A stretch of DNA of 64,000 nt. Source: Bacteroides mediterraneensis. GTDB taxonomy: Bacteria > Bacteroidota > Bacteroidia > Bacteroidales > Bacteroidaceae. The position numbers and the translations under genes were made by a program. The DNA lies in NCBI RefSeq assembly GCF_016900355.1, contig NZ_JACJKA010000001.1, forward strand, positions 186,001 to 250,000. The letters run 5' to 3'. Below the pieces are notes generated by a model. That model searched no databases, was not told the DNA's origin, and saw nothing but the letters and a program-made list of their open reading frames with translations. Below, one piece after another: positions 1 to 64,000 of the stretch; the stretch's first letter is position 1, and each line of letters begins with the position of its first letter.

Positions 1-1
1 A

Positions 2-109
2 CGCACCAAGGTGGACAGCAAATTCAAGGATGCCTTCATCATTGCGTTCAAAGACGGACAGAAAATGAACATCAATCAAGCCATACGAGAATTCAAACGA
101 AACAGATAA
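2..109 (+). CDS. C-terminal end of upstream gene, probably N-acetylmuramoyl-L-alanine amidase (partial)
   Basis: An open frame enters from the left edge and ends with TAA at 107-109, giving about 35 residues that finish in INQAIREFKRNR. The preceding FKDAFIIAFKDG stretch resembles the C-terminal tail of Bacteroides cell-wall amidases that sit just before an MCE-family gene; this assignment is from memory of that gene order and cannot be proven from so few residues. The next gene starts 23 bp downstream, so the two are probably cotranscribed. Confidence 0.5.
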   Translation, partial: RTKVDSKFKDAFIIAFKDGQKMNINQAIREFKRNR

Positions 110-132
110 TAAAAAAAGAAAAAGAAAAAAAT

Positions 133-1020
133 ATGAAGAAAGAAGTAAAAATCGGATTAGCTGGAATCGGCGCATTGTTGATTCTCTTTTTCGGCATCAA
201 CTACCTGAAAGGAATCAGTATGTTCAAACCGGAAAGCTACTATTATGTGGATTTTACCGATGTAAACGGACTGGCTCTGTCGAGCCCGGTATTCGCCAAT
301 GGTTTCAAGATAGGTATTGTACGCGACCTGCAATACAACTACCAGAAGCCGGGCCATGTGGTGGTAGGAATTGAAGTAGATCAGGACATGCGTATCCCGA
401 CCGGAAGTAAGGCGGAACTGGTGACTGAAATGTTAGGAACTGTCAAGATGAACATGCTGCTCAAACATGGAGCTGCCACTTACATGAATCCCGGCGACAC
501 CATCGAAGGTACAGCCAACACGGGCATCCTGGGCAAAGCGGAACAGGAACTGCTGCCGAAAGTGGAGCAGATGATGCCGAAACTGGATTCCATCTTGGGC
601 TCCCTAAACCAGCTGTTAGCAGATCCGGCTTTGAAAAACACGTTGCATAATGCAGAAAAGCTGACGGCTTCACTCAATGCCACCAGCACGCAACTGCACA
701 GCCTGATGAGCCGCGACATTCCGCAACTGACCAGCAACGTGACTACCATCACGGAAAACCTGAAAGGAATCAGCGAGAACCTGAAAGGGGTGGACTATGC
801 AGCTACCTTCCAAAAGGTGGACTCTACTTTGCAGAACGTACACATGCTGACCGAAAAGCTGAGCAGCAAGAATAATTCCATCGGACTCCTGTTAAACGAC
901 GATGCGCTGTATCAGAACCTGAATGCCACCTCAGCCAATGCAGCTTCTCTCCTGAAAGACTTGCAGGAACACCCGAAACGGTACGTACACTTCTCTCTGT
1001 TTGGGAAAAAAGATAAATAA
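133..1020 (+). CDS. mlaD: MCE/MlaD family lipid-transport substrate-binding protein
   Basis: This 295-residue protein has an N-terminal membrane anchor (about residues 7-25, IGLAGIGALLILFFGINYL) followed by one MCE domain (about 35-115, with the typical VNGLALSSPVFANGFKIGIV stretch). The rest is a long alpha-helical region rich in Asn, Leu and Thr. MlaD proteins form periplasmic hexameric rings that carry phospholipids between inner and outer membrane with an ABC transporter (MlaFE), which is not in this window. It follows the partial amidase gene by 23 bp with no terminator, so it is likely the last gene of that operon; a strong hairpin follows it. The family call is firm, the physiological substrate is inferred. 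Confidence 0.88.
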   Translation: MKKEVKIGLAGIGALLILFFGINYLKGISMFKPESYYYVDFTDVNGLALSSPVFANGFKIGIVRDLQYNYQKPGHVVVGIEVDQDMRIPTGSKAELVTEMLGTVKMNMLLKHGAATYMNPGDTIEGTANTGILGKAEQELLPKVEQMMPKLDSILGSLNQLLADPALKNTLHNAEKLTASLNATSTQLHSLMSRDIPQLTSNVTTITENLKGISENLKGVDYAATFQKVDSTLQNVHMLTEKLSSKNNSIGLLLNDDALYQNLNATSANAASLLKDLQEHPKRYVHFSLFGKKDK

Positions 1021-1041
1021 GGAAATCTCATTCCTATCGGC

Positions 1042-1089
1042 AAGGCAGGAAATCATCGGTTCCAAAGGTGATTTCCTGCCTTCTTATGA
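1042..1089 (+). terminator. Hairpin terminator after mlaD
   Basis: A perfect 14-bp stem pairs AAGGCAGGAAATCA (1042-1055) with TGATTTCCTGCCTT (1069-1082) around a 13-nt loop, 22 bp after the mlaD stop. The T-run after it is weak (TTCTTATG), so termination strength is uncertain. Confidence 0.65.
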
Positions 1090-1454
1090 AGAAAACCACG
1101 ACAATCCTTTGGCAAAGAAGCATCAGCCTCACTATATAGAAACAATCTAAATAGAAAGGAATACCCAAAGAAGAAAAGTAAAGAATCTCAAATACATGAT
1201 TTTCAAAGACAAACCATATCAAACGAAGGGGAATCACGCCAAAAAGGAGAGACACTAACCAATTGATAAGCAAGACATTATAGATTCACAAGTCATTTCT
1301 CTTTAACAAGGAATTTAACAAACCTGTAACATCTTATTTATCAACAACTTAATTTATCAAAATAAAAAGCAAGCAAAAAGGCATTTGTTTTTCTGAAATT
1401 TCATTACGAAATTTGCAAACGTAGAAGTTTCGCTTTATTAATAACAACGCACGT
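1083..1454 (+). promoter_or_regulatory. dnaA upstream region: AT-rich, DnaA-box-like sites and probable promoter
   Basis: This gene-free stretch is AT-rich. Two near-matches to the DnaA box TTATCCACA lie 16 bp apart in the same orientation: TTATCAACA (1338-1346) and TTATCAAAA (1354-1362). A promoter-like pair follows: TTTG (1384-1387), 20 nt, then GAAATTTG (1408-1415), one mismatch from TAnnTTTG. The sequence TTTGCAAACGT (1412-1422) at the expected transcription start also occurs at the nrdJ promoter. Autoregulation by DnaA or an origin function are both possible; neither is shown. Confidence 0.45.
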
Positions 1455-2870
1455 ATGATTGAACATAACCAAGCCGTTGCATTGTGGAACCGGTGTCTGG
1501 CATTCATCAAAGACAACGTAAATGCTACGGCTTTTAAAACATGGTTTGAGCCTATCGTACCTTTAAAATATGAGGATACAGAAAAGGCATTGACAATCGG
1601 CGTCCCAAGTCCTTTCTTCTATGAATATCTGGAAGAAAAGTACGTGGGATTGCTGCGCGCCGCCATCTATAAAGAAATAGGTGAAGGCACGGAGTTGATG
1701 TACTCTATCCTGACCGATAAGACCAACCATATCACAGTCAATATAGAAGGCACAAAACGCTCTTCCGCATTGCCGGAACAGGCTCCTGTGTACAACGGAA
1801 ACAAGGCACCGAATCCTTTGCAGGCTCCGGCTCCACAGGATTTGGATCCTCATCTGAACCCGAACTATAACTTTGAGAACTTCATTAAAGGAAACAGCAA
1901 TGAATTCTCTAGGACAGTGGCAGAGACCGTTGCCCAGAACCCGGCACGTACCTTCAACCCCTTGTTTATCTATGGCCCCTCGGGAGTGGGAAAAACCCAT
2001 CTGATTAACGCCATCGGTACAAGAATCAAGGAATTGTATCCGGAAAAACGAGTACTGTATGTATCCGCTCATCTTTTCCAGGTGCAATACACCGACTCTG
2101 TGCGAACCAATCACTTCAATGATTTCATTAGCTTCTACCAGACAATCGACGTGCTGATCATTGATGATATACAGGAATTTGCAGGGGTTACCAAAACGCA
2201 AAACACGTTCTTCCATATCTTCAACCACCTTCACCAGAACGGAAAGCAACTGATTCTGACTTCAGACCGTGCGCCCGTCATGCTGCAGGGAATGGAAGAC
2301 CGTCTGCTCACCCGTTTCAAATGGGGCTTGGTGGCCGAACTGGAGAAACCGGATATCGAACTCCGGAAGAACATCCTGCGCAACAAAATCAAGCGTGACG
2401 GACTGGTCATCCCGGAATCGGTTATCAGCTACATTGCAGAGAGCGTGAATGAGAGCGTGCGTGAACTGGAAGGTATCGTCAATTCACTGTTGGCCCAGTC
2501 CATCTTGTTCAAACGGGAAATCGATCTTGACTTGGCACAACACATCGTGAGAAAGGCAGTGAAATGCGCCGAGAGCAAACCGATGACCGTAAGCGACATC
2601 ATCACGAAAGTGTGCGAACATTACAAAATTGATGAAACAGCCATCCACACCAAGACCCGCAAGCGGGAAGTGGTACAGGTGAGACAGGTAGCCATGTATC
2701 TGGCGAAGAAACATACCGATACCTCTTCTTCCAAGATTGGCCAGCTGATAGGCAACAAAGACCACGCCACGGTGTTGCATGCCTGCAAGATTGTAAAAGA
2801 CCAGGTAGATGTAGACAAAGCATTTAAGGCAGAAATCGAAGAAATAGAAACCAGTCTTCGAATGAGATAA
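1455..2870 (+). CDS. dnaA: Chromosomal replication initiator protein DnaA
   Basis: At 471 residues it has the usual DnaA length and four-domain layout: N-terminal DnaB-interaction domain (about 1-90), proline-rich linker (about 100-135), AAA+ ATPase (about 140-345) with Walker A GPSGVGKT at 174-181 and Walker [10 protein letters not shown], and a C-terminal helix-turn-helix DNA-binding domain with the DnaA signature [14 protein letters not shown]. It binds DnaA boxes and opens the origin. dnaN is not beside it and recF lies 14 kb away, which fits Bacteroidales. The ATG start has no Shine-Dalgarno sequence but matches the family N-terminus. A strong bidirectional terminator follows. Confidence 0.98.
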
Positions 2871-2909
2871 AAAAAGAGGTGACTTGAAATTCAAGCCACC
2901 TCTTTTTTT
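2869..2909 (+). terminator. Bidirectional terminator between dnaA and the nitroreductase gene
   Basis: A long stem with one mismatch pairs AAAAAAGAGGTGACTTGAA with TTCAAGCCACCTCTTTTTT and has A-runs and T-runs on both sides, so it can end transcription of both convergent genes. Confidence 0.85.
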
Positions 2910-2925
2910 ACCCATCCTGATACCC

Positions 2926-3666
2926 TCAATCATCAAATCCTTGCCGTTTCAATACTTTTTTCAAGCCTTCCGACATATATTCATTATCTGATTTCTTGTA
3001 ACGGATATCCGTGAAAATCTGGGCCAGCGTCTCGGTGTGATTGATTTCCACAAAATGCTTGTTTTCAGGCAAGCTTTCCTTATACGCATAAATATCGTCT
3101 ATCTCTGCTGGAGTATAGTCATGATACTGTTCCTCATGGATGATGCCCCGAATAGGTAAACGGTCGGGTTGTGCGGGACATTCATCGGGATAGCCTACCG
3201 TAATGGTAGCCACCGGAACCACCAGTTTCGGAAGCTTCAGCAAATCGATAATCTGATCAGGATTATAAATGGTAGTTCCCAGATAACAGATACCCAATCC
3301 TTTCTCTTCAGCCAGCGTACAGAAGTTCTGTGTCACCAGCAAGGCATCGGTCGCCGCATTCAGGAAAGAAATGAAATTATTATAGCCTGGTTCTGCCTTC
3401 CGCTGTTCACACCACTTGCTGAACCGGTTAAAATCGGCACAGAAAGTCAGCACAACCGGAGCCGAAGTAACCATCGGCTGGTTAAAATGAGCAGGAGCCA
3501 AGCGCTCCTTCATTTTCGCATCCCTCGTTACAACCACACTATACAACTGCATATTTCCCATGGTGGAGGCCCGAAACGCTTCCTCCAGCAATTCATTCAG
3601 CAATTCGGCAGGCACATCTTCCTGCGTATATTTGCGAATGGTCCGTCTGTTCTTTATTGATTCCAT
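2926..3666 (-). CDS. NfsA-like nitroreductase (FMN-dependent)
   Basis: This 246-residue protein begins with ESIKNRRTIRKYTQEDVP, the FMN-binding start of the nitroreductase superfamily, followed by the TMGNMQLYS region, and its C-terminal extension is typical of the NfsA/FRP branch. Such enzymes use NADPH to reduce nitro compounds, quinones or flavins in the cytoplasm; the natural substrate cannot be read from sequence. The ATG at 3666 lies 26 bp from a well-formed promoter (CAAA 3720-3723 and CAAAGATA 3692-3699 on the + strand) that sits inside a repeated element. It is convergent with dnaA and divergent from nrdJ. Confidence 0.88.
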   Translation of the reverse strand: MESIKNRRTIRKYTQEDVPAELLNELLEEAFRASTMGNMQLYSVVVTRDAKMKERLAPAHFNQPMVTSAPVVLTFCADFNRFSKWCEQRKAEPGYNNFISFLNAATDALLVTQNFCTLAEEKGLGICYLGTTIYNPDQIIDLLKLPKLVVPVATITVGYPDECPAQPDRLPIRGIIHEEQYHDYTPAEIDDIYAYKESLPENKHFVEINHTETLAQIFTDIRYKKSDNEYMSEGLKKVLKRQGFDD

Positions 3667-3691
3667 ATTATATCGGCTTTATATATATGTA

Positions 3692-3723
3692 CAAAGATAA
3701 TGAAAGCTGAGTGCAGAGGCAAA
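3692..3723 (-). promoter_or_regulatory. Bacteroidetes-type promoter of the nitroreductase gene, inside a repeat
   Basis: Read on the minus strand, TTTG (3720-3723) is followed after 20 nt by TATCTTTG (3692-3699), matching the -33/-7 consensus TTTG / TAnnTTTG. The start codon is 26 bp downstream. The whole promoter coincides with repeat copy 1. Confidence 0.7.
3693..3720. repeat. 28-bp direct repeat, copy 1
   Basis: AAAGATAATGAAAGCTGAGT and the next eight bases recur at 3777-3804 with one mismatch (A to G). On the minus strand this copy carries a complete promoter. An inverted repeat AGAAAAC/GTTTTCT (3725-3741) lies between the two copies. Confidence 0.85.
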
Positions 3724-3776
3724 TAGAAAACACAGTTTTCTAATTTGACTTTGCCGAGGCGCATCCTATCTTCTTT

Positions 3777-3804
3777 AAAGATAGTGAAAGCTGAGTGCAG
3801 AGGC
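3777..3804. repeat. 28-bp direct repeat, copy 2
   Basis: This copy differs from copy 1 by one base (GATAGTG instead of GATAATG). Its -7 equivalent on the minus strand is TATCTTTA and no TTTG lies at the right distance, so it is probably not an active promoter. Its left end forms a small palindrome with the preceding bases (CTATCTT, 5 nt, AAGATAG). Confidence 0.85.
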
Positions 3805-4094
3805 CTGGAAACCGACAAAAATCCCTGTACTTTTCCGAATGATAAAAAACAACCATAACTTCACCAAGTTTTCTAAAATGGAAAACTTTTCAACAAGACA
3901 AAATCCATATATATTTAATTATCAATAAAATAAAGAATAAAAACAGAAAACCACTCACCTTGTTAATAACTTCTTCTCTTTTTATTTTGTGAATTAAAAA
4001 AACATCTTTAGCTTTGCAAACGTTTGTTGGAAATAAAACGAGCTTCTACATATTACACTGACTTTTATTGAAAACAAATCATATACAAATAACC
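3805..4094 (+). promoter_or_regulatory. nrdJ upstream region with a consensus promoter
   Basis: A perfect promoter match lies at 3986-4016: TTTG (3986-3989), 19 nt, TAGCTTTG (4009-4016). The 10-bp palindrome CAAACGTTTG (4017-4026) falls on the predicted transcription start. Further upstream there is an inverted repeat AAGTTTTC (3866-3873) / GAAAACTT (3881-3888). The transcript leader would be about 75 nt to the GTG start. I looked for a cobalamin riboswitch and did not see one. Confidence 0.7.
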
Positions 4095-6638
4095 GTGGAA
4101 AAGAAAACGTACAGCTACGATGAAGCGTTCAATGCTTCGTTGGAGTATTTCAATGGAGACGAACTGGCGGCCCGCGTTTGGGTAAACAAATACGCCGTGA
4201 AGGACTCTTTTGGAAACATCTATGAAAAATCTCCAGTGGATATGCATTGGCGAATCGCCAATGAGGTGGCCCGTATCGAGGCAAAATATCCGAATGCACT
4301 CAGTTCTCAGGAACTTTTTGATTTGATGGACCATTTCAAGTACATCATACCGCAAGGTAGTCCGATGACTGGAATTGGAAACAACTATCAGATTGCCTCA
4401 CTGTCCAACTGCTTTGTGATTGGACTTGACGGAAATGCCGACTCTTACGGAGCCATTATCCGTATCGACGAAGAACAGGTACAACTGATGAAACGCCGTG
4501 GAGGTGTGGGACACGACTTGTCGCACATCCGCCCGAAAGGTTCTCCTGTGAAGAACTCTGCCCTGACCTCTACCGGACTCGTTCCGTTCATGGAGCGCTA
4601 TTCTAACTCAACCCGTGAGGTGGCTCAAGACGGACGCCGCGGAGCACTGATGCTGACCGTGTCCATTAAGCATCCGGATTCAGAAGCATTCATCGACGCC
4701 AAGATGACGGAAGGCAAAGTGACGGGAGCCAACGTATCTGTCAAACTGGACGATGCCTTCCTGCAGGCTGCTGTAGAAGGAAAGCCTTATATACAGCAGT
4801 ACCCGATTGATTCACCCAACCCGATGGTTTCCAAAGAAATCGATGCTTCTACCTTGTGGAAGAAGATTGTACACAATGCTTGGAAATCGGCAGAACCGGG
4901 CGTATTGTTCTGGGATACCATTATCCGTGAGTCTGTGCCCGACTGCTATGCCGATTTAGGTTTCCGTACGGTTTCTACCAATCCATGCGGTGAAATTCCA
5001 TTGTGTCCGTACGACTCCTGCCGTCTGCTGGCCATCAACCTGTATTCATACGTAGTCAATCCGTTTACTCCGGAAGCTTACTTCGACTTCGACCTGTTCA
5101 AGAAACATGTGGCACTGGCACAGCGCATCATGGACGACATCATCGACCTGGAGCTGGAAAAGATTGAACGCATCTTTGAAAAGATTGATTCTGACCCGGA
5201 AAGCATGGAAGTAAAAGGCACCGAACGTCACCTGTGGGAAAAGATTTACCACAAGTCAGGTTTGGGACGCCGTACCGGTGTAGGTATCACTGCAGAAGGC
5301 GATATGCTGGCTGCCATGGGATTGCGCTACGGCACAGAAGAAGCTACCGATTTCTCTGAAAAAGTACATAAGACCATCGCGCTCGAAGCCTACCGCTCCT
5401 CTGTGAACATGGCCAAGGAACGTGGCGCTTTCGAAATCTACGATGCAGAACGTGAAAAGAACAACCCGTTCATCAACCGTCTGAAAGAGGCTGACCCTGA
5501 ATTGTACAAAGAAATGAAGAAGTATGGCCGACGCAACATCGCCTGCCTGACTATCGCACCGACCGGTACCACCAGCTTGATGACACAGACAACTTCTGGT
5601 ATCGAACCGGTATTCATGCCGGTGTACAAACGCCGCCGGAAAGTCAATCCGAATGACACCAACGTACATGTAGATTTTGTGGATGAAACAGGAGACGCTT
5701 TCGAAGAATACATCGTATTCCACCACAAGTTCCTGACTTGGATGAAGGTAAACGGTTACGATCCAGACAAGCGTTACACGCAGGAAGAAATTGACGAACT
5801 GGTGGCCAAATCACCTTATTACAAAGCAACTTCCAACGATGTAGACTGGCTGATGAAAGTGAAGATGCAGGGCCGTATCCAGAAATGGGTAGACCACTCT
5901 ATCAGTGTTACCATCAACCTGCCGAATAACGTAAGCGAAGACCTCGTCAACCAGCTTTACGTAGAAGCATGGCGTTCTGGTTGCAAAGGCTGTACTGTAT
6001 ACCGTGACGGTTCTCGTGCCGGCGTACTGCTCTCTACCAAGAAGAAAGACAAGAAAGAAGAGGAAGAATGCCGCTGCAAACCGCCCCAGGTAGTGGAAGT
6101 CCGCCCGAAAGTGCTGGAAGCCGATGTGGTACGTTTCCAAAACAACAAGGAAAAATGGGTGGCTTTTGTCGGCCTGCTCGACGGAAGACCTTACGAAATC
6201 TTTACTGGTCTGCAGGATGACGAAGAAGGCATCGTACTGCCGAAGTCAGTCACTTCCGGACGTATCATCAAGAGCTACGACGAAGACGGAACCAAGCACT
6301 ACGACTTCCAGTTTGAAAACAAGCGCGGTTACAAGATGACCATCGAAGGACTTTCTGAAAAGTTCAACAAGGAATACTGGAACTACGCCAAGCTGATTTC
6401 AGGAGTGCTCCGCTGGAGAATGCCGATTGAACAGGTCATCAAGCTGGTAAGCTCCCTGCAGCTGGATAGCGAAAGCATCAACACCTGGAAGAACGGTGTG
6501 GAAAGAGCCTTGAAGAAATACGTACAAGACGGAACAGAAGCCAAAGGCGTGAAATGTCCGAACTGCGGTCATGAAACGCTGGTATATCAGGAAGGCTGTC
6601 TGATCTGTAAGACCTGTGGTTCTTCACGCTGCGGATAA
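4095..6638 (+). CDS. nrdJ: Adenosylcobalamin-dependent (class II) ribonucleoside-diphosphate reductase
   Basis: From the GTG start the protein has 847 residues and begins MEKKTYSYDEAF, as family members do. It carries the reductase core motifs: LSNCFVIG and STNPCGEIPL (active-site cysteines), a glycine-rich RRGGVGHDLSHIRP stretch, and APTGTTSLMTQTTSGIEP. The C-terminus has two CxxC zinc-ribbon pairs (CPNCGHET and CLICKTC) and ends SSRCG with the redox tail cysteine. It makes deoxyribonucleotides using vitamin B12 and no oxygen, which suits an anaerobe. An in-frame TTG at 4068 would add nine residues but is less likely. No stop-proximal terminator separates it from folB. Confidence 0.95.
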   Translation: MEKKTYSYDEAFNASLEYFNGDELAARVWVNKYAVKDSFGNIYEKSPVDMHWRIANEVARIEAKYPNALSSQELFDLMDHFKYIIPQGSPMTGIGNNYQIASLSNCFVIGLDGNADSYGAIIRIDEEQVQLMKRRGGVGHDLSHIRPKGSPVKNSALTSTGLVPFMERYSNSTREVAQDGRRGALMLTVSIKHPDSEAFIDAKMTEGKVTGANVSVKLDDAFLQAAVEGKPYIQQYPIDSPNPMVSKEIDASTLWKKIVHNAWKSAEPGVLFWDTIIRESVPDCYADLGFRTVSTNPCGEIPLCPYDSCRLLAINLYSYVVNPFTPEAYFDFDLFKKHVALAQRIMDDIIDLELEKIERIFEKIDSDPESMEVKGTERHLWEKIYHKSGLGRRTGVGITAEGDMLAAMGLRYGTEEATDFSEKVHKTIALEAYRSSVNMAKERGAFEIYDAEREKNNPFINRLKEADPELYKEMKKYGRRNIACLTIAPTGTTSLMTQTTSGIEPVFMPVYKRRRKVNPNDTNVHVDFVDETGDAFEEYIVFHHKFLTWMKVNGYDPDKRYTQEEIDELVAKSPYYKATSNDVDWLMKVKMQGRIQKWVDHSISVTINLPNNVSEDLVNQLYVEAWRSGCKGCTVYRDGSRAGVLLSTKKKDKKEEEECRCKPPQVVEVRPKVLEADVVRFQNNKEKWVAFVGLLDGRPYEIFTGLQDDEEGIVLPKSVTSGRIIKSYDEDGTKHYDFQFENKRGYKMTIEGLSEKFNKEYWNYAKLISGVLRWRMPIEQVIKLVSSLQLDSESINTWKNGVERALKKYVQDGTEAKGVKCPNCGHETLVYQEGCLICKTCGSSRCG

Positions 6639-6744
6639 ACTCTTACATACGAGTGACTTTACTCATTTATTTTCAGGCATGAATCAGGCAGAAGGCTGTA
6701 CCGCAGCCACGCCTAATTCATGCCTCTCTTCTATCTACTTCCCT

Positions 6745-7116
6745 ATGAAACAATCTGACATGTACATTTGCCTGAACGGGCTGAAACTATATGCGTTCCA
6801 CGGCGTGCTGCCACAGGAAAACAAGATCGGTGCCGAGTACACTCTCAACCTGCGGTTGAAAACAGACTTCAGCCGCGCGTCGCAGACCGACGACCTGCAA
6901 TACACCCTCAACTATGCCGAGGTATTTCAGGCCGTAAAAGAAGAAATGCAGCAGCCTTCCCAGCTGTTGGAACACGTCATCCAACGCATTGCCGAACGGC
7001 TGTTCCGCGACTTTCCTACCCTCACGGAAGTCAAGATTGCCCTGTTCAAACAAAACCCTCCCATGGGAGCAGACTGCGAGAAAACCGGAGTGGAATCAAC
7101 TTATACCAAAAACTAA
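6745..7116 (+). CDS. folB: Dihydroneopterin aldolase
   Basis: The 123-residue product starting MKQSDMYICLNGLKLYAFHG matches the small FolB family (about 120 residues), including YAFHGVLPQENKIGAEY near the N-terminus, TLNYAEVFQ in the middle and LLEHVIQRIAERLF later. FolB converts dihydroneopterin to 6-hydroxymethyldihydropterin in folate synthesis. A longer in-frame start at 6616 overlaps nrdJ and adds sequence with no family similarity, so the ATG at 6745 was chosen. The phosphatase gene follows after 6 bp. Confidence 0.93.
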   Translation: MKQSDMYICLNGLKLYAFHGVLPQENKIGAEYTLNLRLKTDFSRASQTDDLQYTLNYAEVFQAVKEEMQQPSQLLEHVIQRIAERLFRDFPTLTEVKIALFKQNPPMGADCEKTGVESTYTKN

Positions 7117-7122
7117 CGCGAT

Positions 7123-7776
7123 ATGAAAAAACTTGTGATTTTTGATTTGGACGGAACTTTACTAAACACCATTGCCGACCTGGCCGCAGCCACCAATTAT
7201 GCCCTGACCCAGTTCGGCTATCCTACCCACTCGACGGACGCCTACCGTTTCTTTGTGGGCAACGGCATCAACAAACTTTTTGAACGGGCACTTCCTGAAG
7301 CAGACCGAACTCCGGAAAACGTCCTGCGTATCCGGTCGAAGTTCGTACCTTACTACAACGTACACAATGCAGATTTAAGCCGCCCTTATCCCGGCATTGA
7401 AGACCTGCTCAATCTGTTGCAACAACATCACATCCAGATAGCAGTCGCATCCAACAAATACCAGGAAGCCACCGCCAAGCTCATCGGGCAATATTTTCCG
7501 GCCATCCGTTTCACTGCAGTTTTCGGGCAGCGGGAAAACGTACCGACCAAACCTGACCCACAAGTCGTAAACGAGATTATCCAGCTGGCAGGAGTCAGCA
7601 AGGAAGAAGTAGTGTATATCGGCGACTCCGGAGTCGACATGCAGACGGGCCTCAACGCAGGCGTCACCACCATCGGCGTATGCTGGGGATTCCGCCCCAA
7701 GAGTGAACTGCAGGAATTCCACCCAGACCTGCTGGCGGAAAAGCCGGAAGACATCAGTCGTTTCCTGCAACTATAA
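7123..7776 (+). CDS. gph: HAD-family phosphatase, phosphoglycolate phosphatase-like
   Basis: This 217-residue protein has all HAD motifs in order: the nucleophile motif FDLDGTLLNT (about 6-15), motif II AVASNK, the lysine in TKPDP, and the acidic motif IGDSGVDMQTG. The helical cap between motifs I and II is of the Gph/PGP type. Members remove phosphate from 2-phosphoglycolate or related small phosphates; the exact substrate is not certain. It lies 6 bp after folB, so the two are probably cotranscribed. A 22-bp-period repeat array follows its 3' end. Confidence 0.87.
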   Translation: MKKLVIFDLDGTLLNTIADLAAATNYALTQFGYPTHSTDAYRFFVGNGINKLFERALPEADRTPENVLRIRSKFVPYYNVHNADLSRPYPGIEDLLNLLQQHHIQIAVASNKYQEATAKLIGQYFPAIRFTAVFGQRENVPTKPDPQVVNEIIQLAGVSKEEVVYIGDSGVDMQTGLNAGVTTIGVCWGFRPKSELQEFHPDLLAEKPEDISRFLQL

Positions 7777-7831
7777 CAGATTTCCAGACGGCGAGCATCT
7801 TCACAAGGAGCGCGCCATACACCCTAAAAAA

Positions 7832-7963
7832 AAACGCCTTTGCGTTCTTCCCCAAACGCCCTTACGTTTTACTTCAAACGCAAGTACATTTCAGGTAAAA
7901 CGCAAAGGCGTTTTATATTAAACGCAAGGACGTTTCAGTCCAAACGCTTCGTCGTTTTCCGAG
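7832..7963. repeat. Six-unit tandem array, exact 22-bp period, alternating AAACG/CGTTT half-sites
   Basis: AAACGC starts at 7832, 7854, 7876, 7898, 7920 and 7942, each exactly 22 bp from the last. In most units CGTTT (or a one-base variant) follows at unit position 12, so AAACG and CGTTT alternate every 11 bp in opposite orientation. The bases between half-sites differ from unit to unit. The array fills the gap between two convergent genes. Single units can form AAACGC...GCGTTT hairpins (units 1 and 4 best), so it may also work as a terminator. Confidence 0.92.
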
Positions 7964-7973
7964 AAGAGAAAAT

Positions 7974-9074
7974 TCACGACTTTGAGAGCCGTTTCAGTGC
8001 CAGATGATGTCCTGCCTGGGCAGCTTTCTTATACCAGAACATGGCCAGATGCAGGTCGGGAGCACCAGTCCAACCTTCTTCGTATCCTTGTCCAATCCGA
8101 TAAAAGGCATAAGGGTCGGACGAATGGCGATAAGCCTCGAAAGCCCGCGGCAACGAAACCGGCAACTGACCGCATCCCTTACGGTACAAATCGCCCAGAT
8201 TGACCGAAGCATAGGTCATATCGCCCTGCCGTACTGCTTCCTTGAACCAGAATTCAGCTTCATAGCCATCGGAATTTACGCCGACTCCTTCCTGATACAA
8301 GGTACCGATGTCGTTCAGCACCACTCCATCCACGCGAGTTCCTTCCCGGTATTCCTTTCCCAGTTCCAGCAACATGTCCACATCTTCCTGCGAAAAGCTT
8401 TCCCAGGCCTCCGTGCCGTCTGACTGCCAGGACTTGACACGGCCGATTGACACATGCTGAGGTACATCCACCTCCACATCCATGGCATACGCCAGGCTGT
8501 CGGCCATGAACTCCTCGCGGGTAGCCTCCGAAAGCCAGCCCTTTCGCAACAGATACTGAATATAGCCATAAATACGCGAAGTGGAAGAATGAAGGTTCAC
8601 CCCATATTGCTTCAACTGCTCCAACGAGACATAACAAATCCCTTCTTTCGGCAGTTCCAGATAGCAACGGGGGATGACCGAGAGCACCACCTTCAGGGAA
8701 GCAATTTCCTCCCCGATACAATCTTCTATCCACTGCGTTCCCAGACGTTCGTACACAGAATAAGACATTCCATCCTCTCCCGATACCAGTTTCGGGCTAT
8801 GTCCGTTCAGATACAACCCCAATGTATCAATCAGATAAGGAAAGAACTTGTAATCATCATAAGAAGCCAATCCGTCCATAGCCACCAACACCCGTCCCTT
8901 CTCGTCATCTGAAATGGCAAATGAAGTGGTAGAATATTCCGGACGATGAAAATAATACAGATTTTTTCCCTGATACGTGCCCTGAAGTGTCACCTTGATC
9001 GGCACCTCCAATTTGCGGATGAGTTCCTTCATACGAAAAGAACCCGACGCGTTCAGTTGAAAAGAAATTCGCAT
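7974..9074 (-). CDS. Sel1-repeat protein of unknown function
   Basis: The 366-residue protein starts at MRISFQLNASGSFRM, 14 bp after the mnmA stop; a longer in-frame start would overlap mnmA. The N-terminal two thirds are not recognised. The last 110 residues hold Sel1/TPR-like repeats, for example AEFWFKEAVRQGDMTYASVN, followed by AFEAYRHSSDPYAFYRIGQG and AMFWYKKAAQAGHHLALKRL. Sel1 repeats mediate protein contacts. No signal peptide is visible, so it is probably cytoplasmic. It is likely cotranscribed with mnmA. Confidence 0.75.
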   Translation of the reverse strand: MRISFQLNASGSFRMKELIRKLEVPIKVTLQGTYQGKNLYYFHRPEYSTTSFAISDDEKGRVLVAMDGLASYDDYKFFPYLIDTLGLYLNGHSPKLVSGEDGMSYSVYERLGTQWIEDCIGEEIASLKVVLSVIPRCYLELPKEGICYVSLEQLKQYGVNLHSSTSRIYGYIQYLLRKGWLSEATREEFMADSLAYAMDVEVDVPQHVSIGRVKSWQSDGTEAWESFSQEDVDMLLELGKEYREGTRVDGVVLNDIGTLYQEGVGVNSDGYEAEFWFKEAVRQGDMTYASVNLGDLYRKGCGQLPVSLPRAFEAYRHSSDPYAFYRIGQGYEEGWTGAPDLHLAMFWYKKAAQAGHHLALKRLSKS

Positions 9075-9088
9075 AGTCAGCCTTTCTG

Positions 9089-10159
9089 TTAAAAAAATTC
9101 CTTCGTTCTTATCTCGCCACTGCCGATGCACAGGCGAGCATCCTTGTCATAAATCACCCCGAACTGTCCAGGGGCTATCCCCTGTATCGGCTCCCTGCTG
9201 GACACCTGCAATCCGTTATCCGAGAAACGGATTATTCCAGTCTGAAAGGTATCCGTGTGGCGTATCTTGAAACAAATTTCAGTTTCCGGTTCTTTCCAAG
9301 GATTCAATGTAATGAAATGGAAGTCCTTCAGGTAAAAGGAATAGCCAAACTGCTTTTCTGTATCATAACCATGCGACACATAGATAATGTTTTCTTCTAC
9401 GTTCTTGCCTACCACGAACCATGGTCCACCTCCAAGGCCCAGCCCCTTTCGCTGGCCGATGGTATGGAACCAGTATCCGCGATGCTGCCCGATGATTTTC
9501 CCGGTCTCCAGTTCTACGACCGGTCCCGGCCGTTCGCCCAGAAAACGACGGATGAAATCACTGTAGTTTATCTTTCCCAGGAAACAGATACCCTGACTGT
9601 CCTTCCGTCTGGCGCTGGGCAAAGAAGCTTCGAGGGCCAATGCCCGTACTTCTTCTTTCCGCAAGTCACCCAACGGGAACATCAGCCGGGACACCTGCAG
9701 ATAATCAATCTGTGCCAGGAAGTCCGTCTGGTCCTTCACCGGGTCTTTGGCTGTTGCCAGCCACGTATGTCCATCTTCCACAAGTGTAGAAGCATAATGT
9801 CCTGTAGCTATCTTATCATAGTCATGTCCGGCCTTTTGGTCAAAACAACCGAACTTGATCAGTTTATTGCACATCACATCCGGATTGGGAGTGAGTCCAC
9901 GTCGTACCTTGTCTATCGTGTAGGCCACTACATTCTCCCAATATTCCTTCTGCAAATCGACGATATGAAACGGCAGTCCATACTTACGGGCAGTGGCAGA
10001 AGCCAGTTCTATATCCTCTTCTGCCGTACACGTCAGTTCCTCATCCGTATCCATCCCAATCTTTATGTAAAACAAGTCAGGTTTGTATCCTTGCTCACAC
10101 AACAGATGTACCGCTACCGCGCTGTCCACTCCTCCCGAAATCAATGCTGCTATTTTCAT
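9089..10159 (-). CDS. mnmA: tRNA-specific 2-thiouridylase MnmA
   Basis: The 356-residue product begins [20 protein letters not shown], the PP-loop ATP-binding motif. It contains [13 protein letters not shown] with the first catalytic cysteine, [10 protein letters not shown], and [17 protein letters not shown] with the second catalytic cysteine. MnmA adds sulfur to U34 of tRNA-Lys, -Glu and -Gln. The ATG at 10159 gives the normal length; the upstream extension to 10201 does not fit the family. A -7 box (CAAATATA on the + strand, 10179-10186) lies just upstream. Confidence 0.95.
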
Positions 10160-10229
10160 GTCTGTTCTTTTTTGGCGGCAAATATACCACTCACCATCCA
10201 AATGCCCAATACCCTTTTCAAGGTATATC

Positions 10230-10829
10230 TCACTTCAAAGCCTGGAACTGTTCAATGAGAGACGTAATGTTTGCCGTAAACAAACGGGCCGAAATAGCCA
10301 GCAAGATGATGCCGAAAAATTTACGAATCACATAGATTCCACCTTTTCCCAGCATCCGTTCGATGCGGTCGGTCAGTTTCAACACAATATAGACCCATAC
10401 CATATTCAATATCAGCGCCAGTACAATGTTAATTGGCGCATATTCCGCCCGCAACGACAGCAGAGTGGTAAATGCACCCGCACCTGCCAGCAAAGGGAAC
10501 ACCAGAGGCACCAGCGTGGCCTCTTTGATAGGGCCTGTATTCTTGAAAATCTCGATATCCAGAATCATTTCCAGCGACATCAAAAAGATGACAAACGCAC
10601 CTGCCACCGCAAACGAAGCGATGTCTACCTGAAACAAGCGCAGCATCATATCGCCGGCATAGAAAAATCCCAATAGAAGGACAAAAGCGATAAGGGTAGC
10701 CTTCGGCGCATTCACCGGCCTTCCTTTTTGCTTCAAATCCAATATAATAGGGATAGAACCAATAATGTCAATCACGGCAAAAAGAACGATGAAGGCGCTC
10801 AAAAACTGTTGAAAATTAAATCCAATCAT
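10230..10829 (-). CDS. MarC family (UPF0056) integral membrane protein
   Basis: The 199-residue protein is almost entirely hydrophobic, with about six membrane segments, and has the family features [16 protein letters not shown] near the N-terminus and [14 protein letters not shown] in the middle. MarC proteins lie in the inner membrane; their transport role is not established and the old link to multiple antibiotic resistance is disputed. A -7 box (CAAAGTTA on the + strand, 10852-10859) precedes the start. It is followed by mnmA on the same strand with its own promoter in between. Confidence 0.88.
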
Positions 10830-10967
10830 TGTTATATTCCAATTACTTTTGCAAAGTTATCATTTTTTCATACACTTGCAAGAATCCACAAACATTATCA
10901 GACCGTAAGAAAGGATAAAAAAGATAAAACCTATCAGAAAGGAACTGCTACAGTACAGAAATATACT

Positions 10968-11003
10968 TAACTTTGTATGTTAAAAGATAACTTAATAAAG
11001 TTA
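10968..11003 (+). promoter_or_regulatory. Promoter -7 box and two dyads upstream of the Crp-family gene
   Basis: TAACTTTG (10968-10975) matches the Bacteroidetes -7 box; no good TTTG lies 19-21 nt upstream. It overlaps the dyad TTAAC/GTTAA (10967-10983). A second dyad, TAACTT-AATA-AAGTTA (10988-11003), has the 6-4-6 layout of Crp/Fnr operators and ends 7 bp before the start codon, so autoregulation is plausible. Confidence 0.5.
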
Positions 11004-11010
11004 ACGAGAG

Positions 11011-11697
11011 ATGGAATTGACAATGTACGATAAGCTTTTACAGCTCCCTCTGTTTCAAGGAATGTCGAAATTCGACTTCACCGACATTCTGGAAAAAGTA
11101 AAAATTCACTTCAATAAATATGAACCTGGAAGCTGCGTGGTAAAACAGGATAGTCCGTGCGACCAACTTATTTTCGTCCTCGACGGAGATGTACAGATAG
11201 AATCCAACGACCCGTCCCACAAATATACCTTGTGGGAAAATTTTAAAAGTCCGAACGTCATTGAGCCCTACTCCCTGTTTGGTATGCGTACGTATTACAC
11301 GGCCTCCTATACGGCACTGACTGAAGTCAACACGCTTCACATTGAGAAATCTTATATCCTCAACGAGTTGTGCCGCTACGAAGTGTTCAACCTGAACTAC
11401 CTGAACATGCTGAGCAACCGGGGACAAGTAATCTATAACAAGCTGTGGAATGCCCATATCGGGAAGACACGCGATAAAATCATCAACTTCCTTTTGCTGC
11501 GCTGCATGACACCCTACGGCCCCAAGAAACTGTCTATCCGTATGGAAGACCTGGCCCGGCTCATCGACGACACGCGCATCAACGTATCAAACGTGCTGAA
11601 CGACTTGCAGAAACAGGGCCTCATCCAACTGGGACGACGCACGTTCAGCATTCCTGAACTGAGAGATGTGGTTCAACTTTTGAACCAAAAAGAATAA
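11011..11697 (+). CDS. Crp/Fnr-family transcriptional regulator
   Basis: The 228-residue protein has an N-terminal cyclic-nucleotide-binding-like beta roll (about 15-125, with FVLDGDVQIE) and a C-terminal winged helix-turn-helix (about 165-215, with MEDLARLIDDTRINVSNVLNDLQ). The canonical cAMP-binding RxS sequence and the Fnr iron-sulfur cysteine set are not evident, so the signal is unknown. Its start could also be the ATG at 11023. The dyads in front of it suggest autoregulation. The M3 peptidase gene follows after 23 bp and may be in the same transcript. Confidence 0.85.
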   Translation: MELTMYDKLLQLPLFQGMSKFDFTDILEKVKIHFNKYEPGSCVVKQDSPCDQLIFVLDGDVQIESNDPSHKYTLWENFKSPNVIEPYSLFGMRTYYTASYTALTEVNTLHIEKSYILNELCRYEVFNLNYLNMLSNRGQVIYNKLWNAHIGKTRDKIINFLLLRCMTPYGPKKLSIRMEDLARLIDDTRINVSNVLNDLQKQGLIQLGRRTFSIPELRDVVQLLNQKE

Positions 11698-11720
11698 ATC
11701 TAACTTTTTACTGAAAACTT

Positions 11721-13760
11721 ATGAACAATCCATTTTTACAACCCTATCATACGCTGCATCACACCACTCCCTTCCCGCAAATACGGATAGAAGATTATGA
11801 ACCGGCCATCCGGGAAGGCATGCGACAGGAAGACGAAGAGATTCAGCAAATCACCGGCAATCCGGAACAACCGACCTTCCAGAACACGATTCTGGCACTG
11901 GAACACGCCGGAAAGACGCTCGACCGGGTAACTACCGTGTTGTTCAACCTGCTGAGTGCGGAGACCTGTGACGAACTGGAGGCCGTGGCCGAAAAGATGA
12001 CGCCTGAACTTTCGGCACACGCTAACAACATCAGCCTCAACGAAGCTTTGTTTGCTCGCGTAAAAGCAGTGTACGACCAAAGAGAAAACCTTTCACTGAC
12101 CCCGGAAGAACGCCAGCTGCTGGAAAAATCGTACGACGGATTCGTCCGTAACGGAGCGAATCTTTCGGAAGAAGACAAGGCTACCTTCCGCAAACTGAGC
12201 ATGGAACTGAGCAGCCTGACCCTGAAGTTCTCACAGAACCATCTGAAAGAAACAAACAGTTTCGAACTGGTGCTGACACAGGAAGACGACCTGGCCGGAC
12301 TGCCGGAAAGTGCTGTGGAAGCTGCTGCCCATACCGCTCACGAAAAAGGGAAAGACGGATGCTGGATCATCACCTTGCAGGCTCCCAGCTACGTGCCTTT
12401 CATGAAATACAGCGACAGAAGAGACCTGCGTAAACAGCTGTACATGGCCTACAACACCCAGTGCTGTCACGACAACGAATTCAACAACCTCGACATCGTA
12501 AAACGGTTGGTCAACCTGCGCATGGAACTGGCCCAGCTGTTGGGTTTCTCCAATTATGCGGAATATGTACTGAAAAAACGTATGGCCGAAAACAGCGAAC
12601 ATGTCTACAAACTGTTGAACGATTTGCTGGATGCCTATACACCAGTGGCCCAAAAGGAAGTAGAAGAAATCCGCACGCTGGCCCGCGAACTGGAAGGAAA
12701 CGACTTTGAACTGATGCCATGGGATTTCTCCTATTATGCCGAGAAACTGAAAAACCGGAAATTCAGTCTGGACGAAGAAGCCCTCCGCCCCTATTTTGAA
12801 CTGAGCCGCGTAAAAGCCGGCGTATTCGGACTGGCCACCCGCCTCTACGGCATCACCTTCAAGGAAAATAAAGAAATACCAGTCTACCATCCCGATGTAC
12901 AAGCCTACGAAGTGTTCGACCGCGACGGAAGCTTCCTGGCCGTGCTCTATACCGACTTCCATCCGCGAGAAGGCAAGCGTTCGGGTGCCTGGATGACCAG
13001 CTACAAGGAACAATGGATAGACGACGACGGCACCAACAGTCGCCCGCACGTCTCCGTGACCATGAATTTCACCAAGCCCACGAAAGACAAGCCGGCCTTG
13101 CTGACTTTCTCGGAAGTCAACACCTTCCTGCACGAATTCGGCCATGCCTTGCACGGTATGTTTGCCAATACGCGCTTCCAAAGCATGAGCGGCACGAACG
13201 TATATTGGGATTTTGTGGAACTTCCGTCACAAATCATGGAAAACTTTGCCATAGAAAAAGAATTTTTAAATACATTCGCATGTCACTACCAGACAGGAGA
13301 GCCCATTCCGGCAGAACTGGTCCAGCGCATTGTAGACGCCTCGAACTTCAACGTGGCCTACGCTTGCTTGCGCCAAGTCAGCTTCGGACTGCTCGACATG
13401 GCCTGGTATACCCGCCAGACTCCGTTTGAAGGAGATGTGAAAGCATACGAAAAAGCGTCCTGGCAACGCACCCAACTGCTGCCACAGCTGGACGACACTT
13501 GCATGAGCGTACAGTTCGGTCACATCATGTCGGGAGGTTACTCTGCCGGATACTACAGCTACAAATGGGCGGAAGTGCTGGATGCCGATGCGTTTTCCGT
13601 ATTCAAGGAAAAAGGCATCTTCAATCCGGAAACGGCACGCTCCTTCCGCGAAAATATTCTGTCGAAAGGGGGTACCGAACACCCGATGACGCTCTACAAG
13701 CGTTTCCGCGGACAGGAACCGACCATCGACGCATTGTTAAAAAGAAATGGAATAAAATGA
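11721..13760 (+). CDS. M3-family zinc metallopeptidase (Dcp/oligopeptidase A type)
   Basis: The 679-residue protein has the size and layout of M3 peptidases, with the zinc motif HEFGHALHGMF at about residue 470, the downstream VELPSQIMENF stretch carrying the third ligand, and the HIMSGGYSAGYYSYKW signature near the C-terminus. These enzymes cleave short peptides, either as peptidyl-dipeptidases or oligopeptidases. I see no signal peptide, which points to the cytoplasm. The stop codon overlaps the next start (ATGA), indicating translational coupling to the small lipoprotein. Confidence 0.93.
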   Translation: MNNPFLQPYHTLHHTTPFPQIRIEDYEPAIREGMRQEDEEIQQITGNPEQPTFQNTILALEHAGKTLDRVTTVLFNLLSAETCDELEAVAEKMTPELSAHANNISLNEALFARVKAVYDQRENLSLTPEERQLLEKSYDGFVRNGANLSEEDKATFRKLSMELSSLTLKFSQNHLKETNSFELVLTQEDDLAGLPESAVEAAAHTAHEKGKDGCWIITLQAPSYVPFMKYSDRRDLRKQLYMAYNTQCCHDNEFNNLDIVKRLVNLRMELAQLLGFSNYAEYVLKKRMAENSEHVYKLLNDLLDAYTPVAQKEVEEIRTLARELEGNDFELMPWDFSYYAEKLKNRKFSLDEEALRPYFELSRVKAGVFGLATRLYGITFKENKEIPVYHPDVQAYEVFDRDGSFLAVLYTDFHPREGKRSGAWMTSYKEQWIDDDGTNSRPHVSVTMNFTKPTKDKPALLTFSEVNTFLHEFGHALHGMFANTRFQSMSGTNVYWDFVELPSQIMENFAIEKEFLNTFACHYQTGEPIPAELVQRIVDASNFNVAYACLRQVSFGLLDMAWYTRQTPFEGDVKAYEKASWQRTQLLPQLDDTCMSVQFGHIMSGGYSAGYYSYKWAEVLDADAFSVFKEKGIFNPETARSFRENILSKGGTEHPMTLYKRFRGQEPTIDALLKRNGIK

Positions 13761-14245
13761 ACATACAAATGAAAACATTCAGAATCTCCTGGTTCTTTAC
13801 GTTACTCCTATTACTGGCAGGATGTAACCAGAAAGACGATGTTTATGAAATTTTCGCGAGTGGACAGACATGGCACTGGAGCGGCTCTTACAACACCAGT
13901 GACTGGAAAAGCGACAACAACAATTACACTCCCACGTTGACACGGGATGAACTGGCCAGAATCAATGATGACCAAGACAAATACACCATCATTTTCAAAG
14001 AAGACGGTACGGTGGAAGGAAAAGGAGGCAGTTTCACCTTTACCGGCACATGGAGTGCCAACGGAGATGACCAGAGCTTCTCCATCCAGTTGAAGCCTAA
14101 CGGAAACCGCAGCGGACTGGACAAGACTTTTTATGACGAAATAAGCAGTGCAAAATTCTATCGGGGTAGTTCACGGCTCATCAAGCTGTTCAACCTCGAC
14201 AAGAATCATTATATTCAATTTTATCCCAAAGGATTTAACGATTAG
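13757..14245 (+). CDS. Small lipoprotein, DUF4847-like
   Basis: The ATG at 13757 overlaps the M3 peptidase stop. The 162-residue product has a lipoprotein signal peptide ending LLLLLAGC, so the mature protein begins at the lipidated Cys. The remainder is a beta-rich domain with KYTIIFKEDGTVEGKGGSFTF and FTGTWSANGDDQSFSIQL, a pattern seen in small lipocalin- or META-like lipoproteins. I tentatively match it to DUF4847 from memory. Function is unknown. Confidence 0.75.
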   Translation: MNIQMKTFRISWFFTLLLLLAGCNQKDDVYEIFASGQTWHWSGSYNTSDWKSDNNNYTPTLTRDELARINDDQDKYTIIFKEDGTVEGKGGSFTFTGTWSANGDDQSFSIQLKPNGNRSGLDKTFYDEISSAKFYRGSSRLIKLFNLDKNHYIQFYPKGFND

Positions 14246-14256
14246 GCTATAGCATT

Positions 14257-14691
14257 ATGGAACCATCAGAACATAAACAGGAAATACTGGACAAACGCTA
14301 TATGCGTATGGCACTCATCTGGGCCGAGAACTCCTATTGCAAGCGGCGTCAGGTGGGGGCATTGATTGTCAAGGACAAGATGATTATCTCAGACGGATAC
14401 AACGGCACACCGGCTGGATTTGAAAATGTGTGTGAAGACGAAAACGGAGTGACTCGTCCTTACGTGCTCCATGCCGAGGCCAACGCCATCACTAAGATTG
14501 CCCGTTCCAGCAACAGCAGCGAGGGAGCCACCATGTATGTCACTGCCTCCCCGTGCATCGAATGTGCCAAACTGATTATTCAGGCCGGCATCAAGCGGGT
14601 GGTCTATGCCGAAAAATACCGTCTGGAAGACGGACTGGACTTATTGAAACGAGCCCATATTGAAGTTGTATACCTTAACCCAAATGAATAA
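14257..14691 (+). CDS. dCMP deaminase family protein
   Basis: The 144-residue protein shows the zinc-dependent deaminase motifs HAEANAI and SPCIECAKLII, and RRQVGALIVKD near the N-terminus. dCMP deaminase converts dCMP to dUMP and so feeds dTMP synthesis. The short length fits the ComEB/dCMP-deaminase branch. It lies 11 bp after the lipoprotein gene and 5 bp before the CtpA-like protease gene, so the three are probably in one transcript with the M3 peptidase. Confidence 0.92.
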   Translation: MEPSEHKQEILDKRYMRMALIWAENSYCKRRQVGALIVKDKMIISDGYNGTPAGFENVCEDENGVTRPYVLHAEANAITKIARSSNSSEGATMYVTASPCIECAKLIIQAGIKRVVYAEKYRLEDGLDLLKRAHIEVVYLNPNE

Positions 14692-14696
14692 AAATT

Positions 14697-16349
14697 ATGA
14701 AAAATAACCGAACACGCCTCATTCCGTTTCTGCTGGCCATTGCCCTGATTGCAGGCATCGCCATCGGTACATTCTATGCCAATCATTTTTCCGGCAACAA
14801 ACTGGGCATCATCAATACCTCTTCCAATAAACTGAATGCCTTGCTGCGCATCATTGACGACCAGTATGTAGATACGGTCAACATCAGTGACCTAGTGGAA
14901 GAAGCCATGCCGCAGATTCTTTCCGAACTCGACCCGCACTCTTCCTATATTCCAGCCAAAGACCTGGAAGCCGTCACGGCCGACTTGAAAGGAAGTTTCA
15001 GCGGTATCGGTATTCAGTTCACCATCCAGGACGATACAATTCACGTGAACAACGTCATTCAGGGAGGTCCTTCTGAAAAAGTAGGCCTGATGGCGGGCGA
15101 CCGCATCGTAGAAGTTGATGACTCTGCCTTCGTAGGAAAAATCGTGACCAACGAAGAAGCCATGAAACGGCTGAAAGGCGAAAAAGGCAGCAAGGTCAAA
15201 CTCGGGGTATACCGCCCGGGCGAAAAGGAATTGCTGCACTTCACGGTAGTACGTGGCAACATTCCGGTCAAGAGCATTGATGCGGCCTACATGATTAACG
15301 AAAAAGTAGGCTATGTTAAGGTTAACAAATTCGGTGAAACCACTTATCCGGAATTATTGATAGCCCTGGCCAAACTGAACCAAAAGAACTGTGAAGGACT
15401 GATTATCGACCTTCGTGGAAACACGGGAGGCTACATGGCGGCAGCTATCCAGATGGTCAACGAGTTCCTTCCCAACAACCGACTGATTGTCTATACTCAG
15501 GGTCGCAAATCCCCGCGCGAAGACTACAGTTCCAACGGTACAGGCAGCAACCAGAAAATGCCGCTCGTGGTATTGGTGGACGAAGGCTCTGCTTCTGCCA
15601 GCGAAATTTTTGCCGGAGCCATCCAAGACAATGACCGCGGAACCATCATCGGACGCCGTTCATTCGGAAAAGGACTGGTACAGCAACCTATTGAATTCAG
15701 CGACGGCTCTGCCATCCGTCTGACCATCGCCCGTTACTATACGCCATCGGGACGTTGCATCCAGAAGCCCTACGAAAAAGGAAAAGAATCGGAATATGAA
15801 CTGGATTTACTCACCCGCTACGAACACGGAGAGTTCTTCTCAGCCGACAGCATCAAACAGAACGAAACCGAAGTCTACCACACCCGCTTGGGACGTCCGG
15901 TTTACGGAGGTGGCGGTATCATGCCTGATATCTTCGTACCACAGGACACCACCGGCATGACGTCTTATTTCCGCATGGCAGCCAACCGTGGACTGATTAT
16001 CCGCTATACTTTCGAATATACCGATCAGAACCGGAGCACATTACAGCAATATGACATACCGGAAAAGATGGAGGAATACTTGAAAAAGCAGAACCTGCTG
16101 AACAAATTTGCGGCATGGGCAGAAAAGAAAGGATTGAAACGCCGCAACAACCTGATGGCCAAATCACGCCGGCTGTTTGAAATGAGCCTTTACGGAAACA
16201 TTATCTACAACATGCTGGGCATGGAAGCGTATGTGGAATACCTGAATGAAACCGATAAAACGGTTTTGAAAGCGGTGGAAATCTTAGAAAAGGGAGAATC
16301 TTTCCCAAAGGCTCCTGAGGTACAGGCCTCCAACGAGAAAAAGAAATAG
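14697..16349 (+). CDS. S41-family C-terminal processing protease (CtpA-like)
   Basis: The 550-residue protein has an N-terminal signal anchor (about 7-27), a PDZ domain (about 90-175, with GIGIQFTIQDDTIHVNNV) and an S41 catalytic core. The catalytic Ser is in DEGSASASEIFAGA (about 297) and the Lys in GRRSFGKGLVQQP (about 323). It likely works in the periplasm as a tail-specific protease. A C-terminal extension of about 150 residues follows the core. The 5-formyl-THF cyclo-ligase gene starts 6 bp later. Confidence 0.93.
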   Translation: MKNNRTRLIPFLLAIALIAGIAIGTFYANHFSGNKLGIINTSSNKLNALLRIIDDQYVDTVNISDLVEEAMPQILSELDPHSSYIPAKDLEAVTADLKGSFSGIGIQFTIQDDTIHVNNVIQGGPSEKVGLMAGDRIVEVDDSAFVGKIVTNEEAMKRLKGEKGSKVKLGVYRPGEKELLHFTVVRGNIPVKSIDAAYMINEKVGYVKVNKFGETTYPELLIALAKLNQKNCEGLIIDLRGNTGGYMAAAIQMVNEFLPNNRLIVYTQGRKSPREDYSSNGTGSNQKMPLVVLVDEGSASASEIFAGAIQDNDRGTIIGRRSFGKGLVQQPIEFSDGSAIRLTIARYYTPSGRCIQKPYEKGKESEYELDLLTRYEHGEFFSADSIKQNETEVYHTRLGRPVYGGGGIMPDIFVPQDTTGMTSYFRMAANRGLIIRYTFEYTDQNRSTLQQYDIPEKMEEYLKKQNLLNKFAAWAEKKGLKRRNNLMAKSRRLFEMSLYGNIIYNMLGMEAYVEYLNETDKTVLKAVEILEKGESFPKAPEVQASNEKKK

Positions 16350-16355
16350 GATCTA

Positions 16356-16919
16356 ATGGACAAAAAAGAAATACGCAAACTAATTGCACAAGAGAAGCGG
16401 AAATACTCCGCTTCTCAAAAAACGGAATGGTCTTCCAGCTTGTTCCAGAAGCTGGAAGACCATCCTTTGTTTTTACAGGCGAAAACCATCCTGTTGTATC
16501 ATTCTTTGCCCGATGAAGTACAGACTCACGCATTTATCGAGCGCTGGTATCCGCACAAACGCATCGTGTTGCCTCTGGTGAAAGGAGAAGAACTCGAACT
16601 ACGGTATTACGAAGGAAAAGACTCATTGCAAACCGGCTCATTCGGCATTGAGGAACCTACCGGAAGACAGGTAGAAAATTGGGATGAAATCGAACTGAGC
16701 ATCGTTCCCGGTGTCGCCTTCGACCGGACCGGCAATCGATTGGGACGCGGAAAAGGATACTATGACCGCACCCTGGCTCGCCTGCATTCTTATAATATAG
16801 GTGTGTGCTTTCACTTCCAGCTCTACCCGTACATCCCGACAGAGCCTACAGACCACTCCATGCACGAAGTGTGGACCGAGCAAGGCTGTGTGTTCAATGG
16901 AACACAATGTTCACGATGA
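16356..16919 (+). CDS. 5-formyltetrahydrofolate cyclo-ligase
   Basis: The 187-residue protein has the family motifs LYHSLPDEVQT, and near the C-terminus VPGVAFDRTGNRLGRGKGYY, which binds ATP and folate. It converts 5-formyl-THF to 5,10-methenyl-THF. Its 3' end overlaps the convergent DUF721 gene by 26 bp, leaving no room for a conventional terminator between them. Confidence 0.94.
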   Translation: MDKKEIRKLIAQEKRKYSASQKTEWSSSLFQKLEDHPLFLQAKTILLYHSLPDEVQTHAFIERWYPHKRIVLPLVKGEELELRYYEGKDSLQTGSFGIEEPTGRQVENWDEIELSIVPGVAFDRTGNRLGRGKGYYDRTLARLHSYNIGVCFHFQLYPYIPTEPTDHSMHEVWTEQGCVFNGTQCSR

Positions 16920-17184
16920 CCTGCGACCCTACCTGCGCGTTCAGATTGCGAATCAGCATCTCCCGCCCCATCATCAGCTCCTGCCGGATGACCGACGAAG
17001 ACAGACTGACATAAAGTACCTGGTTCTTGATAAAAAGATTCGTGGTGTAACGGGTGATGACCGGCCCCACCACATCTTTCCAGGCATCCACCAGACGATA
17101 TTCGTTCAAGGGCGTTTCCAGCCCCTGCTGGCGGAGGAACTGCCGGATCACATCGCCTATCTGTTCCGTATTATTCCGCTTCAT
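16894..17184 (-). CDS. DUF721 / DciA-like protein
   Basis: The 96-residue product starting MKRNNTEQIGDVIRQFLRQQ has the DUF721 layout: an N-terminal helical pair, a DAWKDVVGPVITRYT core and a final beta element SQVIVNIVF. DUF721 includes DciA, the helicase loader that replaces DnaC in many bacteria; whether this short protein loads DnaB is an inference. The start codon lies inside recF (14-bp overlap), so it is translationally coupled to recF. Linkage of recF and DUF721 is also seen in Actinobacteria. Confidence 0.85.
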   Translation of the reverse strand: MKRNNTEQIGDVIRQFLRQQGLETPLNEYRLVDAWKDVVGPVITRYTTNLFIKNQVLYVSLSSSVIRQELMMGREMLIRNLNAQVGSQVIVNIVFH

Positions 17185-18292
17185 ATCCTTCCTTTCGTTC
17201 GGAAACTTCTCCGTTTTCCACCTCAAACAGTTTATAGTCTCCCTCAATCTTTTTCAGGATGCGGTCCAGGTGGTCACGGTTGGTGTCCGTAATGAAAATC
17301 TGTCCGAAATTGTCACCGGCCACCAGTTTCACTATCTGTTCCACCCGAAGAGCATCCAGCTTGTCGAAGATATCGTCCAGCAGAATCAATGGTGTGGTAC
17401 CGCTGCCCGTACGTTTCAAGAACTCGAATTGGGCCAGCTTGAGCGCAATCAGATACGTTTTGTTCTGCCCCTGCGACCCTTCCCGCTTCATGGGGAACTC
17501 ACCCAACTGCATAATCAGGTCGTCTTTGTGGATACCTTTCAGAGAAAATCCCATCACCCGGTCCCGCTGACGGTTTTCACGCAGCAGCGTCAGCAGGTCT
17601 CCCTCCGCCGCATGCGACTGATACGACAGTTTCACCTGCTCCCGGTTCTGGGAAATATAGGCATAATACGACTGGAAAATCGGAATAAACTCCTCGATGA
17701 ACTGGCGACGCTTGCGAAATACTACTTCCCCCGTAGAAGCCATCATTTCCTCCCACACGTTCATCAGCTCCTCATCGGGTTCCAGTTCCGCCTTGAGCAA
17801 TGTATTCCGTTGCAGCAGCGCCTTGTTGTAGCGAATCAACGCATCCAGATATTCCCGGTCGAACTGCGAAATCACCACGTCCATGAAACGTCTGCGCTCT
17901 TCGCTTCCCCCCGCAATGAGCAGCGTGTCGGCCGGAGAGACCATCACCAGCGGAATCAGTCCGATGTGATCCGACAAACGGGTATATTCCTTCTTGTTCC
18001 GCTTGAACTGTTTCTTCTGCCGGCGTTTCAATCCGCAATACACTTCCTCCGGATCACCTCCATCCGTTTCATAGAATCCCTGCAGCACGAAAAAGTCCTG
18101 TCCGTGCCGGATATTCTGTGAATCAATGGGATTGGTCGCACTCTTGCAGAAAGAAAGATAATACACGGCATCCATCAGGTTGGTTTTCCCCATCCCGTTC
18201 TTTCCGATAATGCAGTTCATCTTCCGCGAAAAACTCAACTCCGCCTGTTCCAGATTCTTATAATTTACAATTGAAATGCGTTTAAGCCACAT
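17171..18292 (-). CDS. recF: DNA replication and repair protein RecF
   Basis: The 373-residue protein is a RecF ATPase: Walker A GKNGMGKTNLMDAVYYL (about 30-46), the signature EGSQGQNKTYLIALKLAQ, and Walker B LILLDDIFDKLD. RecF binds gapped DNA and helps load RecA through RecOR. Its start (ATG at 18292) lies 23 bp below a -7 box (CAAATTTA on the + strand, 18315-18322). It forms an operon with the overlapping DUF721 gene and is divergent from the TPR gene. Confidence 0.96.
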   Translation of the reverse strand: MWLKRISIVNYKNLEQAELSFSRKMNCIIGKNGMGKTNLMDAVYYLSFCKSATNPIDSQNIRHGQDFFVLQGFYETDGGDPEEVYCGLKRRQKKQFKRNKKEYTRLSDHIGLIPLVMVSPADTLLIAGGSEERRRFMDVVISQFDREYLDALIRYNKALLQRNTLLKAELEPDEELMNVWEEMMASTGEVVFRKRRQFIEEFIPIFQSYYAYISQNREQVKLSYQSHAAEGDLLTLLRENRQRDRVMGFSLKGIHKDDLIMQLGEFPMKREGSQGQNKTYLIALKLAQFEFLKRTGSGTTPLILLDDIFDKLDALRVEQIVKLVAGDNFGQIFITDTNRDHLDRILKKIEGDYKLFEVENGEVSERKEGYEAE

Positions 18293-18385
18293 AAAACTCT
18301 TGTTATTTAGGATACAAATTTAACAATAAAAGCAAGACACATTAAAAAAACTGCCCGCAAATTTCATTTATAAGCATAAATAAAC

Positions 18386-18393
18386 TACTTTTG
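18386..18393 (+). promoter_or_regulatory. -7 promoter box of the TPR gene
   Basis: TACTTTTG matches TAnnTTTG and lies 47 bp before the ATG at 18440. The -33 element is weak (TTTC around 18363). Confidence 0.5.
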
Positions 18394-18439
18394 CTGTCCG
18401 AATAAGTGGATTTTGAAAATAATAAAAAACAAATATCAA

Positions 18440-19117
18440 ATGACTGAACAAAAACACACTCATGACCCATTGAATGTAGACGAAGCGCTCAGCACTTCCG
18501 AAGCATTTCTTCTCAAAAACAAGAATCTACTGTTAGGCGTAGTAATCGCCCTGGTTGTCATTGTCGGAGGTTACCTCGGATACAAACATTTCATTTCTGA
18601 GCCAAAAGAACAGAAGGCATCGGAAGCCATCTTCAAAGGAGAACAGTACTTTGGAGACGACAACTTTGAAATCGCCCTGAAAGGCGACAGCCTAGGTTAT
18701 GCAGGTTTCATCAAACTGGCAGACCAGTTCAGCGGTACAGATGCCGGCAACCTGGCTAACGCATACGCCGGACTTTGCTATGCACAGTTGGGCAAATACG
18801 AAGACGCTATCAAATACTTGGACAAATTCAGCGGAAACGACCTGCTGGTAGCACCAGCCGTAATGGGAGCACTGGGAAACTGCTATGCACAGGTAGGACA
18901 GCTTGACAAGGCCGTAGCTACATTGCTGAAAGCTGCCGAACATGCCAACAGCATGACTTTAAGCCCGATTTACCTGATTCAGGCCGGACAGATTCTGGAA
19001 AAGCAAGGCAAGAATGCAGAAGCCGTAGACGCTTACAAGCAGGTGAAGAACAAATACGGTAATTCTTACCAGGCTATGGATATCGACAAGTACATCGAAC
19101 GTGCTTCTCTGAAATAA
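18440..19117 (+). CDS. Tetratricopeptide-repeat membrane protein
   Basis: Starting from MTEQKHTHDPLN, the protein has 225 residues: a short polar N-terminus, one membrane segment (about 33-53, LLGVVIALVVIVGGYLGYK), then TPR-like repeats such as AYAGLCYAQLGKYEDAIKYL and AVMGALGNCYAQVGQLDKAV. The topology (cytoplasmic tail, single membrane anchor, extracytoplasmic TPRs) resembles YfgM-type proteins that act with periplasmic chaperones. Specific function is unknown. A nine-residue upstream extension in the same frame is unlikely. Confidence 0.82.
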   Translation: MTEQKHTHDPLNVDEALSTSEAFLLKNKNLLLGVVIALVVIVGGYLGYKHFISEPKEQKASEAIFKGEQYFGDDNFEIALKGDSLGYAGFIKLADQFSGTDAGNLANAYAGLCYAQLGKYEDAIKYLDKFSGNDLLVAPAVMGALGNCYAQVGQLDKAVATLLKAAEHANSMTLSPIYLIQAGQILEKQGKNAEAVDAYKQVKNKYGNSYQAMDIDKYIERASLK

Positions 19118-19165
19118 TTTCGACGAACATACTTCTATTATTATAAAAGAGTATCATCATTCAGG

Positions 19166-19230
19166 CCGGACCGAAAAACTCACAAGCATCTGCGGATGTA
19201 CTCCAGTTTTTCGGTCCGGTTCATTTTTTT
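19166..19230 (+). terminator. Strong terminator after the TPR gene
   Basis: A perfect 15-bp stem pairs CCGGACCGAAAAACT (19166-19180) with AGTTTTTCGGTCCGG (19205-19219), with a smaller hairpin in the loop, and is followed by TTCATTTTTTT. Confidence 0.88.
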
Positions 19231-19257
19231 ATGTATAACCCTTAACACACAACGAAT

Positions 19258-19752
19258 ATGGCAACAGCTTATCACAATCTTTCTGATTACGATTTTAATT
19301 CCGTACCCGACGCTTCACAAATGCGTTTCGGAATTGTAGTGTCTGAATGGAATCACAATATCACAGGTGCCCTGCTCGACGGCGCGGTCCGCACACTGAA
19401 AAAACACGGAGCCAAAGACGAAAACATCCTGGTTTATCCGGTGCCAGGCAGTTTTGAACTGACTTTCGGTTCTGCACAACTTATCAAAAGTGGAAAGGTA
19501 GATGCAGTCATCGCATTAGGCTGTGTGGTTCGTGGAGATACTCCCCATTTTGACTATGTATGCGCCGGTGCCACACAAGGCATTACTGAACTGAACGCAA
19601 CCACCGACACCCCAGTGATTTACGGTCTGATTACCACCAACAACATGCAACAGGCAGAAGATCGCGCGGGCGGCAAATTGGGAAATAAAGGTGACGAATG
19701 TGCAGTGACAGCGATAAAAATGATTGATTTTGTTTGCAAGTTAAAAAAATAA
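19258..19752 (+). CDS. ribH: 6,7-dimethyl-8-ribityllumazine synthase
   Basis: The 164-residue protein has the lumazine synthase motifs: [20 protein letters not shown] at the substrate site, [25 protein letters not shown] with the catalytic His, and [20 protein letters not shown]. It makes the riboflavin precursor from 5-amino-6-ribitylaminouracil and 3,4-dihydroxy-2-butanone phosphate and forms large capsid-like assemblies. It stands alone here, between a terminator and the tRNA operon, with no FMN riboswitch seen. The tRNA promoter overlaps its 3' end. Confidence 0.97.
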
Positions 19753-19763
19753 TCGTACCTTTG
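19733..19763 (+). promoter_or_regulatory. Consensus promoter of the tRNA-Tyr/Gly operon
   Basis: TTTG (19733-19736), 19 nt, TACCTTTG (19756-19763) is a perfect match to the Bacteroidetes promoter. The -33 box lies inside the end of ribH. The leader before the first tRNA can form a hairpin from CAATTGAGAA and TTCTCAGTTG. Confidence 0.85.
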
Positions 19764-19803
19764 CAACGCAATTGAGAAAAGCACTAAATTCTCAGTTGCG
19801 GAC

Positions 19804-19889
19804 GGGCAAATACCAGAGTGGCCAAATGGGGCAGACTGTAAATCTGCTGGCTTACGCCTTCGGTGGTTCGAATCCATCTTTGCCCACCA
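19804..19889 (+). tRNA. tRNA-Tyr (GTA), copy 1
   Basis: The acceptor stem GGGCAAA pairs with TTTGCCC. The anticodon loop CTGTAAA carries GTA, and there is a long class II variable arm and a normal T-arm (GGTTCGAATCC). CCA is encoded at 19887-19889. Confidence 0.97.
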
Positions 19890-19894
19890 AATTT

Positions 19895-19967
19895 GCGGAA
19901 GTAGCTCAGTTGATAGAGCATTAGCCTTCCAAGCTGAGGGTCGCGGGTTTGAGTCCCGTCTTCCGCT
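19895..19967 (+). tRNA. tRNA-Gly (TCC), copy 1
   Basis: The acceptor GCGGAAG pairs with CTTCCGC. The anticodon loop CTTCCAA carries TCC. The discriminator base is T and CCA is not encoded. It lies 5 bp after tRNA-Tyr. Confidence 0.96.
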
Positions 19968-19988
19968 CTTTTTTGAAATTCTTCTATC

Positions 19989-20071
19989 GGGCAAATACCA
20001 GAGTGGCCAAATGGGGCAGACTGTAAATCTGCTGGCTTACGCCTTCGGTGGTTCGAATCCATCTTTGCCCA
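19989..20071 (+). tRNA. tRNA-Tyr (GTA), copy 2
   Basis: The mature sequence is identical to copy 1, but the bases after the discriminator are CCG instead of CCA, so the tail must be added by the CCA-adding enzyme. It begins 185 bp after copy 1. Confidence 0.96.
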
Positions 20072-20081
20072 CCGCAAATTT

Positions 20082-20154
20082 GCGGAAGTAGCTCAGTTGA
20101 TAGAGCATTAGCCTTCCAAGCTGAGGGTCGCGGGTTTGAGTCCCGTCTTCCGCT
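20082..20154 (+). tRNA. tRNA-Gly (TCC), copy 2
   Basis: Identical to copy 1 and 187 bp away, it completes the tandem duplication of the Tyr-Gly unit. A Rho-independent terminator follows directly. Confidence 0.96.
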
Positions 20155-20161
20155 CTCCGAG

Positions 20162-20192
20162 AGATTGTCTTTCAAAAAGACAATCTTTTTTT
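20162..20192 (+). terminator. Terminator of the tRNA-Tyr/Gly operon
   Basis: The perfect 11-bp stem AGATTGTCTTT / AAAGACAATCT with a 3-nt loop is followed by seven T's. Confidence 0.92.
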
Positions 20193-20209
20193 ATATCCCT
20201 ATCTCTACA

Positions 20210-20256
20210 CTACACAAAATGGCTGAAAAGCAGCTTTCGCCCACTTTCCAGCCATT
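20210..20256 (-). terminator. Terminator of the sulfatase gene
   Basis: AATGGCTGAAAAG (20218-20230) pairs with CTTTCCAGCCATT (20244-20256) with one mismatch. Read on the minus strand it is followed by TTTTGTG. It lies 30 bp after the sulfatase stop. Confidence 0.65.
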
Positions 20257-20285
20257 CTTATTCTTCGCGATACAAACGAAAACGT

Positions 20286-21827
20286 TTATTGGACACCCTT
20301 TCTGACTCTTCTCAGGATATCCTGCATCTTAAACACCACCTCCGGATATTCAACGGCCACATTCTGCTGCTCGTGGGCATCATCCACCAGTTTATACAAC
20401 TGAGGCGCTGTATTGTTGCCCGATTCAATTTCCGGCACCCAAGGTACTCCCACAGGTCCGTCGCTTGGCTCAATGTATTTCCAGTCCTTCGTGCGTACCG
20501 ACAAGGTGTGGTTGTACGATTGTTCCACCACCCATTCTCTGCCCTTCATGTCCTTTCCCAGCAAGGTATTCAGGTAATCGCCGCTGTCCGGTGCACTTCC
20601 CTTGGGAAGCACAGCCCCCACGAGTTGTCCCAACGACTTCATGATATCAATCTGCGAAACCAATGCGTCGGATGTGCCCGCTTTCCGGATTTCGGCAGGC
20701 CATGACACGATGAACGGAATTCGGGTTCCCCCTTCAAACGCACTGTACTTATTCCCTCTCAGCCCGCCGGTAGGTGAATGACCGTTCAAGCGTTCAGCCG
20801 CCTGATCGTCATAGCCGTCGTCGCACACCGGACCGTTGTCACTGGTCAGGATAATCAGCGTATTCTCACGCAGGTGCAGCTCTTCCAGGCAAGCCAACAA
20901 CTGTCCCACGCTCCAATCGAACTGCGCAATGGCATCCCCTCTCAGGCCCATCACATTCTTTCCCCTGAACCGCTCGTGCGGGAAACGCGGCACATGCACG
21001 TCGTTCGTGGCAAAATACATGAAAAAAGGTTCCTGGCTGTGCTGACGGATAAAGCCAATGGCATGCGCTGTGATGGAATCGGCGATATTCTCGTCCTTCC
21101 ACAAGGCCTTTCCCCCTCCTTTCATATATCCGATACGCCCAATCCCATTGACAATAGCCTGATTATGCTCATGGGTCGACCGCAAATTATACAGCAGCTC
21201 CGGATGTTCTTTTCCTAAAGGCTCCCCCGGAAAAGGCTTCTTGTAACTTACCTCTATCGGATGGGCCGGGTCGTAATTCGCCACCTTCCCGTTTTCGATG
21301 AACACGCAAGGCACGCGATCGGCCGTAGCCGCCATGATATACGAATAATCAAAGCCCAAGTCGCCCGGATGCGTAGGAAGCGGTGCGTTCCAGTCCTGCT
21401 CGCCGGTCTCACTTCCCAAGCCTAAATGCCACTTGCCGATGACGGAAGTCACGTACCCTGAATTTTTAAACACATCCGCCAGCGTATAACGCCCCGGATC
21501 GATAATCATGCCGGCATTTCCTGCTGCCACATCAGTACCCGGTTTCCGCCAGGCATATTCTCCTGTGAGCAGAGAATACCGCGACGGAGTACTCGTGGAT
21601 GCCACCGCATAGGCATTCGTGAACTGAATACCGTGCTGAGCCAGACTGTTCACGGCCGGTGTATGGATGTTCTTGGCCCGATAGCACTCCAGATCTCCAT
21701 AGCCGAGATCATCCGCACAGATAATAATCACATTGGGACGGGAAAGACCGTCACTGTCTGCCGCCTTCAGATGAGCCGGAGCCAGCAAAGGCAGACATGC
21801 ACTTGCATACAAAAACTTTTCTTTCAT
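20286..21827 (-). CDS. Sulfatase (S1 family, Ser-type formylglycine site)
   Basis: From MKEKFLYASACLPLLAPA the protein has 513 residues with a signal peptide, so it is exported. The metal-binding motif NVIIICADDLGYGD opens the mature domain. The formylglycine motif is STPSRYSLLTGEYAWR (about residue 78), where Ser would be converted to formylglycine by an anSME enzyme. Further marks are VIGKWHLG and TSDNGP. It removes sulfate esters, probably from host or dietary glycans or related compounds. No SusC/D or other glycan genes are nearby, so the substrate cannot be guessed from context. Confidence 0.93.
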   Translation of the reverse strand: MKEKFLYASACLPLLAPAHLKAADSDGLSRPNVIIICADDLGYGDLECYRAKNIHTPAVNSLAQHGIQFTNAYAVASTSTPSRYSLLTGEYAWRKPGTDVAAGNAGMIIDPGRYTLADVFKNSGYVTSVIGKWHLGLGSETGEQDWNAPLPTHPGDLGFDYSYIMAATADRVPCVFIENGKVANYDPAHPIEVSYKKPFPGEPLGKEHPELLYNLRSTHEHNQAIVNGIGRIGYMKGGGKALWKDENIADSITAHAIGFIRQHSQEPFFMYFATNDVHVPRFPHERFRGKNVMGLRGDAIAQFDWSVGQLLACLEELHLRENTLIILTSDNGPVCDDGYDDQAAERLNGHSPTGGLRGNKYSAFEGGTRIPFIVSWPAEIRKAGTSDALVSQIDIMKSLGQLVGAVLPKGSAPDSGDYLNTLLGKDMKGREWVVEQSYNHTLSVRTKDWKYIEPSDGPVGVPWVPEIESGNNTAPQLYKLVDDAHEQQNVAVEYPEVVFKMQDILRRVRKGVQ

Positions 21828-21916
21828 GGTTTCCTTAAAAAAGATGCAAAGCCGTAGGAGAGAAATCTCTGAAACGACTTTGCATCCGAATCTATTCAAA
21901 ATCTATTTCAAAAGCC

Positions 21917-23008
21917 TCAGGAGTTCTTACGGAAGGGCGGTTTCACTACCTGTGCCTTCAGCTTCCGCCCCCGGTTATCCAGGTAAATTTCCGTACCTGG
22001 TTTGGCGTATTCAATCTTGACATATCCCATGCCGATACCGATTTTCCGTGTCGGCGACATGGTACCTGAAGTCACGTGTCCAATGGTCTCGCCGGCTTCA
22101 TTCAGCAAGGCATATCCATGACGAGGAATGCCACGGTCAATCATCTCAAAGCCTACCAGTTTCCGGCTCACGCCTTCTGCTTTCTGCTTTTCCAATGCGG
22201 CACGGTTCGTGAAGTTCTTACCCTCCACAAACTTCGTAATCCATCCCAGTCCGGCTTCCAGCGGAGAAGTCTCGTCGGTAATATCATTTCCATACAGGCA
22301 GAAGCCCATTTCCAGACGCAAAGTATCACGGGCCCCCAGACCAATCGGTTTGATACCGAATTCTTTTCCGGCCTCGAAGATGGCATCCCATATTTTCATG
22401 GCTACTTCCGGATAGAAGTACAATTCAAAACCTCCGGCGCCGGTGTATCCCGTATTCGAAATAATCACATTCGGCACTCCGGCAAACTCACCCACCTTGA
22501 ATGTATAATAAGGAATCGACTTCAGGTCCACCGGAGTCAGTTTCTGAAGGGTGTCACACGCCTTAGGTCCTTGTATGGCCAGCTGTGCGATACGGTCGGA
22601 CGAATTTTCCAGCTCTGCCCCCACCTTGTTGTGAGACACGCACCAGTTCCAGTCTTTTTCAATATTGGCCGCATTGACCACCAGCATGTATTTCTCAGGT
22701 TCATACGCATACACCAGCAAATCGTCAACAATTCCTCCCGTTTCATTGGGGAAGCAAGTGTACTGCACCTTGCCCGGAGTAAGCACCGCCGCGTTGTTGG
22801 AAGTCACTTCCTGAATGAATTCCAGGGCATGAGGCCCTTTCACCCAGAATTCTCCCATGTGCGACACATCAAATACCCCCACTGACTGGCAAACCGTCAT
22901 GTGTTCATCAATGATTCCAGAGTATTCAATCGGCATGTTATAACCCGCAAATTCATGCATTTTGGCACCGAGTGCAATATGTTTCTCGGTAAATGGAGTT
23001 GTTTTCAT
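21917..23008 (-). CDS. gcvT: Glycine cleavage system aminomethyltransferase (T protein)
   Basis: The 363-residue protein starting [17 protein letters not shown] has the expected T-protein length. Marks include [24 protein letters not shown], the folate-binding region, [17 protein letters not shown] and the C-terminal [20 protein letters not shown]. It moves the aminomethyl carbon of glycine to THF. The other glycine-cleavage genes are not in this window. It lies 70 bp downstream of pepT on the same strand. Confidence 0.96.
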
Positions 23009-23078
23009 AAGGTATATTTTAAGGTTGATGTACAAAGTTGCAGACCTGCCGAAACAAGTCTGCAACTTTCATAATGAT

Positions 23079-24308
23079 TTAACGATATCTTTTGGCTGTC
23101 AGCTCGGCAATCTTCACGACCACCATCATAGCCTTCTCGATAGACTGGATAGGCACGAACTCATAACGTCCGTGGAAGTTCAGCCCGCCGGCAAAGATAT
23201 TCGGACAAGGAAGTCCCTTGAACGAAAGCTGTGCCCCGTCTGTACCGCCGCGGATGGCTCTCACCTTCGGAGTGACGCCGGCTTCCTGCATGGCCGCAAA
23301 GGCGATGTCGATGATATGCATCAACGGCTCTACCTGCTGACGCATGTTATAATACTGGTCTTTCAGTTCCACACTCACCGTACCCTCTCCGTATTTCTGG
23401 TTCAGCTGGGCCGCATAGTCCAGCAAAGCCTGCTTGCGTGCTTCAAACTTCTCCCGGTCATGGTCACGCACAATGTAAGACAACACCGTCTTTTCCACTT
23501 CTCCTTCCATACCAATCAGGTGATAGAAGCCTTCGTATCCTTCGGTGGTACCCGGAGTCTCATTGGCAGGAAGCAAGGAAGCATATTCCGTGGCCACCAG
23601 CAAAGAATTGATCATTTTGTTCTTGGCATATCCCGGATGCACGTTGCGTCCTTTCACGACCACCTTGGCTGCTGCGGCATTGAAGTTCTCGAACTCCAGT
23701 TCCCCTACTTCACCGCCGTCCATCGTGTAGGCCCATTTCGCACCAAATTTCTCCACATCAAACTTGTGGGCTCCCAAGCCGATTTCTTCATCCGGATTAA
23801 AGCCCACGCGGATATCTCCGTGCTCGATTTCCGGATGAGCCTTCAGGTAAGCCACTGCCCCTACGATTTCTGCAATACCTGCCTTATCATCGGCGCCTAA
23901 CAAGGTATGACCGTCGGTCACAATCAAATCCTCGCCTACATGGTCCAGCAGTTCCGGGAAATTCTTGGGCGACAGAATGATATGCTCCTCCGCACACAAT
24001 GGGATGTCCTTTCCGTCGTATTTCTCCACGATACGCGGCTTCACATTCTCTCCGCTCATGTCGGGACTGGTATCCATGTGGGCAATAAAACCGATGACCG
24101 GCACCTCATGGTCCACGTTCGAAGGAAGCGTGGCAAACAGATACCCGTTTTCATCCAGCGAAATATCTTTCAAGCCCAGTTTTTCCAGTTCCTCCTTCAG
24201 ATAACGGGCAAACACCATCTGTTTCGCCGTACTTGGCGTTACTCCGGTCGATTCGTCCGACTGTGTATCAAAAGTCACATACTTCAAAAAGCGTTCAATT
24301 ACTGTCAT
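23079..24308 (-). CDS. pepT: Peptidase T (tripeptide aminopeptidase)
   Basis: The 409-residue product starting [20 protein letters not shown] carries the M20B motifs [14 protein letters not shown] (zinc His and catalytic Asp), [13 protein letters not shown] (bridging Asp), [14 protein letters not shown] (catalytic and metal-binding Glu) and the C-terminal [15 protein letters not shown] with the last zinc His. It removes the N-terminal residue from tripeptides in the cytoplasm. The upstream extension to 24386 has no family support. A -7 box (CAAAAATA on the + strand, 24351-24358) precedes it. Confidence 0.96.
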
Positions 24309-24510
24309 ATCAATTTTACTGTTTACGTTTTCTTGTTTGACGTAAAAGTACAAAAATACCCTGAGAATGACCAAACGACTTACCATTTTTTATTAGAACA
24401 CAAGAATGATTTACTTTGAAGCTCAAAAATGCTATCACTTTTAAGTTAAAAAAGAGAGGGCAATCCATAATCTCTTAAAACAATACCAAAAAGATTCAGG
24501 CCTTTTTTTG

Positions 24511-24518
24511 TAATTTTG
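24511..24518 (+). promoter_or_regulatory. -7 box only 4 bp from the start codon of the outer-membrane barrel gene
   Basis: TAATTTTG matches TAnnTTTG but ends 4 bp before the ATG at 24523. If it is used, the mRNA would start at or next to the start codon. No TTTG lies at a proper distance upstream. Confidence 0.4.
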
Positions 24519-24522
24519 CCGC

Positions 24523-25719
24523 ATGAAAAAATACTTACTGATCTGCATTTACTTCCTGTTTGCTATAATGGGGAATGCACAAGAGTCTTTGCAAGATACC
24601 GTGGCCGCCAAACCGCTGACCGCCAAAGAGCTCAAGAAAAAGAAGAAAGCCGAACGTAACTTTCACTATAATATATTGGGAGGGCCCAGCTATACCCCTG
24701 ACTTCGGACTGTTAGTGGGCGGAAGTGCCCTGATGACATTCCGGATGAACCCGAAAGACACCACCATGCGGCGTTCGGTCATACCGGCCGCTCTGGCTTT
24801 TATGTTCAACGGGGGATTGAATCTGGTGGTCAAACCTCAACTTTTCTTCCAGAACGACCGTTTCCGTATCTTCGGACAGTTCTCGTTTAAAAACACCCGT
24901 GAAAATTTCTATGGCGTGGGCTACAGCACCAACAAGAATTATGTACGAAGCGACTCTACCAGCCAGTACCGCTACAGCGGCATCCAGATTAATCCTTGGT
25001 TCCTGTTCCGGCTGGGCGAAAGCAACTTCTTTGCCGGCCCGCAGATTGACATCACCTACGACCACATCATGGATCCTGCCAAATACCTGGTGGAACAACC
25101 CGACTACAAACGGGCAGGAGGTACTGCCGATGGCTACAAAGACTTTAGTTCGGGTATCGGCTTCCTGCTGACCTATGATACGCGTGATGTACCGGCCAAC
25201 CCGTACAAAGGACTGTATTTCGACCTGCGGGGACTGATGTACGAAAAGTTCCTGGGAAGCAATACCAGCTTCTACCGTCTGGAACTGGACTACCGGCAAT
25301 ACAAGCTGGTGGGAAAGCGGAAAGTGCTGGCCTGGACCGTGCAGAGCAAACATTCCTTCGGACACAACCTGCCCCTGAACAAATACGTATTGAGCGGCAC
25401 ACCCTTCGACCTGCGAGGCTACTACATGGGACAATACCGTGACAAGTCGTCGCACGTGGCACTGGCTGAATACCGCCAAATGTTCAACACCGACCAAAGC
25501 AACTGGATCAAGAAGGTCATCAACCGATTGGGCTTCGTAGCCTGGGGCGGATGTGGCTTCATGGGCCCGACACCCGGAAAGATTGAAGGGGTACTTCCGA
25601 ATGCCGGACTGGGCCTCCGCATCGAGGTACAGCCACGTATGAACGTACGTCTGGATTTAGGACGTGACTTCACCAACCGTCAGAACCTGTTTTATTTCAA
25701 CATGACCGAGGCGTTCTGA
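24523..25719 (+). CDS. BamA/TamA-like outer-membrane beta-barrel protein
   Basis: The 398-residue protein has a signal peptide (MKKYLLICIYFLFAIMGNAQ) and then mostly alternating beta strands. It matches the barrel half of the Omp85/surface-antigen family: ILGGPSYTPDFGLLVGG at the first strand, LLTYDTRDVPANPYKGLYFD, SGTPFDLRGYYMGQYRDKS containing the lid-lock region, and a terminal Phe for recognition by the BAM complex. No POTRA domains precede it, so it is a barrel-only member and probably not BamA itself. Function is unknown. Confidence 0.85.
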   Translation: MKKYLLICIYFLFAIMGNAQESLQDTVAAKPLTAKELKKKKKAERNFHYNILGGPSYTPDFGLLVGGSALMTFRMNPKDTTMRRSVIPAALAFMFNGGLNLVVKPQLFFQNDRFRIFGQFSFKNTRENFYGVGYSTNKNYVRSDSTSQYRYSGIQINPWFLFRLGESNFFAGPQIDITYDHIMDPAKYLVEQPDYKRAGGTADGYKDFSSGIGFLLTYDTRDVPANPYKGLYFDLRGLMYEKFLGSNTSFYRLELDYRQYKLVGKRKVLAWTVQSKHSFGHNLPLNKYVLSGTPFDLRGYYMGQYRDKSSHVALAEYRQMFNTDQSNWIKKVINRLGFVAWGGCGFMGPTPGKIEGVLPNAGLGLRIEVQPRMNVRLDLGRDFTNRQNLFYFNMTEAF

Positions 25720-25767
25720 AAAACGCCCCGGCAAATTCTCCCTTGTATATCAGCACTTTTTCTGTCC

Positions 25768-25880
25768 CTCACTATGGAATATAAAAACCACACTGTAAAA
25801 TACATATTCCGCAGTGTGGGATACCTATTTCACAGTGTGGTACAGAGAATTCTCCGATACATTTTCCGGTATATACCGGG
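25768..25880. repeat. About 21-bp-period array of CAC-AGT-GTG type units plus two perfect palindromes
   Basis: Four related units are centred near 25772 (CACTATGG, degenerate), 25793 (CACACTGT), 25815 (CGCAGTGTGG) and 25835 (CACAGTGTGG), with spacings of 21, 22 and 20 bp. TAC-rich linkers (ATACATATTCC, ATACCTATTTC) also repeat. Two exact palindromes follow: GAGAATTCTC (25845-25854) and CCGGTATATACCGG (25866-25879). The array lies between two convergent genes. Confidence 0.75.
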
Positions 25881-25922
25881 GAGTTCCCAATTTATCTTGC
25901 TCGCAGCCTCCGAAACGGTTTG

Positions 25923-27329
25923 TCAGAAGCAGCTGGAGCCGTCAAAACAGTGGGTGCAGACCTTGCACTTCGGCAGCCCGATGGCTTCAATCAAGATTTC
26001 CAGGGTATTGAATTTCAGTGAAGTCAGTCCGAAACGGGCCCGGATACGCTCTACCAGTTCCTTGTATTCCGGCGAATCGGTGGTAGCATACTTGTCAAGC
26101 TTGGCATTTTCGTCTCCTTCAATTTCCTTGATGATGCGGCGGGTAATCAGTTCCATGTCACTCTTGGAAGAAGTGAAACCGATGAAGGGACAACCGTAAA
26201 TCAACGGCGGACAAGCAATGCGCATGTGTACCTCCTTGGCTCCGTAATCGTAGAGTACGTTCACGTTGTCACGCAGCTGGGTGCCACGCACGATAGAGTC
26301 ATCGCAGAACAGCAAGCGCTTTCCCTGAAGCATGGCCCGGTTGGGAATCAGCTTCATCTTGGCCACCAGCGAACGCATGCTCTGGTTGCTCGGCGTGAAA
26401 CTACGAGGCCAGGTAGGAGTATATTTGGCAATGGCCCGGTGATAAGGCACTCCTTTTCCTTCCGCATACCCCAATGCCATTCCTACACCCGAGTCAGGAA
26501 TGCCACACACGCAATCCACTTCGGAATCGTCGTGCTGTCCCATCTTATAGCCACTCATGAAACGCACTTCTTCCACATTTTTCCCTTCATAGCAGGAAAC
26601 CGGGAAACCGTAGTACACCCAAAGGAACGAACATATCTGCATCTTCTCGTTCGGCTGGCGGAGTTGCTCAATTCCGTCGGCACGCATGCGCAGAATCTCG
26701 CCCGGCCCCACATAGCGGTCAATCTCAAAATCCAGGTTCGGCAAACTGCTCGACTCACTGGTAGCCGCATATGCCCCGTTCTTCCGGCCAATGACAATCG
26801 GCGTACGGCCCCATTTGTCACGAGCCACGATAATCCCGTCTTCCGTCAGAATCAACATGGAACACGAACCTTTGATTTTTTGGAACACATTCTCAATGCC
26901 CTCCACGAAATCTTTTCCCTGCACAATGAGCAGGGCCACCAATTCTGTAGGGTTGGTCTTTCCCATACTCATTTCAGAGAAATGCATATTGCAGTCCAGC
27001 AGTTCCTTCACCAGCTGGTCGATATTGTTGATTTTTGCGACCGTGACAATGGCAAAACGCCCCAAATGAGAATTGATCATGATAGGCTGAGGATCTGTAT
27101 CACTGATGATCCCTATCCCCGACTTGCCTTTGAACTTAGGAAGTTCATCCTCAAACTTTGTCCGAAAATAAGTACTTTCCAGGTTATGAATTGAACGTAT
27201 GAAACCTTCGCCCTCAGCGTATGTCGCCATACCGGCGCGTTTCGTACCTAAATGTGAGTTGTAATCCGTACCGTAAAATAAATCGGTTACGCATTCAGCC
27301 TTAGAGACTGTTCCGAAAAAACCTCCCAT
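25923..27329 (-). CDS. Amidophosphoribosyltransferase-like protein lacking the N-terminal Cys nucleophile
   Basis: The 468-residue protein has an Ntn glutamine-amidotransferase-like domain (about 1-230) and a phosphoribosyltransferase domain (about 250-420) with the intact PRPP loop LLFCDDSIVRGTQL. Normal PurF enzymes begin MCGI, with Cys acting as nucleophile; this one begins MGGFFGTVSK, with Gly at that position. Other glutaminase-domain residues such as the RDKWGRTPIVIG region remain. The C-terminus is Cys-rich (KCKVCTHCFDGSSCF). It may use ammonia, act on another amine, or regulate; canonical glutamine-dependent PurF activity is unlikely. A -7 box (CAAAAATA on the + strand) is at 27376-27383. 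Confidence 0.85.
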   Translation of the reverse strand: MGGFFGTVSKAECVTDLFYGTDYNSHLGTKRAGMATYAEGEGFIRSIHNLESTYFRTKFEDELPKFKGKSGIGIISDTDPQPIMINSHLGRFAIVTVAKINNIDQLVKELLDCNMHFSEMSMGKTNPTELVALLIVQGKDFVEGIENVFQKIKGSCSMLILTEDGIIVARDKWGRTPIVIGRKNGAYAATSESSSLPNLDFEIDRYVGPGEILRMRADGIEQLRQPNEKMQICSFLWVYYGFPVSCYEGKNVEEVRFMSGYKMGQHDDSEVDCVCGIPDSGVGMALGYAEGKGVPYHRAIAKYTPTWPRSFTPSNQSMRSLVAKMKLIPNRAMLQGKRLLFCDDSIVRGTQLRDNVNVLYDYGAKEVHMRIACPPLIYGCPFIGFTSSKSDMELITRRIIKEIEGDENAKLDKYATTDSPEYKELVERIRARFGLTSLKFNTLEILIEAIGLPKCKVCTHCFDGSSCF

Positions 27330-27537
27330 GCTTGTAAGTTTTGATAGTTATTAGATTTATTGTTATTTCCGGATACAAAAATAGGCAAAAAAAATTTTTT
27401 TTCACGGGCTGTGAACATTTTTCATCTTCCGATTGTTTTCATAGAAAAAATAACTCCTTTATTGAATCTCCCTTCTTCCAAAGGGAAAAGAAGCCATATA
27501 TTACCTACAAAAGGCTTACTAAACTAACTTTATGTAC

Positions 27538-27575
27538 AAAAAAGCCACCGAAACAACACCGGTGGCTTTTCTTTT
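27538..27575. terminator. Hairpin between the PurF-like gene and the tRNA-Thr operon
   Basis: AAAGCCACCG (27541-27550) pairs with CGGTGGCTTT (27560-27569). A-runs and T-runs flank both sides, so it could stop transcription in either direction. Confidence 0.75.
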
Positions 27576-27593
27576 TCCCTTCACTACAGACAT

Positions 27594-27624
27594 AAAAAAA
27601 AGTTGGACAAAACTGTCCAACTTT
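27594..27624 (-). terminator. Terminator of the SRP RNA/tRNA-Thr operon
   Basis: An 11-bp perfect stem pairs AAAGTTGGACA (27599-27609) with TGTCCAACTTT (27614-27624). Read on the minus strand it is followed by a run of eight T's, 5 bp after the last tRNA-Thr. Confidence 0.88.
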
Positions 27625-27628
27625 CCTG

Positions 27629-27702
27629 AGCCTCTTGTCGGATTCGAACCAACGACCCCGAGATTACAAATCACGTGCTCTGGCCAACTGAGCTAAAGAG
27701 GC
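27629..27702 (-). tRNA. tRNA-Thr (TGT), downstream copy
   Basis: On the minus strand the acceptor GCCTCTT pairs with AAGAGGC. The anticodon loop TTTGTAA carries TGT, and the T-arm is GTTGGTTCGAATCCGAC. One T-T mismatch lies in the anticodon stem. CCA is not encoded. Confidence 0.95.
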
Positions 27703-27727
27703 AATCACCAAATATGTCCTTTTTTCG

Positions 27728-27801
27728 AGCCTCTTGTCGGATTCGAACCAACGACCCCGAGATTACAAATCACGTGCTCTGGCCAACTGAGCTAAAGAGG
27801 C
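27728..27801 (-). tRNA. tRNA-Thr (TGT), upstream copy
   Basis: This copy is identical in sequence to the tRNA at 27629-27702, 99 bp away on the same strand. Together they form a tandem pair behind the probable SRP RNA. Confidence 0.95.
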
Positions 27802-27805
27802 GGGT

Positions 27806-27901
27806 GGGTAAGCTTACCATATCGCGCCGCTACAACCAACTACCTTTGCTGCGATCAAGCCCTGGAGGATTCGAAGGGAGCTGGCCGTATGGGACTTACC
27901 C
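27806..27901 (-). ncRNA. ffs: Probable signal recognition particle RNA (small type)
   Basis: On the minus strand, a closing stem GGGTAAG...CTTACCC encloses an elongated hairpin with CCATA/TATGG and CCAGCT/AGTTGG pairs, and the distal part contains CAGGGCTTGATCGCAGCAAAGG. The GCAGCAAAGG element resembles the conserved 3' side of the SRP RNA internal loop (E. coli GGAAGCAGCC). Length (about 96 nt) fits bacterial 4.5S RNA. The tetraloop differs from the usual GGAA type, so the call rests on structure and the GCAGC motif. A promoter about 55 nt upstream suggests a longer primary transcript. Confidence 0.65.
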
Positions 27902-27956
27902 GTATTCAACATGTCATCGAGCATCACGCGGAAGGCGTATTTCTCGATTGCGGGTG

Positions 27957-27986
27957 CAAAGGTAGGCAAATTTTCTGAATATACAA
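27957..27986 (-). promoter_or_regulatory. Promoter of the SRP RNA/tRNA-Thr operon
   Basis: On the minus strand TACCTTTG (27957-27964) matches the -7 box. A TTG (27984-27986) lies 19 nt upstream in place of the full TTTG. Confidence 0.65.
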
Positions 27987-28100
27987 TACCTGCGCAAAAA
28001 AAATTGGCCAAAATGGGAAAGATTCATGATTTTTCAATCTTTTCTATACCACAGCTCACCGAAAAAGACTACTTTTGTAACCACTAACAAACTTGACGAT

Positions 28101-28631
28101 ATGACAGCAGAAAGACCAACTACCCTACAGGAATACGCCATGCGGTTCGGAACTTATATGGGATTGTTCTGGATTTTCAAATTCATTTTCCTTCCCATCG
28201 GATTTACCATTCCGCTGCTCCAGCTGCTTTTCATCCTGATGACGATTTTCGTTCCTGTACTGGGCTTCATCTATGCCCGCCGTTACCGTAACCAGTACCG
28301 TGAAGGTTACCTGTCCTTCACTCAGGCTTTCGGTTTCTGCTTTCTGATGTATCTCTTCGCCTCTATCCTGACCGCACTGGCTCACTATGTATATTTCCGC
28401 TTCATCGATCAGGGATACCTGCTGAACACGTATCTGGACCAGCTGGACAATATAAAGGACAGTGTGAGCGGCGACATGAAGGTTTCCGTGGAACAACTCA
28501 TCAGCAGCTTCGAGGTGATTTCGTCACTCACCCCCTTGCAAATGACATTCCAGCTGCTCTCACAGAATTTCTTCTACGGAATCCTGCTGTCTATCCCGAC
28601 AGCGTTGCTGGTCATGAGAAAAAAGAATTAA
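28101..28631 (+). CDS. DUF4199-like membrane protein
   Basis: Starting at MTAERPTTLQEYAMRFG, the 176-residue protein has about four membrane helices: GLFWIFKFIFLPIGF, LLQLLFILMTIFVPVLGFIY, FGFCFLMYLFASILTALAHY and a C-terminal FYGILLSIPTALLVM, with a polar loop before the last. This matches DUF4199, a Bacteroidetes family of unknown function often found before a glycosyltransferase. A -7 box TACTTTTG is at 28070-28077. It is the first gene of a six-gene operon ending with apbE. Confidence 0.78.
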   Translation: MTAERPTTLQEYAMRFGTYMGLFWIFKFIFLPIGFTIPLLQLLFILMTIFVPVLGFIYARRYRNQYREGYLSFTQAFGFCFLMYLFASILTALAHYVYFRFIDQGYLLNTYLDQLDNIKDSVSGDMKVSVEQLISSFEVISSLTPLQMTFQLLSQNFFYGILLSIPTALLVMRKKN

Positions 28632-28649
28632 TCGCTTAGAAATAAATAT

Positions 28650-29600
28650 ATGGATATATCTGTAGTCGTACCTCTCTATAATGAAGAGGAATCCTTACCT
28701 GAATTGTATGCCTGGATTGAGCGCGTGATGTACGCCCACCACTTTACCTACGAAGTCATTTTCGTGAACGATGGCAGCACGGACCACTCCTGGCAGGTCA
28801 TCGAAGAACTCAGCCGGAAATCGAAAGAAGTGAAAGGCATCAAGTTCCGCCGGAATTATGGTAAATCACCAGCCCTGTACTGTGGATTCGAAAAGGCTGA
28901 AGGCGACGTGGTCATCACCATGGATGCGGACTTACAGGACAGCCCGGACGAAATTCCGGAACTGTACCGCATGATTACAGAAGAAGGATACGACCTGGTT
29001 TCAGGCTGGAAACAGAAACGCTACGACCCGCTGTCGAAGACCATTCCAACCAAACTGTTCAACGCCACGGCACGTGCCGTATCGGGCATTCACAACCTGC
29101 ACGATTTCAACTGCGGACTGAAGGCTTACCGCAAGGACGTGGTGAAGAATATCGAAGTGTATGGCGAAATGCACCGGTATATCCCCTATTTGGCTAAAAA
29201 TGCCGGATTCACCCGCATCGGCGAAAAGGTGGTACACCATCAGGCCCGCAAATACGGAAAGACCAAGTTTGGCTTGAACCGCTTCGTGAACGGCTATCTG
29301 GACTTGCTGTCGCTCTGGTTCCTCTCTACTTTTGGCGTGAAACCGATGCACATCTTCGGTTTTTTAGGTTCCATCATGTTCCTGTTAGGATTCATCGCCG
29401 TCATCGTGGTGGGAGCCAACAAGCTGTACGACATGTATTGTGGTAATCCTTACCGCCTGGTGACCGAAAGTCCCTATTTCTACCTGGCACTGACTACCAT
29501 GATTTTAGGTACCCAGCTTTTCCTGGCCGGATTCATCGGTGAACTGATTGCGCGTAATTCGCCGGAAAGAAACAAATACCAAATTGAGAAAGAACTTTGA
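28650..29600 (+). CDS. Family 2 glycosyltransferase (polyprenyl-phosphate glycosyltransferase type)
   Basis: The 316-residue protein has a GT-A catalytic domain (about 1-215) with VVPLYNEEESLPELY at the N-terminus, FVNDGSTDHSW, and TMDADLQDSPDE carrying the DxD metal site, followed by two C-terminal membrane helices (about 235-258 and 268-295). This is the DPM1/GtrB layout: it transfers a sugar from a nucleotide to undecaprenyl phosphate at the inner membrane. Sugar identity is unknown. It starts 18 bp after the DUF4199 gene. Confidence 0.92.
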   Translation: MDISVVVPLYNEEESLPELYAWIERVMYAHHFTYEVIFVNDGSTDHSWQVIEELSRKSKEVKGIKFRRNYGKSPALYCGFEKAEGDVVITMDADLQDSPDEIPELYRMITEEGYDLVSGWKQKRYDPLSKTIPTKLFNATARAVSGIHNLHDFNCGLKAYRKDVVKNIEVYGEMHRYIPYLAKNAGFTRIGEKVVHHQARKYGKTKFGLNRFVNGYLDLLSLWFLSTFGVKPMHIFGFLGSIMFLLGFIAVIVVGANKLYDMYCGNPYRLVTESPYFYLALTTMILGTQLFLAGFIGELIARNSPERNKYQIEKEL

Positions 29601-29602
29601 CG

Positions 29603-30103
29603 ATGAAGAAACTACCGATTGTATGCAGCCTGCTCCTGTTGGCAGCCTTCTCCTTCTTCCCGGCCTGCGAGGTGGAGAACTGTCCGCCCAACGCCTTGGC
29701 GTATGCGCAGTTCAATTTCGTAGACCAATATGGAAGATCGGTGGAATACACTGACACGCTGACCGTAATCGGGCAGCTACAGACGGCCGATACCCTTATC
29801 TATGACACGCTGATTAACAAATCGACAAAAACGAGTACCCTCAGCCTGCCACTCAGCTACGGAGATCAGACCCGCTTCATCTTCCAATACGGTAACCGGC
29901 AGCGGGACATCATTACGGTCAATCACCGCAACATTCCTTATTTCATCAACTTGGACTGCGGCACCATGATGTTCTACGAGATAACCAGTGCGGAAACGAC
30001 TACCCGCATGCTCGATTCACTCGTCATCACCAATCCGAACATAGACAATTATGAGAAAGAGAATTTCAAGATATATTTCACGGTTACTGCTGCTAATGAG
30101 TAG
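29603..30103 (+). CDS. Lipoprotein of unknown function (DUF6452-like)
   Basis: The 166-residue product begins MKKLPIVCSLLLLAAFSFFP and has a lipobox ending at Cys (FFPACEVENCPP). The mature part is a small beta-rich domain (YGDQTRFIFQYGNRQRDIIT, NIPYFINLDCGTMMFYEI). I match it tentatively to DUF6452, which in my recollection sits next to DUF6048 in Bacteroides. It starts 2 bp after the glycosyltransferase stop and overlaps the next gene by 53 bp. Confidence 0.72.
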   Translation: MKKLPIVCSLLLLAAFSFFPACEVENCPPNALAYAQFNFVDQYGRSVEYTDTLTVIGQLQTADTLIYDTLINKSTKTSTLSLPLSYGDQTRFIFQYGNRQRDIITVNHRNIPYFINLDCGTMMFYEITSAETTTRMLDSLVITNPNIDNYEKENFKIYFTVTAANE

Positions 30104-30797
30104 CCTCCTTCTCTGTGGCTCCCTGTGGGCACAGCGGCCGGGAGCCCACAAGGCACAGCCGGTACAGATACAGAAGGAAGAAGCGAAAAAAACAGAACCG
30201 ACGGAAAACATACCTCTTTATCAGGGAATGAGCATCGGAGTGGAAATTGCCGGAATCGGAAGCTACCTGTTAGGAAGTGACATTCTGAACAGTGAGGTAG
30301 CTCTACAGGCCAACCTGAAAAACCGCTTCCTCCCTGTGGTGGAAGTGGGATACGGAAAAGCAGATGCCATCAACGACGCCAACAACCTGCACTACAAAAC
30401 CTCTGCCCCCTATTTCCGAATAGGAATGGATTACAACGTGTTTTACAAGAAAACACACTTGCCGGGCTATCTGTACGTGGGACTACGCTATGGCATGACC
30501 TCGTTCAGCTACGATGTGGACGGCCCATCCATGACTGACCCGAACTATGGAGGAGAAATCTCCTACCCCTTCTCTTATTCCGGCTTGAAGAGCAATGCCA
30601 GCTGGCTGGAAGGCGTACTCGGACTCAAGGTGAAAATCTACAAAGGTTTTTGCATGGGTTGGAGCGTGAGATACAAAATGAGGATGAGCATCAAGAATCA
30701 TGAAAATTCCGTTCCATGGTACGTGCCCGGATTCGGAAAGAATGCCAGCAGCAGTTTCAACCTGACGTATAATCTCATTTACAACTTGCCCTTCTGA
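30051..30797 (+). CDS. Outer-membrane beta-barrel protein (DUF6048-like)
   Basis: The 248-residue protein has a signal peptide (LLLLMSSLLLCGSLWAQ) and mostly amphipathic beta strands, such as MSIGVEIAGIGSYLL, FRIGMDYNVFYKK and YLYVGLRYGMTSFSY, ending with aromatic Phe. This indicates a small outer-membrane barrel. The DUF6048 name is tentative. It overlaps the preceding lipoprotein gene by 53 bp in another frame, so the two products are translationally linked and probably act together in the outer membrane. Confidence 0.75.
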   Translation: MRKRISRYISRLLLLMSSLLLCGSLWAQRPGAHKAQPVQIQKEEAKKTEPTENIPLYQGMSIGVEIAGIGSYLLGSDILNSEVALQANLKNRFLPVVEVGYGKADAINDANNLHYKTSAPYFRIGMDYNVFYKKTHLPGYLYVGLRYGMTSFSYDVDGPSMTDPNYGGEISYPFSYSGLKSNASWLEGVLGLKVKIYKGFCMGWSVRYKMRMSIKNHENSVPWYVPGFGKNASSSFNLTYNLIYNLPF

Positions 30798-30802
30798 TTT
30801 AC

Positions 30803-31375
30803 ATGAACTTACTTGAAACAATTTTGTTGTCGGTCAGTCTGGCCATTGACTGCTTTACGGTATCCGTCACCAGCGGCATCATCCTGCATCGCATCCGCTG
30901 GGGTACTTTTCTGAGAATGGCCTTTTTCTTCGGACTTTTCCAGGCTTTGATGCCTTTCATCGGATGGCTGGGTGCCAGCCGCTTCCAGCACCTCATCGAG
31001 GACTACGACCATTGGATTGCATTCGGTCTGCTGGCCTTTTTAGGTATCCGGATGATACGGGCACAGTTCAAGGAAGAAGAAACAGCCTCGTTCAACCCCA
31101 CCAGCCTGAAGGTGACACTGGCCTTGGCGGTAGCTACCAGCATCGACGCCCTGGCCATCGGTATTTCCTTCGCCTTTGCGGGACTCAAACAGATAGAGGA
31201 TCTGACCCTGCCGCTAACCAGCATCGGACTGGCTTCTTTCATTCTTTCACTGGTGGGAAGCCTCATCGGAGTGTTCTTCGGCAAACGCTTCCACCTGCGG
31301 GTAGAACTTTTCGGAGGACTGGTACTGATTGGTATCGGCGTGAAGATTTTAATAGAACATTTATTCCTACAATAA
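30803..31375 (+). CDS. mntP: Manganese efflux pump MntP
   Basis: The 190-residue protein has six predicted membrane helices and the two MntP repeat signatures: LSVSLAIDCFTVSVTSG in the first half and ALAVATSIDALAIGISFAF in the second, with the conserved Asp residues expected to bind the metal. It exports Mn2+ across the inner membrane. No yybP-ykoY manganese riboswitch is seen; it is cotranscribed with its neighbours (5 bp upstream, 3 bp downstream). Confidence 0.94.
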   Translation: MNLLETILLSVSLAIDCFTVSVTSGIILHRIRWGTFLRMAFFFGLFQALMPFIGWLGASRFQHLIEDYDHWIAFGLLAFLGIRMIRAQFKEEETASFNPTSLKVTLALAVATSIDALAIGISFAFAGLKQIEDLTLPLTSIGLASFILSLVGSLIGVFFGKRFHLRVELFGGLVLIGIGVKILIEHLFLQ

Positions 31376-31378
31376 CTC

Positions 31379-32392
31379 ATGAGCAAAAACAATTTGAAAT
31401 GGCAGCTGCCGTTCCTCGTCATCCTTATCGTCGGAACGGTGCTGATTCTGAGAAAGCAAGCGCCTTACCAGACCGACGAAGGCCTGGTGTTCGGCACCGT
31501 GTATAAAATCACTTACCAGTCGTCGGAAAACCTGAAAAACGAGATTGAAAAAGAACTGCAGAAGGTGGACAACTCCCTGTCACCGTTCAACAAACAGTCG
31601 GTCATCACGCGTATCAACCAGAATACCGACTTGCATACCGACAGTATGTTCGTCTATGTGTTTAATCTGGCAAAAGAAGTCTCTCATGACACTGGAAAGG
31701 CGTACGACGTGACCGTGGCTCCGTTAGTCAATGCCTGGGGCTTCGGATTCAAACACTCCCAATTCCCGGATTCCCTGACCGTCGACAGCTTGCGTCAGTT
31801 TGTGGGTATCGACAAAATCCACCTCAACGCAGACGGCGAAGTAGTCAAATCCGACCCGCGCATGATGCTCGACTTCAGCTCCATAGCCAAAGGATTCGGC
31901 GTGGATTGTGTGGCCCGTCTGTTCGACCGGAAAGGCATCAAGAACTACATGATTGACATTGGCGGCGAACTGGTCATGAAAGGACAGAATGCCAAGATGG
32001 AGACCTGGCGCATCGGAGTCAACAAACCGATTGACGACTCTTTATCGGTCAACCAGGAACTGCAAACCATACTGGAAATTACCGATGCCGGTATGGCCAC
32101 TTCGGGCAATTACCGCAACTTCTATTATAAAGATGGAAAGAAATATGCGCACACCATCGACCCGCGGACAGGCTATCCAGTGCAGCACAACATTCTTTCT
32201 TCTACCGTCATTGCCAAGAACTGTGCCACTGCCGATGCCTACGCCACCGCCTTTATGGTATTGGGATTGGATTCAGCCAAAGCAGTCTGTGATTCTCATC
32301 CGGAACTGGATGCCTATTTCATCTATACGGACAAGAACGGAAAACTGCAAACCTATTCCACAGCAGGCATGAAGAAATACATGCGGAACTAA
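31379..32392 (+). CDS. apbE: FAD:protein FMN transferase (ApbE)
   Basis: The 337-residue protein has an N-terminal membrane/signal segment (about 9-24) and the ApbE domain: FGTVYKITYQ, PFNKQSVITRIN, DFSSIAKGFGVD, YMIDIGGELVMKG, ATSGNYRNFYYKDGKKYAHT followed by IDPRTGYPV. It attaches FMN covalently to Thr/Ser in periplasmic flavoproteins such as NqrB/NqrC and RnfG. It is the last gene of the 28101-32392 operon; a hairpin follows. Confidence 0.95.
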   Translation: MSKNNLKWQLPFLVILIVGTVLILRKQAPYQTDEGLVFGTVYKITYQSSENLKNEIEKELQKVDNSLSPFNKQSVITRINQNTDLHTDSMFVYVFNLAKEVSHDTGKAYDVTVAPLVNAWGFGFKHSQFPDSLTVDSLRQFVGIDKIHLNADGEVVKSDPRMMLDFSSIAKGFGVDCVARLFDRKGIKNYMIDIGGELVMKGQNAKMETWRIGVNKPIDDSLSVNQELQTILEITDAGMATSGNYRNFYYKDGKKYAHTIDPRTGYPVQHNILSSTVIAKNCATADAYATAFMVLGLDSAKAVCDSHPELDAYFIYTDKNGKLQTYSTAGMKKYMRN

Positions 32393-32418
32393 AAAAGTCC
32401 TTGTACAGGGTAAGACCT

Positions 32419-32466
32419 AAAAATGCCGGAACATACCTCCTCGTATGCTCCGGCATTTTCTATTTT
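32419..32466 (+). terminator. Terminator after apbE
   Basis: AAAATGCCGGAACATAC pairs with GTATGCTCCGGCATTTT (32443-32459), with one mismatch in a 17-bp stem, and is followed by CTATTTTAT. Confidence 0.85.
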
Positions 32467-32514
32467 ATCAGAATACTCTCTTCGGGCAAAAGCATCTGTC
32501 TATTTTCTTTTCTC

Positions 32515-32602
32515 AGTACTCCTTAGGAAGTACTGCAGTACTGCCGTGGAAGTACCAGAGTACTGATAGGAAAGTACTGGAGTACTGCCGTGGAAGTACT
32601 GA
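32515..32602. repeat. Four-unit tandem array, exact 22-bp period, paired AGTACT palindromes
   Basis: AGTACT (one copy AGTACC) starts at 32515, 32529, 32537, 32551, 32559, 32573, 32581 and 32595: spacings alternate exactly 14 and 8 bp, giving four 22-bp units. Units 2 and 4 also share the linker GCCGTGGA. The array lies beyond the apbE terminator and 36 bp from the end of the convergent EamA gene. Confidence 0.92.
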
Positions 32603-32637
32603 AACGGCCTTCCAGTCGTTCCATAAAAGCCATGAGA

Positions 32638-33543
32638 TTATCCTAACACATTTCCTAAGTAAAGGAAGAACATACCAATCAACACCAGAATCAAATCGAC
32701 TACCTTGCTCTTCAGGTTCTTCTCACGGAAGATCATGGCTCCAAACAGGAAGGACACAATCACACTTCCCCGTCGTACCATGGACACGATGGAAATCATG
32801 GCTCCATCCATTCCCAAGGCATAGAAGTACACAAAATCTGCAGCCGACAGGAACACGGAAATCAGGATGATGCACCAGTCCCAGTGGAAAGGTGTACTGC
32901 TTTTCCGTTTGGGCCACCACAAAAACATCAGCACTCCGCCCATGAGAAAAAGCTGATAGACATTGTACCATGCCTGTACCACCATGTTGCTGAACCGCCC
33001 CATCAGATACTTGTCGTACAATCCGCTCACGGCTCCCAACACTGCTGCCAGCACCACGAACCAAATCCACTTGTCATGCTTGAAGTCAATGCCTTCCTTC
33101 TTTCCCGAACGGCTCAACATAAAGAACGAGATGATCGCCATCAGTACGCCAATCCACTGATACACATTCAGGCGCTCGCCAAATATCAGCAAGGCCCCCA
33201 CCAGGGTCATGACCGGACGGGTGGCATTGATCGGTCCTACAATAGTCAAGGGCAAATGTTTCATACCGAAATACCCGAACGTCCACGAAGAAAGGACGAT
33301 ACATGATTTCAGCAGGATGAATTTATGCACTTCCCAACCTGCATCCGGTACATAGAAAAGCGTATCTTTCAAGGTTTCCGGGTGAAAGTGCGAAATTAAA
33401 ATAAACGGCAAGAAAATCAGACTGGAAAAAAGCGTATTCAGTCCCAGCACCGGGAGCACCGCATTGTTCGACAATGATTTTTTCTTGAAGACATCATAAA
33501 ATCCCAGCAACGCCGCTGAGCAAAAAGCCAGTAATAACCACAT
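32638..33543 (-). CDS. EamA/DMT-superfamily transporter
   Basis: The 301-residue protein has ten hydrophobic segments in two EamA halves (LLLAFCSAALLGFYDVFKKK at the start; FVVLAAVLGAVSGLYDKYLM at the midpoint). It is an inner-membrane permease of the drug/metabolite transporter superfamily. Substrate unknown. It lies 118 bp after the histidine kinase gene on the same strand and could be the last member of the efflux operon or stand alone. Confidence 0.87.
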   Translation of the reverse strand: MWLLLAFCSAALLGFYDVFKKKSLSNNAVLPVLGLNTLFSSLIFLPFILISHFHPETLKDTLFYVPDAGWEVHKFILLKSCIVLSSWTFGYFGMKHLPLTIVGPINATRPVMTLVGALLIFGERLNVYQWIGVLMAIISFFMLSRSGKKEGIDFKHDKWIWFVVLAAVLGAVSGLYDKYLMGRFSNMVVQAWYNVYQLFLMGGVLMFLWWPKRKSSTPFHWDWCIILISVFLSAADFVYFYALGMDGAMISIVSMVRRGSVIVSFLFGAMIFREKNLKSKVVDLILVLIGMFFLYLGNVLG

Positions 33544-33661
33544 GTTTTCTTTACATTAATTCGAATTACAGCCTGCAAAATTAGACAATAAAGCCGTGAC
33601 TGACAAGTTTCTCCGTCAGAACCTTCCACTCTTTCTTTCCCCGCAAGTACTGCAAGCGGCT

Positions 33662-34996
33662 TCATCCATCCTTTTTCTGCTGCTCCGGCCGTCGCTCTGG
33701 GAATGAGATTCGAAATCGCGTCAGTCCATCCGGATAAGTCCGTAACGAAAAAGTACACTCCTGCCGGATCAACACTTCGCGAATGAAAATCAGCCCGATT
33801 CCCTGTCCGTGAGGCTTGGTCGAAAAGAAGGGGCTGAACAGTTTTGTCTCCACTTCCTTGGAGATACCTTTTCCGGTATCGGCTATTTCCAGCCTCACCG
33901 GCGAGGCGGAGGTACGAATATAGATATCTCCCTCCTGCCCGATACTTTCGGCCGCATTTTTAATAATGTTCACCATCACCTGCTCGAATAACACCGTATC
34001 CATCCAGACCTTCGGATTTTCAGGACACAACTCATTGTGCAACCCAATCTTCCGCTCCCGGCAGACTGTCTCCATAAACCGCTGGCAAGACAGTACCCGG
34101 TCGTTCAGCCGTACCTGCTCCAGACGAGGTTCCGGAATTTTCACCACATTGGCAAAATTGGTGATAAACTGACTCATGCCTAAACAACGCTCCACACAAA
34201 CCTTCATCACTTCCCGCAAATCTTCCGTATCCTCTTCCAAGGTTTCCAATGCCTCTCCCACTGTTTCCAACGTGGAAGTAATGCCCGCCGTGGTATTATT
34301 CACTTCGTGGGCAATCATCCGAATCACTTTTTCATAAGCCTTCTTCTCCGCCTTCACCACCTCGGTCGTCAAACTTTCTATCAAGATAAACGGGTGAGCA
34401 AATCCCTGATCGACAAATGACAGTCGGGAACAACGATAGATTTTGGCATCACTCAGACGAATAGTATCGGTGGTATCTTTCGGCAAGCGTGCCACTTCTT
34501 CGGCCAGCGGGGTATTCAGTTCCTGCAACTGCTTTCCCATCAGTTCTTCGGCCGAGGCATAGCCCAAGAACTTCAAAGCTGCCGCATTCAACATCGAAAT
34601 CTGTCCGTCGAACGTCAGAATCACCACTCCCATAGGAGACACGTTAATCAGCAAATCCAGAAAATGATTCTGTTCCCGCAAGCGCAGCCGCTCATTCTTC
34701 AACTGCCCCATCATCCGGTTGAACATCTCCACAATACGGTCGGCTTCTGCCTGCCCCACCGGAGCAAGACGACTGCTGAAATCCTGTTCACGCAACAAAT
34801 CCATCCCACTGGCAATGCTGTGGAGCGGCTTTACCACCTTCCGATAAAAATAAAACAAGACAATCAGACAGAAAGAAATCACGCCCTCTCCCACATACAA
34901 AAGCGGACTCTTTGCGCTCAAGGTAAACGACAGCAAGATGCCCCACGCCAAGACCAGCAGCCCGCCTAATAGAAAAAACAAAGTACGCAGTCTCAT
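33662..34996 (-). CDS. Membrane sensor histidine kinase (NtrB-like)
   Basis: The 444-residue protein has two membrane helices (about 5-25 and 34-52) with almost no periplasmic loop, a HAMP-like segment (about 53-105), a PAS domain (about 110-170), a dimerisation domain with phospho-accepting His230 in IAHEVNNTTAGITSTLET, and a catalytic ATPase domain with NIIKNAAES, IADTGKGIS and GQGIGLIFIREVL. The short sensor loop suggests it reads a membrane or cytoplasmic signal. It follows the sigma-54 regulator gene by 11 bp and is its likely partner. Confidence 0.92.
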   Translation of the reverse strand: MRLRTLFFLLGGLLVLAWGILLSFTLSAKSPLLYVGEGVISFCLIVLFYFYRKVVKPLHSIASGMDLLREQDFSSRLAPVGQAEADRIVEMFNRMMGQLKNERLRLREQNHFLDLLINVSPMGVVILTFDGQISMLNAAALKFLGYASAEELMGKQLQELNTPLAEEVARLPKDTTDTIRLSDAKIYRCSRLSFVDQGFAHPFILIESLTTEVVKAEKKAYEKVIRMIAHEVNNTTAGITSTLETVGEALETLEEDTEDLREVMKVCVERCLGMSQFITNFANVVKIPEPRLEQVRLNDRVLSCQRFMETVCRERKIGLHNELCPENPKVWMDTVLFEQVMVNIIKNAAESIGQEGDIYIRTSASPVRLEIADTGKGISKEVETKLFSPFFSTKPHGQGIGLIFIREVLIRQECTFSLRTYPDGLTRFRISFPERRPEQQKKDG

Positions 34997-35007
34997 AAGC
35001 CCTCCCG

Positions 35008-36366
35008 TCAGTCATTCCACGAAATGCCGTATTTTTCCAGCCGGCGATACAAAGCCGCCCGACTGATGCCCAATGAAAGGGCTGCCTGCGTCAGATTATT
35101 GCCATGTGCCTCCAAAGCTTGCAGAATGGTCTGTTTCTCCAATTCCTCCAGCGTCAGTCCCTTCAAAGTGACCGATGATTCCCATGCTCCTGTCGTGGGA
35201 TGATATTGTGACTGAAAATCTACCGCAGTCAGACAATCCTTTCCGCATACCAGCAAGGTACGCTCCACCAGATTCTTCAGCTCACGAATGTTCCCGGGAT
35301 AAGGCAACCGGCTCAGGAATTCCAGCGCATCGTCCGAAAGGGACACCAACGGCAATCCGTCGGCCTGGCAGCGGCTCTCCACAAAATGAGCGGCCAACAA
35401 AGGAATATCCTCCCTCCGTTCACGTAAAGCTGGGAGATGCACTGTAATCAAGTTGATACGGTAAAACAAGTCTTCCCGGAACGTATGTTCACGCACCATC
35501 TGTTCCAGATTGGCATTGGTGGCACACACCACCCGTACATCGACCTTTCGCGGACGGCTCTCCCCCAACGGTTCAAACGTCTGCTCCTGCAACACCCGCA
35601 GCAACTTCACCTGACACGACAAATCCAGTTCACCGATTTCATCCAAGAAAATCGTCCCTTTATCCGCCAGTTCGAAACGTCCTTTCCGGTCGGTCACCGC
35701 ATCGGTAAACGCCCCTTTCTTGTGCCCGAACATCTCACTCTCAAACAAAGTCTGCGAAATACCTCCTAAATTGACCTTGACAAAAGGCTGGTTCCTGCGC
35801 GGACTGTTCAAATGTATCGCCTCCGCAATCAGTTCTTTTCCCGTACCGCTCTCCCCCGTAATCAAGACAGAGGCTCCTGTGCGGGACACCCGCTTCACGG
35901 TAGACAACACCTCTTCCAACGCCTTGCTCTTCCCGATGATATGACTGCGGTCAAAATCTTCTTCCTCCTTTGTAGAAAAGCCGGCTGAATCTTCTTTCGA
36001 CGTCAGTTCCAGAGCCGTTTCAATGCGTTGCATCAACGCCGCATTGTTCCACGGTTTGGTAATAAAATCGAAAGCTCCGGCCCGCATCCCTTGTACAGCC
36101 AACGGAATACTTCCCCACGCGGTCATCAGGATGACCGGTACATCCGGACAGAACAGTTTGACCTGCTTCAACAACACCAGTCCTTCTGCCCCATCGGTAG
36201 AGAGGCTGAAATTCATGTCCATCAGAATCAGCTGTGGAGTTACCGTATGTACTACCTCCATTGCTTCTTTCGGGCGCGGCACAGCCTGTACCTCATATTT
36301 CGCCCGTTTAAGCATGAAACTGAGTGACGAACGAATGGCACTATCATCATCTATTATCAATATCAT
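35008..36366 (-). CDS. Sigma-54-dependent NtrC-family response regulator
   Basis: The 452-residue protein has a receiver domain (about 1-120, phospho-acceptor Asp50 in LILMDMNF), an AAA+ sigma-54 activator domain (about 145-370, Walker A GESGTGKE at 171-178, Walker B GTIFLDEIGEL) and a C-terminal Fis-type helix-turn-helix (NLTQAALSLGISRAALYRRL). The sigma-54 contact loop reads GAFTDA (218-223) rather than the classic GAFTGA. It likely activates the efflux operon from the palindrome at 42709-42730. It lies between the TolC and kinase genes. Confidence 0.94.
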   Translation of the reverse strand: MILIIDDDSAIRSSLSFMLKRAKYEVQAVPRPKEAMEVVHTVTPQLILMDMNFSLSTDGAEGLVLLKQVKLFCPDVPVILMTAWGSIPLAVQGMRAGAFDFITKPWNNAALMQRIETALELTSKEDSAGFSTKEEEDFDRSHIIGKSKALEEVLSTVKRVSRTGASVLITGESGTGKELIAEAIHLNSPRRNQPFVKVNLGGISQTLFESEMFGHKKGAFTDAVTDRKGRFELADKGTIFLDEIGELDLSCQVKLLRVLQEQTFEPLGESRPRKVDVRVVCATNANLEQMVREHTFREDLFYRINLITVHLPALRERREDIPLLAAHFVESRCQADGLPLVSLSDDALEFLSRLPYPGNIRELKNLVERTLLVCGKDCLTAVDFQSQYHPTTGAWESSVTLKGLTLEELEKQTILQALEAHGNNLTQAALSLGISRAALYRRLEKYGISWND

Positions 36367-36406
36367 AACACGACAAAAGTAAATATTATTTCACAAAAGA
36401 AGGGGG

Positions 36407-37891
36407 TCAGTGCTTCACTATCTTCTCAAAATCGGCCTCAATGCCCGTTCCTGCCGCAAAATCCCACAAGGTGAGACTGCGCAACTGGTAATAATAGTAC
36501 CAATAATAAAACAACTCATTGATGTGTTTGCGGCGTGCCTCATCCTTCTGGCTCTGCGAGTCGTTCAAATCGAGCGTGGAAATCTTCCCAACCAGAAAAG
36601 TCTCCACATTCGTATGATAGCGTTTACGGGCAATCTGATCGGCCTCATCCGCCAAATGAAGCTGCGTCTGCTGGTTGTTGAACTGCTCTACCAATACAAA
36701 CAGATTCTGATTGAAATTCATGGATTCCTGCCGCAGCTTGCTTTCCGTCACTTCCCGGTTGCTCTGTGCCACTTTGACCTGTCCGCGACGTTTGCCCCAG
36801 TCCAGAATCGGAATCTTGAACCCAATCTCCACCACCTGATTGTCTTTCAACCGGCGGTAGGCCGTGTCAAAACGGCGATCGGTTCCTGTAAATCCCACCT
36901 GGGCAAAGAGCGTGATTTCGCGCATATTCCCTTTCGCCTTGGCCACTTCATAATCGGCTTCGAGCTGCCTGCGACGGATATTCTGGGCAAAGGAGTTGTT
37001 AGCCAAAGCCTTGGACAACACATCCGCATACTCCAACCGAACCTCGGGCACGGAATCCGGGACCTCCGGTATCAGTTCTTCGTCCTCCCCCAAAGCCAGG
37101 AACGAACGCAAGGTAAACATGTGACTCTTCAAGGCACTCTCGTTGGAGGTCAGCGAAGAACGGGCATCCAGCACATTCAATTCCAACTGCAACACATCAT
37201 TTTCACTGATCTGCCCCATCCGGCGCTTGGCCTTGGCAACTTCATACAATTTCTCTGCATTCTCCAGGTTCTGTCTGGCAATGGCTACGTTTTCACGAGC
37301 CAGCAGCAAATTGAAAAAATAATTGATGGTGGTCATCGTGACCTCTTCCGTTGCACTCAAAAAAGCTGCTTTGGCTTCTGCATAACGTACCGGCTCAATC
37401 CGGCGGTCCCACTTGGTCTGATTCACCCCAAAAACAGGCTGGTTCAAGGTCAAAGCCAACGGAACCGACATAAAACGGTTACCCGAACTGCCATCCATCT
37501 GCCGCAGAAAATCAAGAGAGGTATTCAATGACAACGTACCTCCCGTGAACCAGATATTCTGGTCGATGGACAACTGTCCGTTCATCTGCATGTAGTTGTT
37601 TTGCACATACGTGTAGGAACCGTCATTCAGCTGATACGAATTATACCCCTTGTGATAAGAAGGCACAGTGGCCGTAAAGTTCACCTCCGGCAGCAATTCC
37701 GCACGATAGGTACGATATTCCCAATACGCCGTTTTCAGCTCATTCAAAGCCACAGCTGCATCCACACTCTGTACCCGTGCCAGCATAATGGCCTCATCCA
37801 ACGTCAACACATGCGTTTTCTCCATCGGCTCTACCGCCCCTCCTTTACAGAAAAGGAAAAAAGAAAATAAAATCCATACACTCCGTTTCAT
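36407..37891 (-). CDS. TolC-family outer-membrane efflux protein
   Basis: The 494-residue protein has a signal peptide and two OEP halves with long coiled-coil helices (ATEEVTMTTINYFFNLLLAR; IARQNLENAEKLYEVAKAKR). The second half carries IGFKIPILDWGKRRGQVKVA, a typical OEP motif. It forms a trimeric outer-membrane channel and should couple to the MFP and ABC components encoded just upstream. It lies 60 bp after the ATPase gene on the same strand. Confidence 0.93.
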   Translation of the reverse strand: MKRSVWILFSFFLFCKGGAVEPMEKTHVLTLDEAIMLARVQSVDAAVALNELKTAYWEYRTYRAELLPEVNFTATVPSYHKGYNSYQLNDGSYTYVQNNYMQMNGQLSIDQNIWFTGGTLSLNTSLDFLRQMDGSSGNRFMSVPLALTLNQPVFGVNQTKWDRRIEPVRYAEAKAAFLSATEEVTMTTINYFFNLLLARENVAIARQNLENAEKLYEVAKAKRRMGQISENDVLQLELNVLDARSSLTSNESALKSHMFTLRSFLALGEDEELIPEVPDSVPEVRLEYADVLSKALANNSFAQNIRRRQLEADYEVAKAKGNMREITLFAQVGFTGTDRRFDTAYRRLKDNQVVEIGFKIPILDWGKRRGQVKVAQSNREVTESKLRQESMNFNQNLFVLVEQFNNQQTQLHLADEADQIARKRYHTNVETFLVGKISTLDLNDSQSQKDEARRKHINELFYYWYYYYQLRSLTLWDFAAGTGIEADFEKIVKH

Positions 37892-37951
37892 ACTCTTCCA
37901 CTCATTTATCGTATTACCCTCACCTCAATTCTTCCAACCAGCCATTCCGCC

Positions 37952-38617
37952 TTATCCTACCTGGCGGCCATCAAAGAAGCGTACGATACGTGAGGTCTGT
38001 TTAGCCTGCTCCTCATTGTGGGTCACCATCACCACCGTACGCCCGTCTTCCTGATTCAGCTTGTGCAGCAGCTCCATGATCTCCGCTCCCATCTTGGAAT
38101 CCAAGTTACCGGTCGGTTCATCGGCCAGCACGATTTCCGGATTTCCCACAATGGCCCGGGCAATGGCCACACGCTGGCATTGTCCTCCGGAAAGCTGCGA
38201 CGGCATGTGATGCATACGATGACTCAGCCCCACCTTCTGCAACACTTCCTCAGCCCGCTGCCGGCGTTCCTTCGCAGAAACATCGCGATAAAGTAAAGGT
38301 ACCTCCACATTATCCAGCACATTCAAGGAATTAATCAGGTGGAACGACTGGAACACGAATCCCAAGTTCCGGTTACGGAAAGCGGCCAGTTCCTTGTCTT
38401 TCATTCCTTCTATCTTCACTCCCGCAATCTGTATGGTACCGCTGGTAGGCGCATCCAGCAGTCCCATGATGTTCAGCAAAGTAGATTTTCCACATCCGGA
38501 AGGTCCCATGATACTGAGAAATTCTCCTTTTTCTACCGTCAGGTTCACATTTTCCAATGCCTGTGTCTCTATCTCATTGGTCCGGTAAATCTTATTGATT
38601 CCGGTTAATTCTATCAT
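37952..38617 (-). CDS. ABC transporter ATP-binding protein (MacB/LolD type)
   Basis: Counted from MIELTGINKIYR, it has 221 residues: Walker A GPSGCGKST, Q-loop FVFQSFHLI, signature LSGGQCQRVAIARAI, Walker B EIVLADEPTGNLD and the switch His in VMVTHNEE. It belongs to the MacB/LolD/FtsE group that drives FtsX-like permeases. ATGs at 38623 and 38629 would add two or four residues. It powers the two permeases encoded upstream. Confidence 0.94.
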   Translation of the reverse strand: MIELTGINKIYRTNEIETQALENVNLTVEKGEFLSIMGPSGCGKSTLLNIMGLLDAPTSGTIQIAGVKIEGMKDKELAAFRNRNLGFVFQSFHLINSLNVLDNVEVPLLYRDVSAKERRQRAEEVLQKVGLSHRMHHMPSQLSGGQCQRVAIARAIVGNPEIVLADEPTGNLDSKMGAEIMELLHKLNQEDGRTVVMVTHNEEQAKQTSRIVRFFDGRQVG

Positions 38618-38686
38618 ATTCATACGCATCTTGTTTTAAAAGTTTATCATTACATCTGTATTCAGATGAATCGTTTCACGTGCTTT

Positions 38687-39982
38687 TTATTCATCCCGCA
38701 AGGCTTCCGTAGGCGAAATGGCGCTTATCCGACGAGCCGGGATATAAATACCTATCCACACCACTAACAGCAGAATGACGTATACCACCAGCGATATAAG
38801 GAAGAAGTGCAGTCCAAAATTGTCCACCCAACTGGGAATCACCGCCGGCATCCAGGAATTTCCCTTATTCAGCCCTTCACTAAACGCATATTGCAGATAA
38901 ATAAAACAGCCGATGAAAGTAGCCAGCGTAGTCAGTACCGTACCTTCTCCCAAGAGCATCAGACGAATGCGATGCGGTGTCGCTCCATAAGAAAGCATCA
39001 CCCCCACCTCTTCCCGACGGGTACGAGTCTGCATCCAGAAAGTACCAATCACCCCCAGACAGAGATTGATTAGGAAAAACAGTGCAATGCTCAAATTACG
39101 GCGATAAAGCGCCGTAGAATCACTGAATTCACGGGCCGCATTGATTTCATCGTACGACTGCAATTCACGGGCATAAAGATTCCCGGCACGTAGCTGGCGA
39201 AGCATCCAAGGGCGGAAATCGTGCAAGAAGCGCTCCATGCTGACTCCCTCTTTCAAACGAATGACCATCCTCATATCGTCCAGATTGGAACGTATATCCG
39301 GATTCTGCTGCGGCATGAACACCATCGGTACGGGACGCCAGTCACTCAGATACTTGCATGCTTTCACCGTCCCCTTCACTGCCGTATAAAACGTGTCTGT
39401 ACCATTCACCTCCAAGCAACGCTGATTCCGGTACGTATGTGTATGAAACATTTCTTCCAGCAAATCTTCCGTCATGATATAATAGTACCCATTGTCCAAA
39501 TCCGACAGCCGGGCTGCACTCATACTCCCCTCCCCAGATTGGAAACCGTAGGTTTCAAAGAAATGGGTATGAGGTAAAAATTCGATATAGAGAGCCGAAT
39601 GAACGACCGAATCACCTTCTGCTACAAAGTCGGAAGTTCCACTTCCCATCGCACCCGGATATACAAAAGAAAGTACCGGAGCGGCCTGTTCCACCCCAGG
39701 ATACTGCCGGGCACGGTCTACCAGATTCAAATACGCCTGCATCAACGAAGCCGAATCGGCCGCTTGCGGCTCATATCCGGGAGCCTCCGGAGGAAGCATG
39801 GCCACAGATACCATACACAGGCGGTCTGCATCGTATCCCAACGGAAGATGTCGCTCATAAGTCACTACCATCACAGGATCGAAAATGGCCCAGGAAAGAA
39901 TGGCCACCAATATCAGTTCAGCCAGCAGCCATCCGTTACGACGGCGACGGCTCCAAAGATTTTTTATAATCAATTTCCACAT
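38687..39982 (-). CDS. MacB/FtsX-like ABC transporter permease 2
   Basis: The 431-residue protein has an N-terminal membrane helix (LLAELILVAILSWAIFDPV), a large periplasmic domain (about 50-300) and three C-terminal helices with the FtsX-domain pattern EEVGVMLSYGATPHRIRLML. This is mechanotransmission-type permease architecture. The ATG at 39982 was preferred over an in-frame GTG two codons earlier. It ends in SAISPTEALRDE, the typical MacB tail. Confidence 0.9.
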   Translation of the reverse strand: MWKLIIKNLWSRRRRNGWLLAELILVAILSWAIFDPVMVVTYERHLPLGYDADRLCMVSVAMLPPEAPGYEPQAADSASLMQAYLNLVDRARQYPGVEQAAPVLSFVYPGAMGSGTSDFVAEGDSVVHSALYIEFLPHTHFFETYGFQSGEGSMSAARLSDLDNGYYYIMTEDLLEEMFHTHTYRNQRCLEVNGTDTFYTAVKGTVKACKYLSDWRPVPMVFMPQQNPDIRSNLDDMRMVIRLKEGVSMERFLHDFRPWMLRQLRAGNLYARELQSYDEINAAREFSDSTALYRRNLSIALFFLINLCLGVIGTFWMQTRTRREEVGVMLSYGATPHRIRLMLLGEGTVLTTLATFIGCFIYLQYAFSEGLNKGNSWMPAVIPSWVDNFGLHFFLISLVVYVILLLVVWIGIYIPARRISAISPTEALRDE

Positions 39983-40003
39983 ATCCACTCAGTATTTTTC
40001 GGA

Positions 40004-41323
40004 TTATCTTTTTTCATACAATGAATACACAATCGGCTTGCGCAACGACATCCATGCCGGCCACAAAGCGGAGAGCAAATTCAGCACCAGACACAATAAA
40101 AAGGCGATGAGAAACACGACCGGTGCAAACAGCATTTCACCTGACACATACAGATTGGCTCCTTCTGGAATATCCATCGGCCAGGAATCAAACAAGATAA
40201 AAATCCATTCACGCCCCACATAAAGCATGATCCATGCCACCAGCAAGCCCAGCAGGCCTCCCACTAACGTAAGGAAAAAATTCTCCCACATCACCTGCGA
40301 CAGCAAGGCACTCCGGCTGGCTCCAAAAGATTTACGAACGCCCATCTCCGGCAAACGACTCTCCATACGACTGGCTATCAGTCCGTTCAGATTCAGTGAA
40401 GGCACAAGCAGAAGTACCAGTACCCACAGCGTCAGCCGACCTGCCACCTTCCAAGAGCTGAAACTCGTATCCGCAGGATACTCTTTAAACACACTGAGTG
40501 CATGCGAAGTAGGCTGTTCCCACAATTCCATCTGCCACTGCCCTTTATATTGTGCGTTCACTCTTCTGGTCAAGTCCTTGATTTCAGCCCGTAAAGCCTT
40601 TGCTTGTGCATTGTCTTTCACTAAAAAAGTCACATCAAACAGCCCACAATAGGGGAAGCTGGAGACAACGGGGTCCTTGTAATTTGATTCAACGGAATAA
40701 GGTACATAAACCTGTGCATACGACTGGCGGGTCAAGAAACTCGCTCCACGTACCACCCCACATACACGATAATTCACATAATCCATGGAAAACGAACGTC
40801 CCACCACGCCTTCTGTCGTACCGAACAAACGACGGGCAAGGTCATCGGAAATCACAGCCGTATGAATACCACTTGCCAAATCGGCCTCCGTAAATGGATG
40901 TCCCTCCAGAAATTGCAACGCATAGATACGGAAGAAAGCCGGGTCTACCAGTTTCAATGCCGGACGGAAATCCCCGCTCCGATCGGCAGGCTGTACATAA
41001 TAGTCCATCGCATTGCTGAAACGCGCAGAAACCGCTACCACATTCTTTAGCGGATAAATCCATTCCTGTAAAGCCCGATACGACAAAGCGGACTGATAGA
41101 TTCTTGATTCCTGTTCCGATTTGAAACTGACATGAGTCAGATACAACGTGTTTTTCCGATTCTCTTCCGGATAGATAGGGGCCAATTTCACGTAATAAAC
41201 TACCGCCACTATCACGGTCATGGCAATAGCCAATCCTGTGCCGACAATGTAGAGCATACTGAACAGACGGTTCTGCTTCAGTAGTGTAAAAGCCTGTGTC
41301 AAATAAGTTCTTTGCATTCTCAT
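40004..41323 (-). CDS. MacB/FtsX-like ABC transporter permease 1
   Basis: The 439-residue protein has the same fold as its neighbour: first helix (LYIVGTGLAIAMTVIVAVVY), periplasmic domain, then three helices with the FtsX motif PEMGVRKSFGASRSALLSQV and the tail WMSLRKPIVYSLYEKR. The two permeases probably form a heterodimer with two copies of the ATPase. ATG codons at 41323 and 41317 are both possible. Confidence 0.9.
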   Translation of the reverse strand: MRMQRTYLTQAFTLLKQNRLFSMLYIVGTGLAIAMTVIVAVVYYVKLAPIYPEENRKNTLYLTHVSFKSEQESRIYQSALSYRALQEWIYPLKNVVAVSARFSNAMDYYVQPADRSGDFRPALKLVDPAFFRIYALQFLEGHPFTEADLASGIHTAVISDDLARRLFGTTEGVVGRSFSMDYVNYRVCGVVRGASFLTRQSYAQVYVPYSVESNYKDPVVSSFPYCGLFDVTFLVKDNAQAKALRAEIKDLTRRVNAQYKGQWQMELWEQPTSHALSVFKEYPADTSFSSWKVAGRLTLWVLVLLLVPSLNLNGLIASRMESRLPEMGVRKSFGASRSALLSQVMWENFFLTLVGGLLGLLVAWIMLYVGREWIFILFDSWPMDIPEGANLYVSGEMLFAPVVFLIAFLLCLVLNLLSALWPAWMSLRKPIVYSLYEKR

Positions 41324-41368
41324 AAAAATCTCACTCTCATTTTAATCTTGTATATTCTTTGTCATCTA

Positions 41369-42619
41369 TTAATGTTTCAAGCTTACCTTCCGCTTGTTCT
41401 GAAAATCCTTCATGTCGCTGACTACCACTTGGTCACCCGGCTGAAGTCCGGAAATAACCTCCACGTATTCAAAATTGGAATCTCCTAACTGCACTTTCCG
41501 CTTGACCAGTTTATTTTTTCCATCCCGCACAAAAAGTGCATATTCTCCTTTTCCCACATAATAACTGGCATTGTCTATTCGGAGCACATCCTCTTTCACG
41601 GAATTCATCACATACACATCCACTTTCAGTCCCGAGCGCAACCGACGATAATGGTCATTGGCCAGCTGTACAATAAAGGAAATCACGCCATTTTTAGATA
41701 AAGGCGTCACACTGCTGATTTGTCCTTCCAGTTTTTCATTGCCAATCTTCACAATGGCCCGTCCGCCTGCCACTACCTGGTCTGCATAGGTATCGGCAAT
41801 TTCCGCTTCCACTTTAAAATGACTTAGGTCTGAAATGACTGCCAGCCGGGTTCCTTCTGTCACCTGTGCCCCCACCTGATCATTGATATAGGTAAGAATG
41901 GCTTTTCGCGGTGACCGTATCTGTGCATCCTCCAAGGTCCGCTTCATTTCCGCCATCTCCTTACGAAAAATCTCATATTCCAGCTCCTTCACTCTCAAAT
42001 CGGCCGCTTTCACCTGACGTTCGTTGGCCAGCTGCTGACGAAGCTGTTCCAATTCCAGTTTTCCCGTCTGGAAATTCAGTTCCGCCTGACGCACCCGGTC
42101 GGTCGTACCCGAACCCAGGCTGTCAAGATATTGCTCGTTTCGCAACTCCGCCTTCATCCGGTTCAGTTTCATGGCCGACACCTTTACTTTCATCTCCAGA
42201 TCACTGAGATACGTTTGATTGTTGATTTTCACCTGATCCAACTGGTAACGCTTCATCTGGTCTTCATCCTGTAATTTCTGATAGCCGGTCTCAGTGCTCT
42301 GCAAATCCAGTTTCAACAACGGCGTACCTACCTCCACACTATCTCCTCCTTTTCCATATACCTCCACAATACGCGAATTAATCGGCGTATTGATGATTTC
42401 TTCAAAGGCAGGTACGACCTTACCCGACGCGCTCACACTTACTTCAATCGTTCCCCGGGTCACTTCCGAAAAAACCAGATTGCTTTCTTTCACACTGCTG
42501 CGCATCCATGAAAACAGCAGAATCAACACTACCACGCATCCGACTCCGATACCTCCATATTGCATGAGTCTTTTATTGCGCAACCTTTTTCGTACTTCTT
42601 TTGATATTTCTCTATCCAT
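41369..42619 (-). CDS. Membrane fusion protein of the efflux system (HlyD/MacA-like)
   Basis: The 416-residue protein starts MDREISKEVRKRLRNKR, followed by one membrane helix (about 23-42), a barrel-sandwich hybrid split by a long coiled coil (about 110-240) and beta-barrel/MP domains (VIFSFIVQL-like strands, IDNASYYVGKGEYALFVRDG). It bridges inner-membrane ABC permeases to TolC. The start at 42619 was chosen because the longer frame would begin upstream of the probable sigma-54 promoter. It is the first gene of the operon. Confidence 0.92.
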   Translation of the reverse strand: MDREISKEVRKRLRNKRLMQYGGIGVGCVVVLILLFSWMRSSVKESNLVFSEVTRGTIEVSVSASGKVVPAFEEIINTPINSRIVEVYGKGGDSVEVGTPLLKLDLQSTETGYQKLQDEDQMKRYQLDQVKINNQTYLSDLEMKVKVSAMKLNRMKAELRNEQYLDSLGSGTTDRVRQAELNFQTGKLELEQLRQQLANERQVKAADLRVKELEYEIFRKEMAEMKRTLEDAQIRSPRKAILTYINDQVGAQVTEGTRLAVISDLSHFKVEAEIADTYADQVVAGGRAIVKIGNEKLEGQISSVTPLSKNGVISFIVQLANDHYRRLRSGLKVDVYVMNSVKEDVLRIDNASYYVGKGEYALFVRDGKNKLVKRKVQLGDSNFEYVEVISGLQPGDQVVVSDMKDFQNKRKVSLKH

Positions 42620-42650
42620 ATCTTTACCTATCTCATCACGCATTTTCCTA

Positions 42651-42666
42651 AACAACATCCATGCCA
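42651..42666 (-). promoter_or_regulatory. Candidate sigma-54 (-24/-12) promoter of the efflux operon
   Basis: On the minus strand TGGCATGGATGTTGTT matches TGGCACG-N4-TTGCW with the correct GG-N10-G spacing (GG at 42664-42665); the -12 element is GT instead of GC. The start codon is 32 bp downstream. Confidence 0.55.
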
Positions 42667-42708
42667 GATTGATAAACCATTGATTCCCAATAGTATTCAA
42701 TTTTTAAA

Positions 42709-42730
42709 GAGTGTCCGATATCGGACACTC
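42709..42730. promoter_or_regulatory. Perfect 22-bp palindrome, candidate enhancer site for the NtrC-like regulator
   Basis: GAGTGTCCGAT (42709-42719) is followed directly by its exact inverse complement. Its centre lies about 55 bp upstream of the -24 element, a usual position for sigma-54 activator binding sites. It also lies about 95 bp upstream of the -7 box of the divergent radical SAM gene. Confidence 0.6.
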
Positions 42731-42813
42731 CGTTCGATTTTAAACACAGACCGTCCGTTTTTTACGAGAAATTCCACCCAACCGTTGCACATTTCGGAAA
42801 CTCTCTCTACCTT

Positions 42814-42821
42814 TAAATTTG
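42814..42821 (+). promoter_or_regulatory. -7 box of the radical SAM gene
   Basis: TAAATTTG matches TAnnTTTG and lies 15 bp before the ATG at 42837. A TTTC at 42792-42795 lies 18 nt upstream in place of TTTG. Confidence 0.5.
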
Positions 42822-42836
42822 GAAAGGAAAAGAACG

Positions 42837-44126
42837 ATGAATGAGCAGGTAATACAAAAACTAAAGATACTGACAGAATCCGCCAAATACGATGTGTCGT
42901 GCGCTTCCAGCGGTACTTCCCGCAAGAATACCAAAGGAGGAGTGGGAAATACCGTGGGCGGATGGGGCATCTGCCACAGCTTTTCGGAGGATGGACGCTG
43001 TATCTCCCTGCTCAAAATCATGCTGACCAACTACTGCATTTACGATTGCGCCTACTGCATCAACCGGGTAAGCAACGACATTCCGCGAGCCACGCTTTCC
43101 GTGACGGAACTGGTGGAACTGACTATGGAATTTTATCGAAGAAACTACATCGAGGGACTGTTCCTCAGCTCAGGAGTGGTGCGCAATCCCGACTACACCA
43201 TGGAGCGCTTGGTCCGAGTGGCCAAAGACTTACGGTTGGTGCACCGCTTCAACGGCTATATCCACCTGAAAAGCATCCCCGGCGCCAGTGAGGAACTGGT
43301 ACAGGAGGCCGGATTGTATGCCGACCGTCTCAGTGTCAACCTGGAAATCCCGACCGAAAAGAATTTAAAGCTGCTGGCCCCGGAGAAAGATCACCAGAGT
43401 GTATATCTCCCGATGAAATACATTCAGCAAGGGATTCTGACGCATCAGGAGGACCGGAAACATTACCGTCATGTGCCTCGTTTCGCCCCCGGCGGACAAA
43501 GTACGCAGATGATTGTCGGGGCTACGCCTGAAACCGACAAGGACATCCTGCAGGTTTCTTCCTCGCTCTATGAACAGCCCACCATGAAACGCGTGTATTA
43601 TTCAGGCTACATTTCGGTCAATACTTACGACAAGCGGCTGCCGACCTTAAAACAACCGCCTCTGGTCCGGGAGAACCGACTCTATCAGGCCGACTGGCTG
43701 CTACGCTTCTACCAGTTCAAGGTGGACGAGATCGTGGACGACCAGACGCCCAACCTGGATCTGGACATTGACCCGAAACTGGCCTGGGCCCTTCGCCATC
43801 CGGAGTTTTTCCCCGTGAACATCCAGACCGCCGATTATGAAGCCATCCTGCGCGTGCCGGGTATCGGAGTAAAATCTGCCCGCCTGATTGTAGCTTCCCG
43901 CCGTTTCTCACGCATCGGCTTCTATGAACTGAAAAAGATGGGGGCTGTGATGAAAAAAGCCAAATACTTTATCACCTGCAATGAACTGCCGGACAAGACC
44001 ATCCACGAACTGGGAGCTGCCGGTGTACGGAGACTGCTGCTTCCTACTCCCCGTAAAAAGACAGACGAACGGCAGTTGAGTTTTGACTTTGCAGAAACAG
44101 AAGAAGCTGCCTCCACACACAAGTGA
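42837..44126 (+). CDS. Putative DNA modification/repair radical SAM protein (TIGR03916 type)
   Basis: The 429-residue protein has the radical SAM cluster motif CIYDCAYC (about residues 64-71), an SPL-like barrel, and a C-terminal helix-hairpin-helix DNA-binding element VPGIGVKSARLIVASRR. This matches the rSAM_link_UDG family (TIGR03916), found beside a TIGR03915/DUF4130 partner and linked by name to uracil-DNA glycosylase-like domains. Its exact reaction is unknown. The partner gene lies about 1.2 kb downstream, separated by a gene on the other strand. The ATG at 42837 follows a -7 box. Confidence 0.88.
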   Translation: MNEQVIQKLKILTESAKYDVSCASSGTSRKNTKGGVGNTVGGWGICHSFSEDGRCISLLKIMLTNYCIYDCAYCINRVSNDIPRATLSVTELVELTMEFYRRNYIEGLFLSSGVVRNPDYTMERLVRVAKDLRLVHRFNGYIHLKSIPGASEELVQEAGLYADRLSVNLEIPTEKNLKLLAPEKDHQSVYLPMKYIQQGILTHQEDRKHYRHVPRFAPGGQSTQMIVGATPETDKDILQVSSSLYEQPTMKRVYYSGYISVNTYDKRLPTLKQPPLVRENRLYQADWLLRFYQFKVDEIVDDQTPNLDLDIDPKLAWALRHPEFFPVNIQTADYEAILRVPGIGVKSARLIVASRRFSRIGFYELKKMGAVMKKAKYFITCNELPDKTIHELGAAGVRRLLLPTPRKKTDERQLSFDFAETEEAASTHK

Positions 44127-44160
44127 AAGCAGCTTCTACCTTATTTTTTCATTCGTATCC

Positions 44161-45246
44161 TCAACGGATGGATACTTCCGTCACAGGCTGTTCCTTTACG
44201 GTATCCAACGGTACCGCTCTGTATTTGACACGCTGGAAATCAATCTTGTTCAAGTCAATGCTGCGGATAGATGCATTGTACATGGTACGGAAATAAATCA
44301 TCCGATGACGCATGTCCGTAGCCGAAGTCCACTGGGTGGCACTCGGGATATTGGCCGGAATCTTTCCTCCCTGAAACTCAATACCTACCGGAATATCGAA
44401 ATTGTTCAAAATCTGAAATCCCTGAAGCACCGTCTGGTGGGCATTTTCCTGCTGGGGAGCCGTAGTCTGATAGAAAGCAGCCCGCACGAAACGGGAAGGA
44501 GGCGTCACATCGCCCGGCATGCCCAGGAAACCACTTCCTGCCCCAAAAGAGCGCAAGGTAAGCTTACCGAATTCCTGAGGCTGTGCACTGCCGGCATAAA
44601 GATTCACATAATTGTTCAAGTTGGTCAGCTGCCACTCAAAACCCGGAGAGTTGGTCAATACACCCAATTCGTTTTCATAGAAATGCAGCTGCCCGTCTAC
44701 AATCTCCAACACCACCTGGCGTCCAGACACATCGGCAAACCGCCAGTGTACAGTGGAGGCACGTGGGTCAATGGCTACCACATGCACCTGTTTCAGGCTT
44801 TCCTTCACCTCGTCCACGGTCTGACAATTACCCAATACCCAGGCTACCAGCTGCAAATCGGCAATGGAAGAAGATTTCCACTCCGCCTTATACGCCTCGT
44901 ATTGCCCGTAGTTTGGGAAATAGAACAAACCGGCAGAAAGTCCTTTCTCGTTCAGACCTTCGGCCACAAATTCCTTCTGTTCTACCGAAAGGCCTACATA
45001 TCCGTATTTTGCCGTAAATTTCATGCCGTCCTGTCCACCAGGCACATACGACTGCGTGGTATAGCCACGCGGCACCACCACATAGCAACTGTTCAAATCA
45101 CTTCCACCCCATTCAATGGTACGGGCCAGAATGCGTGTACTGTCTTTTGCCGTCAAGGTAATGCCGGTACAAGCTTGTGAAGACTGTGACTGGAAGACGG
45201 CCACTGCGGCCATCAATCCCAAAAGCATAGATTTGTAATTCATCAT
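44161..45246 (-). CDS. Secreted linear-amide C-N hydrolase (choloylglycine hydrolase family)
   Basis: The 361-residue precursor has a signal peptide ending SSQA, and Cys follows at the predicted cleavage site (CTGITLTAKDSTRILARTIE), so signal cleavage would expose the Ntn nucleophile. Other family marks are the Arg in ILARTIEW, GLNEKGLSAGLFY, NSPGFEWQLTNLNNY and PSRFVRAAF. The family includes bile salt hydrolases and penicillin V acylases; sequence alone does not decide between them. It probably acts in the periplasm. It separates the two DNA-repair partner genes and is convergent with the radical SAM gene. Confidence 0.9.
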   Translation of the reverse strand: MMNYKSMLLGLMAAVAVFQSQSSQACTGITLTAKDSTRILARTIEWGGSDLNSCYVVVPRGYTTQSYVPGGQDGMKFTAKYGYVGLSVEQKEFVAEGLNEKGLSAGLFYFPNYGQYEAYKAEWKSSSIADLQLVAWVLGNCQTVDEVKESLKQVHVVAIDPRASTVHWRFADVSGRQVVLEIVDGQLHFYENELGVLTNSPGFEWQLTNLNNYVNLYAGSAQPQEFGKLTLRSFGAGSGFLGMPGDVTPPSRFVRAAFYQTTAPQQENAHQTVLQGFQILNNFDIPVGIEFQGGKIPANIPSATQWTSATDMRHRMIYFRTMYNASIRSIDLNKIDFQRVKYRAVPLDTVKEQPVTEVSIR

Positions 45247-45284
45247 TCACTCCATTTTTTAGTATACAACAAAAAATAGCTTGT

Positions 45285-45317
45285 TTTGTTTCGGTTGAGC
45301 GTTTTTTACTAATTTTG
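45285..45317 (+). promoter_or_regulatory. Promoter of the DUF4130 gene
   Basis: TTTG (45285-45288), 21 nt, TAATTTTG (45310-45317); the ATG is 47 bp further on. The gene therefore has its own promoter rather than depending on the radical SAM gene. Confidence 0.65.
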
Positions 45318-45364
45318 TTCCCCGAAAGCTTTTTCCAAAGATAGAAAAATTTCCACTAAAAAAC

Positions 45365-46132
45365 ATGATTATTTTTCAATATGATGCTACCTTCGAAGGC
45401 CTGCTCACTGCCTTGTTCGATGCCTATTTCCGCCGGGCCTTCCCCGACCTCCTGCTTGCAGAAAAGGAGCCACTGCCTCTTTTCTATGACGAAAGCCACC
45501 AGGTAGTGACCGACATGACCAAAGTGGAACGGGTGTGGAAGCTACTGTCACGGAAACTTTCCCGGAGTGCCCTGTCCTGCCTCACTTATTGCTGGCTTTC
45601 TGAAACGACAGAAGCTCCGATGCTGCTTTTCCGCTACCTGCGGAAAGTGACGGATGCACCGACTTCCATTGAACAAAATTTCGCCGACCCGGATGTACTC
45701 GGAGTATATCAGTTAAGTAAGAAAGTGGCAGGCGAACGGATGCGGGTACTTCAGTTCATGCGTTTCCAGAAAACGGCCGACCAAACTTATTTCGGTATCA
45801 TGGAACCGATATACAATGTATATCCGCTGACCATCCAGCATTTTCAGGACCGTTTTGCCGACCAATCATGGCTGATTTACGATGCCCGCCGCCGGTATGG
45901 ATACTATTACGACCGAAAAGACGTGAATGAAATTACATTTAAAGATTCACAAGCCGATTTTCTACGCTACGGCAAACTGCAAGATGAACTCCTGGATAAA
46001 AACGAAAAGCTTTTCCAAGAAGGCTGGAAAAGCTATTTTCACAGTGTATGCATCCAGTCCCGGCTCAATCCTGTGAAGCACAAAAAAGATATGCCGGTCC
46101 GTTTTTGGAAATACCTGACTGAAAAAGATTAA
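45365..46132 (+). CDS. DUF4130 / TIGR03915 putative DNA-repair partner protein
   Basis: The 255-residue protein starts [20 protein letters not shown] and has [22 protein letters not shown] and [10 protein letters not shown] elements, with FWKYLTEKD at its end, matching TIGR03915 (SAM_7_link). In many genomes it is encoded next to TIGR03916 and may be fused to a uracil-DNA glycosylase domain; here it stands alone. The biochemical role is unknown. Its 3' end overlaps truA by 4 bp (convergent). Confidence 0.87.
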
Positions 46133-46887
46133 GCAAACGGGAATAAATCGTCCGGATAGCCGATATCGACCAAGAAAAGGGCATGTCCCGGTACCGACGT
46201 GCCAGCACTGCAACGGTTTTTCTCTTCAATCACTTTCCGGAATCCTTCGACCGAGAGTTTTCCGCGTCCCACTTCCACCAGTGTTCCCACAATGGCTCGC
46301 ACCATGTTCCGCAAAAAGCGGTCGGCCTGAATGGTAAACACCCATTCCGTATCGCTTATCTGGTCCCAATGCGCCTGCATAATCTTGCAGTTGTTGGTCT
46401 TGACATCCGTGTGCAACTTGCTGAAACTGGTGAAGTCCGTATAGTCGAATAACGTCTGGGCCGCTTCGTTCATCTTCTCAAAATCCAGCGGCTGGAACAA
46501 CCTCCAGCAATAAGCCCGGTTGAACGGGTTCTTCTGTGTGGTGACATAATATTTATAGGTACGGTACGTGGCGTCGAAACGAGCATGTGCATCCTGATTT
46601 ACCCTTCTGACGCGATACACCGAGATGTCCGGCGGCAACAAACGGTTCAACTTATCCGTCACTACCGCCTCATCCAGCATCCTTTCCACCTCAAAATGAG
46701 CCACCATCAGACGGGCATGCACTCCAGCATCCGTACGCCCGGCACCAACAACCTCAATGGCATCATCCCGCAAAAAGGTATGCAAAGCCTTCATCAGCGT
46801 TTCCTGCACACTGCTTCCATTCGGCTGTATCTGCCAGCCATGATAATTGGTTCCGTCGTAAGCTAAATAAATGAAATACCTGAACAT
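46129..46887 (-). CDS. truA: tRNA pseudouridine(38-40) synthase TruA
   Basis: Starting at [20 protein letters not shown], the 252-residue protein has the TruA catalytic motif [12 protein letters not shown] with the nucleophilic Asp, the YKYYV strand and [20 protein letters not shown] near the C-terminus. It modifies U38-U40 in the tRNA anticodon arm. The short upstream extension to 46923 lacks support. It starts 11 bp after the M15-like lipoprotein gene on the same strand. Confidence 0.96.
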
Positions 46888-46898
46888 CACACTCTGAT

Positions 46899-47567
46899 TT
46901 ATCGGGCGGTAATATGGAAACACCCTTGTTTCAACTCATACTTCACATAGCAGCGGTCGGCCTTGCGAAGGTCGCGCAGCACTTCCGACAACACCAGCTT
47001 CAAGGTATCCGCACTTACGTCCTGCATGGGACGGCCGTCGGGGTCTTCCACCTTTTCAAAACGCTTCCAGCTCACATCAAACGTGGTTCCGTAAAAATGA
47101 CAGGAATTCAACGAAGCATTACCATTCGTACGACGCAGACGCTTCACATCGTCTTTCGTACGTGTCACGGAAGTCACAATCACCTTATTGGGGTTCAAGC
47201 CTTTGTTCTCCAATGAATCCAAAAAATTAACCCCAATCGTATCCAACAAGGCACTGGCCTGAGGCACCAGATAAGGAATGGAATGTGTCAGTGAATCCAG
47301 TCCGTAACGCTCACAAGCCGCAATCTCCACCAAACGGTCTTTCATTTCTTCCGCTTCTTCACGAGTACTGATGGGACGAATACCGATTTTCTTCGCTGTA
47401 GCCAGCTGCACATCGTTCAAATCACCAAACGAACGCTTGTAACTGATTACTCCCCTGATATTACGCGGATTATTCATTTTCATCGACATGTCCTTCTCCT
47501 TACATCCGACCAGACACATTCCAGCCAGCAAGGCCACTGCAAGGCACGACTTGAGTAATAGCTTCAT
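46899..47567 (-). CDS. Lipoprotein with M15 peptidase-like fold (DUF5715-like)
   Basis: Starting at [20 protein letters not shown], the 222-residue protein has a lipobox (MCLVGC). The motifs [13 protein letters not shown] and [10 protein letters not shown] match the zinc-binding S/N-H-x-x-G-x-A/T-x-D-V and H-x-H/H-I-T positions of M15 D-Ala-D-Ala peptidases. It could trim peptidoglycan crosslinks in the periplasm. I match it tentatively to DUF5715. A -7 box (CAAAGATA on the + strand, 47595-47602) precedes it. Confidence 0.75.
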
Positions 47568-47686
47568 TTCTTCCTTATCCTTTTTAATTCGCGACAAAGA
47601 TAACACAAAAAACCTATAAACCTACATTATTACTTTTAGTTATCACACATAAAAAAAGGTGAATAGGACATTCCACCAAAAACACC

Positions 47687-47694
47687 TATCTTTG
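47687..47694 (+). promoter_or_regulatory. -7 box of the YeiH-like gene
   Basis: TATCTTTG matches TAnnTTTG and lies 49 bp before the ATG at 47744. No clear TTTG is 19-21 nt upstream. Confidence 0.5.
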
Positions 47695-47743
47695 CGCCGG
47701 ATTCAAGAAAACAATTATTCTATACACATAAAAACAAGTCTAT

Positions 47744-48820
47744 ATGTTTGAAAAAGGAAACAGAGCCAATACCTTGCACGGTATTCTTTTGATTGCACTA
47801 TTCTCTTTTGCGGCATTCTACATTGCCGAAATTCCCTTTGTCAAAAGCCTCTCGTTCAGTCCGCTGATTGTCGGTATCATTTTGGGTATGCTGTATGCCA
47901 ACAGCTTGCGCAACAAACTCCCTGAAACATGGGTCCCCGGTATCAAATTCTGTACCAAGCAAATTCTGCGGGCCGGTATCGTACTCTACGGATTCCGACT
48001 GACCCTGACACAGGTAGCCGCCGTAGGACTTCCGGCAGTGGTCGTAGATATCATCATCGTAGCCGGAACCATTTTCCTTGGAGTATGGCTGGGCAAACTG
48101 CTCAAGATGGATAAGGATACTTCGCTGATGACTGCTACCGGCAGTGCCATCTGTGGAGCGGCAGCCGTACTGGGTGCTGAACCGGTGGTAAAATGTGAAG
48201 GACATAAAACGGCCATTGCCGTATCCACTGTGGTCATCTTCGGAACCATCTCCATGTTCCTCTATCCCATCATGTACCGTGCCGGATTGCTGGATGCACT
48301 GGGTAATACGGGAGTAGCCATCTACACCGGAAGTACTCTGCATGAAGTAGCCCACGTGGCAGGTGCTGGAAATGCTATGGACCCGACCGACACTTTGGGA
48401 ATCGCCGGCACAGCTACCATTACCAAAATGATTCGTGTGATGATGCTGGCTCCGGTACTGGTCATCATGAGCTTTGCGCTGGCCGGAAGAAAGAAGAAAA
48501 ATGCGGAAGGAAAAGCCGAAAAGAGCAAGATTACCATTCCTTGGTTTGCTTTCGGATTCATCGGCATCATCTGCCTTAACTCCCTGCTGCAATACCTCAC
48601 AGGAGCTGAAACAGTAAAGGATATCCCCTTGAACGGAGCCATTGAATACATTGATACCTTCATGCTGACAATGGCCATGACGGCATTGGGAACAGACACC
48701 AGTCTGGAGAAATTCAAGCAGGCCGGAGCCAAACCGTTCCTGCTGGCAGGATTGCTCTACATCTGGTTGTTAGTAGGTGGTTACCTGCTGACACAATACA
48801 TCACTCCGATGTTCGCGTAA
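47744..48820 (+). CDS. YeiH-family putative sulfate exporter
   Basis: The 358-residue protein has about ten membrane helices and the UPF0324/YeiH marks: SPLIVGIILGMLYANSL, ILRAGIVLYGFRLTL, ATGSAICGAAAVLGAEPV and STLHEVAHVAGAG. It is an inner-membrane transporter; the sulfate export name comes from homologs and is not certain for this protein. It has its own promoter, and a strong terminator follows. Confidence 0.9.
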   Translation: MFEKGNRANTLHGILLIALFSFAAFYIAEIPFVKSLSFSPLIVGIILGMLYANSLRNKLPETWVPGIKFCTKQILRAGIVLYGFRLTLTQVAAVGLPAVVVDIIIVAGTIFLGVWLGKLLKMDKDTSLMTATGSAICGAAAVLGAEPVVKCEGHKTAIAVSTVVIFGTISMFLYPIMYRAGLLDALGNTGVAIYTGSTLHEVAHVAGAGNAMDPTDTLGIAGTATITKMIRVMMLAPVLVIMSFALAGRKKKNAEGKAEKSKITIPWFAFGFIGIICLNSLLQYLTGAETVKDIPLNGAIEYIDTFMLTMAMTALGTDTSLEKFKQAGAKPFLLAGLLYIWLLVGGYLLTQYITPMFA

Positions 48821-48846
48821 ACTTCAGACTTACATCACATACAATT

Positions 48847-48886
48847 AAAAATGGAGGCAATCCTTACGGTTGCCTCCATTTTTTTA
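48847..48886. terminator. Bidirectional terminator between the YeiH-like and AraC genes
   Basis: The perfect 14-bp stem AAAAATGGAGGCAA (48847-48860) / TTGCCTCCATTTTT (48870-48883) has A- and T-runs on both flanks. Confidence 0.92.
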
Positions 48887-48894
48887 TTACTCCA

Positions 48895-49740
48895 CTATTT
48901 ATTACGATACTGCTTGGGCGACATACCCGTATAGCGCTTGAAATACTTTCCAAAGAAAGAAATATCTGAAAAGTTCAACGAATAAGCGATTTCCTGCACG
49001 GTCATGTCCGTGGAACGAAGTTTGGCCTGCGCATCGCGTATAATAAATGAAGAAAGAATATCGGTCAGTGTTTTTCCAGTCACTTTCTTTACGGTCGTAC
49101 TCAGATGCTGTGGCGAAAGATGCAATTTTTCGGCATAGAAAGAGACGTTCCGCTCCGTCTTGTAATACTGCACCACAATCCGCACCAGCTCTTTCACAAT
49201 CTCCTGGTTACGGTTGTACCTGGGCGAATCATCCTCCCCTCTTTCTTTATAGACCCCACCCAATGACAGCAGCAACTGTGTATAAATCAGACTGACCTGC
49301 ATTTCCGTCATCTCATCCTTTATTTTCTGACGACGAATCAATAGCCGAATGCTGTCACGGAACAGTTCAAATTTCTGTTTCTCCATATCTATCACCGGAC
49401 GTTCGAATATATAAGGAGTATATTCCACCGTATACGAAAACAATTTTGCTTCCTCTATCAGTTTCCTTGAAAAGGCCACAAATATAAACCGGCAATCCTT
49501 GCTTTGCTCTTCAATCTGAAAGAACATCCCTGGAAATAGAATGGCCAGAGAGCCTTCTTTCATCTCATAATGCGTCAAGTGAATTTTCACCCGACAACTT
49601 CCCCTCAGACACAAAAGAAAAAGACATCCCGGAAATGGAGCAGAAACCTGAAACAACTGTCTGAAGCCGCCCGTCATGTCTATACCCGCTATCATCTGCT
49701 GATTTTCGGGCAACAAATCAAGCTTTTCCAATTTTTTCAT
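48895..49740 (-). CDS. AraC-family transcriptional regulator
   Basis: The 281-residue protein has an N-terminal cupin-like sensing region and a C-terminal AraC DNA-binding domain (about 180-281) with both helix-turn-helix motifs: FYAEKLHLSPQHLSTTVKKV and VQEIAYSLNFSDISFFGKYF, ending KRYTGMSPKQYRNK. It may regulate the divergent or neighbouring transporters, but no operator can be identified. A -7 box (CAAATATA on the + strand) lies at 49764-49771. Confidence 0.92.
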   Translation of the reverse strand: MKKLEKLDLLPENQQMIAGIDMTGGFRQLFQVSAPFPGCLFLLCLRGSCRVKIHLTHYEMKEGSLAILFPGMFFQIEEQSKDCRFIFVAFSRKLIEEAKLFSYTVEYTPYIFERPVIDMEKQKFELFRDSIRLLIRRQKIKDEMTEMQVSLIYTQLLLSLGGVYKERGEDDSPRYNRNQEIVKELVRIVVQYYKTERNVSFYAEKLHLSPQHLSTTVKKVTGKTLTDILSSFIIRDAQAKLRSTDMTVQEIAYSLNFSDISFFGKYFKRYTGMSPKQYRNK

Positions 49741-49820
49741 TCTATCACTCTATTATCAAAAGACAAATATAGAAGTTCTACCAATAGATTCCAACACAAA
49801 GGGAGATACAATGCGTTAAA

Positions 49821-49857
49821 AAGAAAAAAAGAAAAGCCGGACAAATTCCGGCTTTTT
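49821..49857 (-). terminator. Terminator of the DUF308 gene
   Basis: AAAAGCCGGA and TCCGGCTTTT (49832-49841 / 49847-49856) form a hairpin. Read on the minus strand it is followed by TTTTCTTTTTTT. Confidence 0.85.
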
Positions 49858-49858
49858 A

Positions 49859-50428
49859 TTAATCTTTTATTTCTTCAATCGTGACTATATCTTCAATTTG
49901 GCTCTTTTTCCTGCGGAAACGTATCAATCGGAAAAGGTCCATCAAGGCATATACAATGAACGATACTCCCAGCACAATAAATGGAATTTCTGCGGTTTCA
50001 AACGGATTGAACAAAACCGTAATACCTGCCGCCAGCACCAACACCGGCACTACATACACACCAAACGGCACCGGCATGAATGAACGAGCTGCAATCAGAT
50101 TGGCCAGCTGACTGATTCCTCCCAACACTAACAATACACCGAGTACATACATCAATACGCCTACAAAAAAAGAAGGCATAATAATGAGCCATATCCCAAA
50201 GAAAGTACTACCCAAGGCCACAATCGGGAATACCGGACGAGGAGCTTCTGTCTTTCTACGGTTCAGTATGGCCAGATAGGAAATCAACCCAATCAGACCA
50301 GGAAGCAAAAACAAGACTCCAATGGTTATCACCAAGTAATTCACTGCCACATCAGGCCATGTCACGAGCAGGATTCCGAGGATCAATGCACAAAGTGAAC
50401 CAACCAATGCATAATTCAAAGATTTCAT
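49859..50428 (-). CDS. DUF308 / HdeD-like membrane protein
   Basis: The 189-residue protein has six hydrophobic segments in pairs (ALVGSLCALILGILLVTW; LVITIGVLFLLPGLIGLISY; GVLMYVLGVLLVLGGISQLA), the DUF308 pattern shared with the E. coli acid-resistance membrane protein HdeD. A charged C-terminal tail follows. Function in this organism is unknown. It is driven by an excellent promoter. Confidence 0.85.
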   Translation of the reverse strand: MKSLNYALVGSLCALILGILLVTWPDVAVNYLVITIGVLFLLPGLIGLISYLAILNRRKTEAPRPVFPIVALGSTFFGIWLIIMPSFFVGVLMYVLGVLLVLGGISQLANLIAARSFMPVPFGVYVVPVLVLAAGITVLFNPFETAEIPFIVLGVSFIVYALMDLFRLIRFRRKKSQIEDIVTIEEIKD

Positions 50429-50455
50429 ACATTCATCTGTTTAAAATTCATTACT

Positions 50456-50486
50456 CAAAGGTAAGTAAAAAGTATCAATTCACAAA
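50456..50486 (-). promoter_or_regulatory. Consensus promoter of the DUF308 gene
   Basis: On the minus strand TTTG (50483-50486), 19 nt, TACCTTTG (50456-50463) is a perfect match to the Bacteroidetes consensus. The start codon is 27 bp downstream. Confidence 0.85.
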
Positions 50487-50514
50487 CAAATACTTCAAAA
50501 GGATAATCCATAGA

Positions 50515-52602
50515 TTATCCCGCATAACTATGCATGCCTCCTAACACATAATTCACTCCAAAATACGTCATCAATACCGTGGAAAAGGCCAAAATCAGAT
50601 ATAAATGAAAAACACCGGGACGCTGAAACAAAGGAAAACTCTTCCAATGAAAAGCTGCTCCATAAACCAAAAAAGTGATTAAAGCCCACACCTCTTTCGG
50701 ATCCCATGTCCAATAACTCCCCCAAGAAACATTGGCCCAGACCGCCCCAATAAAAATACCTACACCTAACAACAGCACCGCAGGGTAAAGCAGCAATCGG
50801 CAACATAAAGTAAGACGTTCCATCTGAGCCACCTGTTTCCGTACCACAAGAGCCAAAAGACTGCACAAACAAATAAAGGCAAACAATGCATACGAAATCA
50901 TGATAAGAGACACATGAATACTCAACCAAGGAGAAAGCAATACCGGCATCAATGGGGTAATCTGCGGATTCTTTTCTCCCAACCAGGCAACCAACAACAC
51001 CCATCCGGACAGCAACAAACCTGACGGCAGGAGTAATACCAAACGACGTTGCCAGATACAAGCACCTAACAGCAGACAACCGGCTAAAAAAAGCATCGTT
51101 TCCGGCCCATTTCCAAGCGGGATACGACCTCCAATATACCATCGAAGCAGATAAGCCCCCCAATGTACAAGACACGATGTCCAAAGCCCAACCTTCAATA
51201 CAACATAAACCCAATTTTGTCTATAGTTGCCTTGAGGAACTACCACATAAAAACGTAGCCACCAGAAAAAGCCTACAATTCCCAGAAAAAGGTTGCACAT
51301 AAACAAAATTTTGGAAAAAGGAATCGCATTGTAGCACAATTCTGCTTGAACCCGAAGAGATGACAATGGCTCTACACTTCCATCAGTCGGCAAAGGTCGG
51401 ATAAGCGTACCCTTTTTCAACATCAAGACCATACCCACTTTTTCATCCAGTTCCCGTATCTCTTTCTCCAATTTCTCTGCCTGATGCTGTTCCAGCCATC
51501 CTTTGAAAAGTCCACTCTGCCTTTTTCTCTGCCATTCGTTCCACACTTTTTCCAAACGATAATTCTTTCCGTCGAATAAATCCACCAAAGCTACATGGTC
51601 AGACTTCAACTTTAACATCTGACGAAGATTTTCACTCTTCACGTAAAACATCGGTTCATGCTGCCACTCTTCGGGATATAATAACCAGCTTGCCACTACC
51701 TGTTCAGGAGTTAAGCCTTGATAGGTGTCACTTCCACATAACTTCAACGTAAAATCACGGGCCAAAGTATTAAACGGTACCACCCGATCCTGATAAATAA
51801 CCTGACGTGTTTTCAGCTTTTCCGCATCCTGCCGTGCTAACACACGTACTGGCTGAGCCTGCAGGATTGGTAATGATATCCCCCATAACACACAAATCAA
51901 GCCTACCTTTCTCCAAGCCGGATGATGCAGCAAGTTCCTAAAGGTTTCCCTCCGACTCACCAGCAAACAGACCGCAGAAAAAAGCAGACACACATATCCT
52001 GCATAGGTCACAGCAATGCCCCAAGGATCATGATTGACACTCAACCAGCTACCAGACCAATCGGTATCGAAAGATGACTGATAGAAACGATAACCGTCTA
52101 CCGAAAGAATATGATTCATTGAAATAATTTCTTTACGCTCTTCTCCCTTCACCCGGCAGGTCACATAACTTAAATAATCCATCGGAGCTTCCGTACCCGG
52201 ATAATATGCCACCCTGAAACTGTCCAACCGGATATGAAAAGGCATTTCCTGTGAAACCTGATCAGAAGTTGCCACAAACAAATTGGTCTCCTTCCCTTGT
52301 TCAAGATGTACATACCCTTTCTCTCCCGTCAAAAAGGTAAGCAAGGCCCCTCCTAATATGACCAGGAGGGAGCCGTGCCACCACACAACGGAGAAACGCA
52401 TTCCCTGCCGGTACTTTCCCAGCACCCGCAACAGGACACAAGCTAACGTTCCCCACAAGCTACAAAACCATAAAGAACGATAAATATGAGTTTCCACAAA
52501 AGAAGTTCCATATACTTGCTCCAGCAAAGTGGCTGCAACCAACACCATAATCAGGGTTACATAAAGAAAGATTCCAACTATTTTCCATCCACGTACTTCC
52601 AT
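50515..52602 (-). CDS. Fused cytochrome c synthase CcsBA (ResB-CcsA)
   Basis: The 695-residue membrane protein joins a ResB/CcsB-like N-terminal half (helices at about 12-30, 45-62 and 75-92, then a periplasmic domain) to a CcsA half with six or more helices and the WWD heme-handling motif WANVSWGSYWTWDPKEVWAL (about residue 625). Such fusions export heme and attach it to CxxCH motifs (System II). Its place in the same operon as two CxxCH proteins fits this role. The ATG at 52602 is preferred over a TTG at 52611. Confidence 0.9.
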   Translation of the reverse strand: MEVRGWKIVGIFLYVTLIMVLVAATLLEQVYGTSFVETHIYRSLWFCSLWGTLACVLLRVLGKYRQGMRFSVVWWHGSLLVILGGALLTFLTGEKGYVHLEQGKETNLFVATSDQVSQEMPFHIRLDSFRVAYYPGTEAPMDYLSYVTCRVKGEERKEIISMNHILSVDGYRFYQSSFDTDWSGSWLSVNHDPWGIAVTYAGYVCLLFSAVCLLVSRRETFRNLLHHPAWRKVGLICVLWGISLPILQAQPVRVLARQDAEKLKTRQVIYQDRVVPFNTLARDFTLKLCGSDTYQGLTPEQVVASWLLYPEEWQHEPMFYVKSENLRQMLKLKSDHVALVDLFDGKNYRLEKVWNEWQRKRQSGLFKGWLEQHQAEKLEKEIRELDEKVGMVLMLKKGTLIRPLPTDGSVEPLSSLRVQAELCYNAIPFSKILFMCNLFLGIVGFFWWLRFYVVVPQGNYRQNWVYVVLKVGLWTSCLVHWGAYLLRWYIGGRIPLGNGPETMLFLAGCLLLGACIWQRRLVLLLPSGLLLSGWVLLVAWLGEKNPQITPLMPVLLSPWLSIHVSLIMISYALFAFICLCSLLALVVRKQVAQMERLTLCCRLLLYPAVLLLGVGIFIGAVWANVSWGSYWTWDPKEVWALITFLVYGAAFHWKSFPLFQRPGVFHLYLILAFSTVLMTYFGVNYVLGGMHSYAG

Positions 52603-52607
52603 AGATT

Positions 52608-53771
52608 TCAAAAATCAGGATAAAGCGTGTTTTTCTGTGCCTTTGTACCCATACATTCCATTTCAATAAGCCAACCTGGACGGCAAACAGGAGCCAGCAG
52701 AATCACTTTCGGAATTTCTGGGAAACGCTGATCGAACATCTCACGTACCGTCATATAATCTGCCCCATCACGTAGATATACCAACATTTGTCCAATATCT
52801 TCAAACGACATTTCTGCTTCCTTCAACAAGGTCTCCACGTTTTCCCACATGCGTTCGGTCTGTTTCCGGATATCACCCGGATACACCACTTCCCCCCTGT
52901 GATTGATACTGGCCGTACCGGATATAAAAACCTGACGTCGGTCGCCATAATCCACATACGTACCACGCTCAAAACTTACTCCATACTCATACGTAGGATT
53001 CAAATGAGTCGGTGCATATAAATAATGAATCTGTTCCTGGCGGATACCCAATACGGCATACGTATCCATCTGTACCAGCACCTGCGTATCGGCATGACGC
53101 CCGCCGATACCAGTACTGGCTATATAATGTGTCTGTGGTGTCAAACCCTGCGTCACAAACACTTCGTTACGGGCTTTTACCACTCCGGCATAATTCACAT
53201 CTACATTCTGTACAAAAAACCAGGTACGAATGCAGTTCTCGGCCAGATGCCCTCCCTGTGCAATCAGTTGCAGGATATAATCATTCAGCAGCAAACGGGT
53301 CTGATATTCCGAGTTGGCCGCCCGGTTAGAAGCCGAACCACCCCACAGATGGCGGTAAACCCCATGTGACACTTCGAACAATCCGCTTTCCAGCGCACGA
53401 CATTGCACACCGGATTGCAGATATACCCATAATGCTATTTTTGTTCCGTTCAGCGGGGGCTGTTCCACAATCGAACAGGCACAGACCGAGCTTTCCGGCA
53501 CCTGTACCGCCAGCCAGTCGGCCTGATTGGCAGCATCGCTTAAAAAATAACGTTTGAACACGGCAACAGCTCCCTTCAACTCATTCTCCAACAGTTGATA
53601 ATAGGTATCGAGTAAAGTATCCAATTGCTCCTGATACGTCAAAGAAGGCCGAGTAACATGAATCATCACATGGTATTCAGCGACTCCTTCAGCCGGTTCA
53701 AAACGTGAAATTTCTACTAATGTATTTTCTTGTGACTTGTGGTTTCGTAGTTGTTTGTGGCTCATATTCAT
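52608..53771 (-). CDS. Rid-fold (YjgF/UK114-like) protein
   Basis: The 387-residue protein has a C-terminal RidA-like domain (about 255-380: VFISGTASINHRGEVVYPGD, QMLVYLRDGADYMTVREM, VCRPGWLIEMECMG). The N-terminal part is also beta-alpha and may be a second, divergent Rid-like unit, a layout shared with chorismatase-type proteins. Rid proteins hydrolyse enamines or bind small ligands; here the partner is unknown. It lies 5 bp before ccsBA and 13 bp after the CxxCH lipoprotein gene. No signal peptide is visible, so it is a cytoplasmic protein in an envelope operon. Confidence 0.8.
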   Translation of the reverse strand: MNMSHKQLRNHKSQENTLVEISRFEPAEGVAEYHVMIHVTRPSLTYQEQLDTLLDTYYQLLENELKGAVAVFKRYFLSDAANQADWLAVQVPESSVCACSIVEQPPLNGTKIALWVYLQSGVQCRALESGLFEVSHGVYRHLWGGSASNRAANSEYQTRLLLNDYILQLIAQGGHLAENCIRTWFFVQNVDVNYAGVVKARNEVFVTQGLTPQTHYIASTGIGGRHADTQVLVQMDTYAVLGIRQEQIHYLYAPTHLNPTYEYGVSFERGTYVDYGDRRQVFISGTASINHRGEVVYPGDIRKQTERMWENVETLLKEAEMSFEDIGQMLVYLRDGADYMTVREMFDQRFPEIPKVILLAPVCRPGWLIEMECMGTKAQKNTLYPDF

Positions 53772-53784
53772 ACTATTTTAATAT

Positions 53785-54504
53785 TCAAGGTTTGGCACCT
53801 CCATTTATCCAATCATCTATCAAGTTCAATAATACCGGCTCAGCCGAAAGAATGTCCTGATGGTCATGGTGCACATGACCGTTTTCATGCAGTACCTGAT
53901 ACAGAAAGCTGTTTTCCGTATCTGTCGGTTTCACCCTCATGACTTCCGGATTCACTACAGACGGGACATTTACCAGCTGTTCATAGCTTTTTCCTGCAGT
54001 CAGAAACAAGTGTCCTGCCGCTGAAGTACTTCCTCCATGGCAACTGGCACAGCGGGAGTCAAACACCTGCTGCACAGCCTGGAACATGCCGACTTGCTGT
54101 TCACCCACGTCCATACGAATCGTGTCTTCTGCCGTTTCCGAGCAATCGACCCTGGCAAAGGTCACTACCCGCTCTCGAATGCGGTTAATCACGCACAATT
54201 CGATTTGAGTGACTTCATCTGTCACTCCCGACATCACCACCTGCACCGTACCATCTTCTCCTGCCTGTGAAGGCATCACATTGGCAGAAGTCAGTGCATA
54301 TTCACTTTTCGCATCAAAACCGGCCACGGCTACCGTATATCCGGAAGGCCAGGTATCCATACCCGTTACCTTTCCGGTGAACTTCACCGTACGTCCGCCT
54401 TCTGCCGTATCAGGCACTGCCTCATAGATACGTCCTTCGTCGCAAGAAACCAGCCATAGGATTCCCAGCCCCAAGAGTATCCATCCATACACCTTTCTTT
54501 TCAT
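53785..54504 (-). CDS. Lipoprotein with a c-type heme motif (CASCH)
   Basis: Starting MKRKVYGWILLGLGILWLVS, the 239-residue protein has a lipobox ending at Cys (WLVSCDEG). A beta-rich N-terminal domain is followed by a cytochrome-c-like C-terminal region with one CASCHGG heme site, a conserved Met/His-rich tail (ENGHVHHDHQDI) and a final IDDWINGGA helix, as in single-heme cytochrome c domains. It is probably a periplasm-facing electron carrier. The ATG at 54504 was chosen over a GTG one codon earlier. Confidence 0.85.
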   Translation of the reverse strand: MKRKVYGWILLGLGILWLVSCDEGRIYEAVPDTAEGGRTVKFTGKVTGMDTWPSGYTVAVAGFDAKSEYALTSANVMPSQAGEDGTVQVVMSGVTDEVTQIELCVINRIRERVVTFARVDCSETAEDTIRMDVGEQQVGMFQAVQQVFDSRCASCHGGSTSAAGHLFLTAGKSYEQLVNVPSVVNPEVMRVKPTDTENSFLYQVLHENGHVHHDHQDILSAEPVLLNLIDDWINGGAKP

Positions 54505-54517
54505 CACACCCTCCTCT

Positions 54518-55732
54518 TTAGAACGTGTACTGAAGCATCACCGTGGCATTATGGGTCGCTATTCCCAAGTCGTCATTGTCGCGGTCAAGTTGTGTATCGT
54601 GCCCCCAGCGCCCTACAAACTGATACATAGCCTGTAATTTCAGGTTGCAGCCTTTAAAGAAATAGTTTACTCCCACGGCCGGCATATTCATGAATCCGTT
54701 TGTATCCATTCCGTTGCGGTTGAAGAAATCATAACGTGCCGTAGCTTGCAGACGGGAAGTCACGAAATAGCCTCCCTGCACGTATCCTCCCAGATAGTGA
54801 TACCCCTGGTCAATCTTCTGCCGTTTGGTAAAGCCCACGTGCATGTAATACATTTCCGCTCCCAGATAGAGTTTTCTTTTCAACATGGCAAACTCCAGTC
54901 CGGCACGGTAATCGTTCGTACTTTCGTTCTCACTCTCCACATTCAATGAAGTGGATAGTCCTAGCATCAGCTTGTCTTCATTCAGCCGGTTAGGATTTCC
55001 CTGCGTAGAAGGCATCACTCCTTTGGGCATGTAGGTAAAACGTCCGGCATAAAGCAAGGAAGGAATGTGCCAGTCGTCACTGAACGTTTTTCCTGCCGTA
55101 TTCACCGAAATACCTGTACCGTTGAATAATCCCACTTCATAGCCAAACTTATCTGCCAGCAGACCGTGTACTTCCACTCCCAAGTCGAATCCCGTTCCGA
55201 TATTGGGAGTCACGGCATTCAACGAATAGGGTAGAATCACCGGAGCGGTCAGCGACAACGGCAAGGAGGGCATCAAGGTTTCTCCCAACGTAGTCAGGTA
55301 GGCATGCGAAAAAGGTGTTTTAAACTTACCCACGCGGATAGAAAACTGTTTTTTCAGCTCCACATCGAACCAAGCCTGTTGCAACAAGGCTGCGCCCGTA
55401 ACCGCCGCATTCAGTGACAGATTGAACGACACTTTGCCAAAGGCTTTTCCTGTAAACCCCAACACGGCATAAGGAATGGCAAAGCCTGAGTTAGCCACAT
55501 TGTCCTGATTATAGGCCTTGTCCAGCCCTTCATCGTCATACCAGTTGAAATTGGCGCTTGTCTGCACTAACAGATAAGGCTTGAACACAAAATCGCCTTT
55601 CTTGGAAGCGATGGTAAATCCCTCTCTTCCAGCCAGTGACACGATACCATTTTCCGTATCTTCTTCATGTTGTGCCAGTGCTGCCAATGGCATTAACGCA
55701 GACAGACACAAGGCAGTCAGTATTTTTTTCAT
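54518..55732 (-). CDS. Outer-membrane porin-like beta-barrel protein
   Basis: The 404-residue protein has a signal peptide (ALCLSALMPLAALAQ) and a barrel of alternating strands typical of OprO/OprP- and DcaP-type porins: LLVQTSANFNWYDDEG, FSIRVGKFKTPFSHAYL and a terminal aromatic strand VMLQYTF. It likely forms a channel in the outer membrane. It sits between the di-heme oxidoreductase and the CxxCH lipoprotein, so it may import or export the substrate of that system. Confidence 0.83.
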   Translation of the reverse strand: MKKILTALCLSALMPLAALAQHEEDTENGIVSLAGREGFTIASKKGDFVFKPYLLVQTSANFNWYDDEGLDKAYNQDNVANSGFAIPYAVLGFTGKAFGKVSFNLSLNAAVTGAALLQQAWFDVELKKQFSIRVGKFKTPFSHAYLTTLGETLMPSLPLSLTAPVILPYSLNAVTPNIGTGFDLGVEVHGLLADKFGYEVGLFNGTGISVNTAGKTFSDDWHIPSLLYAGRFTYMPKGVMPSTQGNPNRLNEDKLMLGLSTSLNVESENESTNDYRAGLEFAMLKRKLYLGAEMYYMHVGFTKRQKIDQGYHYLGGYVQGGYFVTSRLQATARYDFFNRNGMDTNGFMNMPAVGVNYFFKGCNLKLQAMYQFVGRWGHDTQLDRDNDDLGIATHNATVMLQYTF

Positions 55733-55758
55733 AAGTTATCAGTTTCTATACTTAATGA

Positions 55759-57183
55759 TTAAAGTGAATTTAAAAACGCAATCAAGGCATCACGGTCTTC
55801 CTTACTCATACGCTTAAACAAGTTTTTCGAAGCTTCCGCCTCTCCTCCGTGCCACATGATAGCCTCTACAAGGTTACGGGCGCGTCCGTCGTGCAGAAAA
55901 TAGGTATGTCCGTTCACCACTTCCTGCAAGCCGATGCCCCATAATGGAGTGGTACGCCATTCATTGCCCCGGGCCAGACCACTCACGTAATTGTCGTTCA
56001 AACCCACACCCATAATTTCCGACCCCATATCATGCAGCAGAAAATCAGAATACGGATGGATGGTCTGATTGCCCAACCACGGCAGTTCCGTACCGTTCAG
56101 CAGGGTGGCTCCTCTTACTTTTGTGTGCAGCGTAGTTACATGGCAAAGATGGCATTTCGCCTCATAGAATTTCTGTTCTCCTTTCTGTACCTGCGGATCA
56201 TTCACATTCCGGCGGGCTGGTACACCTAAACAGTGCATATACAAGTCCACATCCTCCATGTCCTCGGTCGATACGTCCAACTGGTCGTACGAAAGTCCCA
56301 TCATACTGCCCTGGTCCATCTGCATCTGTCCCTCACATATCTCCTCGGGATAACGGCTGTTGGTCACTCCCATGTCACTGGAGAATCCTAATTCCACCGT
56401 CAAATCGGCATGCTGTGCCTTGTTGCCCGAAAGTCCCAGACGAGTTACTCCACGCTCACTGATATAATTACACCGTCCGCTAATGCCGTATTCGGGGTAA
56501 TTACTTTTGGCAGCCAATGCTTCGATTTCTTTCTGGTCGAGTGCCATCATCTGCCCCATCCCCACATGACGTAACGGTATACGGACAGAACAGAACAAAT
56601 CTTCCGGACGGATACTGTCGGCATACCACTCCGTAATGGTATAGGTTGGCTTGCAAAGCTCATAAGTTTCTCCATCGGGAAATTCGAATGTCTGGTAGTC
56701 ATACTTCACAGACAATTTCCCCTCCGGCTTCACCCCATAAATGGCCTGGTCATGAAGCACACGCCCATAGTTCTGGAAGAAGGCTCCGTTCTTTCGGGTG
56801 ATATACACCAACATGGAAGAAAAACCGTAATTTCCTGAGCCACCTTCACTCCACAAGGTAGGCTTGGTACGTCCGGCATTGCGGTGACAGCTTCCACAGG
56901 AATAACCGGCATACACGGGACCTAATCCACCATCCTGGTTACTACTGGTACGCACATCGTCATACAATCCATCTCCATCGTTGAAACGGCTGCTGTAAAT
57001 ACCCGACAGCCACGACGCTTCAAAGTCGTAAGCTTTCGAAGAAGTCAGAAAATTGGTAGCCGTACCGGCTGACAGTGCAAAGCCTTCCGGCACCTCCACG
57101 TACTGCTGGTCGGTTCCTTCTTTCTCACAGCTCCATAGAAGACAGGGAAAAAGTCCGTATAACAAAAGTTTTACTATTCTCAT
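55759..57183 (-). CDS. Di-heme oxidoreductase (DHOR/DUF1111) family protein
   Basis: The 474-residue protein has a lipobox-like signal (LLLYGLFPCLLWSC) and two c-heme motifs: CGSCHRNAG (about 95) and CHLCHVTT (about 347). The family pattern between them is preserved (LPLRHVGMGQM, LWGIGLQEVVNGHTYFLHDG near the end). DHOR proteins are periplasmic cytochromes commonly encoded beside imelysin. Heme attachment would need CcsBA, encoded in the same operon. Electron donor and acceptor are unknown. Confidence 0.9.
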   Translation of the reverse strand: MRIVKLLLYGLFPCLLWSCEKEGTDQQYVEVPEGFALSAGTATNFLTSSKAYDFEASWLSGIYSSRFNDGDGLYDDVRTSSNQDGGLGPVYAGYSCGSCHRNAGRTKPTLWSEGGSGNYGFSSMLVYITRKNGAFFQNYGRVLHDQAIYGVKPEGKLSVKYDYQTFEFPDGETYELCKPTYTITEWYADSIRPEDLFCSVRIPLRHVGMGQMMALDQKEIEALAAKSNYPEYGISGRCNYISERGVTRLGLSGNKAQHADLTVELGFSSDMGVTNSRYPEEICEGQMQMDQGSMMGLSYDQLDVSTEDMEDVDLYMHCLGVPARRNVNDPQVQKGEQKFYEAKCHLCHVTTLHTKVRGATLLNGTELPWLGNQTIHPYSDFLLHDMGSEIMGVGLNDNYVSGLARGNEWRTTPLWGIGLQEVVNGHTYFLHDGRARNLVEAIMWHGGEAEASKNLFKRMSKEDRDALIAFLNSL

Positions 57184-57281
57184 TTATTCTTCTCTTTTTC
57201 GGAAACATACAGAGGAAGCAAAGGAGGGCTTCCCCTTCTTTACTCCCCTGCCTGTCATTCATCAAAAATTTGTCTTAATGC

Positions 57282-58475
57282 TTAATCTACCGTACGTGCT
57301 TGTCCGTCTTTGAACAACAGGAATTCCAGGGTATGGAAACCACGTACATTCTGTGCGGCGGAAATGGCTTCACTGTCTTCAGAGTAGTCGCCACTCCATT
57401 CCATCTGGCTGTAATCTCCTGAATTCAGGATGTTCACGATGGCAGCTTGGTCAAGCGGCCAGCTGTCCATGTTCGGGTCAAGCCCTTGATCGGCTACCGG
57501 ACCAAACAAGAAAGCCTCACTCTTTTCCCATGGTTCACGGGCAGTAATCCAAGCATCACAGGCATCCTTGAAAGCCTGATTGGTTGGGTTGGCTGCCAGC
57601 GTATTCACTTTTTCATACAACGTACCTACCTTAGTTTTCAAATCAGCATAAGTAGGCAACACCACCACATCTACATAATTCGCTACCACCGGACTCAATA
57701 CACTTTCAGATAATGCATCGCAAGCTGGCTTCAACTGATTTTTCAGCAATACACTCAACTCACTGCAAGCTTCCTGTGCAGCCAGACTCTGTTCACTATT
57801 GATATGATTACGGAAAGGCTGAGGTATGGCCAGAATTTTATCATAAGCATTCTTGATAGCTGTCAAGGTATTGTCGGCCAGTTCCTGTTGGCCGTTGTTT
57901 ACCAACGCTGTGTACAACGATTTTCCAGCCACCTGACTCTTATCGATTGTAGCCCCACTAATCAACGACTCGCTACGTACCCCGCAAAACGCATTGCAAA
58001 TGGATACGATGTTATTGGAATAATCCTCACGTGAATGCCAGCTGTACCACGACTCTACGGCATAAAGTGCTTCGGTCACGTTCCCTGCCTGGTATTTGGA
58101 ATACGGGTCACCGATTTTTGTTTCTCCTACTTCATTGGCGATGTCCACACAACCATCTATCACCTGCTGCACGCACGAACCTGCACTGTTGAACGGAGCA
58201 CCGTGATTTTTAAAAGTCGTGGCATAACTTTCCCCTCCTTTATAGGACACCGCCCAATAATCATACAAATCAGAAGCATCCTTACGGAGCAGAGTCACTA
58301 CAGCTTTCATGTAATTATTCCAACTGGCAGCATTTTCCGATGTATAATCTATATCGGCTGCATCAATCGGTTCTGGCTGAGGAGCATCATTGTTACTGCA
58401 CGCGGTTGAAGCAAAAGCCAAGCCTACCGCAAAGGCTGCGGCATAAAAGAAATTCTTTTTCATATTCATAATCAT
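57282..58475 (-). CDS. Imelysin-family (M75) lipoprotein
   Basis: The 397-residue protein has a lipobox signal (AAAFAVGLAFASTAC) and the imelysin double helical-bundle fold. The signature GxHxxE is present as GFHTLEFLLF (about residue 380). Imelysins (EfeO, IrpA, ICMP) bind iron or heme in the periplasm and are often Fur-regulated; proteolysis is not their established role. ATGs at 58475, 58469 and 58463 are all possible starts. It is the second gene of the seven-gene operon. Confidence 0.9.
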   Translation of the reverse strand: MIMNMKKNFFYAAAFAVGLAFASTACSNNDAPQPEPIDAADIDYTSENAASWNNYMKAVVTLLRKDASDLYDYWAVSYKGGESYATTFKNHGAPFNSAGSCVQQVIDGCVDIANEVGETKIGDPYSKYQAGNVTEALYAVESWYSWHSREDYSNNIVSICNAFCGVRSESLISGATIDKSQVAGKSLYTALVNNGQQELADNTLTAIKNAYDKILAIPQPFRNHINSEQSLAAQEACSELSVLLKNQLKPACDALSESVLSPVVANYVDVVVLPTYADLKTKVGTLYEKVNTLAANPTNQAFKDACDAWITAREPWEKSEAFLFGPVADQGLDPNMDSWPLDQAAIVNILNSGDYSQMEWSGDYSEDSEAISAAQNVRGFHTLEFLLFKDGQARTVD

Positions 58476-58493
58476 TTTTAGGATTTAACAGAT

Positions 58494-59858
58494 TCATTTC
58501 TTGAAGAACCAGCCTACGTATGCCAGTCCGATGGAAAACTCATTTTCGCTGGTATAAGGGCCTGTACCAAACATCTTTCCTGTACCAATCTGGCGAGTGG
58601 TATAGTCCGCCTTTACCACCAGATTCGGCAACGCAAACCAGTTCAGTCCAGCCACCCACATGCTGACTTTGTTACGCAAGTCCATAGTTTGTCCCACTTC
58701 TCCCTTCTCCTGTGGATTATAGTATTCATAGCGGACAAACGGATAAATTACAGGAACCTTGGAATTGTGATTAAATATGGAACGCAGATTGACACCTACT
58801 TCTCCGGCATAACTGGCTGCATTTTTTGCCACTGGTACTACCCGACTATAAGAAGCATTGTTCGACAAGCGGACATTCTTACTACTGATAAACTTGGAAT
58901 TCGTCAAATTTCCATACACCACATTGGCACGCAACGTCACGTAATCATTCTTATACTGCAAGTCGCCTGAATAAATTCGTAGCGGTGCTTTCTGTCCCTC
59001 GTAGAAATTGGGTTTGTCGGAATTACCTGCCGTATTGGCACAATAATAAAAAGAACCTCCCACACGCAGTCCCGGCACTCCACGGTAATCTACACGAAAC
59101 ACATAACCCGGAGAGTTGAAATTATCTTCCTCAAAAATCCCTTGCTTACCACTACCTACCCATGTATTCCGGTCAAAACCATTTGCATTCAAACCCGCTA
59201 CGACCAGCACCTGATAATCAAACGTGGTATATCCTTTTCCCAACGTACCGAAAAACTCAATCCCTGTTTCATGCCACGTAGAAGGAAGAATTGTCGTCTC
59301 TCCTTCCGGACGCACTGTTCCAAAAAAATTAATAGGCTCATGATGTGCATTGGTAAGCCCTACTGGTACTATGATATGCCCAGCCCGCACGTTGAAAGCC
59401 GGATGAATCAGACGGGTAATATGGAACTGTTCCAAGGCTACTTCTCCTCCTTTTTCCATTTCAGTTTCATACTCCCCGTTTTCTGAGTTTTCGAGTTCCA
59501 TAGCCGTACCTACTCCTCCGGATTCAAATTCTATCTCCGCTCCCAAGATCCATTTAGGAGTAAACTTATAATCAAAAGCCAAAACAAAGCGTGGGATGGA
59601 AATCGTATTCCGATGATCACGGGTATTCCCGTCCGGATTTCCATAATAGCGATTAATACCATAATCCTTGAAACTGGCCACAGCCTCTCCATACCCTCCT
59701 ACACGAAAGCGGGTGTATCCGTCTTTGTCTATACGTTGCTTCTGCACCGCTGTTTTCACATATTCTCCAGCTACCTGCACCGAATCAACTTCACTAGCCG
59801 AAACAGTTCCTGCAACACAACAAAGAGCAGTAAAAAATAAACTAACTTTTTTTTTCAT
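58494..59858 (-). CDS. Outer-membrane beta-barrel protein, first gene of the imelysin operon
   Basis: The 454-residue protein has a signal peptide (SLFFTALCCVAGTVSA) and a porin-like barrel: FRVGGYGEAVASF, FVLAFDYKFTPKWILGAEI, NVRAGHIIVPVGLTNAH, ending in an aromatic strand (IGLAYVGWFFKK). It is not a TonB-dependent receptor: there is no plug domain. It is probably the outer-membrane entry point for the system encoded downstream. Its promoter and a possible operator lie just upstream. Confidence 0.82.
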   Translation of the reverse strand: MKKKVSLFFTALCCVAGTVSASEVDSVQVAGEYVKTAVQKQRIDKDGYTRFRVGGYGEAVASFKDYGINRYYGNPDGNTRDHRNTISIPRFVLAFDYKFTPKWILGAEIEFESGGVGTAMELENSENGEYETEMEKGGEVALEQFHITRLIHPAFNVRAGHIIVPVGLTNAHHEPINFFGTVRPEGETTILPSTWHETGIEFFGTLGKGYTTFDYQVLVVAGLNANGFDRNTWVGSGKQGIFEEDNFNSPGYVFRVDYRGVPGLRVGGSFYYCANTAGNSDKPNFYEGQKAPLRIYSGDLQYKNDYVTLRANVVYGNLTNSKFISSKNVRLSNNASYSRVVPVAKNAASYAGEVGVNLRSIFNHNSKVPVIYPFVRYEYYNPQEKGEVGQTMDLRNKVSMWVAGLNWFALPNLVVKADYTTRQIGTGKMFGTGPYTSENEFSIGLAYVGWFFKK

Positions 59859-59864
59859 TTCTCT

Positions 59865-59911
59865 GCGATTTTGAACATCGCAAAGGTAAACTACCCCAAA
59901 AAACTTATCAA
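59865..59911 (-). promoter_or_regulatory. Promoter and 5' dyad of the imelysin operon
   Basis: On the minus strand a TTG (59909-59911), 20 nt, TACCTTTG (59881-59888). A GCGAT/ATCGC dyad (59865-59881) lies between the -7 box and the start codon at 59858, a possible operator. No clear Fur box is visible. Confidence 0.55.
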
Positions 59912-60397
59912 TACCTAAAAATTACGAAAACAACAAATAAAACCTACTCATTTTTCAGTATATATCCAACTTAATTTTCACATAAATCAGGACACCTTTA
60001 TATTACTGGTTTATAGAAACATAGAATAAATCGGTGGATAATTATCCTTTTAAAACCCTCTCTATAAGCCCCCATTATATACCTAAAAGGGACTAATCCC
60101 AATATAACAATCCAGCCCAATTCATTTATTAAATTGAGGCATTTCACTAGAACATAGAGACCAACTTACCCCGGCATAAACATGACAAGATATTTCATAA
60201 AGACGCTTTGGAGAAATATCATCCTCACAAAAACCAAAAGAAGGCTCTCCCGACGAAACGCCAAGCTGTTTTCACTTTCTCCGTTTCGACAAATCTCCAG
60301 ACGGCAAATCAAAAATGCCCAGCACAGCATTTTTTGTAAATTCAACAAAAAGATACTCTTTTTTACAATAAACCGTACTCTTGAAATGATAAATTAC
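59912..60397. other. Gene-free AT-rich region between divergent operons
   Basis: This stretch is AT-rich with no convincing gene. A weak AT-rich hairpin AAAAATGC/GCATTTTT lies at 60311-60334 with a T-run after it. Open frames here (60166-60348 minus; a 5' extension of the next gene from 60182) look spurious. Confidence 0.55.
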
Positions 60398-60405
60398 TAC
60401 CTTTG
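60398..60405 (+). promoter_or_regulatory. -7 box of the exported-protein operon
   Basis: TACCTTTG matches TAnnTTTG exactly and lies 49 bp before the ATG at 60455. No good -33 box is at the right distance. Confidence 0.55.
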
Positions 60406-60454
60406 CCTCCAAGAGAAGATATTTTTTTATTTTTATTATCAAAATTATCTATTT

Positions 60455-61132
60455 ATGAAAAAACTTATATTACTATTCACCGGCCTGTTCATGTTGTCTA
60501 TCTCATCGGCCTTCGCACAAGACAAGACTGCTAAAGAAATCATGAAAGAAAGAAAAGAAATAGCAAAACTTTCAAAGAAGGCCTTAAACGAAAAAGCTAC
60601 AAAAGACGCTCGCAAAGAAGCCAAAAGATTAAAGAAACAAGGATGGCAAATTGCTCCGGGGGCACTTCCACTCGAAAAACAATTGGACAAATCATACCTC
60701 ATGCAATATGAATATGATGAAAACGGATACCAGAAATTCTTGATGGGAGAAGCAATCAGTACAGGGGAAAATTATGATGGGGCTAAGATGCAGGCTTTGG
60801 AACTGGCCAAACAAAACCTGGCTGCACAAGTACAAACAGAAATGACTGCGCTTGTAGAAAATCAGGTAGCCAACTCTCAATTGTCAGCTGAAGATGCCTC
60901 TTCTGTTACCAAAAGTATCATGGCAAGCAAGAACCTCATTTCACAAAGCATTGGCCGTACAATCATTGTAATGGAAGTATATCGTACTTTAAGCAACAAG
61001 AACAAGGAAGTACTGATCAGAATCGCATACAATAGTGAAATGGCAAAAGAAGTAGCCAAGAATGCAATCAGAAAATCACTTGAAGAAGAAAGCAGCAGTC
61101 TAAGCGATGAACTGGACAAACTCTTAAAGTGA
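60455..61132 (+). CDS. Exported LPP20-like protein of unknown function
   Basis: Starting MKKLILLFTGLFMLSISSAF, the 225-residue protein has a signal peptide (cleavage after FAQ), a Lys-rich helical segment (TAKEIMKERKEIAKLSKKAL) and then a domain with ALELAKQNLAAQVQTEMTAL and a final helical tail. The AxxxAxxxLA repeat pattern resembles LPP20-type outer-membrane lipoprotein folds, but no lipobox is present. The 91-residue upstream extension in frame is not credible. It is the first gene of a four-gene operon (31 bp gap to the next). Confidence 0.78.
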   Translation: MKKLILLFTGLFMLSISSAFAQDKTAKEIMKERKEIAKLSKKALNEKATKDARKEAKRLKKQGWQIAPGALPLEKQLDKSYLMQYEYDENGYQKFLMGEAISTGENYDGAKMQALELAKQNLAAQVQTEMTALVENQVANSQLSAEDASSVTKSIMASKNLISQSIGRTIIVMEVYRTLSNKNKEVLIRIAYNSEMAKEVAKNAIRKSLEEESSSLSDELDKLLK

Positions 61133-61163
61133 CAAAGATACGGCAATTCATAAAACTTCTTAC

Positions 61164-62042
61164 ATGAATCGGACGACCGCTAAAAGGATTATTTCCTTTA
61201 TGATACTTTGCATTCTACCGCTTACCTTCTATGCCCAAAAGACAAAGAAGGTATGCGGTGAATATATTTACTATGTACCTACTAACCAGTCACTGGAGCA
61301 GGCAAAAGCCATTGCATTAGACCGAGCTAAAATCAAAGCATTGGCAGATGAATTCGGAACCATTGTCAGCCAGACCAACTCCACCGTCATTACCAACGAA
61401 AACGGAAAGACGGACAACCGTTTTTTCTCGTTAAGCGGCAGTGAAGTAAAAGGTGAATGGCTTGAGAATGAGGGAGAACCGCAATATGAGATTTCATATG
61501 AGCAGAATATGCTGACCGTGAAATGTTCAGTATGTGGTAAGGCTCGAGAAATCAAAAATTCATCGGTCAATTTTAAAGCCATGATTTTGCGGAACGGAAC
61601 CACCGAGCGGTTCAACAGCAGTGAATTCCATGACAATGACTTCATGTACCTTCTGTTCCAAGCTCCTGTAGATGGATATGTAGCCGCTTATTTGATTGAT
61701 GAAACACCTACAGCTTATTGCCTTCTGCCATATCAGAACGACAGCGATGGACAGCAAGCCGTAAAACATGGACAAGAATACATCTTTTTCTCACCGGAAA
61801 AGGCACTTGAAGAAGTAAATCTTGTAGACCAGTACTCCTTAACTTGTACGGGAACGGTAGAACAAAACCAAATCTACGTGATTTTTTCACCCAATCCGTT
61901 TATTAAGGCTACTGACAATCTCAACGGAAAGTATATGCCGAGACAACTGAATTATAAAGATTTTACGGAATGGCTATCCAACTGTAGGAAACTAGACCAG
62001 CAAATGAGTATCAAAATATTACATATGGAAATACGTCCCTAA
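61164..62042 (+). CDS. Exported DUF4384-like protein
   Basis: The 292-residue protein has a signal peptide (ISFMILCILPLTFYAQ). The N-terminal part (AKAIALDRAKIKALADEF) again looks LPP20-like, and the C-terminal half matches DUF4384: DFMYLLFQAPVDGYVAAYLI, TAYCLLPYQND. DUF4384 domains occur in predicted signalling proteins of unknown function. It lies 31 bp after the LPP20-like gene and 18 bp before the transglutaminase-like gene. Confidence 0.75.
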   Translation: MNRTTAKRIISFMILCILPLTFYAQKTKKVCGEYIYYVPTNQSLEQAKAIALDRAKIKALADEFGTIVSQTNSTVITNENGKTDNRFFSLSGSEVKGEWLENEGEPQYEISYEQNMLTVKCSVCGKAREIKNSSVNFKAMILRNGTTERFNSSEFHDNDFMYLLFQAPVDGYVAAYLIDETPTAYCLLPYQNDSDGQQAVKHGQEYIFFSPEKALEEVNLVDQYSLTCTGTVEQNQIYVIFSPNPFIKATDNLNGKYMPRQLNYKDFTEWLSNCRKLDQQMSIKILHMEIRP

Positions 62043-62060
62043 TAATCAACATTTCAGATC

Positions 62061-63533
62061 ATGAAACGATTTCTTATCCTATCCATGGGATGTGTGTTTG
62101 TTTCCTCTATGTGCGCACAAAGCCGTAGCCCTGAAGAAATATTCAAACAATTCAAACAACAGCAGATAGAGAGCTACAAAGATTTTCGCAAAGAAGCAAA
62201 CCAAAAATACATAGAATTTATGAGGGGAAAATGGGATTGGTTTAGCTCAGAAACTTCTATCAAGGACATAGAAAACGATATCAAACCGATGCCGGCACCT
62301 TCCGCTCCAGACAAAGAGGAAATAAAAGGACTTAAGAAAGAGGTTCTGGAACACGGAAAGGTAGTCAACGCATACAGGAAACAGAAAGAACAGCCACACC
62401 CCCTTATGCCCATAACAGAAAACGGACAAGCCACACAGACTTTCCAGTTTCAGGCTTATGGCACAAAAATGGAAGTCAGACTGCAAAGTGGGGAAAAATA
62501 CAAGTTAAACAGTGCAGCTGAAAACGACGTAGCCGACATGTGGATGTATTTATCCAGCAAAAGCTTCAATAACATGCTCCATGATTGTCTGCAACTTCGA
62601 GAAGAACATAACTTATGCGACTGGGCTTATCTCAATATTCTGAAAGCGTTGAGCCAGCAATATTACGGAGAAAATACCAACGAGGCTGTAGTGATGCAAG
62701 CCTTCCTGTTCAACCAGTCGGGGTATAAGACCAGAATAGGACGCTCTAAAACCAACAGACTATACATGCTGGTTGCCAGTCCTAACACGATCTACGAGAA
62801 ACCCTATTTCAAGATAAAGGAAGAAGTATTTTACCCGCTGGACTATCAGGAAAGCGGACTCTATGTGTTTGCTCATGAATATCCAGGAGAAAAGGAGCTA
62901 AACTTGAGTCTTGAAAAAGTACCCATTTTCGATATGGCTACTTCCGATGCTCATACCCTAAAATCGAAAGCTGCGGATTCTCTCAGCATAGACTTGAAGT
63001 TCAATTCAAATTTGATGGACTTCTATTATTCATATCCACAGTCACACATCCACAATGATGAAATGACAAAATGGACAATCTATGCCTCCACTCCCTTAAG
63101 CGAATCGGTAAAGAAACAACTCTATCCCATACTGAAAAGCAAAATTGAGGGCAAAACGGATGTAGAGGCAGCCAACCTACTGATTGGATTTGTGCAAACA
63201 GCCTTTGAATATCAGTTAGATGAAGTGGTTTGGGGAAAAGACCATCCGTTCTTCCCTGAGGAAACATTGTTTTATCCATTCAGCGACTGCGAAGACAGAG
63301 CCGCCCTCTTCAGTAATCTTATAAGAGACTTACTGGGACTGAACACGGTACTGCTCTATTATCCGGGACACTTGGCGATGGCAGTTAAATTCAACGAGCA
63401 GGTAGAGGGGAAAACATTTCTGATAGACAATGGGGAATACACTTACTGCGAACCCACATGCAGCAGCTATGTGCCCGTTGGGTGGTGTCCGCCCAACCTC
63501 ACCTCCGTAAAACCAGTAATAATCAAATATTAA
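62061..63533 (+). CDS. Exported transglutaminase-like protein
   Basis: The 490-residue protein has a signal peptide (LSMGCVFVSSMCAQ), a helical N-terminal region and a C-terminal transglutaminase-like domain. The catalytic triad can be assigned as Cys in SDCEDRAALFSNLIRDLLG (about 409), His in YYPGHLAMAV (about 435) and Asp in FLIDNGEYTYCEPT (about 455). Such domains in exported bacterial proteins act as peptidases or protein crosslinkers. Substrate unknown. A beta-propeller gene follows after 24 bp. Confidence 0.8.
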   Translation: MKRFLILSMGCVFVSSMCAQSRSPEEIFKQFKQQQIESYKDFRKEANQKYIEFMRGKWDWFSSETSIKDIENDIKPMPAPSAPDKEEIKGLKKEVLEHGKVVNAYRKQKEQPHPLMPITENGQATQTFQFQAYGTKMEVRLQSGEKYKLNSAAENDVADMWMYLSSKSFNNMLHDCLQLREEHNLCDWAYLNILKALSQQYYGENTNEAVVMQAFLFNQSGYKTRIGRSKTNRLYMLVASPNTIYEKPYFKIKEEVFYPLDYQESGLYVFAHEYPGEKELNLSLEKVPIFDMATSDAHTLKSKAADSLSIDLKFNSNLMDFYYSYPQSHIHNDEMTKWTIYASTPLSESVKKQLYPILKSKIEGKTDVEAANLLIGFVQTAFEYQLDEVVWGKDHPFFPEETLFYPFSDCEDRAALFSNLIRDLLGLNTVLLYYPGHLAMAVKFNEQVEGKTFLIDNGEYTYCEPTCSSYVPVGWCPPNLTSVKPVIIKY

Positions 63534-63557
63534 GAACAAACAAAACACTAAAATAGT

Positions 63558-64000
63558 ATGAACAAATACAATTTATTTTTTAAGAACAAGAAACTTATCG
63601 CTTGTTTTCTGACAGCACTTTTAGGCTGTGAAGTAACTTCTGCACAGATAAAATTCGTCAAATCATTCCAGGCACAGCACGAAATTTCTGCTTTCGACAA
63701 TACCACTTTCTGTGTGGCCTATCTATCACAAGGAAATCTGATGACGCTGAGAGATACTCCGATTACCATTTACAACAAATTGAACATGCTGGCTTTCAAC
63801 CCGACCGGAAGTTCGTTGGCTGTAGTAAAACCCGGAAAAGAAATTCGCATCTACTCTTTCCTGAAAAAAGACAAAAAACTCTTCACACTGAAAGAAAAAA
63901 GAAAAGAATATAAAGATGCAGAAGTGACCAGCATGTGCTATTCAGCCAATGCACGGTACTTCATTGCTGCCACATCGGCCAACGAGATTATCATTTACGA
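63558..64000 (+). CDS. Exported WD40-like beta-propeller protein (partial, runs off the window)
   Basis: The reading frame from ATG at 63558 stays open to the right edge. It begins MNKYNLFFKNKKLIACFLTA with a signal peptide and continues with repeating units such as MLAFNPTGSSLAVVKPGKEI and MCYSANARYFIAATSANEII, the pattern of WD40/YVTN-like beta propellers. It probably provides a protein-binding platform for the operon. The full length and any extra domains lie outside the window. Confidence 0.75.
   Translation, partial: MNKYNLFFKNKKLIACFLTALLGCEVTSAQIKFVKSFQAQHEISAFDNTTFCVAYLSQGNLMTLRDTPITIYNKLNMLAFNPTGSSLAVVKPGKEIRIYSFLKKDKKLFTLKEKRKEYKDAEVTSMCYSANARYFIAATSANEIIIY

What the first reader, a model, noticed from the sequence alone, without database searches (positions are those of the whole stretch)
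7832..32602. A class of motif-diverse, 22-bp-period palindrome arrays at convergent gene ends
Three arrays in one 25-kb stretch share period (about 22 bp, two helical turns), unit palindromicity and location (between converging 3' ends), yet each uses its own motif. This points to a common mechanism of origin or function (nucleoid protein scaffolding, transcription-collision control, or a mobile or amplifying palindrome) rather than one binding protein. I do not know of a described system with this signature.
Basis: inference. Interest (0 to 1): 0.78.

Follow-up and report, generated by a model that had tools for sequence, protein, structure and literature searches.

The report
Families of 22-bp palindrome arrays, Phocaeicola
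A gut bacterium's chromosome is dotted with short stacks of mirror-image DNA sites placed two helix turns apart, in several sequence versions, which look like landing strips for unknown DNA-binding proteins rather than chance repeats.

Summary
The three arrays lie where stated, between convergent genes: A (7832-7957, six 22-bp units), B (25758-25849, four 21-bp units), C (32514-32601, four 22-bp units). They belong to a genome-wide class. In 836 kb of this Phocaeicola genome, lag 22 (with 21, 42, 44) is almost the only intergenic repeat period. A 1.087-Mb sample gave 44 arrays in five motif families, A-E; relatives carry other motifs at the same period.

In family A the arms are conserved as sequence, not as pairing (185 one-sided, 7 two-sided changes in 608 units). 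Spacers differ as much as random ones, yet in the own genome 98 of 99 next-unit distances are 22 bp. This fits phased double-stranded sites for dimeric DNA-binding proteins; hairpin, REP/RAYT and slippage readings fit less well. Family B differs: a 92-bp dispersed element resembling a MITE.

The binding protein is unknown. In one relative B avoids the terminus half of the chromosome and A favours it: the boldest lead.

The parts
7832..7957 (.). Array A: six 16-bp palindromic units AAACGY-N4-RCGTTT with 6-bp spacers, 22-bp period
25758..25849 (.). Element B: 92 bp, four units of TTYCACASTGTGRRA type at 21-bp period, ends TTTTCTGT/ACAGAGAA as terminal inverted repeat
32514..32601 (.). Array C: four units CAGTACT-N8-AGTACTG, 22-bp period
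7123..7776 (+). HAD-like hydrolase gene ending 55 bp before array A
7974..9032 (-). Sel1-repeat protein gene, stop 16 bp from array A on the other side
24523..25719 (+). Omp85-domain protein gene, converging on element B
25923..27329 (-). GATase_7-domain protein gene, converging on element B
31379..32392 (+). ApbE-family gene, converging on array C
32420..32459 (+). Ordinary hairpin (17-bp arms) after the ApbE gene, separate from array C; a similar hairpin is present in relative G007, which lacks array C
   Evidence: (I3)
32638..33510 (-). EamA-like transporter gene, converging on array C

Best explanation
The arrays (families A, C, D, probably E and the relatives' motifs) are stacks of double-stranded DNA sites, each a palindrome read by a dimeric sequence-specific protein. 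They are held two helical turns apart so that four to seven dimers sit on one face of the helix and bind cooperatively, forming a short nucleoprotein filament in intergenic spacers. Different motifs mean related binders with diverged recognition, or different proteins under the same geometric rule. Likely effect (inferred): a local roadblock or boundary between transcription units. Family A often ends in T-runs on both sides and so could also end transcription in both directions. Family B has the same geometry but spreads as a MITE-like 92-bp element. Shown: phasing, motif families, conservation of sequence without pairing, lineage turnover. Inferred: the proteins, cooperativity and effect.
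For: Period: in own contigs taken without regard to the arrays, next-unit distances up to 100 bp are 22 in 98 of 99 for A (44 in 1), D 22 in 14 of 16 (44 in 2), C 22 in 11 of 11, B 21 in 15 of 17 (42 in 2). Pooled with pattern-selected loci of other species A gives 22 in 392 of 412, 21 in 14, 44 in 5, 43 in 1 (those loci had been found by a pattern with one 22-bp step). Spacers have drifted to random identity (own 0.337 adjacent against 0.345 random; pooled 0.353 against 0.351), so many substitutions but almost no length change. Arms: 185 one-sided, 7 two-sided changes (4 compensatory) in 608 A units; own only 41 and 1 in 128 units. Units were chosen by at least 9 of 12 motif matches, which disfavours two-sided changes a little; with a looser cut, 110 own A units give 100 one-sided, 17 two-sided, 6 compensatory. 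Pair 6-11: C-G 213, T-G 143, C-A 166, T-A 71, paired 0.470 against 0.512 expected. D: 75 one-sided, 8 two-sided (4 compensatory) in 40 units; C: 13 and 1 in 12. Complementary centres within an array are not enriched within species (61 against 63.6; 5-of-6 matches 139 against 165.7). Units of one array are no more alike than units of different arrays in a genome (identical centres 50 against 57.5), so these are not fresh slippage copies. Unit centre is RR/YY in 545 of 608 (302 expected), 4 perfect palindromes. Same period with other motifs in G001, G034 and G008.
Against: No binding protein is identified, and no gene family marks the flanks beyond six weakly similar pairs among 98 flanking genes. 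A arrays carry terminator-like ends: two or more extra T after the last unit in 66%, two or more A before the first in 52%, against 6% at inner units (own 16 and 17 of 23 against 2 of 104), and the window arrays fold far better than shuffles as RNA (z -5.0 to -9.1). Element B looks like dispersed copies, with 13 two-sided changes, all compensatory, against 95 one-sided. Arm conservation between own and G007 orthologues (29/308 against 44/145 differences) rests mostly on one A pair; the four B, D and E pairs show little contrast. Distribution is narrow: family A in 10 of 59 relatives, all among the 35 of the own genus, and in none of 394 other genomes sampled across the phylum, so the function cannot be essential to Bacteroidota.
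Confidence: 0.6

Rival explanations
1. RNA hairpins: the arrays are bidirectional intrinsic terminators or 3' mRNA stabilisers made of stacked stem-loops, acting as transcripts.
For: T-runs at the outer ends of A arrays (66% and 52% against 6% inside); RNA folding z -5.0 to -9.1 for the three window arrays (on the minus strand array A gives a long stem followed by a run of U); 14-15 of 18 genes with an A array downstream have hairpin plus T-run once the array is counted, 3 of 18 before it; several A arrays lie close to stop codons.
Against: No covariation in A arms, pair 6-11 not paired above chance; complementary centres not enriched, mirror-placed centres even less complementary than others (2.73 against 2.98, p=0.01); outer flanks 4.40 of 10 complementary against 4.24 shuffled (1.7 sd) and 3.35 against 3.39 further out; fixed 22-bp spacing is not needed for hairpins; most D arrays have T before and A after, the wrong way round for a terminator; array C sits behind a separate ordinary hairpin. 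Background detection of terminators is low (102-128 of 416 genes), so one search does not discriminate.
Confidence: 0.2
2. Selfish dispersal: the arrays are MITE-like or REP-like elements moved by a transposase, with no host function; the period reflects transposase binding.
For: Family B: 28 elements of 92 bp, gapless, mean identity 0.855, with 8-bp terminal inverted repeats, lying in either orientation. Patchy abundance of families among species. Array C not found at the orthologous site in G007, G008 and G003. Two A arrays (C44:96424 and 137450) share about 43 bp of right flank.
Against: A, C and D show little or no homology in free columns beyond shuffled units (A 0.42 against 0.41, C 0.49 against 0.49, D 0.42 against 0.38; the D and A excess is 2-3 sd); I saw no clean target-site duplication in the sites aligned; no Y1_Tnp domain (PF01797) in own, G003, G007 or G008; no match for A in phages and plasmids, nor for B and D in plasmids. 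No autonomous partner was searched for beyond this.
Confidence: 0.15
3. Non-functional minisatellites: tandem slippage products of short palindromes.
For: Whole-unit differences occur (own 4 units, G007 2 units at C22:348687 and C22:364126).
Against: Only 22/21-bp periods stand out among lags 12-59; units of one array are no more alike than units of different arrays; arms constant while spacers are random, with almost no length drift.
Confidence: 0.05

Closest known systems
BrickBuilt MITE/minisatellite of Porphyromonas gingivalis (Klein 2015, PMC4596501; abstract, sections 5 and 9 and a few passages seen)
   Same: Bacteroidales, dispersed intergenic tandem arrays of about two helical turns (23 nt), unit gain and loss between strains, 19 loci
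   Different: One family, 1-22.8 repeats, leader/tail flanks with TIRs, target-site duplications, up to 6% indels inside; no word beginning palindrom- or convergent in its text. Here several motif families, palindromic units, mostly 4-7 units, nearly indel-free; only B (and perhaps single cases of others) has TIR-like ends
REP/BIME palindromes (e.g. PMC3733652, passages seen)
   Same: Dispersed intergenic palindromes, sometimes clustered, in that paper mostly in unidirectional and convergent gaps
   Different: No PF01797 transposase in this genome or the array-rich relatives; no pairing constraint in A; GTAG/CGTC tags were not tested
Macrodomain site families such as MatP-matS, Noc and SlmA sites (recalled)
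   Same: Many dispersed palindromic sites with biased position relative to origin and terminus
   Different: Those are mostly single sites of one motif; here arrays of several motifs; no homologous protein was looked for; position bias rests on one relative
Plasmid iterons and parC-type centromeres (recalled)
   Same: Tandem sites about two turns apart bound by dimers on one face
   Different: Those lie at one replicon locus beside rep/par genes; here many dispersed chromosomal loci with no recurring neighbour gene

Membership tests
REP/BIME with RAYT | RAYT-type Y1_Tnp transposase (PF01797) in genomes with the repeats | tested here: not met
   0 in own, G003, G007, G008; 12 of 30 genomes searched have one
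REP/BIME with RAYT | hairpin-forming imperfect palindrome with pairing constraint | tested here: not met
   A arms change one-sidedly 185 times against 7 two-sided; B not clear
REP/BIME with RAYT | GTAG or CGTC tag at one end | not tested
   no tag search was run
MITE | homologous copies of fixed length with terminal inverted repeats | tested here: met
   family B only: 28 elements, 92 bp, 85.5% mean identity; A, C, D not or hardly
MITE | target-site duplication and clean empty site | tested here: inconclusive
   flanks too diverged at empty sites
BrickBuilt | 23-nt repeat with leader and tail segments | tested here: not met
   period 22/21; among flanks of the arrays only a few pairs are similar
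Intrinsic terminator | GC-rich hairpin followed by T-run | tested here: inconclusive
   A: T-runs at ends but no pairing constraint; D: mostly A-run instead; not discriminating
Described RNA family | Rfam match at gathering score | tested here: not met
   in the window only SRP RNA and tRNAs; families D and E are not in the window and were not scanned
Macrodomain site family | biased distribution around origin/terminus | tested here: inconclusive
   B gap 1.69 Mb p=0.0007, A enriched p=0.002 in G007, region bounds chosen after seeing the positions; contig segregation in own genome p=0.18
Macrodomain site family | dedicated binding protein | not tested

The most novel reading that the evidence does not exclude
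Phocaeicola chromosomes are organised by a repertoire of phased multi-site arrays, each family read by its own member of one protein family with a fixed two-turn geometry. Families are assigned to different chromosome regions (A around the terminus, B origin-proximal), so that the arrays act as address labels or boundaries for nucleoid layout. Arrays of different families can replace one another at the same slot.
Probability: 0.18. Interest if true: 0.87.

Novelty: new variant of a known kind. Interest (0 to 1): 0.63.

Why it matters
A set of repeats in which the helical period is kept while the motif is free points to a geometric rule rather than to one regulator. If these are cooperative binding arrays, they open the question of how Bacteroidota partition and insulate their chromosomes, for which I know of no MatP/SlmA-like system (recalled, not searched). 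They also give ready-made bait DNA to fish for the proteins, and natural experiments (slot swaps, two-unit losses, uneven abundance among species) to test function.

Tried and rejected
Whole-array hairpin: not supported for A. A pooled test over species seemed to show complementary centres ('other' group), but this vanished when shuffled within species. REP/RAYT: against it. Phage or plasmid origin: no match for A in phages and plasmids, none for B and D in plasmids; B, C, D against phages and C against plasmids were not run. Recurrent neighbour gene: six similar pairs among 98 flanking genes of 51 arrays, two of them adjacent genes; no larger group. Terminator replacement: inconclusive. Contig segregation of A and B in the own genome: not significant (its A list is what one search listed and is incomplete). 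First B alignment contained false hits and duplicate registers and was replaced. E counts at the loose threshold include false hits (reversed-sequence control 2 for E, 1 for A, 0 for B, C, D). Dropped rows: 8 of 52 own detections matched no family (some in-gene low-complexity repeats, one poor D-like array); 3 of 44 arrays had no placed spacer, 4 of 23 loci at one slot and 15 of 25 at the other had a weak anchor and were left out.
Full report
Setting. The window is C22:186001-250000 of a 3.53-Mb draft genome. Named genomes with the family-A repeats include Phocaeicola plebeius, Bacteroides mediterraneensis and Ca. Phocaeicola excrementigallinarum. G007, of the same genus, has a contig of 4,034,845 bp, the length of NZ_LT635783.1 (B. 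mediterraneensis). G008 shares a contig length with DWVR01000046.1 (Ca. P. excrementigallinarum). G011 has the size I recall for P. vulgatus ATCC 8482. The genus assignment, Phocaeicola, is inferred from this.

The three arrays. Array A has six units, C four, at 22 bp; B has four units at 21 bp. All three are between converging genes. The motif counts exceed all 100 shuffles for each pattern.

A class, not three cases. In 836 kb of the own genome I called 627 genes with a simple codon-usage caller and scanned intergenic regions for self-match at every lag from 12 to 59. Lag 22 stands out with its satellites 21, 42 and 44. The sequences sort into families: A AAACGY-N4-RCGTTT+N6; B TTYCACASTGTGRRA at 21; C CAGTACT-N8-AGTACTG; D ACGTTTCC-N6-GGAAACGT; E around CACGWWCGTG. 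After taking the whole of C22 (1.087 Mb in all) chaining of units gave 44 arrays: A 22, D 8, B 7, C 4, E 3. In this own sample the D, B and E arrays have four units, C three or four, A four to seven. The scan misses weak arrays such as the D array at C22:376010. Scaling to the genome would give about 140 or more (inference).

Placement. 41 of the 44 could be placed: 13 of 124 convergent gaps, 11 of 128 divergent, 17 of 564 tandem. Per net spacer length the convergent density is 7.4 per 10 kb against 3.1 and 2.9. Region-level Fisher tests of convergent against the rest give p=0.006 with all regions, then 0.011, 0.084, 0.137 and 0.016 with rising length filters. B and D lean to divergent gaps (7 of 14 against 4 of 27 for A, C, E; p=0.026).

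Distribution. The two-unit A pattern has 143 matches in the own genome and 0 with the reversed control. Of 59 relatives 10 have it, all among the 35 of the own genus; G003, G007 and G008 have 78-103, G028 16, the rest 1-4; none of 24 genomes of other families has it. Of 395 genomes across the phylum, the own one included, only the own genome has it. B has 41 and 37 matches in own and G007, 2 and 1 in G027 and G031. D has 57 and 40 in own and G007, a few in G001 and G034. C has 21 and 24 in own and G007, 4, 3 and 1 in G006, G033 and G008. Other species have their own motifs at the same period: in 180 kb of G001 GATGAAGGTACCTTCATC, CGAAGCAGGCTTCG, AAAACCRTAYGGTTTT and a D variant; in G034 AAACGAACGTTYGTTT; in G008 a sixth motif. 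In 180 kb of G011 there is one array at lag 22 and one at 21; 20 kb each of three genomes of other families gave none at these lags.

What is conserved. I collected 141 distinct A arrays with 608 units; about 80 of the source loci had been found by a pattern with one 22-bp step, so spacing is best judged on the own contigs. There, next-unit distances up to 100 bp are 22 in 98 of 99 for A and 44 in the other; pooled, 22 in 392, 21 in 14, 44 in 5 and 43 in 1 of 412. Spacers are as different as random ones. Arm positions are 92-100% constant (units were picked with at least 9 of 12 matches). Changes are one-sided 185 times and two-sided 7 times, 4 of them compensatory, and observed pairing equals that expected from independent columns; at pair 6-11 all four Y-R combinations occur. 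Own units alone give 41 one-sided and 1 two-sided change in 128 units, and a looser cut 100, 17 and 6 compensatory in 110. The unit centre is nearly always an RR/YY step (545 of 608), rarely a perfect palindrome (4). D and C show the same excess of one-sided changes on small numbers. Units inside one array are no more alike than units of other arrays of that genome (identical centres 50 against 57.5 expected), and complementary centres are not enriched (61 against 63.6). Outer flanks of A arrays are at most marginally complementary (4.40 against 4.24 of 10, 1.7 sd; 3.35 against 3.39 further out). This is what independently drifting protein sites under a phase constraint look like. It is not what hairpins or recent tandem copies look like.

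Against a purely protein-site view, A arrays end in extra T-runs (66%) or begin with A-runs (52%), against 6% at inner units (own 16 and 17 of 23 against 2 of 104), and the window arrays fold very well as RNA. A second role of A in transcription termination is plausible. D mostly has the reverse polarity of runs, so it is unlikely to share that role.

Family B is different. 28 elements align without gaps over 92 bp at 85.5% mean identity, spacers included, with TTCTCTGT/ACAGAGAA ends. Changes in mirror pairs are 95 one-sided and 13 two-sided, the 13 all compensatory, 12 of them at two pairs; the elements are related, so this is weak evidence for pairing. B is best called a MITE-like dispersed element built from the same geometry.

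Turnover. Own C22 and G007 3.0-3.4 Mb are syntenic, main blocks 84-97% identical. Of 247 shared intergenic regions, 5 hold the same family in both, 2 more keep about two units in G007, 2 hold different families (own A against G007 D; own D against G007 B), 2 are own only (A of the window, degraded in G007; C of the window, absent) and 1 is G007 only. The two different-family slots are unexpected if placement were independent (p 0.0025-0.012 depending on which regions count as having room; a test chosen after seeing them). At the D/B slot 15 other Phocaeicola genomes could be read. None has an array; 13 have 172-218 bp and two have 273 and 545 bp, while own and G007 have 418 and 408 bp with the array at about the same place. 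At the window's B site the six other genomes that could be read (83-196 bp) lack B. Array C of the window is not found in G007, G008 or G003.

Chromosome position. In G007, 20 listed B arrays leave a 1.69-Mb gap from 1.04 to 2.73 Mb (p=0.0007 against uniform; C and D show no such gap, p about 0.65). In the first 2.325 Mb, where the A listing runs without a break, 27 of 32 A arrays lie beyond 1.0 Mb (p=0.002), and A against B differs with p=0.0001, A against D with p=0.009 (positions). These bounds were set after seeing the positions. Sparse GC-skew samples put the origin near 3.8 Mb and the terminus near 2.0-2.6 Mb, with one sample at 0.1 Mb of the opposite sign, so B would avoid the terminus half and A favour it. 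Own contig C44, which maps to G007 1.1-1.3 Mb, has eight A arrays, one C and no B or D in the loose scan. A contig-level segregation test in the own genome is not significant (p=0.18). This is one lineage and a sparse skew profile, so a lead only.

What was not found. No Rfam family at the window arrays, no PF01797 domain in own, G003, G007, G008, no group of recurring flanking genes, no A, B or D match in plasmids and no A match in phages. Literature: searches gave the P. gingivalis BrickBuilt element (abstract, two sections and passages seen) and REP surveys (PMC3733652, passages seen; PMC2267715 searched for three terms without a hit) as nearest. Nothing in those listings describes motif-diverse 22-bp palindrome arrays; preprints and most subscription journals are not in that library.

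Verdict. The convergent-end rule is weak. The best-supported mechanism is phased double-stranded binding sites for unknown dimeric proteins, with A perhaps also terminating transcription and B spreading as a MITE-like element.

Noticed in passing
G007 C1 1.04-2.73 Mb: No listed B element lies in 1.69 Mb opposite the inferred origin, while A arrays are dense from 1.0 to 2.3 Mb.
   Followed up: partly
L315 and L314 (own C22:375860-376278): The same divergent slot holds a D array in the own genome and a B element in G007; 15 other genomes read there have no array.
   Followed up: partly
own C44:96424 and C44:137450: Two A arrays share most units plus about 43 bp of right flank, with the left flank unrelated: a possible copy event with one sharp edge.
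   Followed up: no
own C22, right of 299279, and C44, right of 60053: Another dispersed, self-inverted repeat of about 150 bp (93% identical) lies next to two A arrays.
   Followed up: no
G008 C72:5771-5854 (L258): A sixth 22-bp motif (GTGAACCATAT/GGTTCAC type) with TTCTATAGTCC/GGACTATAGAA ends.
   Followed up: partly
L095 3320 (Chryseobacterium taichungense) and L162 749 (Kaistella chaponensis): Four-unit family-A arrays at 22 bp in two genomes that I recall as Flavobacteriia.
   Followed up: no
window 27629-27908 and 19804-20154: Bacteroidales small SRP RNA beside two tRNA genes, and a four-tRNA cluster in which tRNA scores repeat in pairs.
   Followed up: no
L098 about 1819 and G011 about 99308: Other 21/22-bp repeats in related genomes that I did not assign to families A-F.
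   Followed up: no
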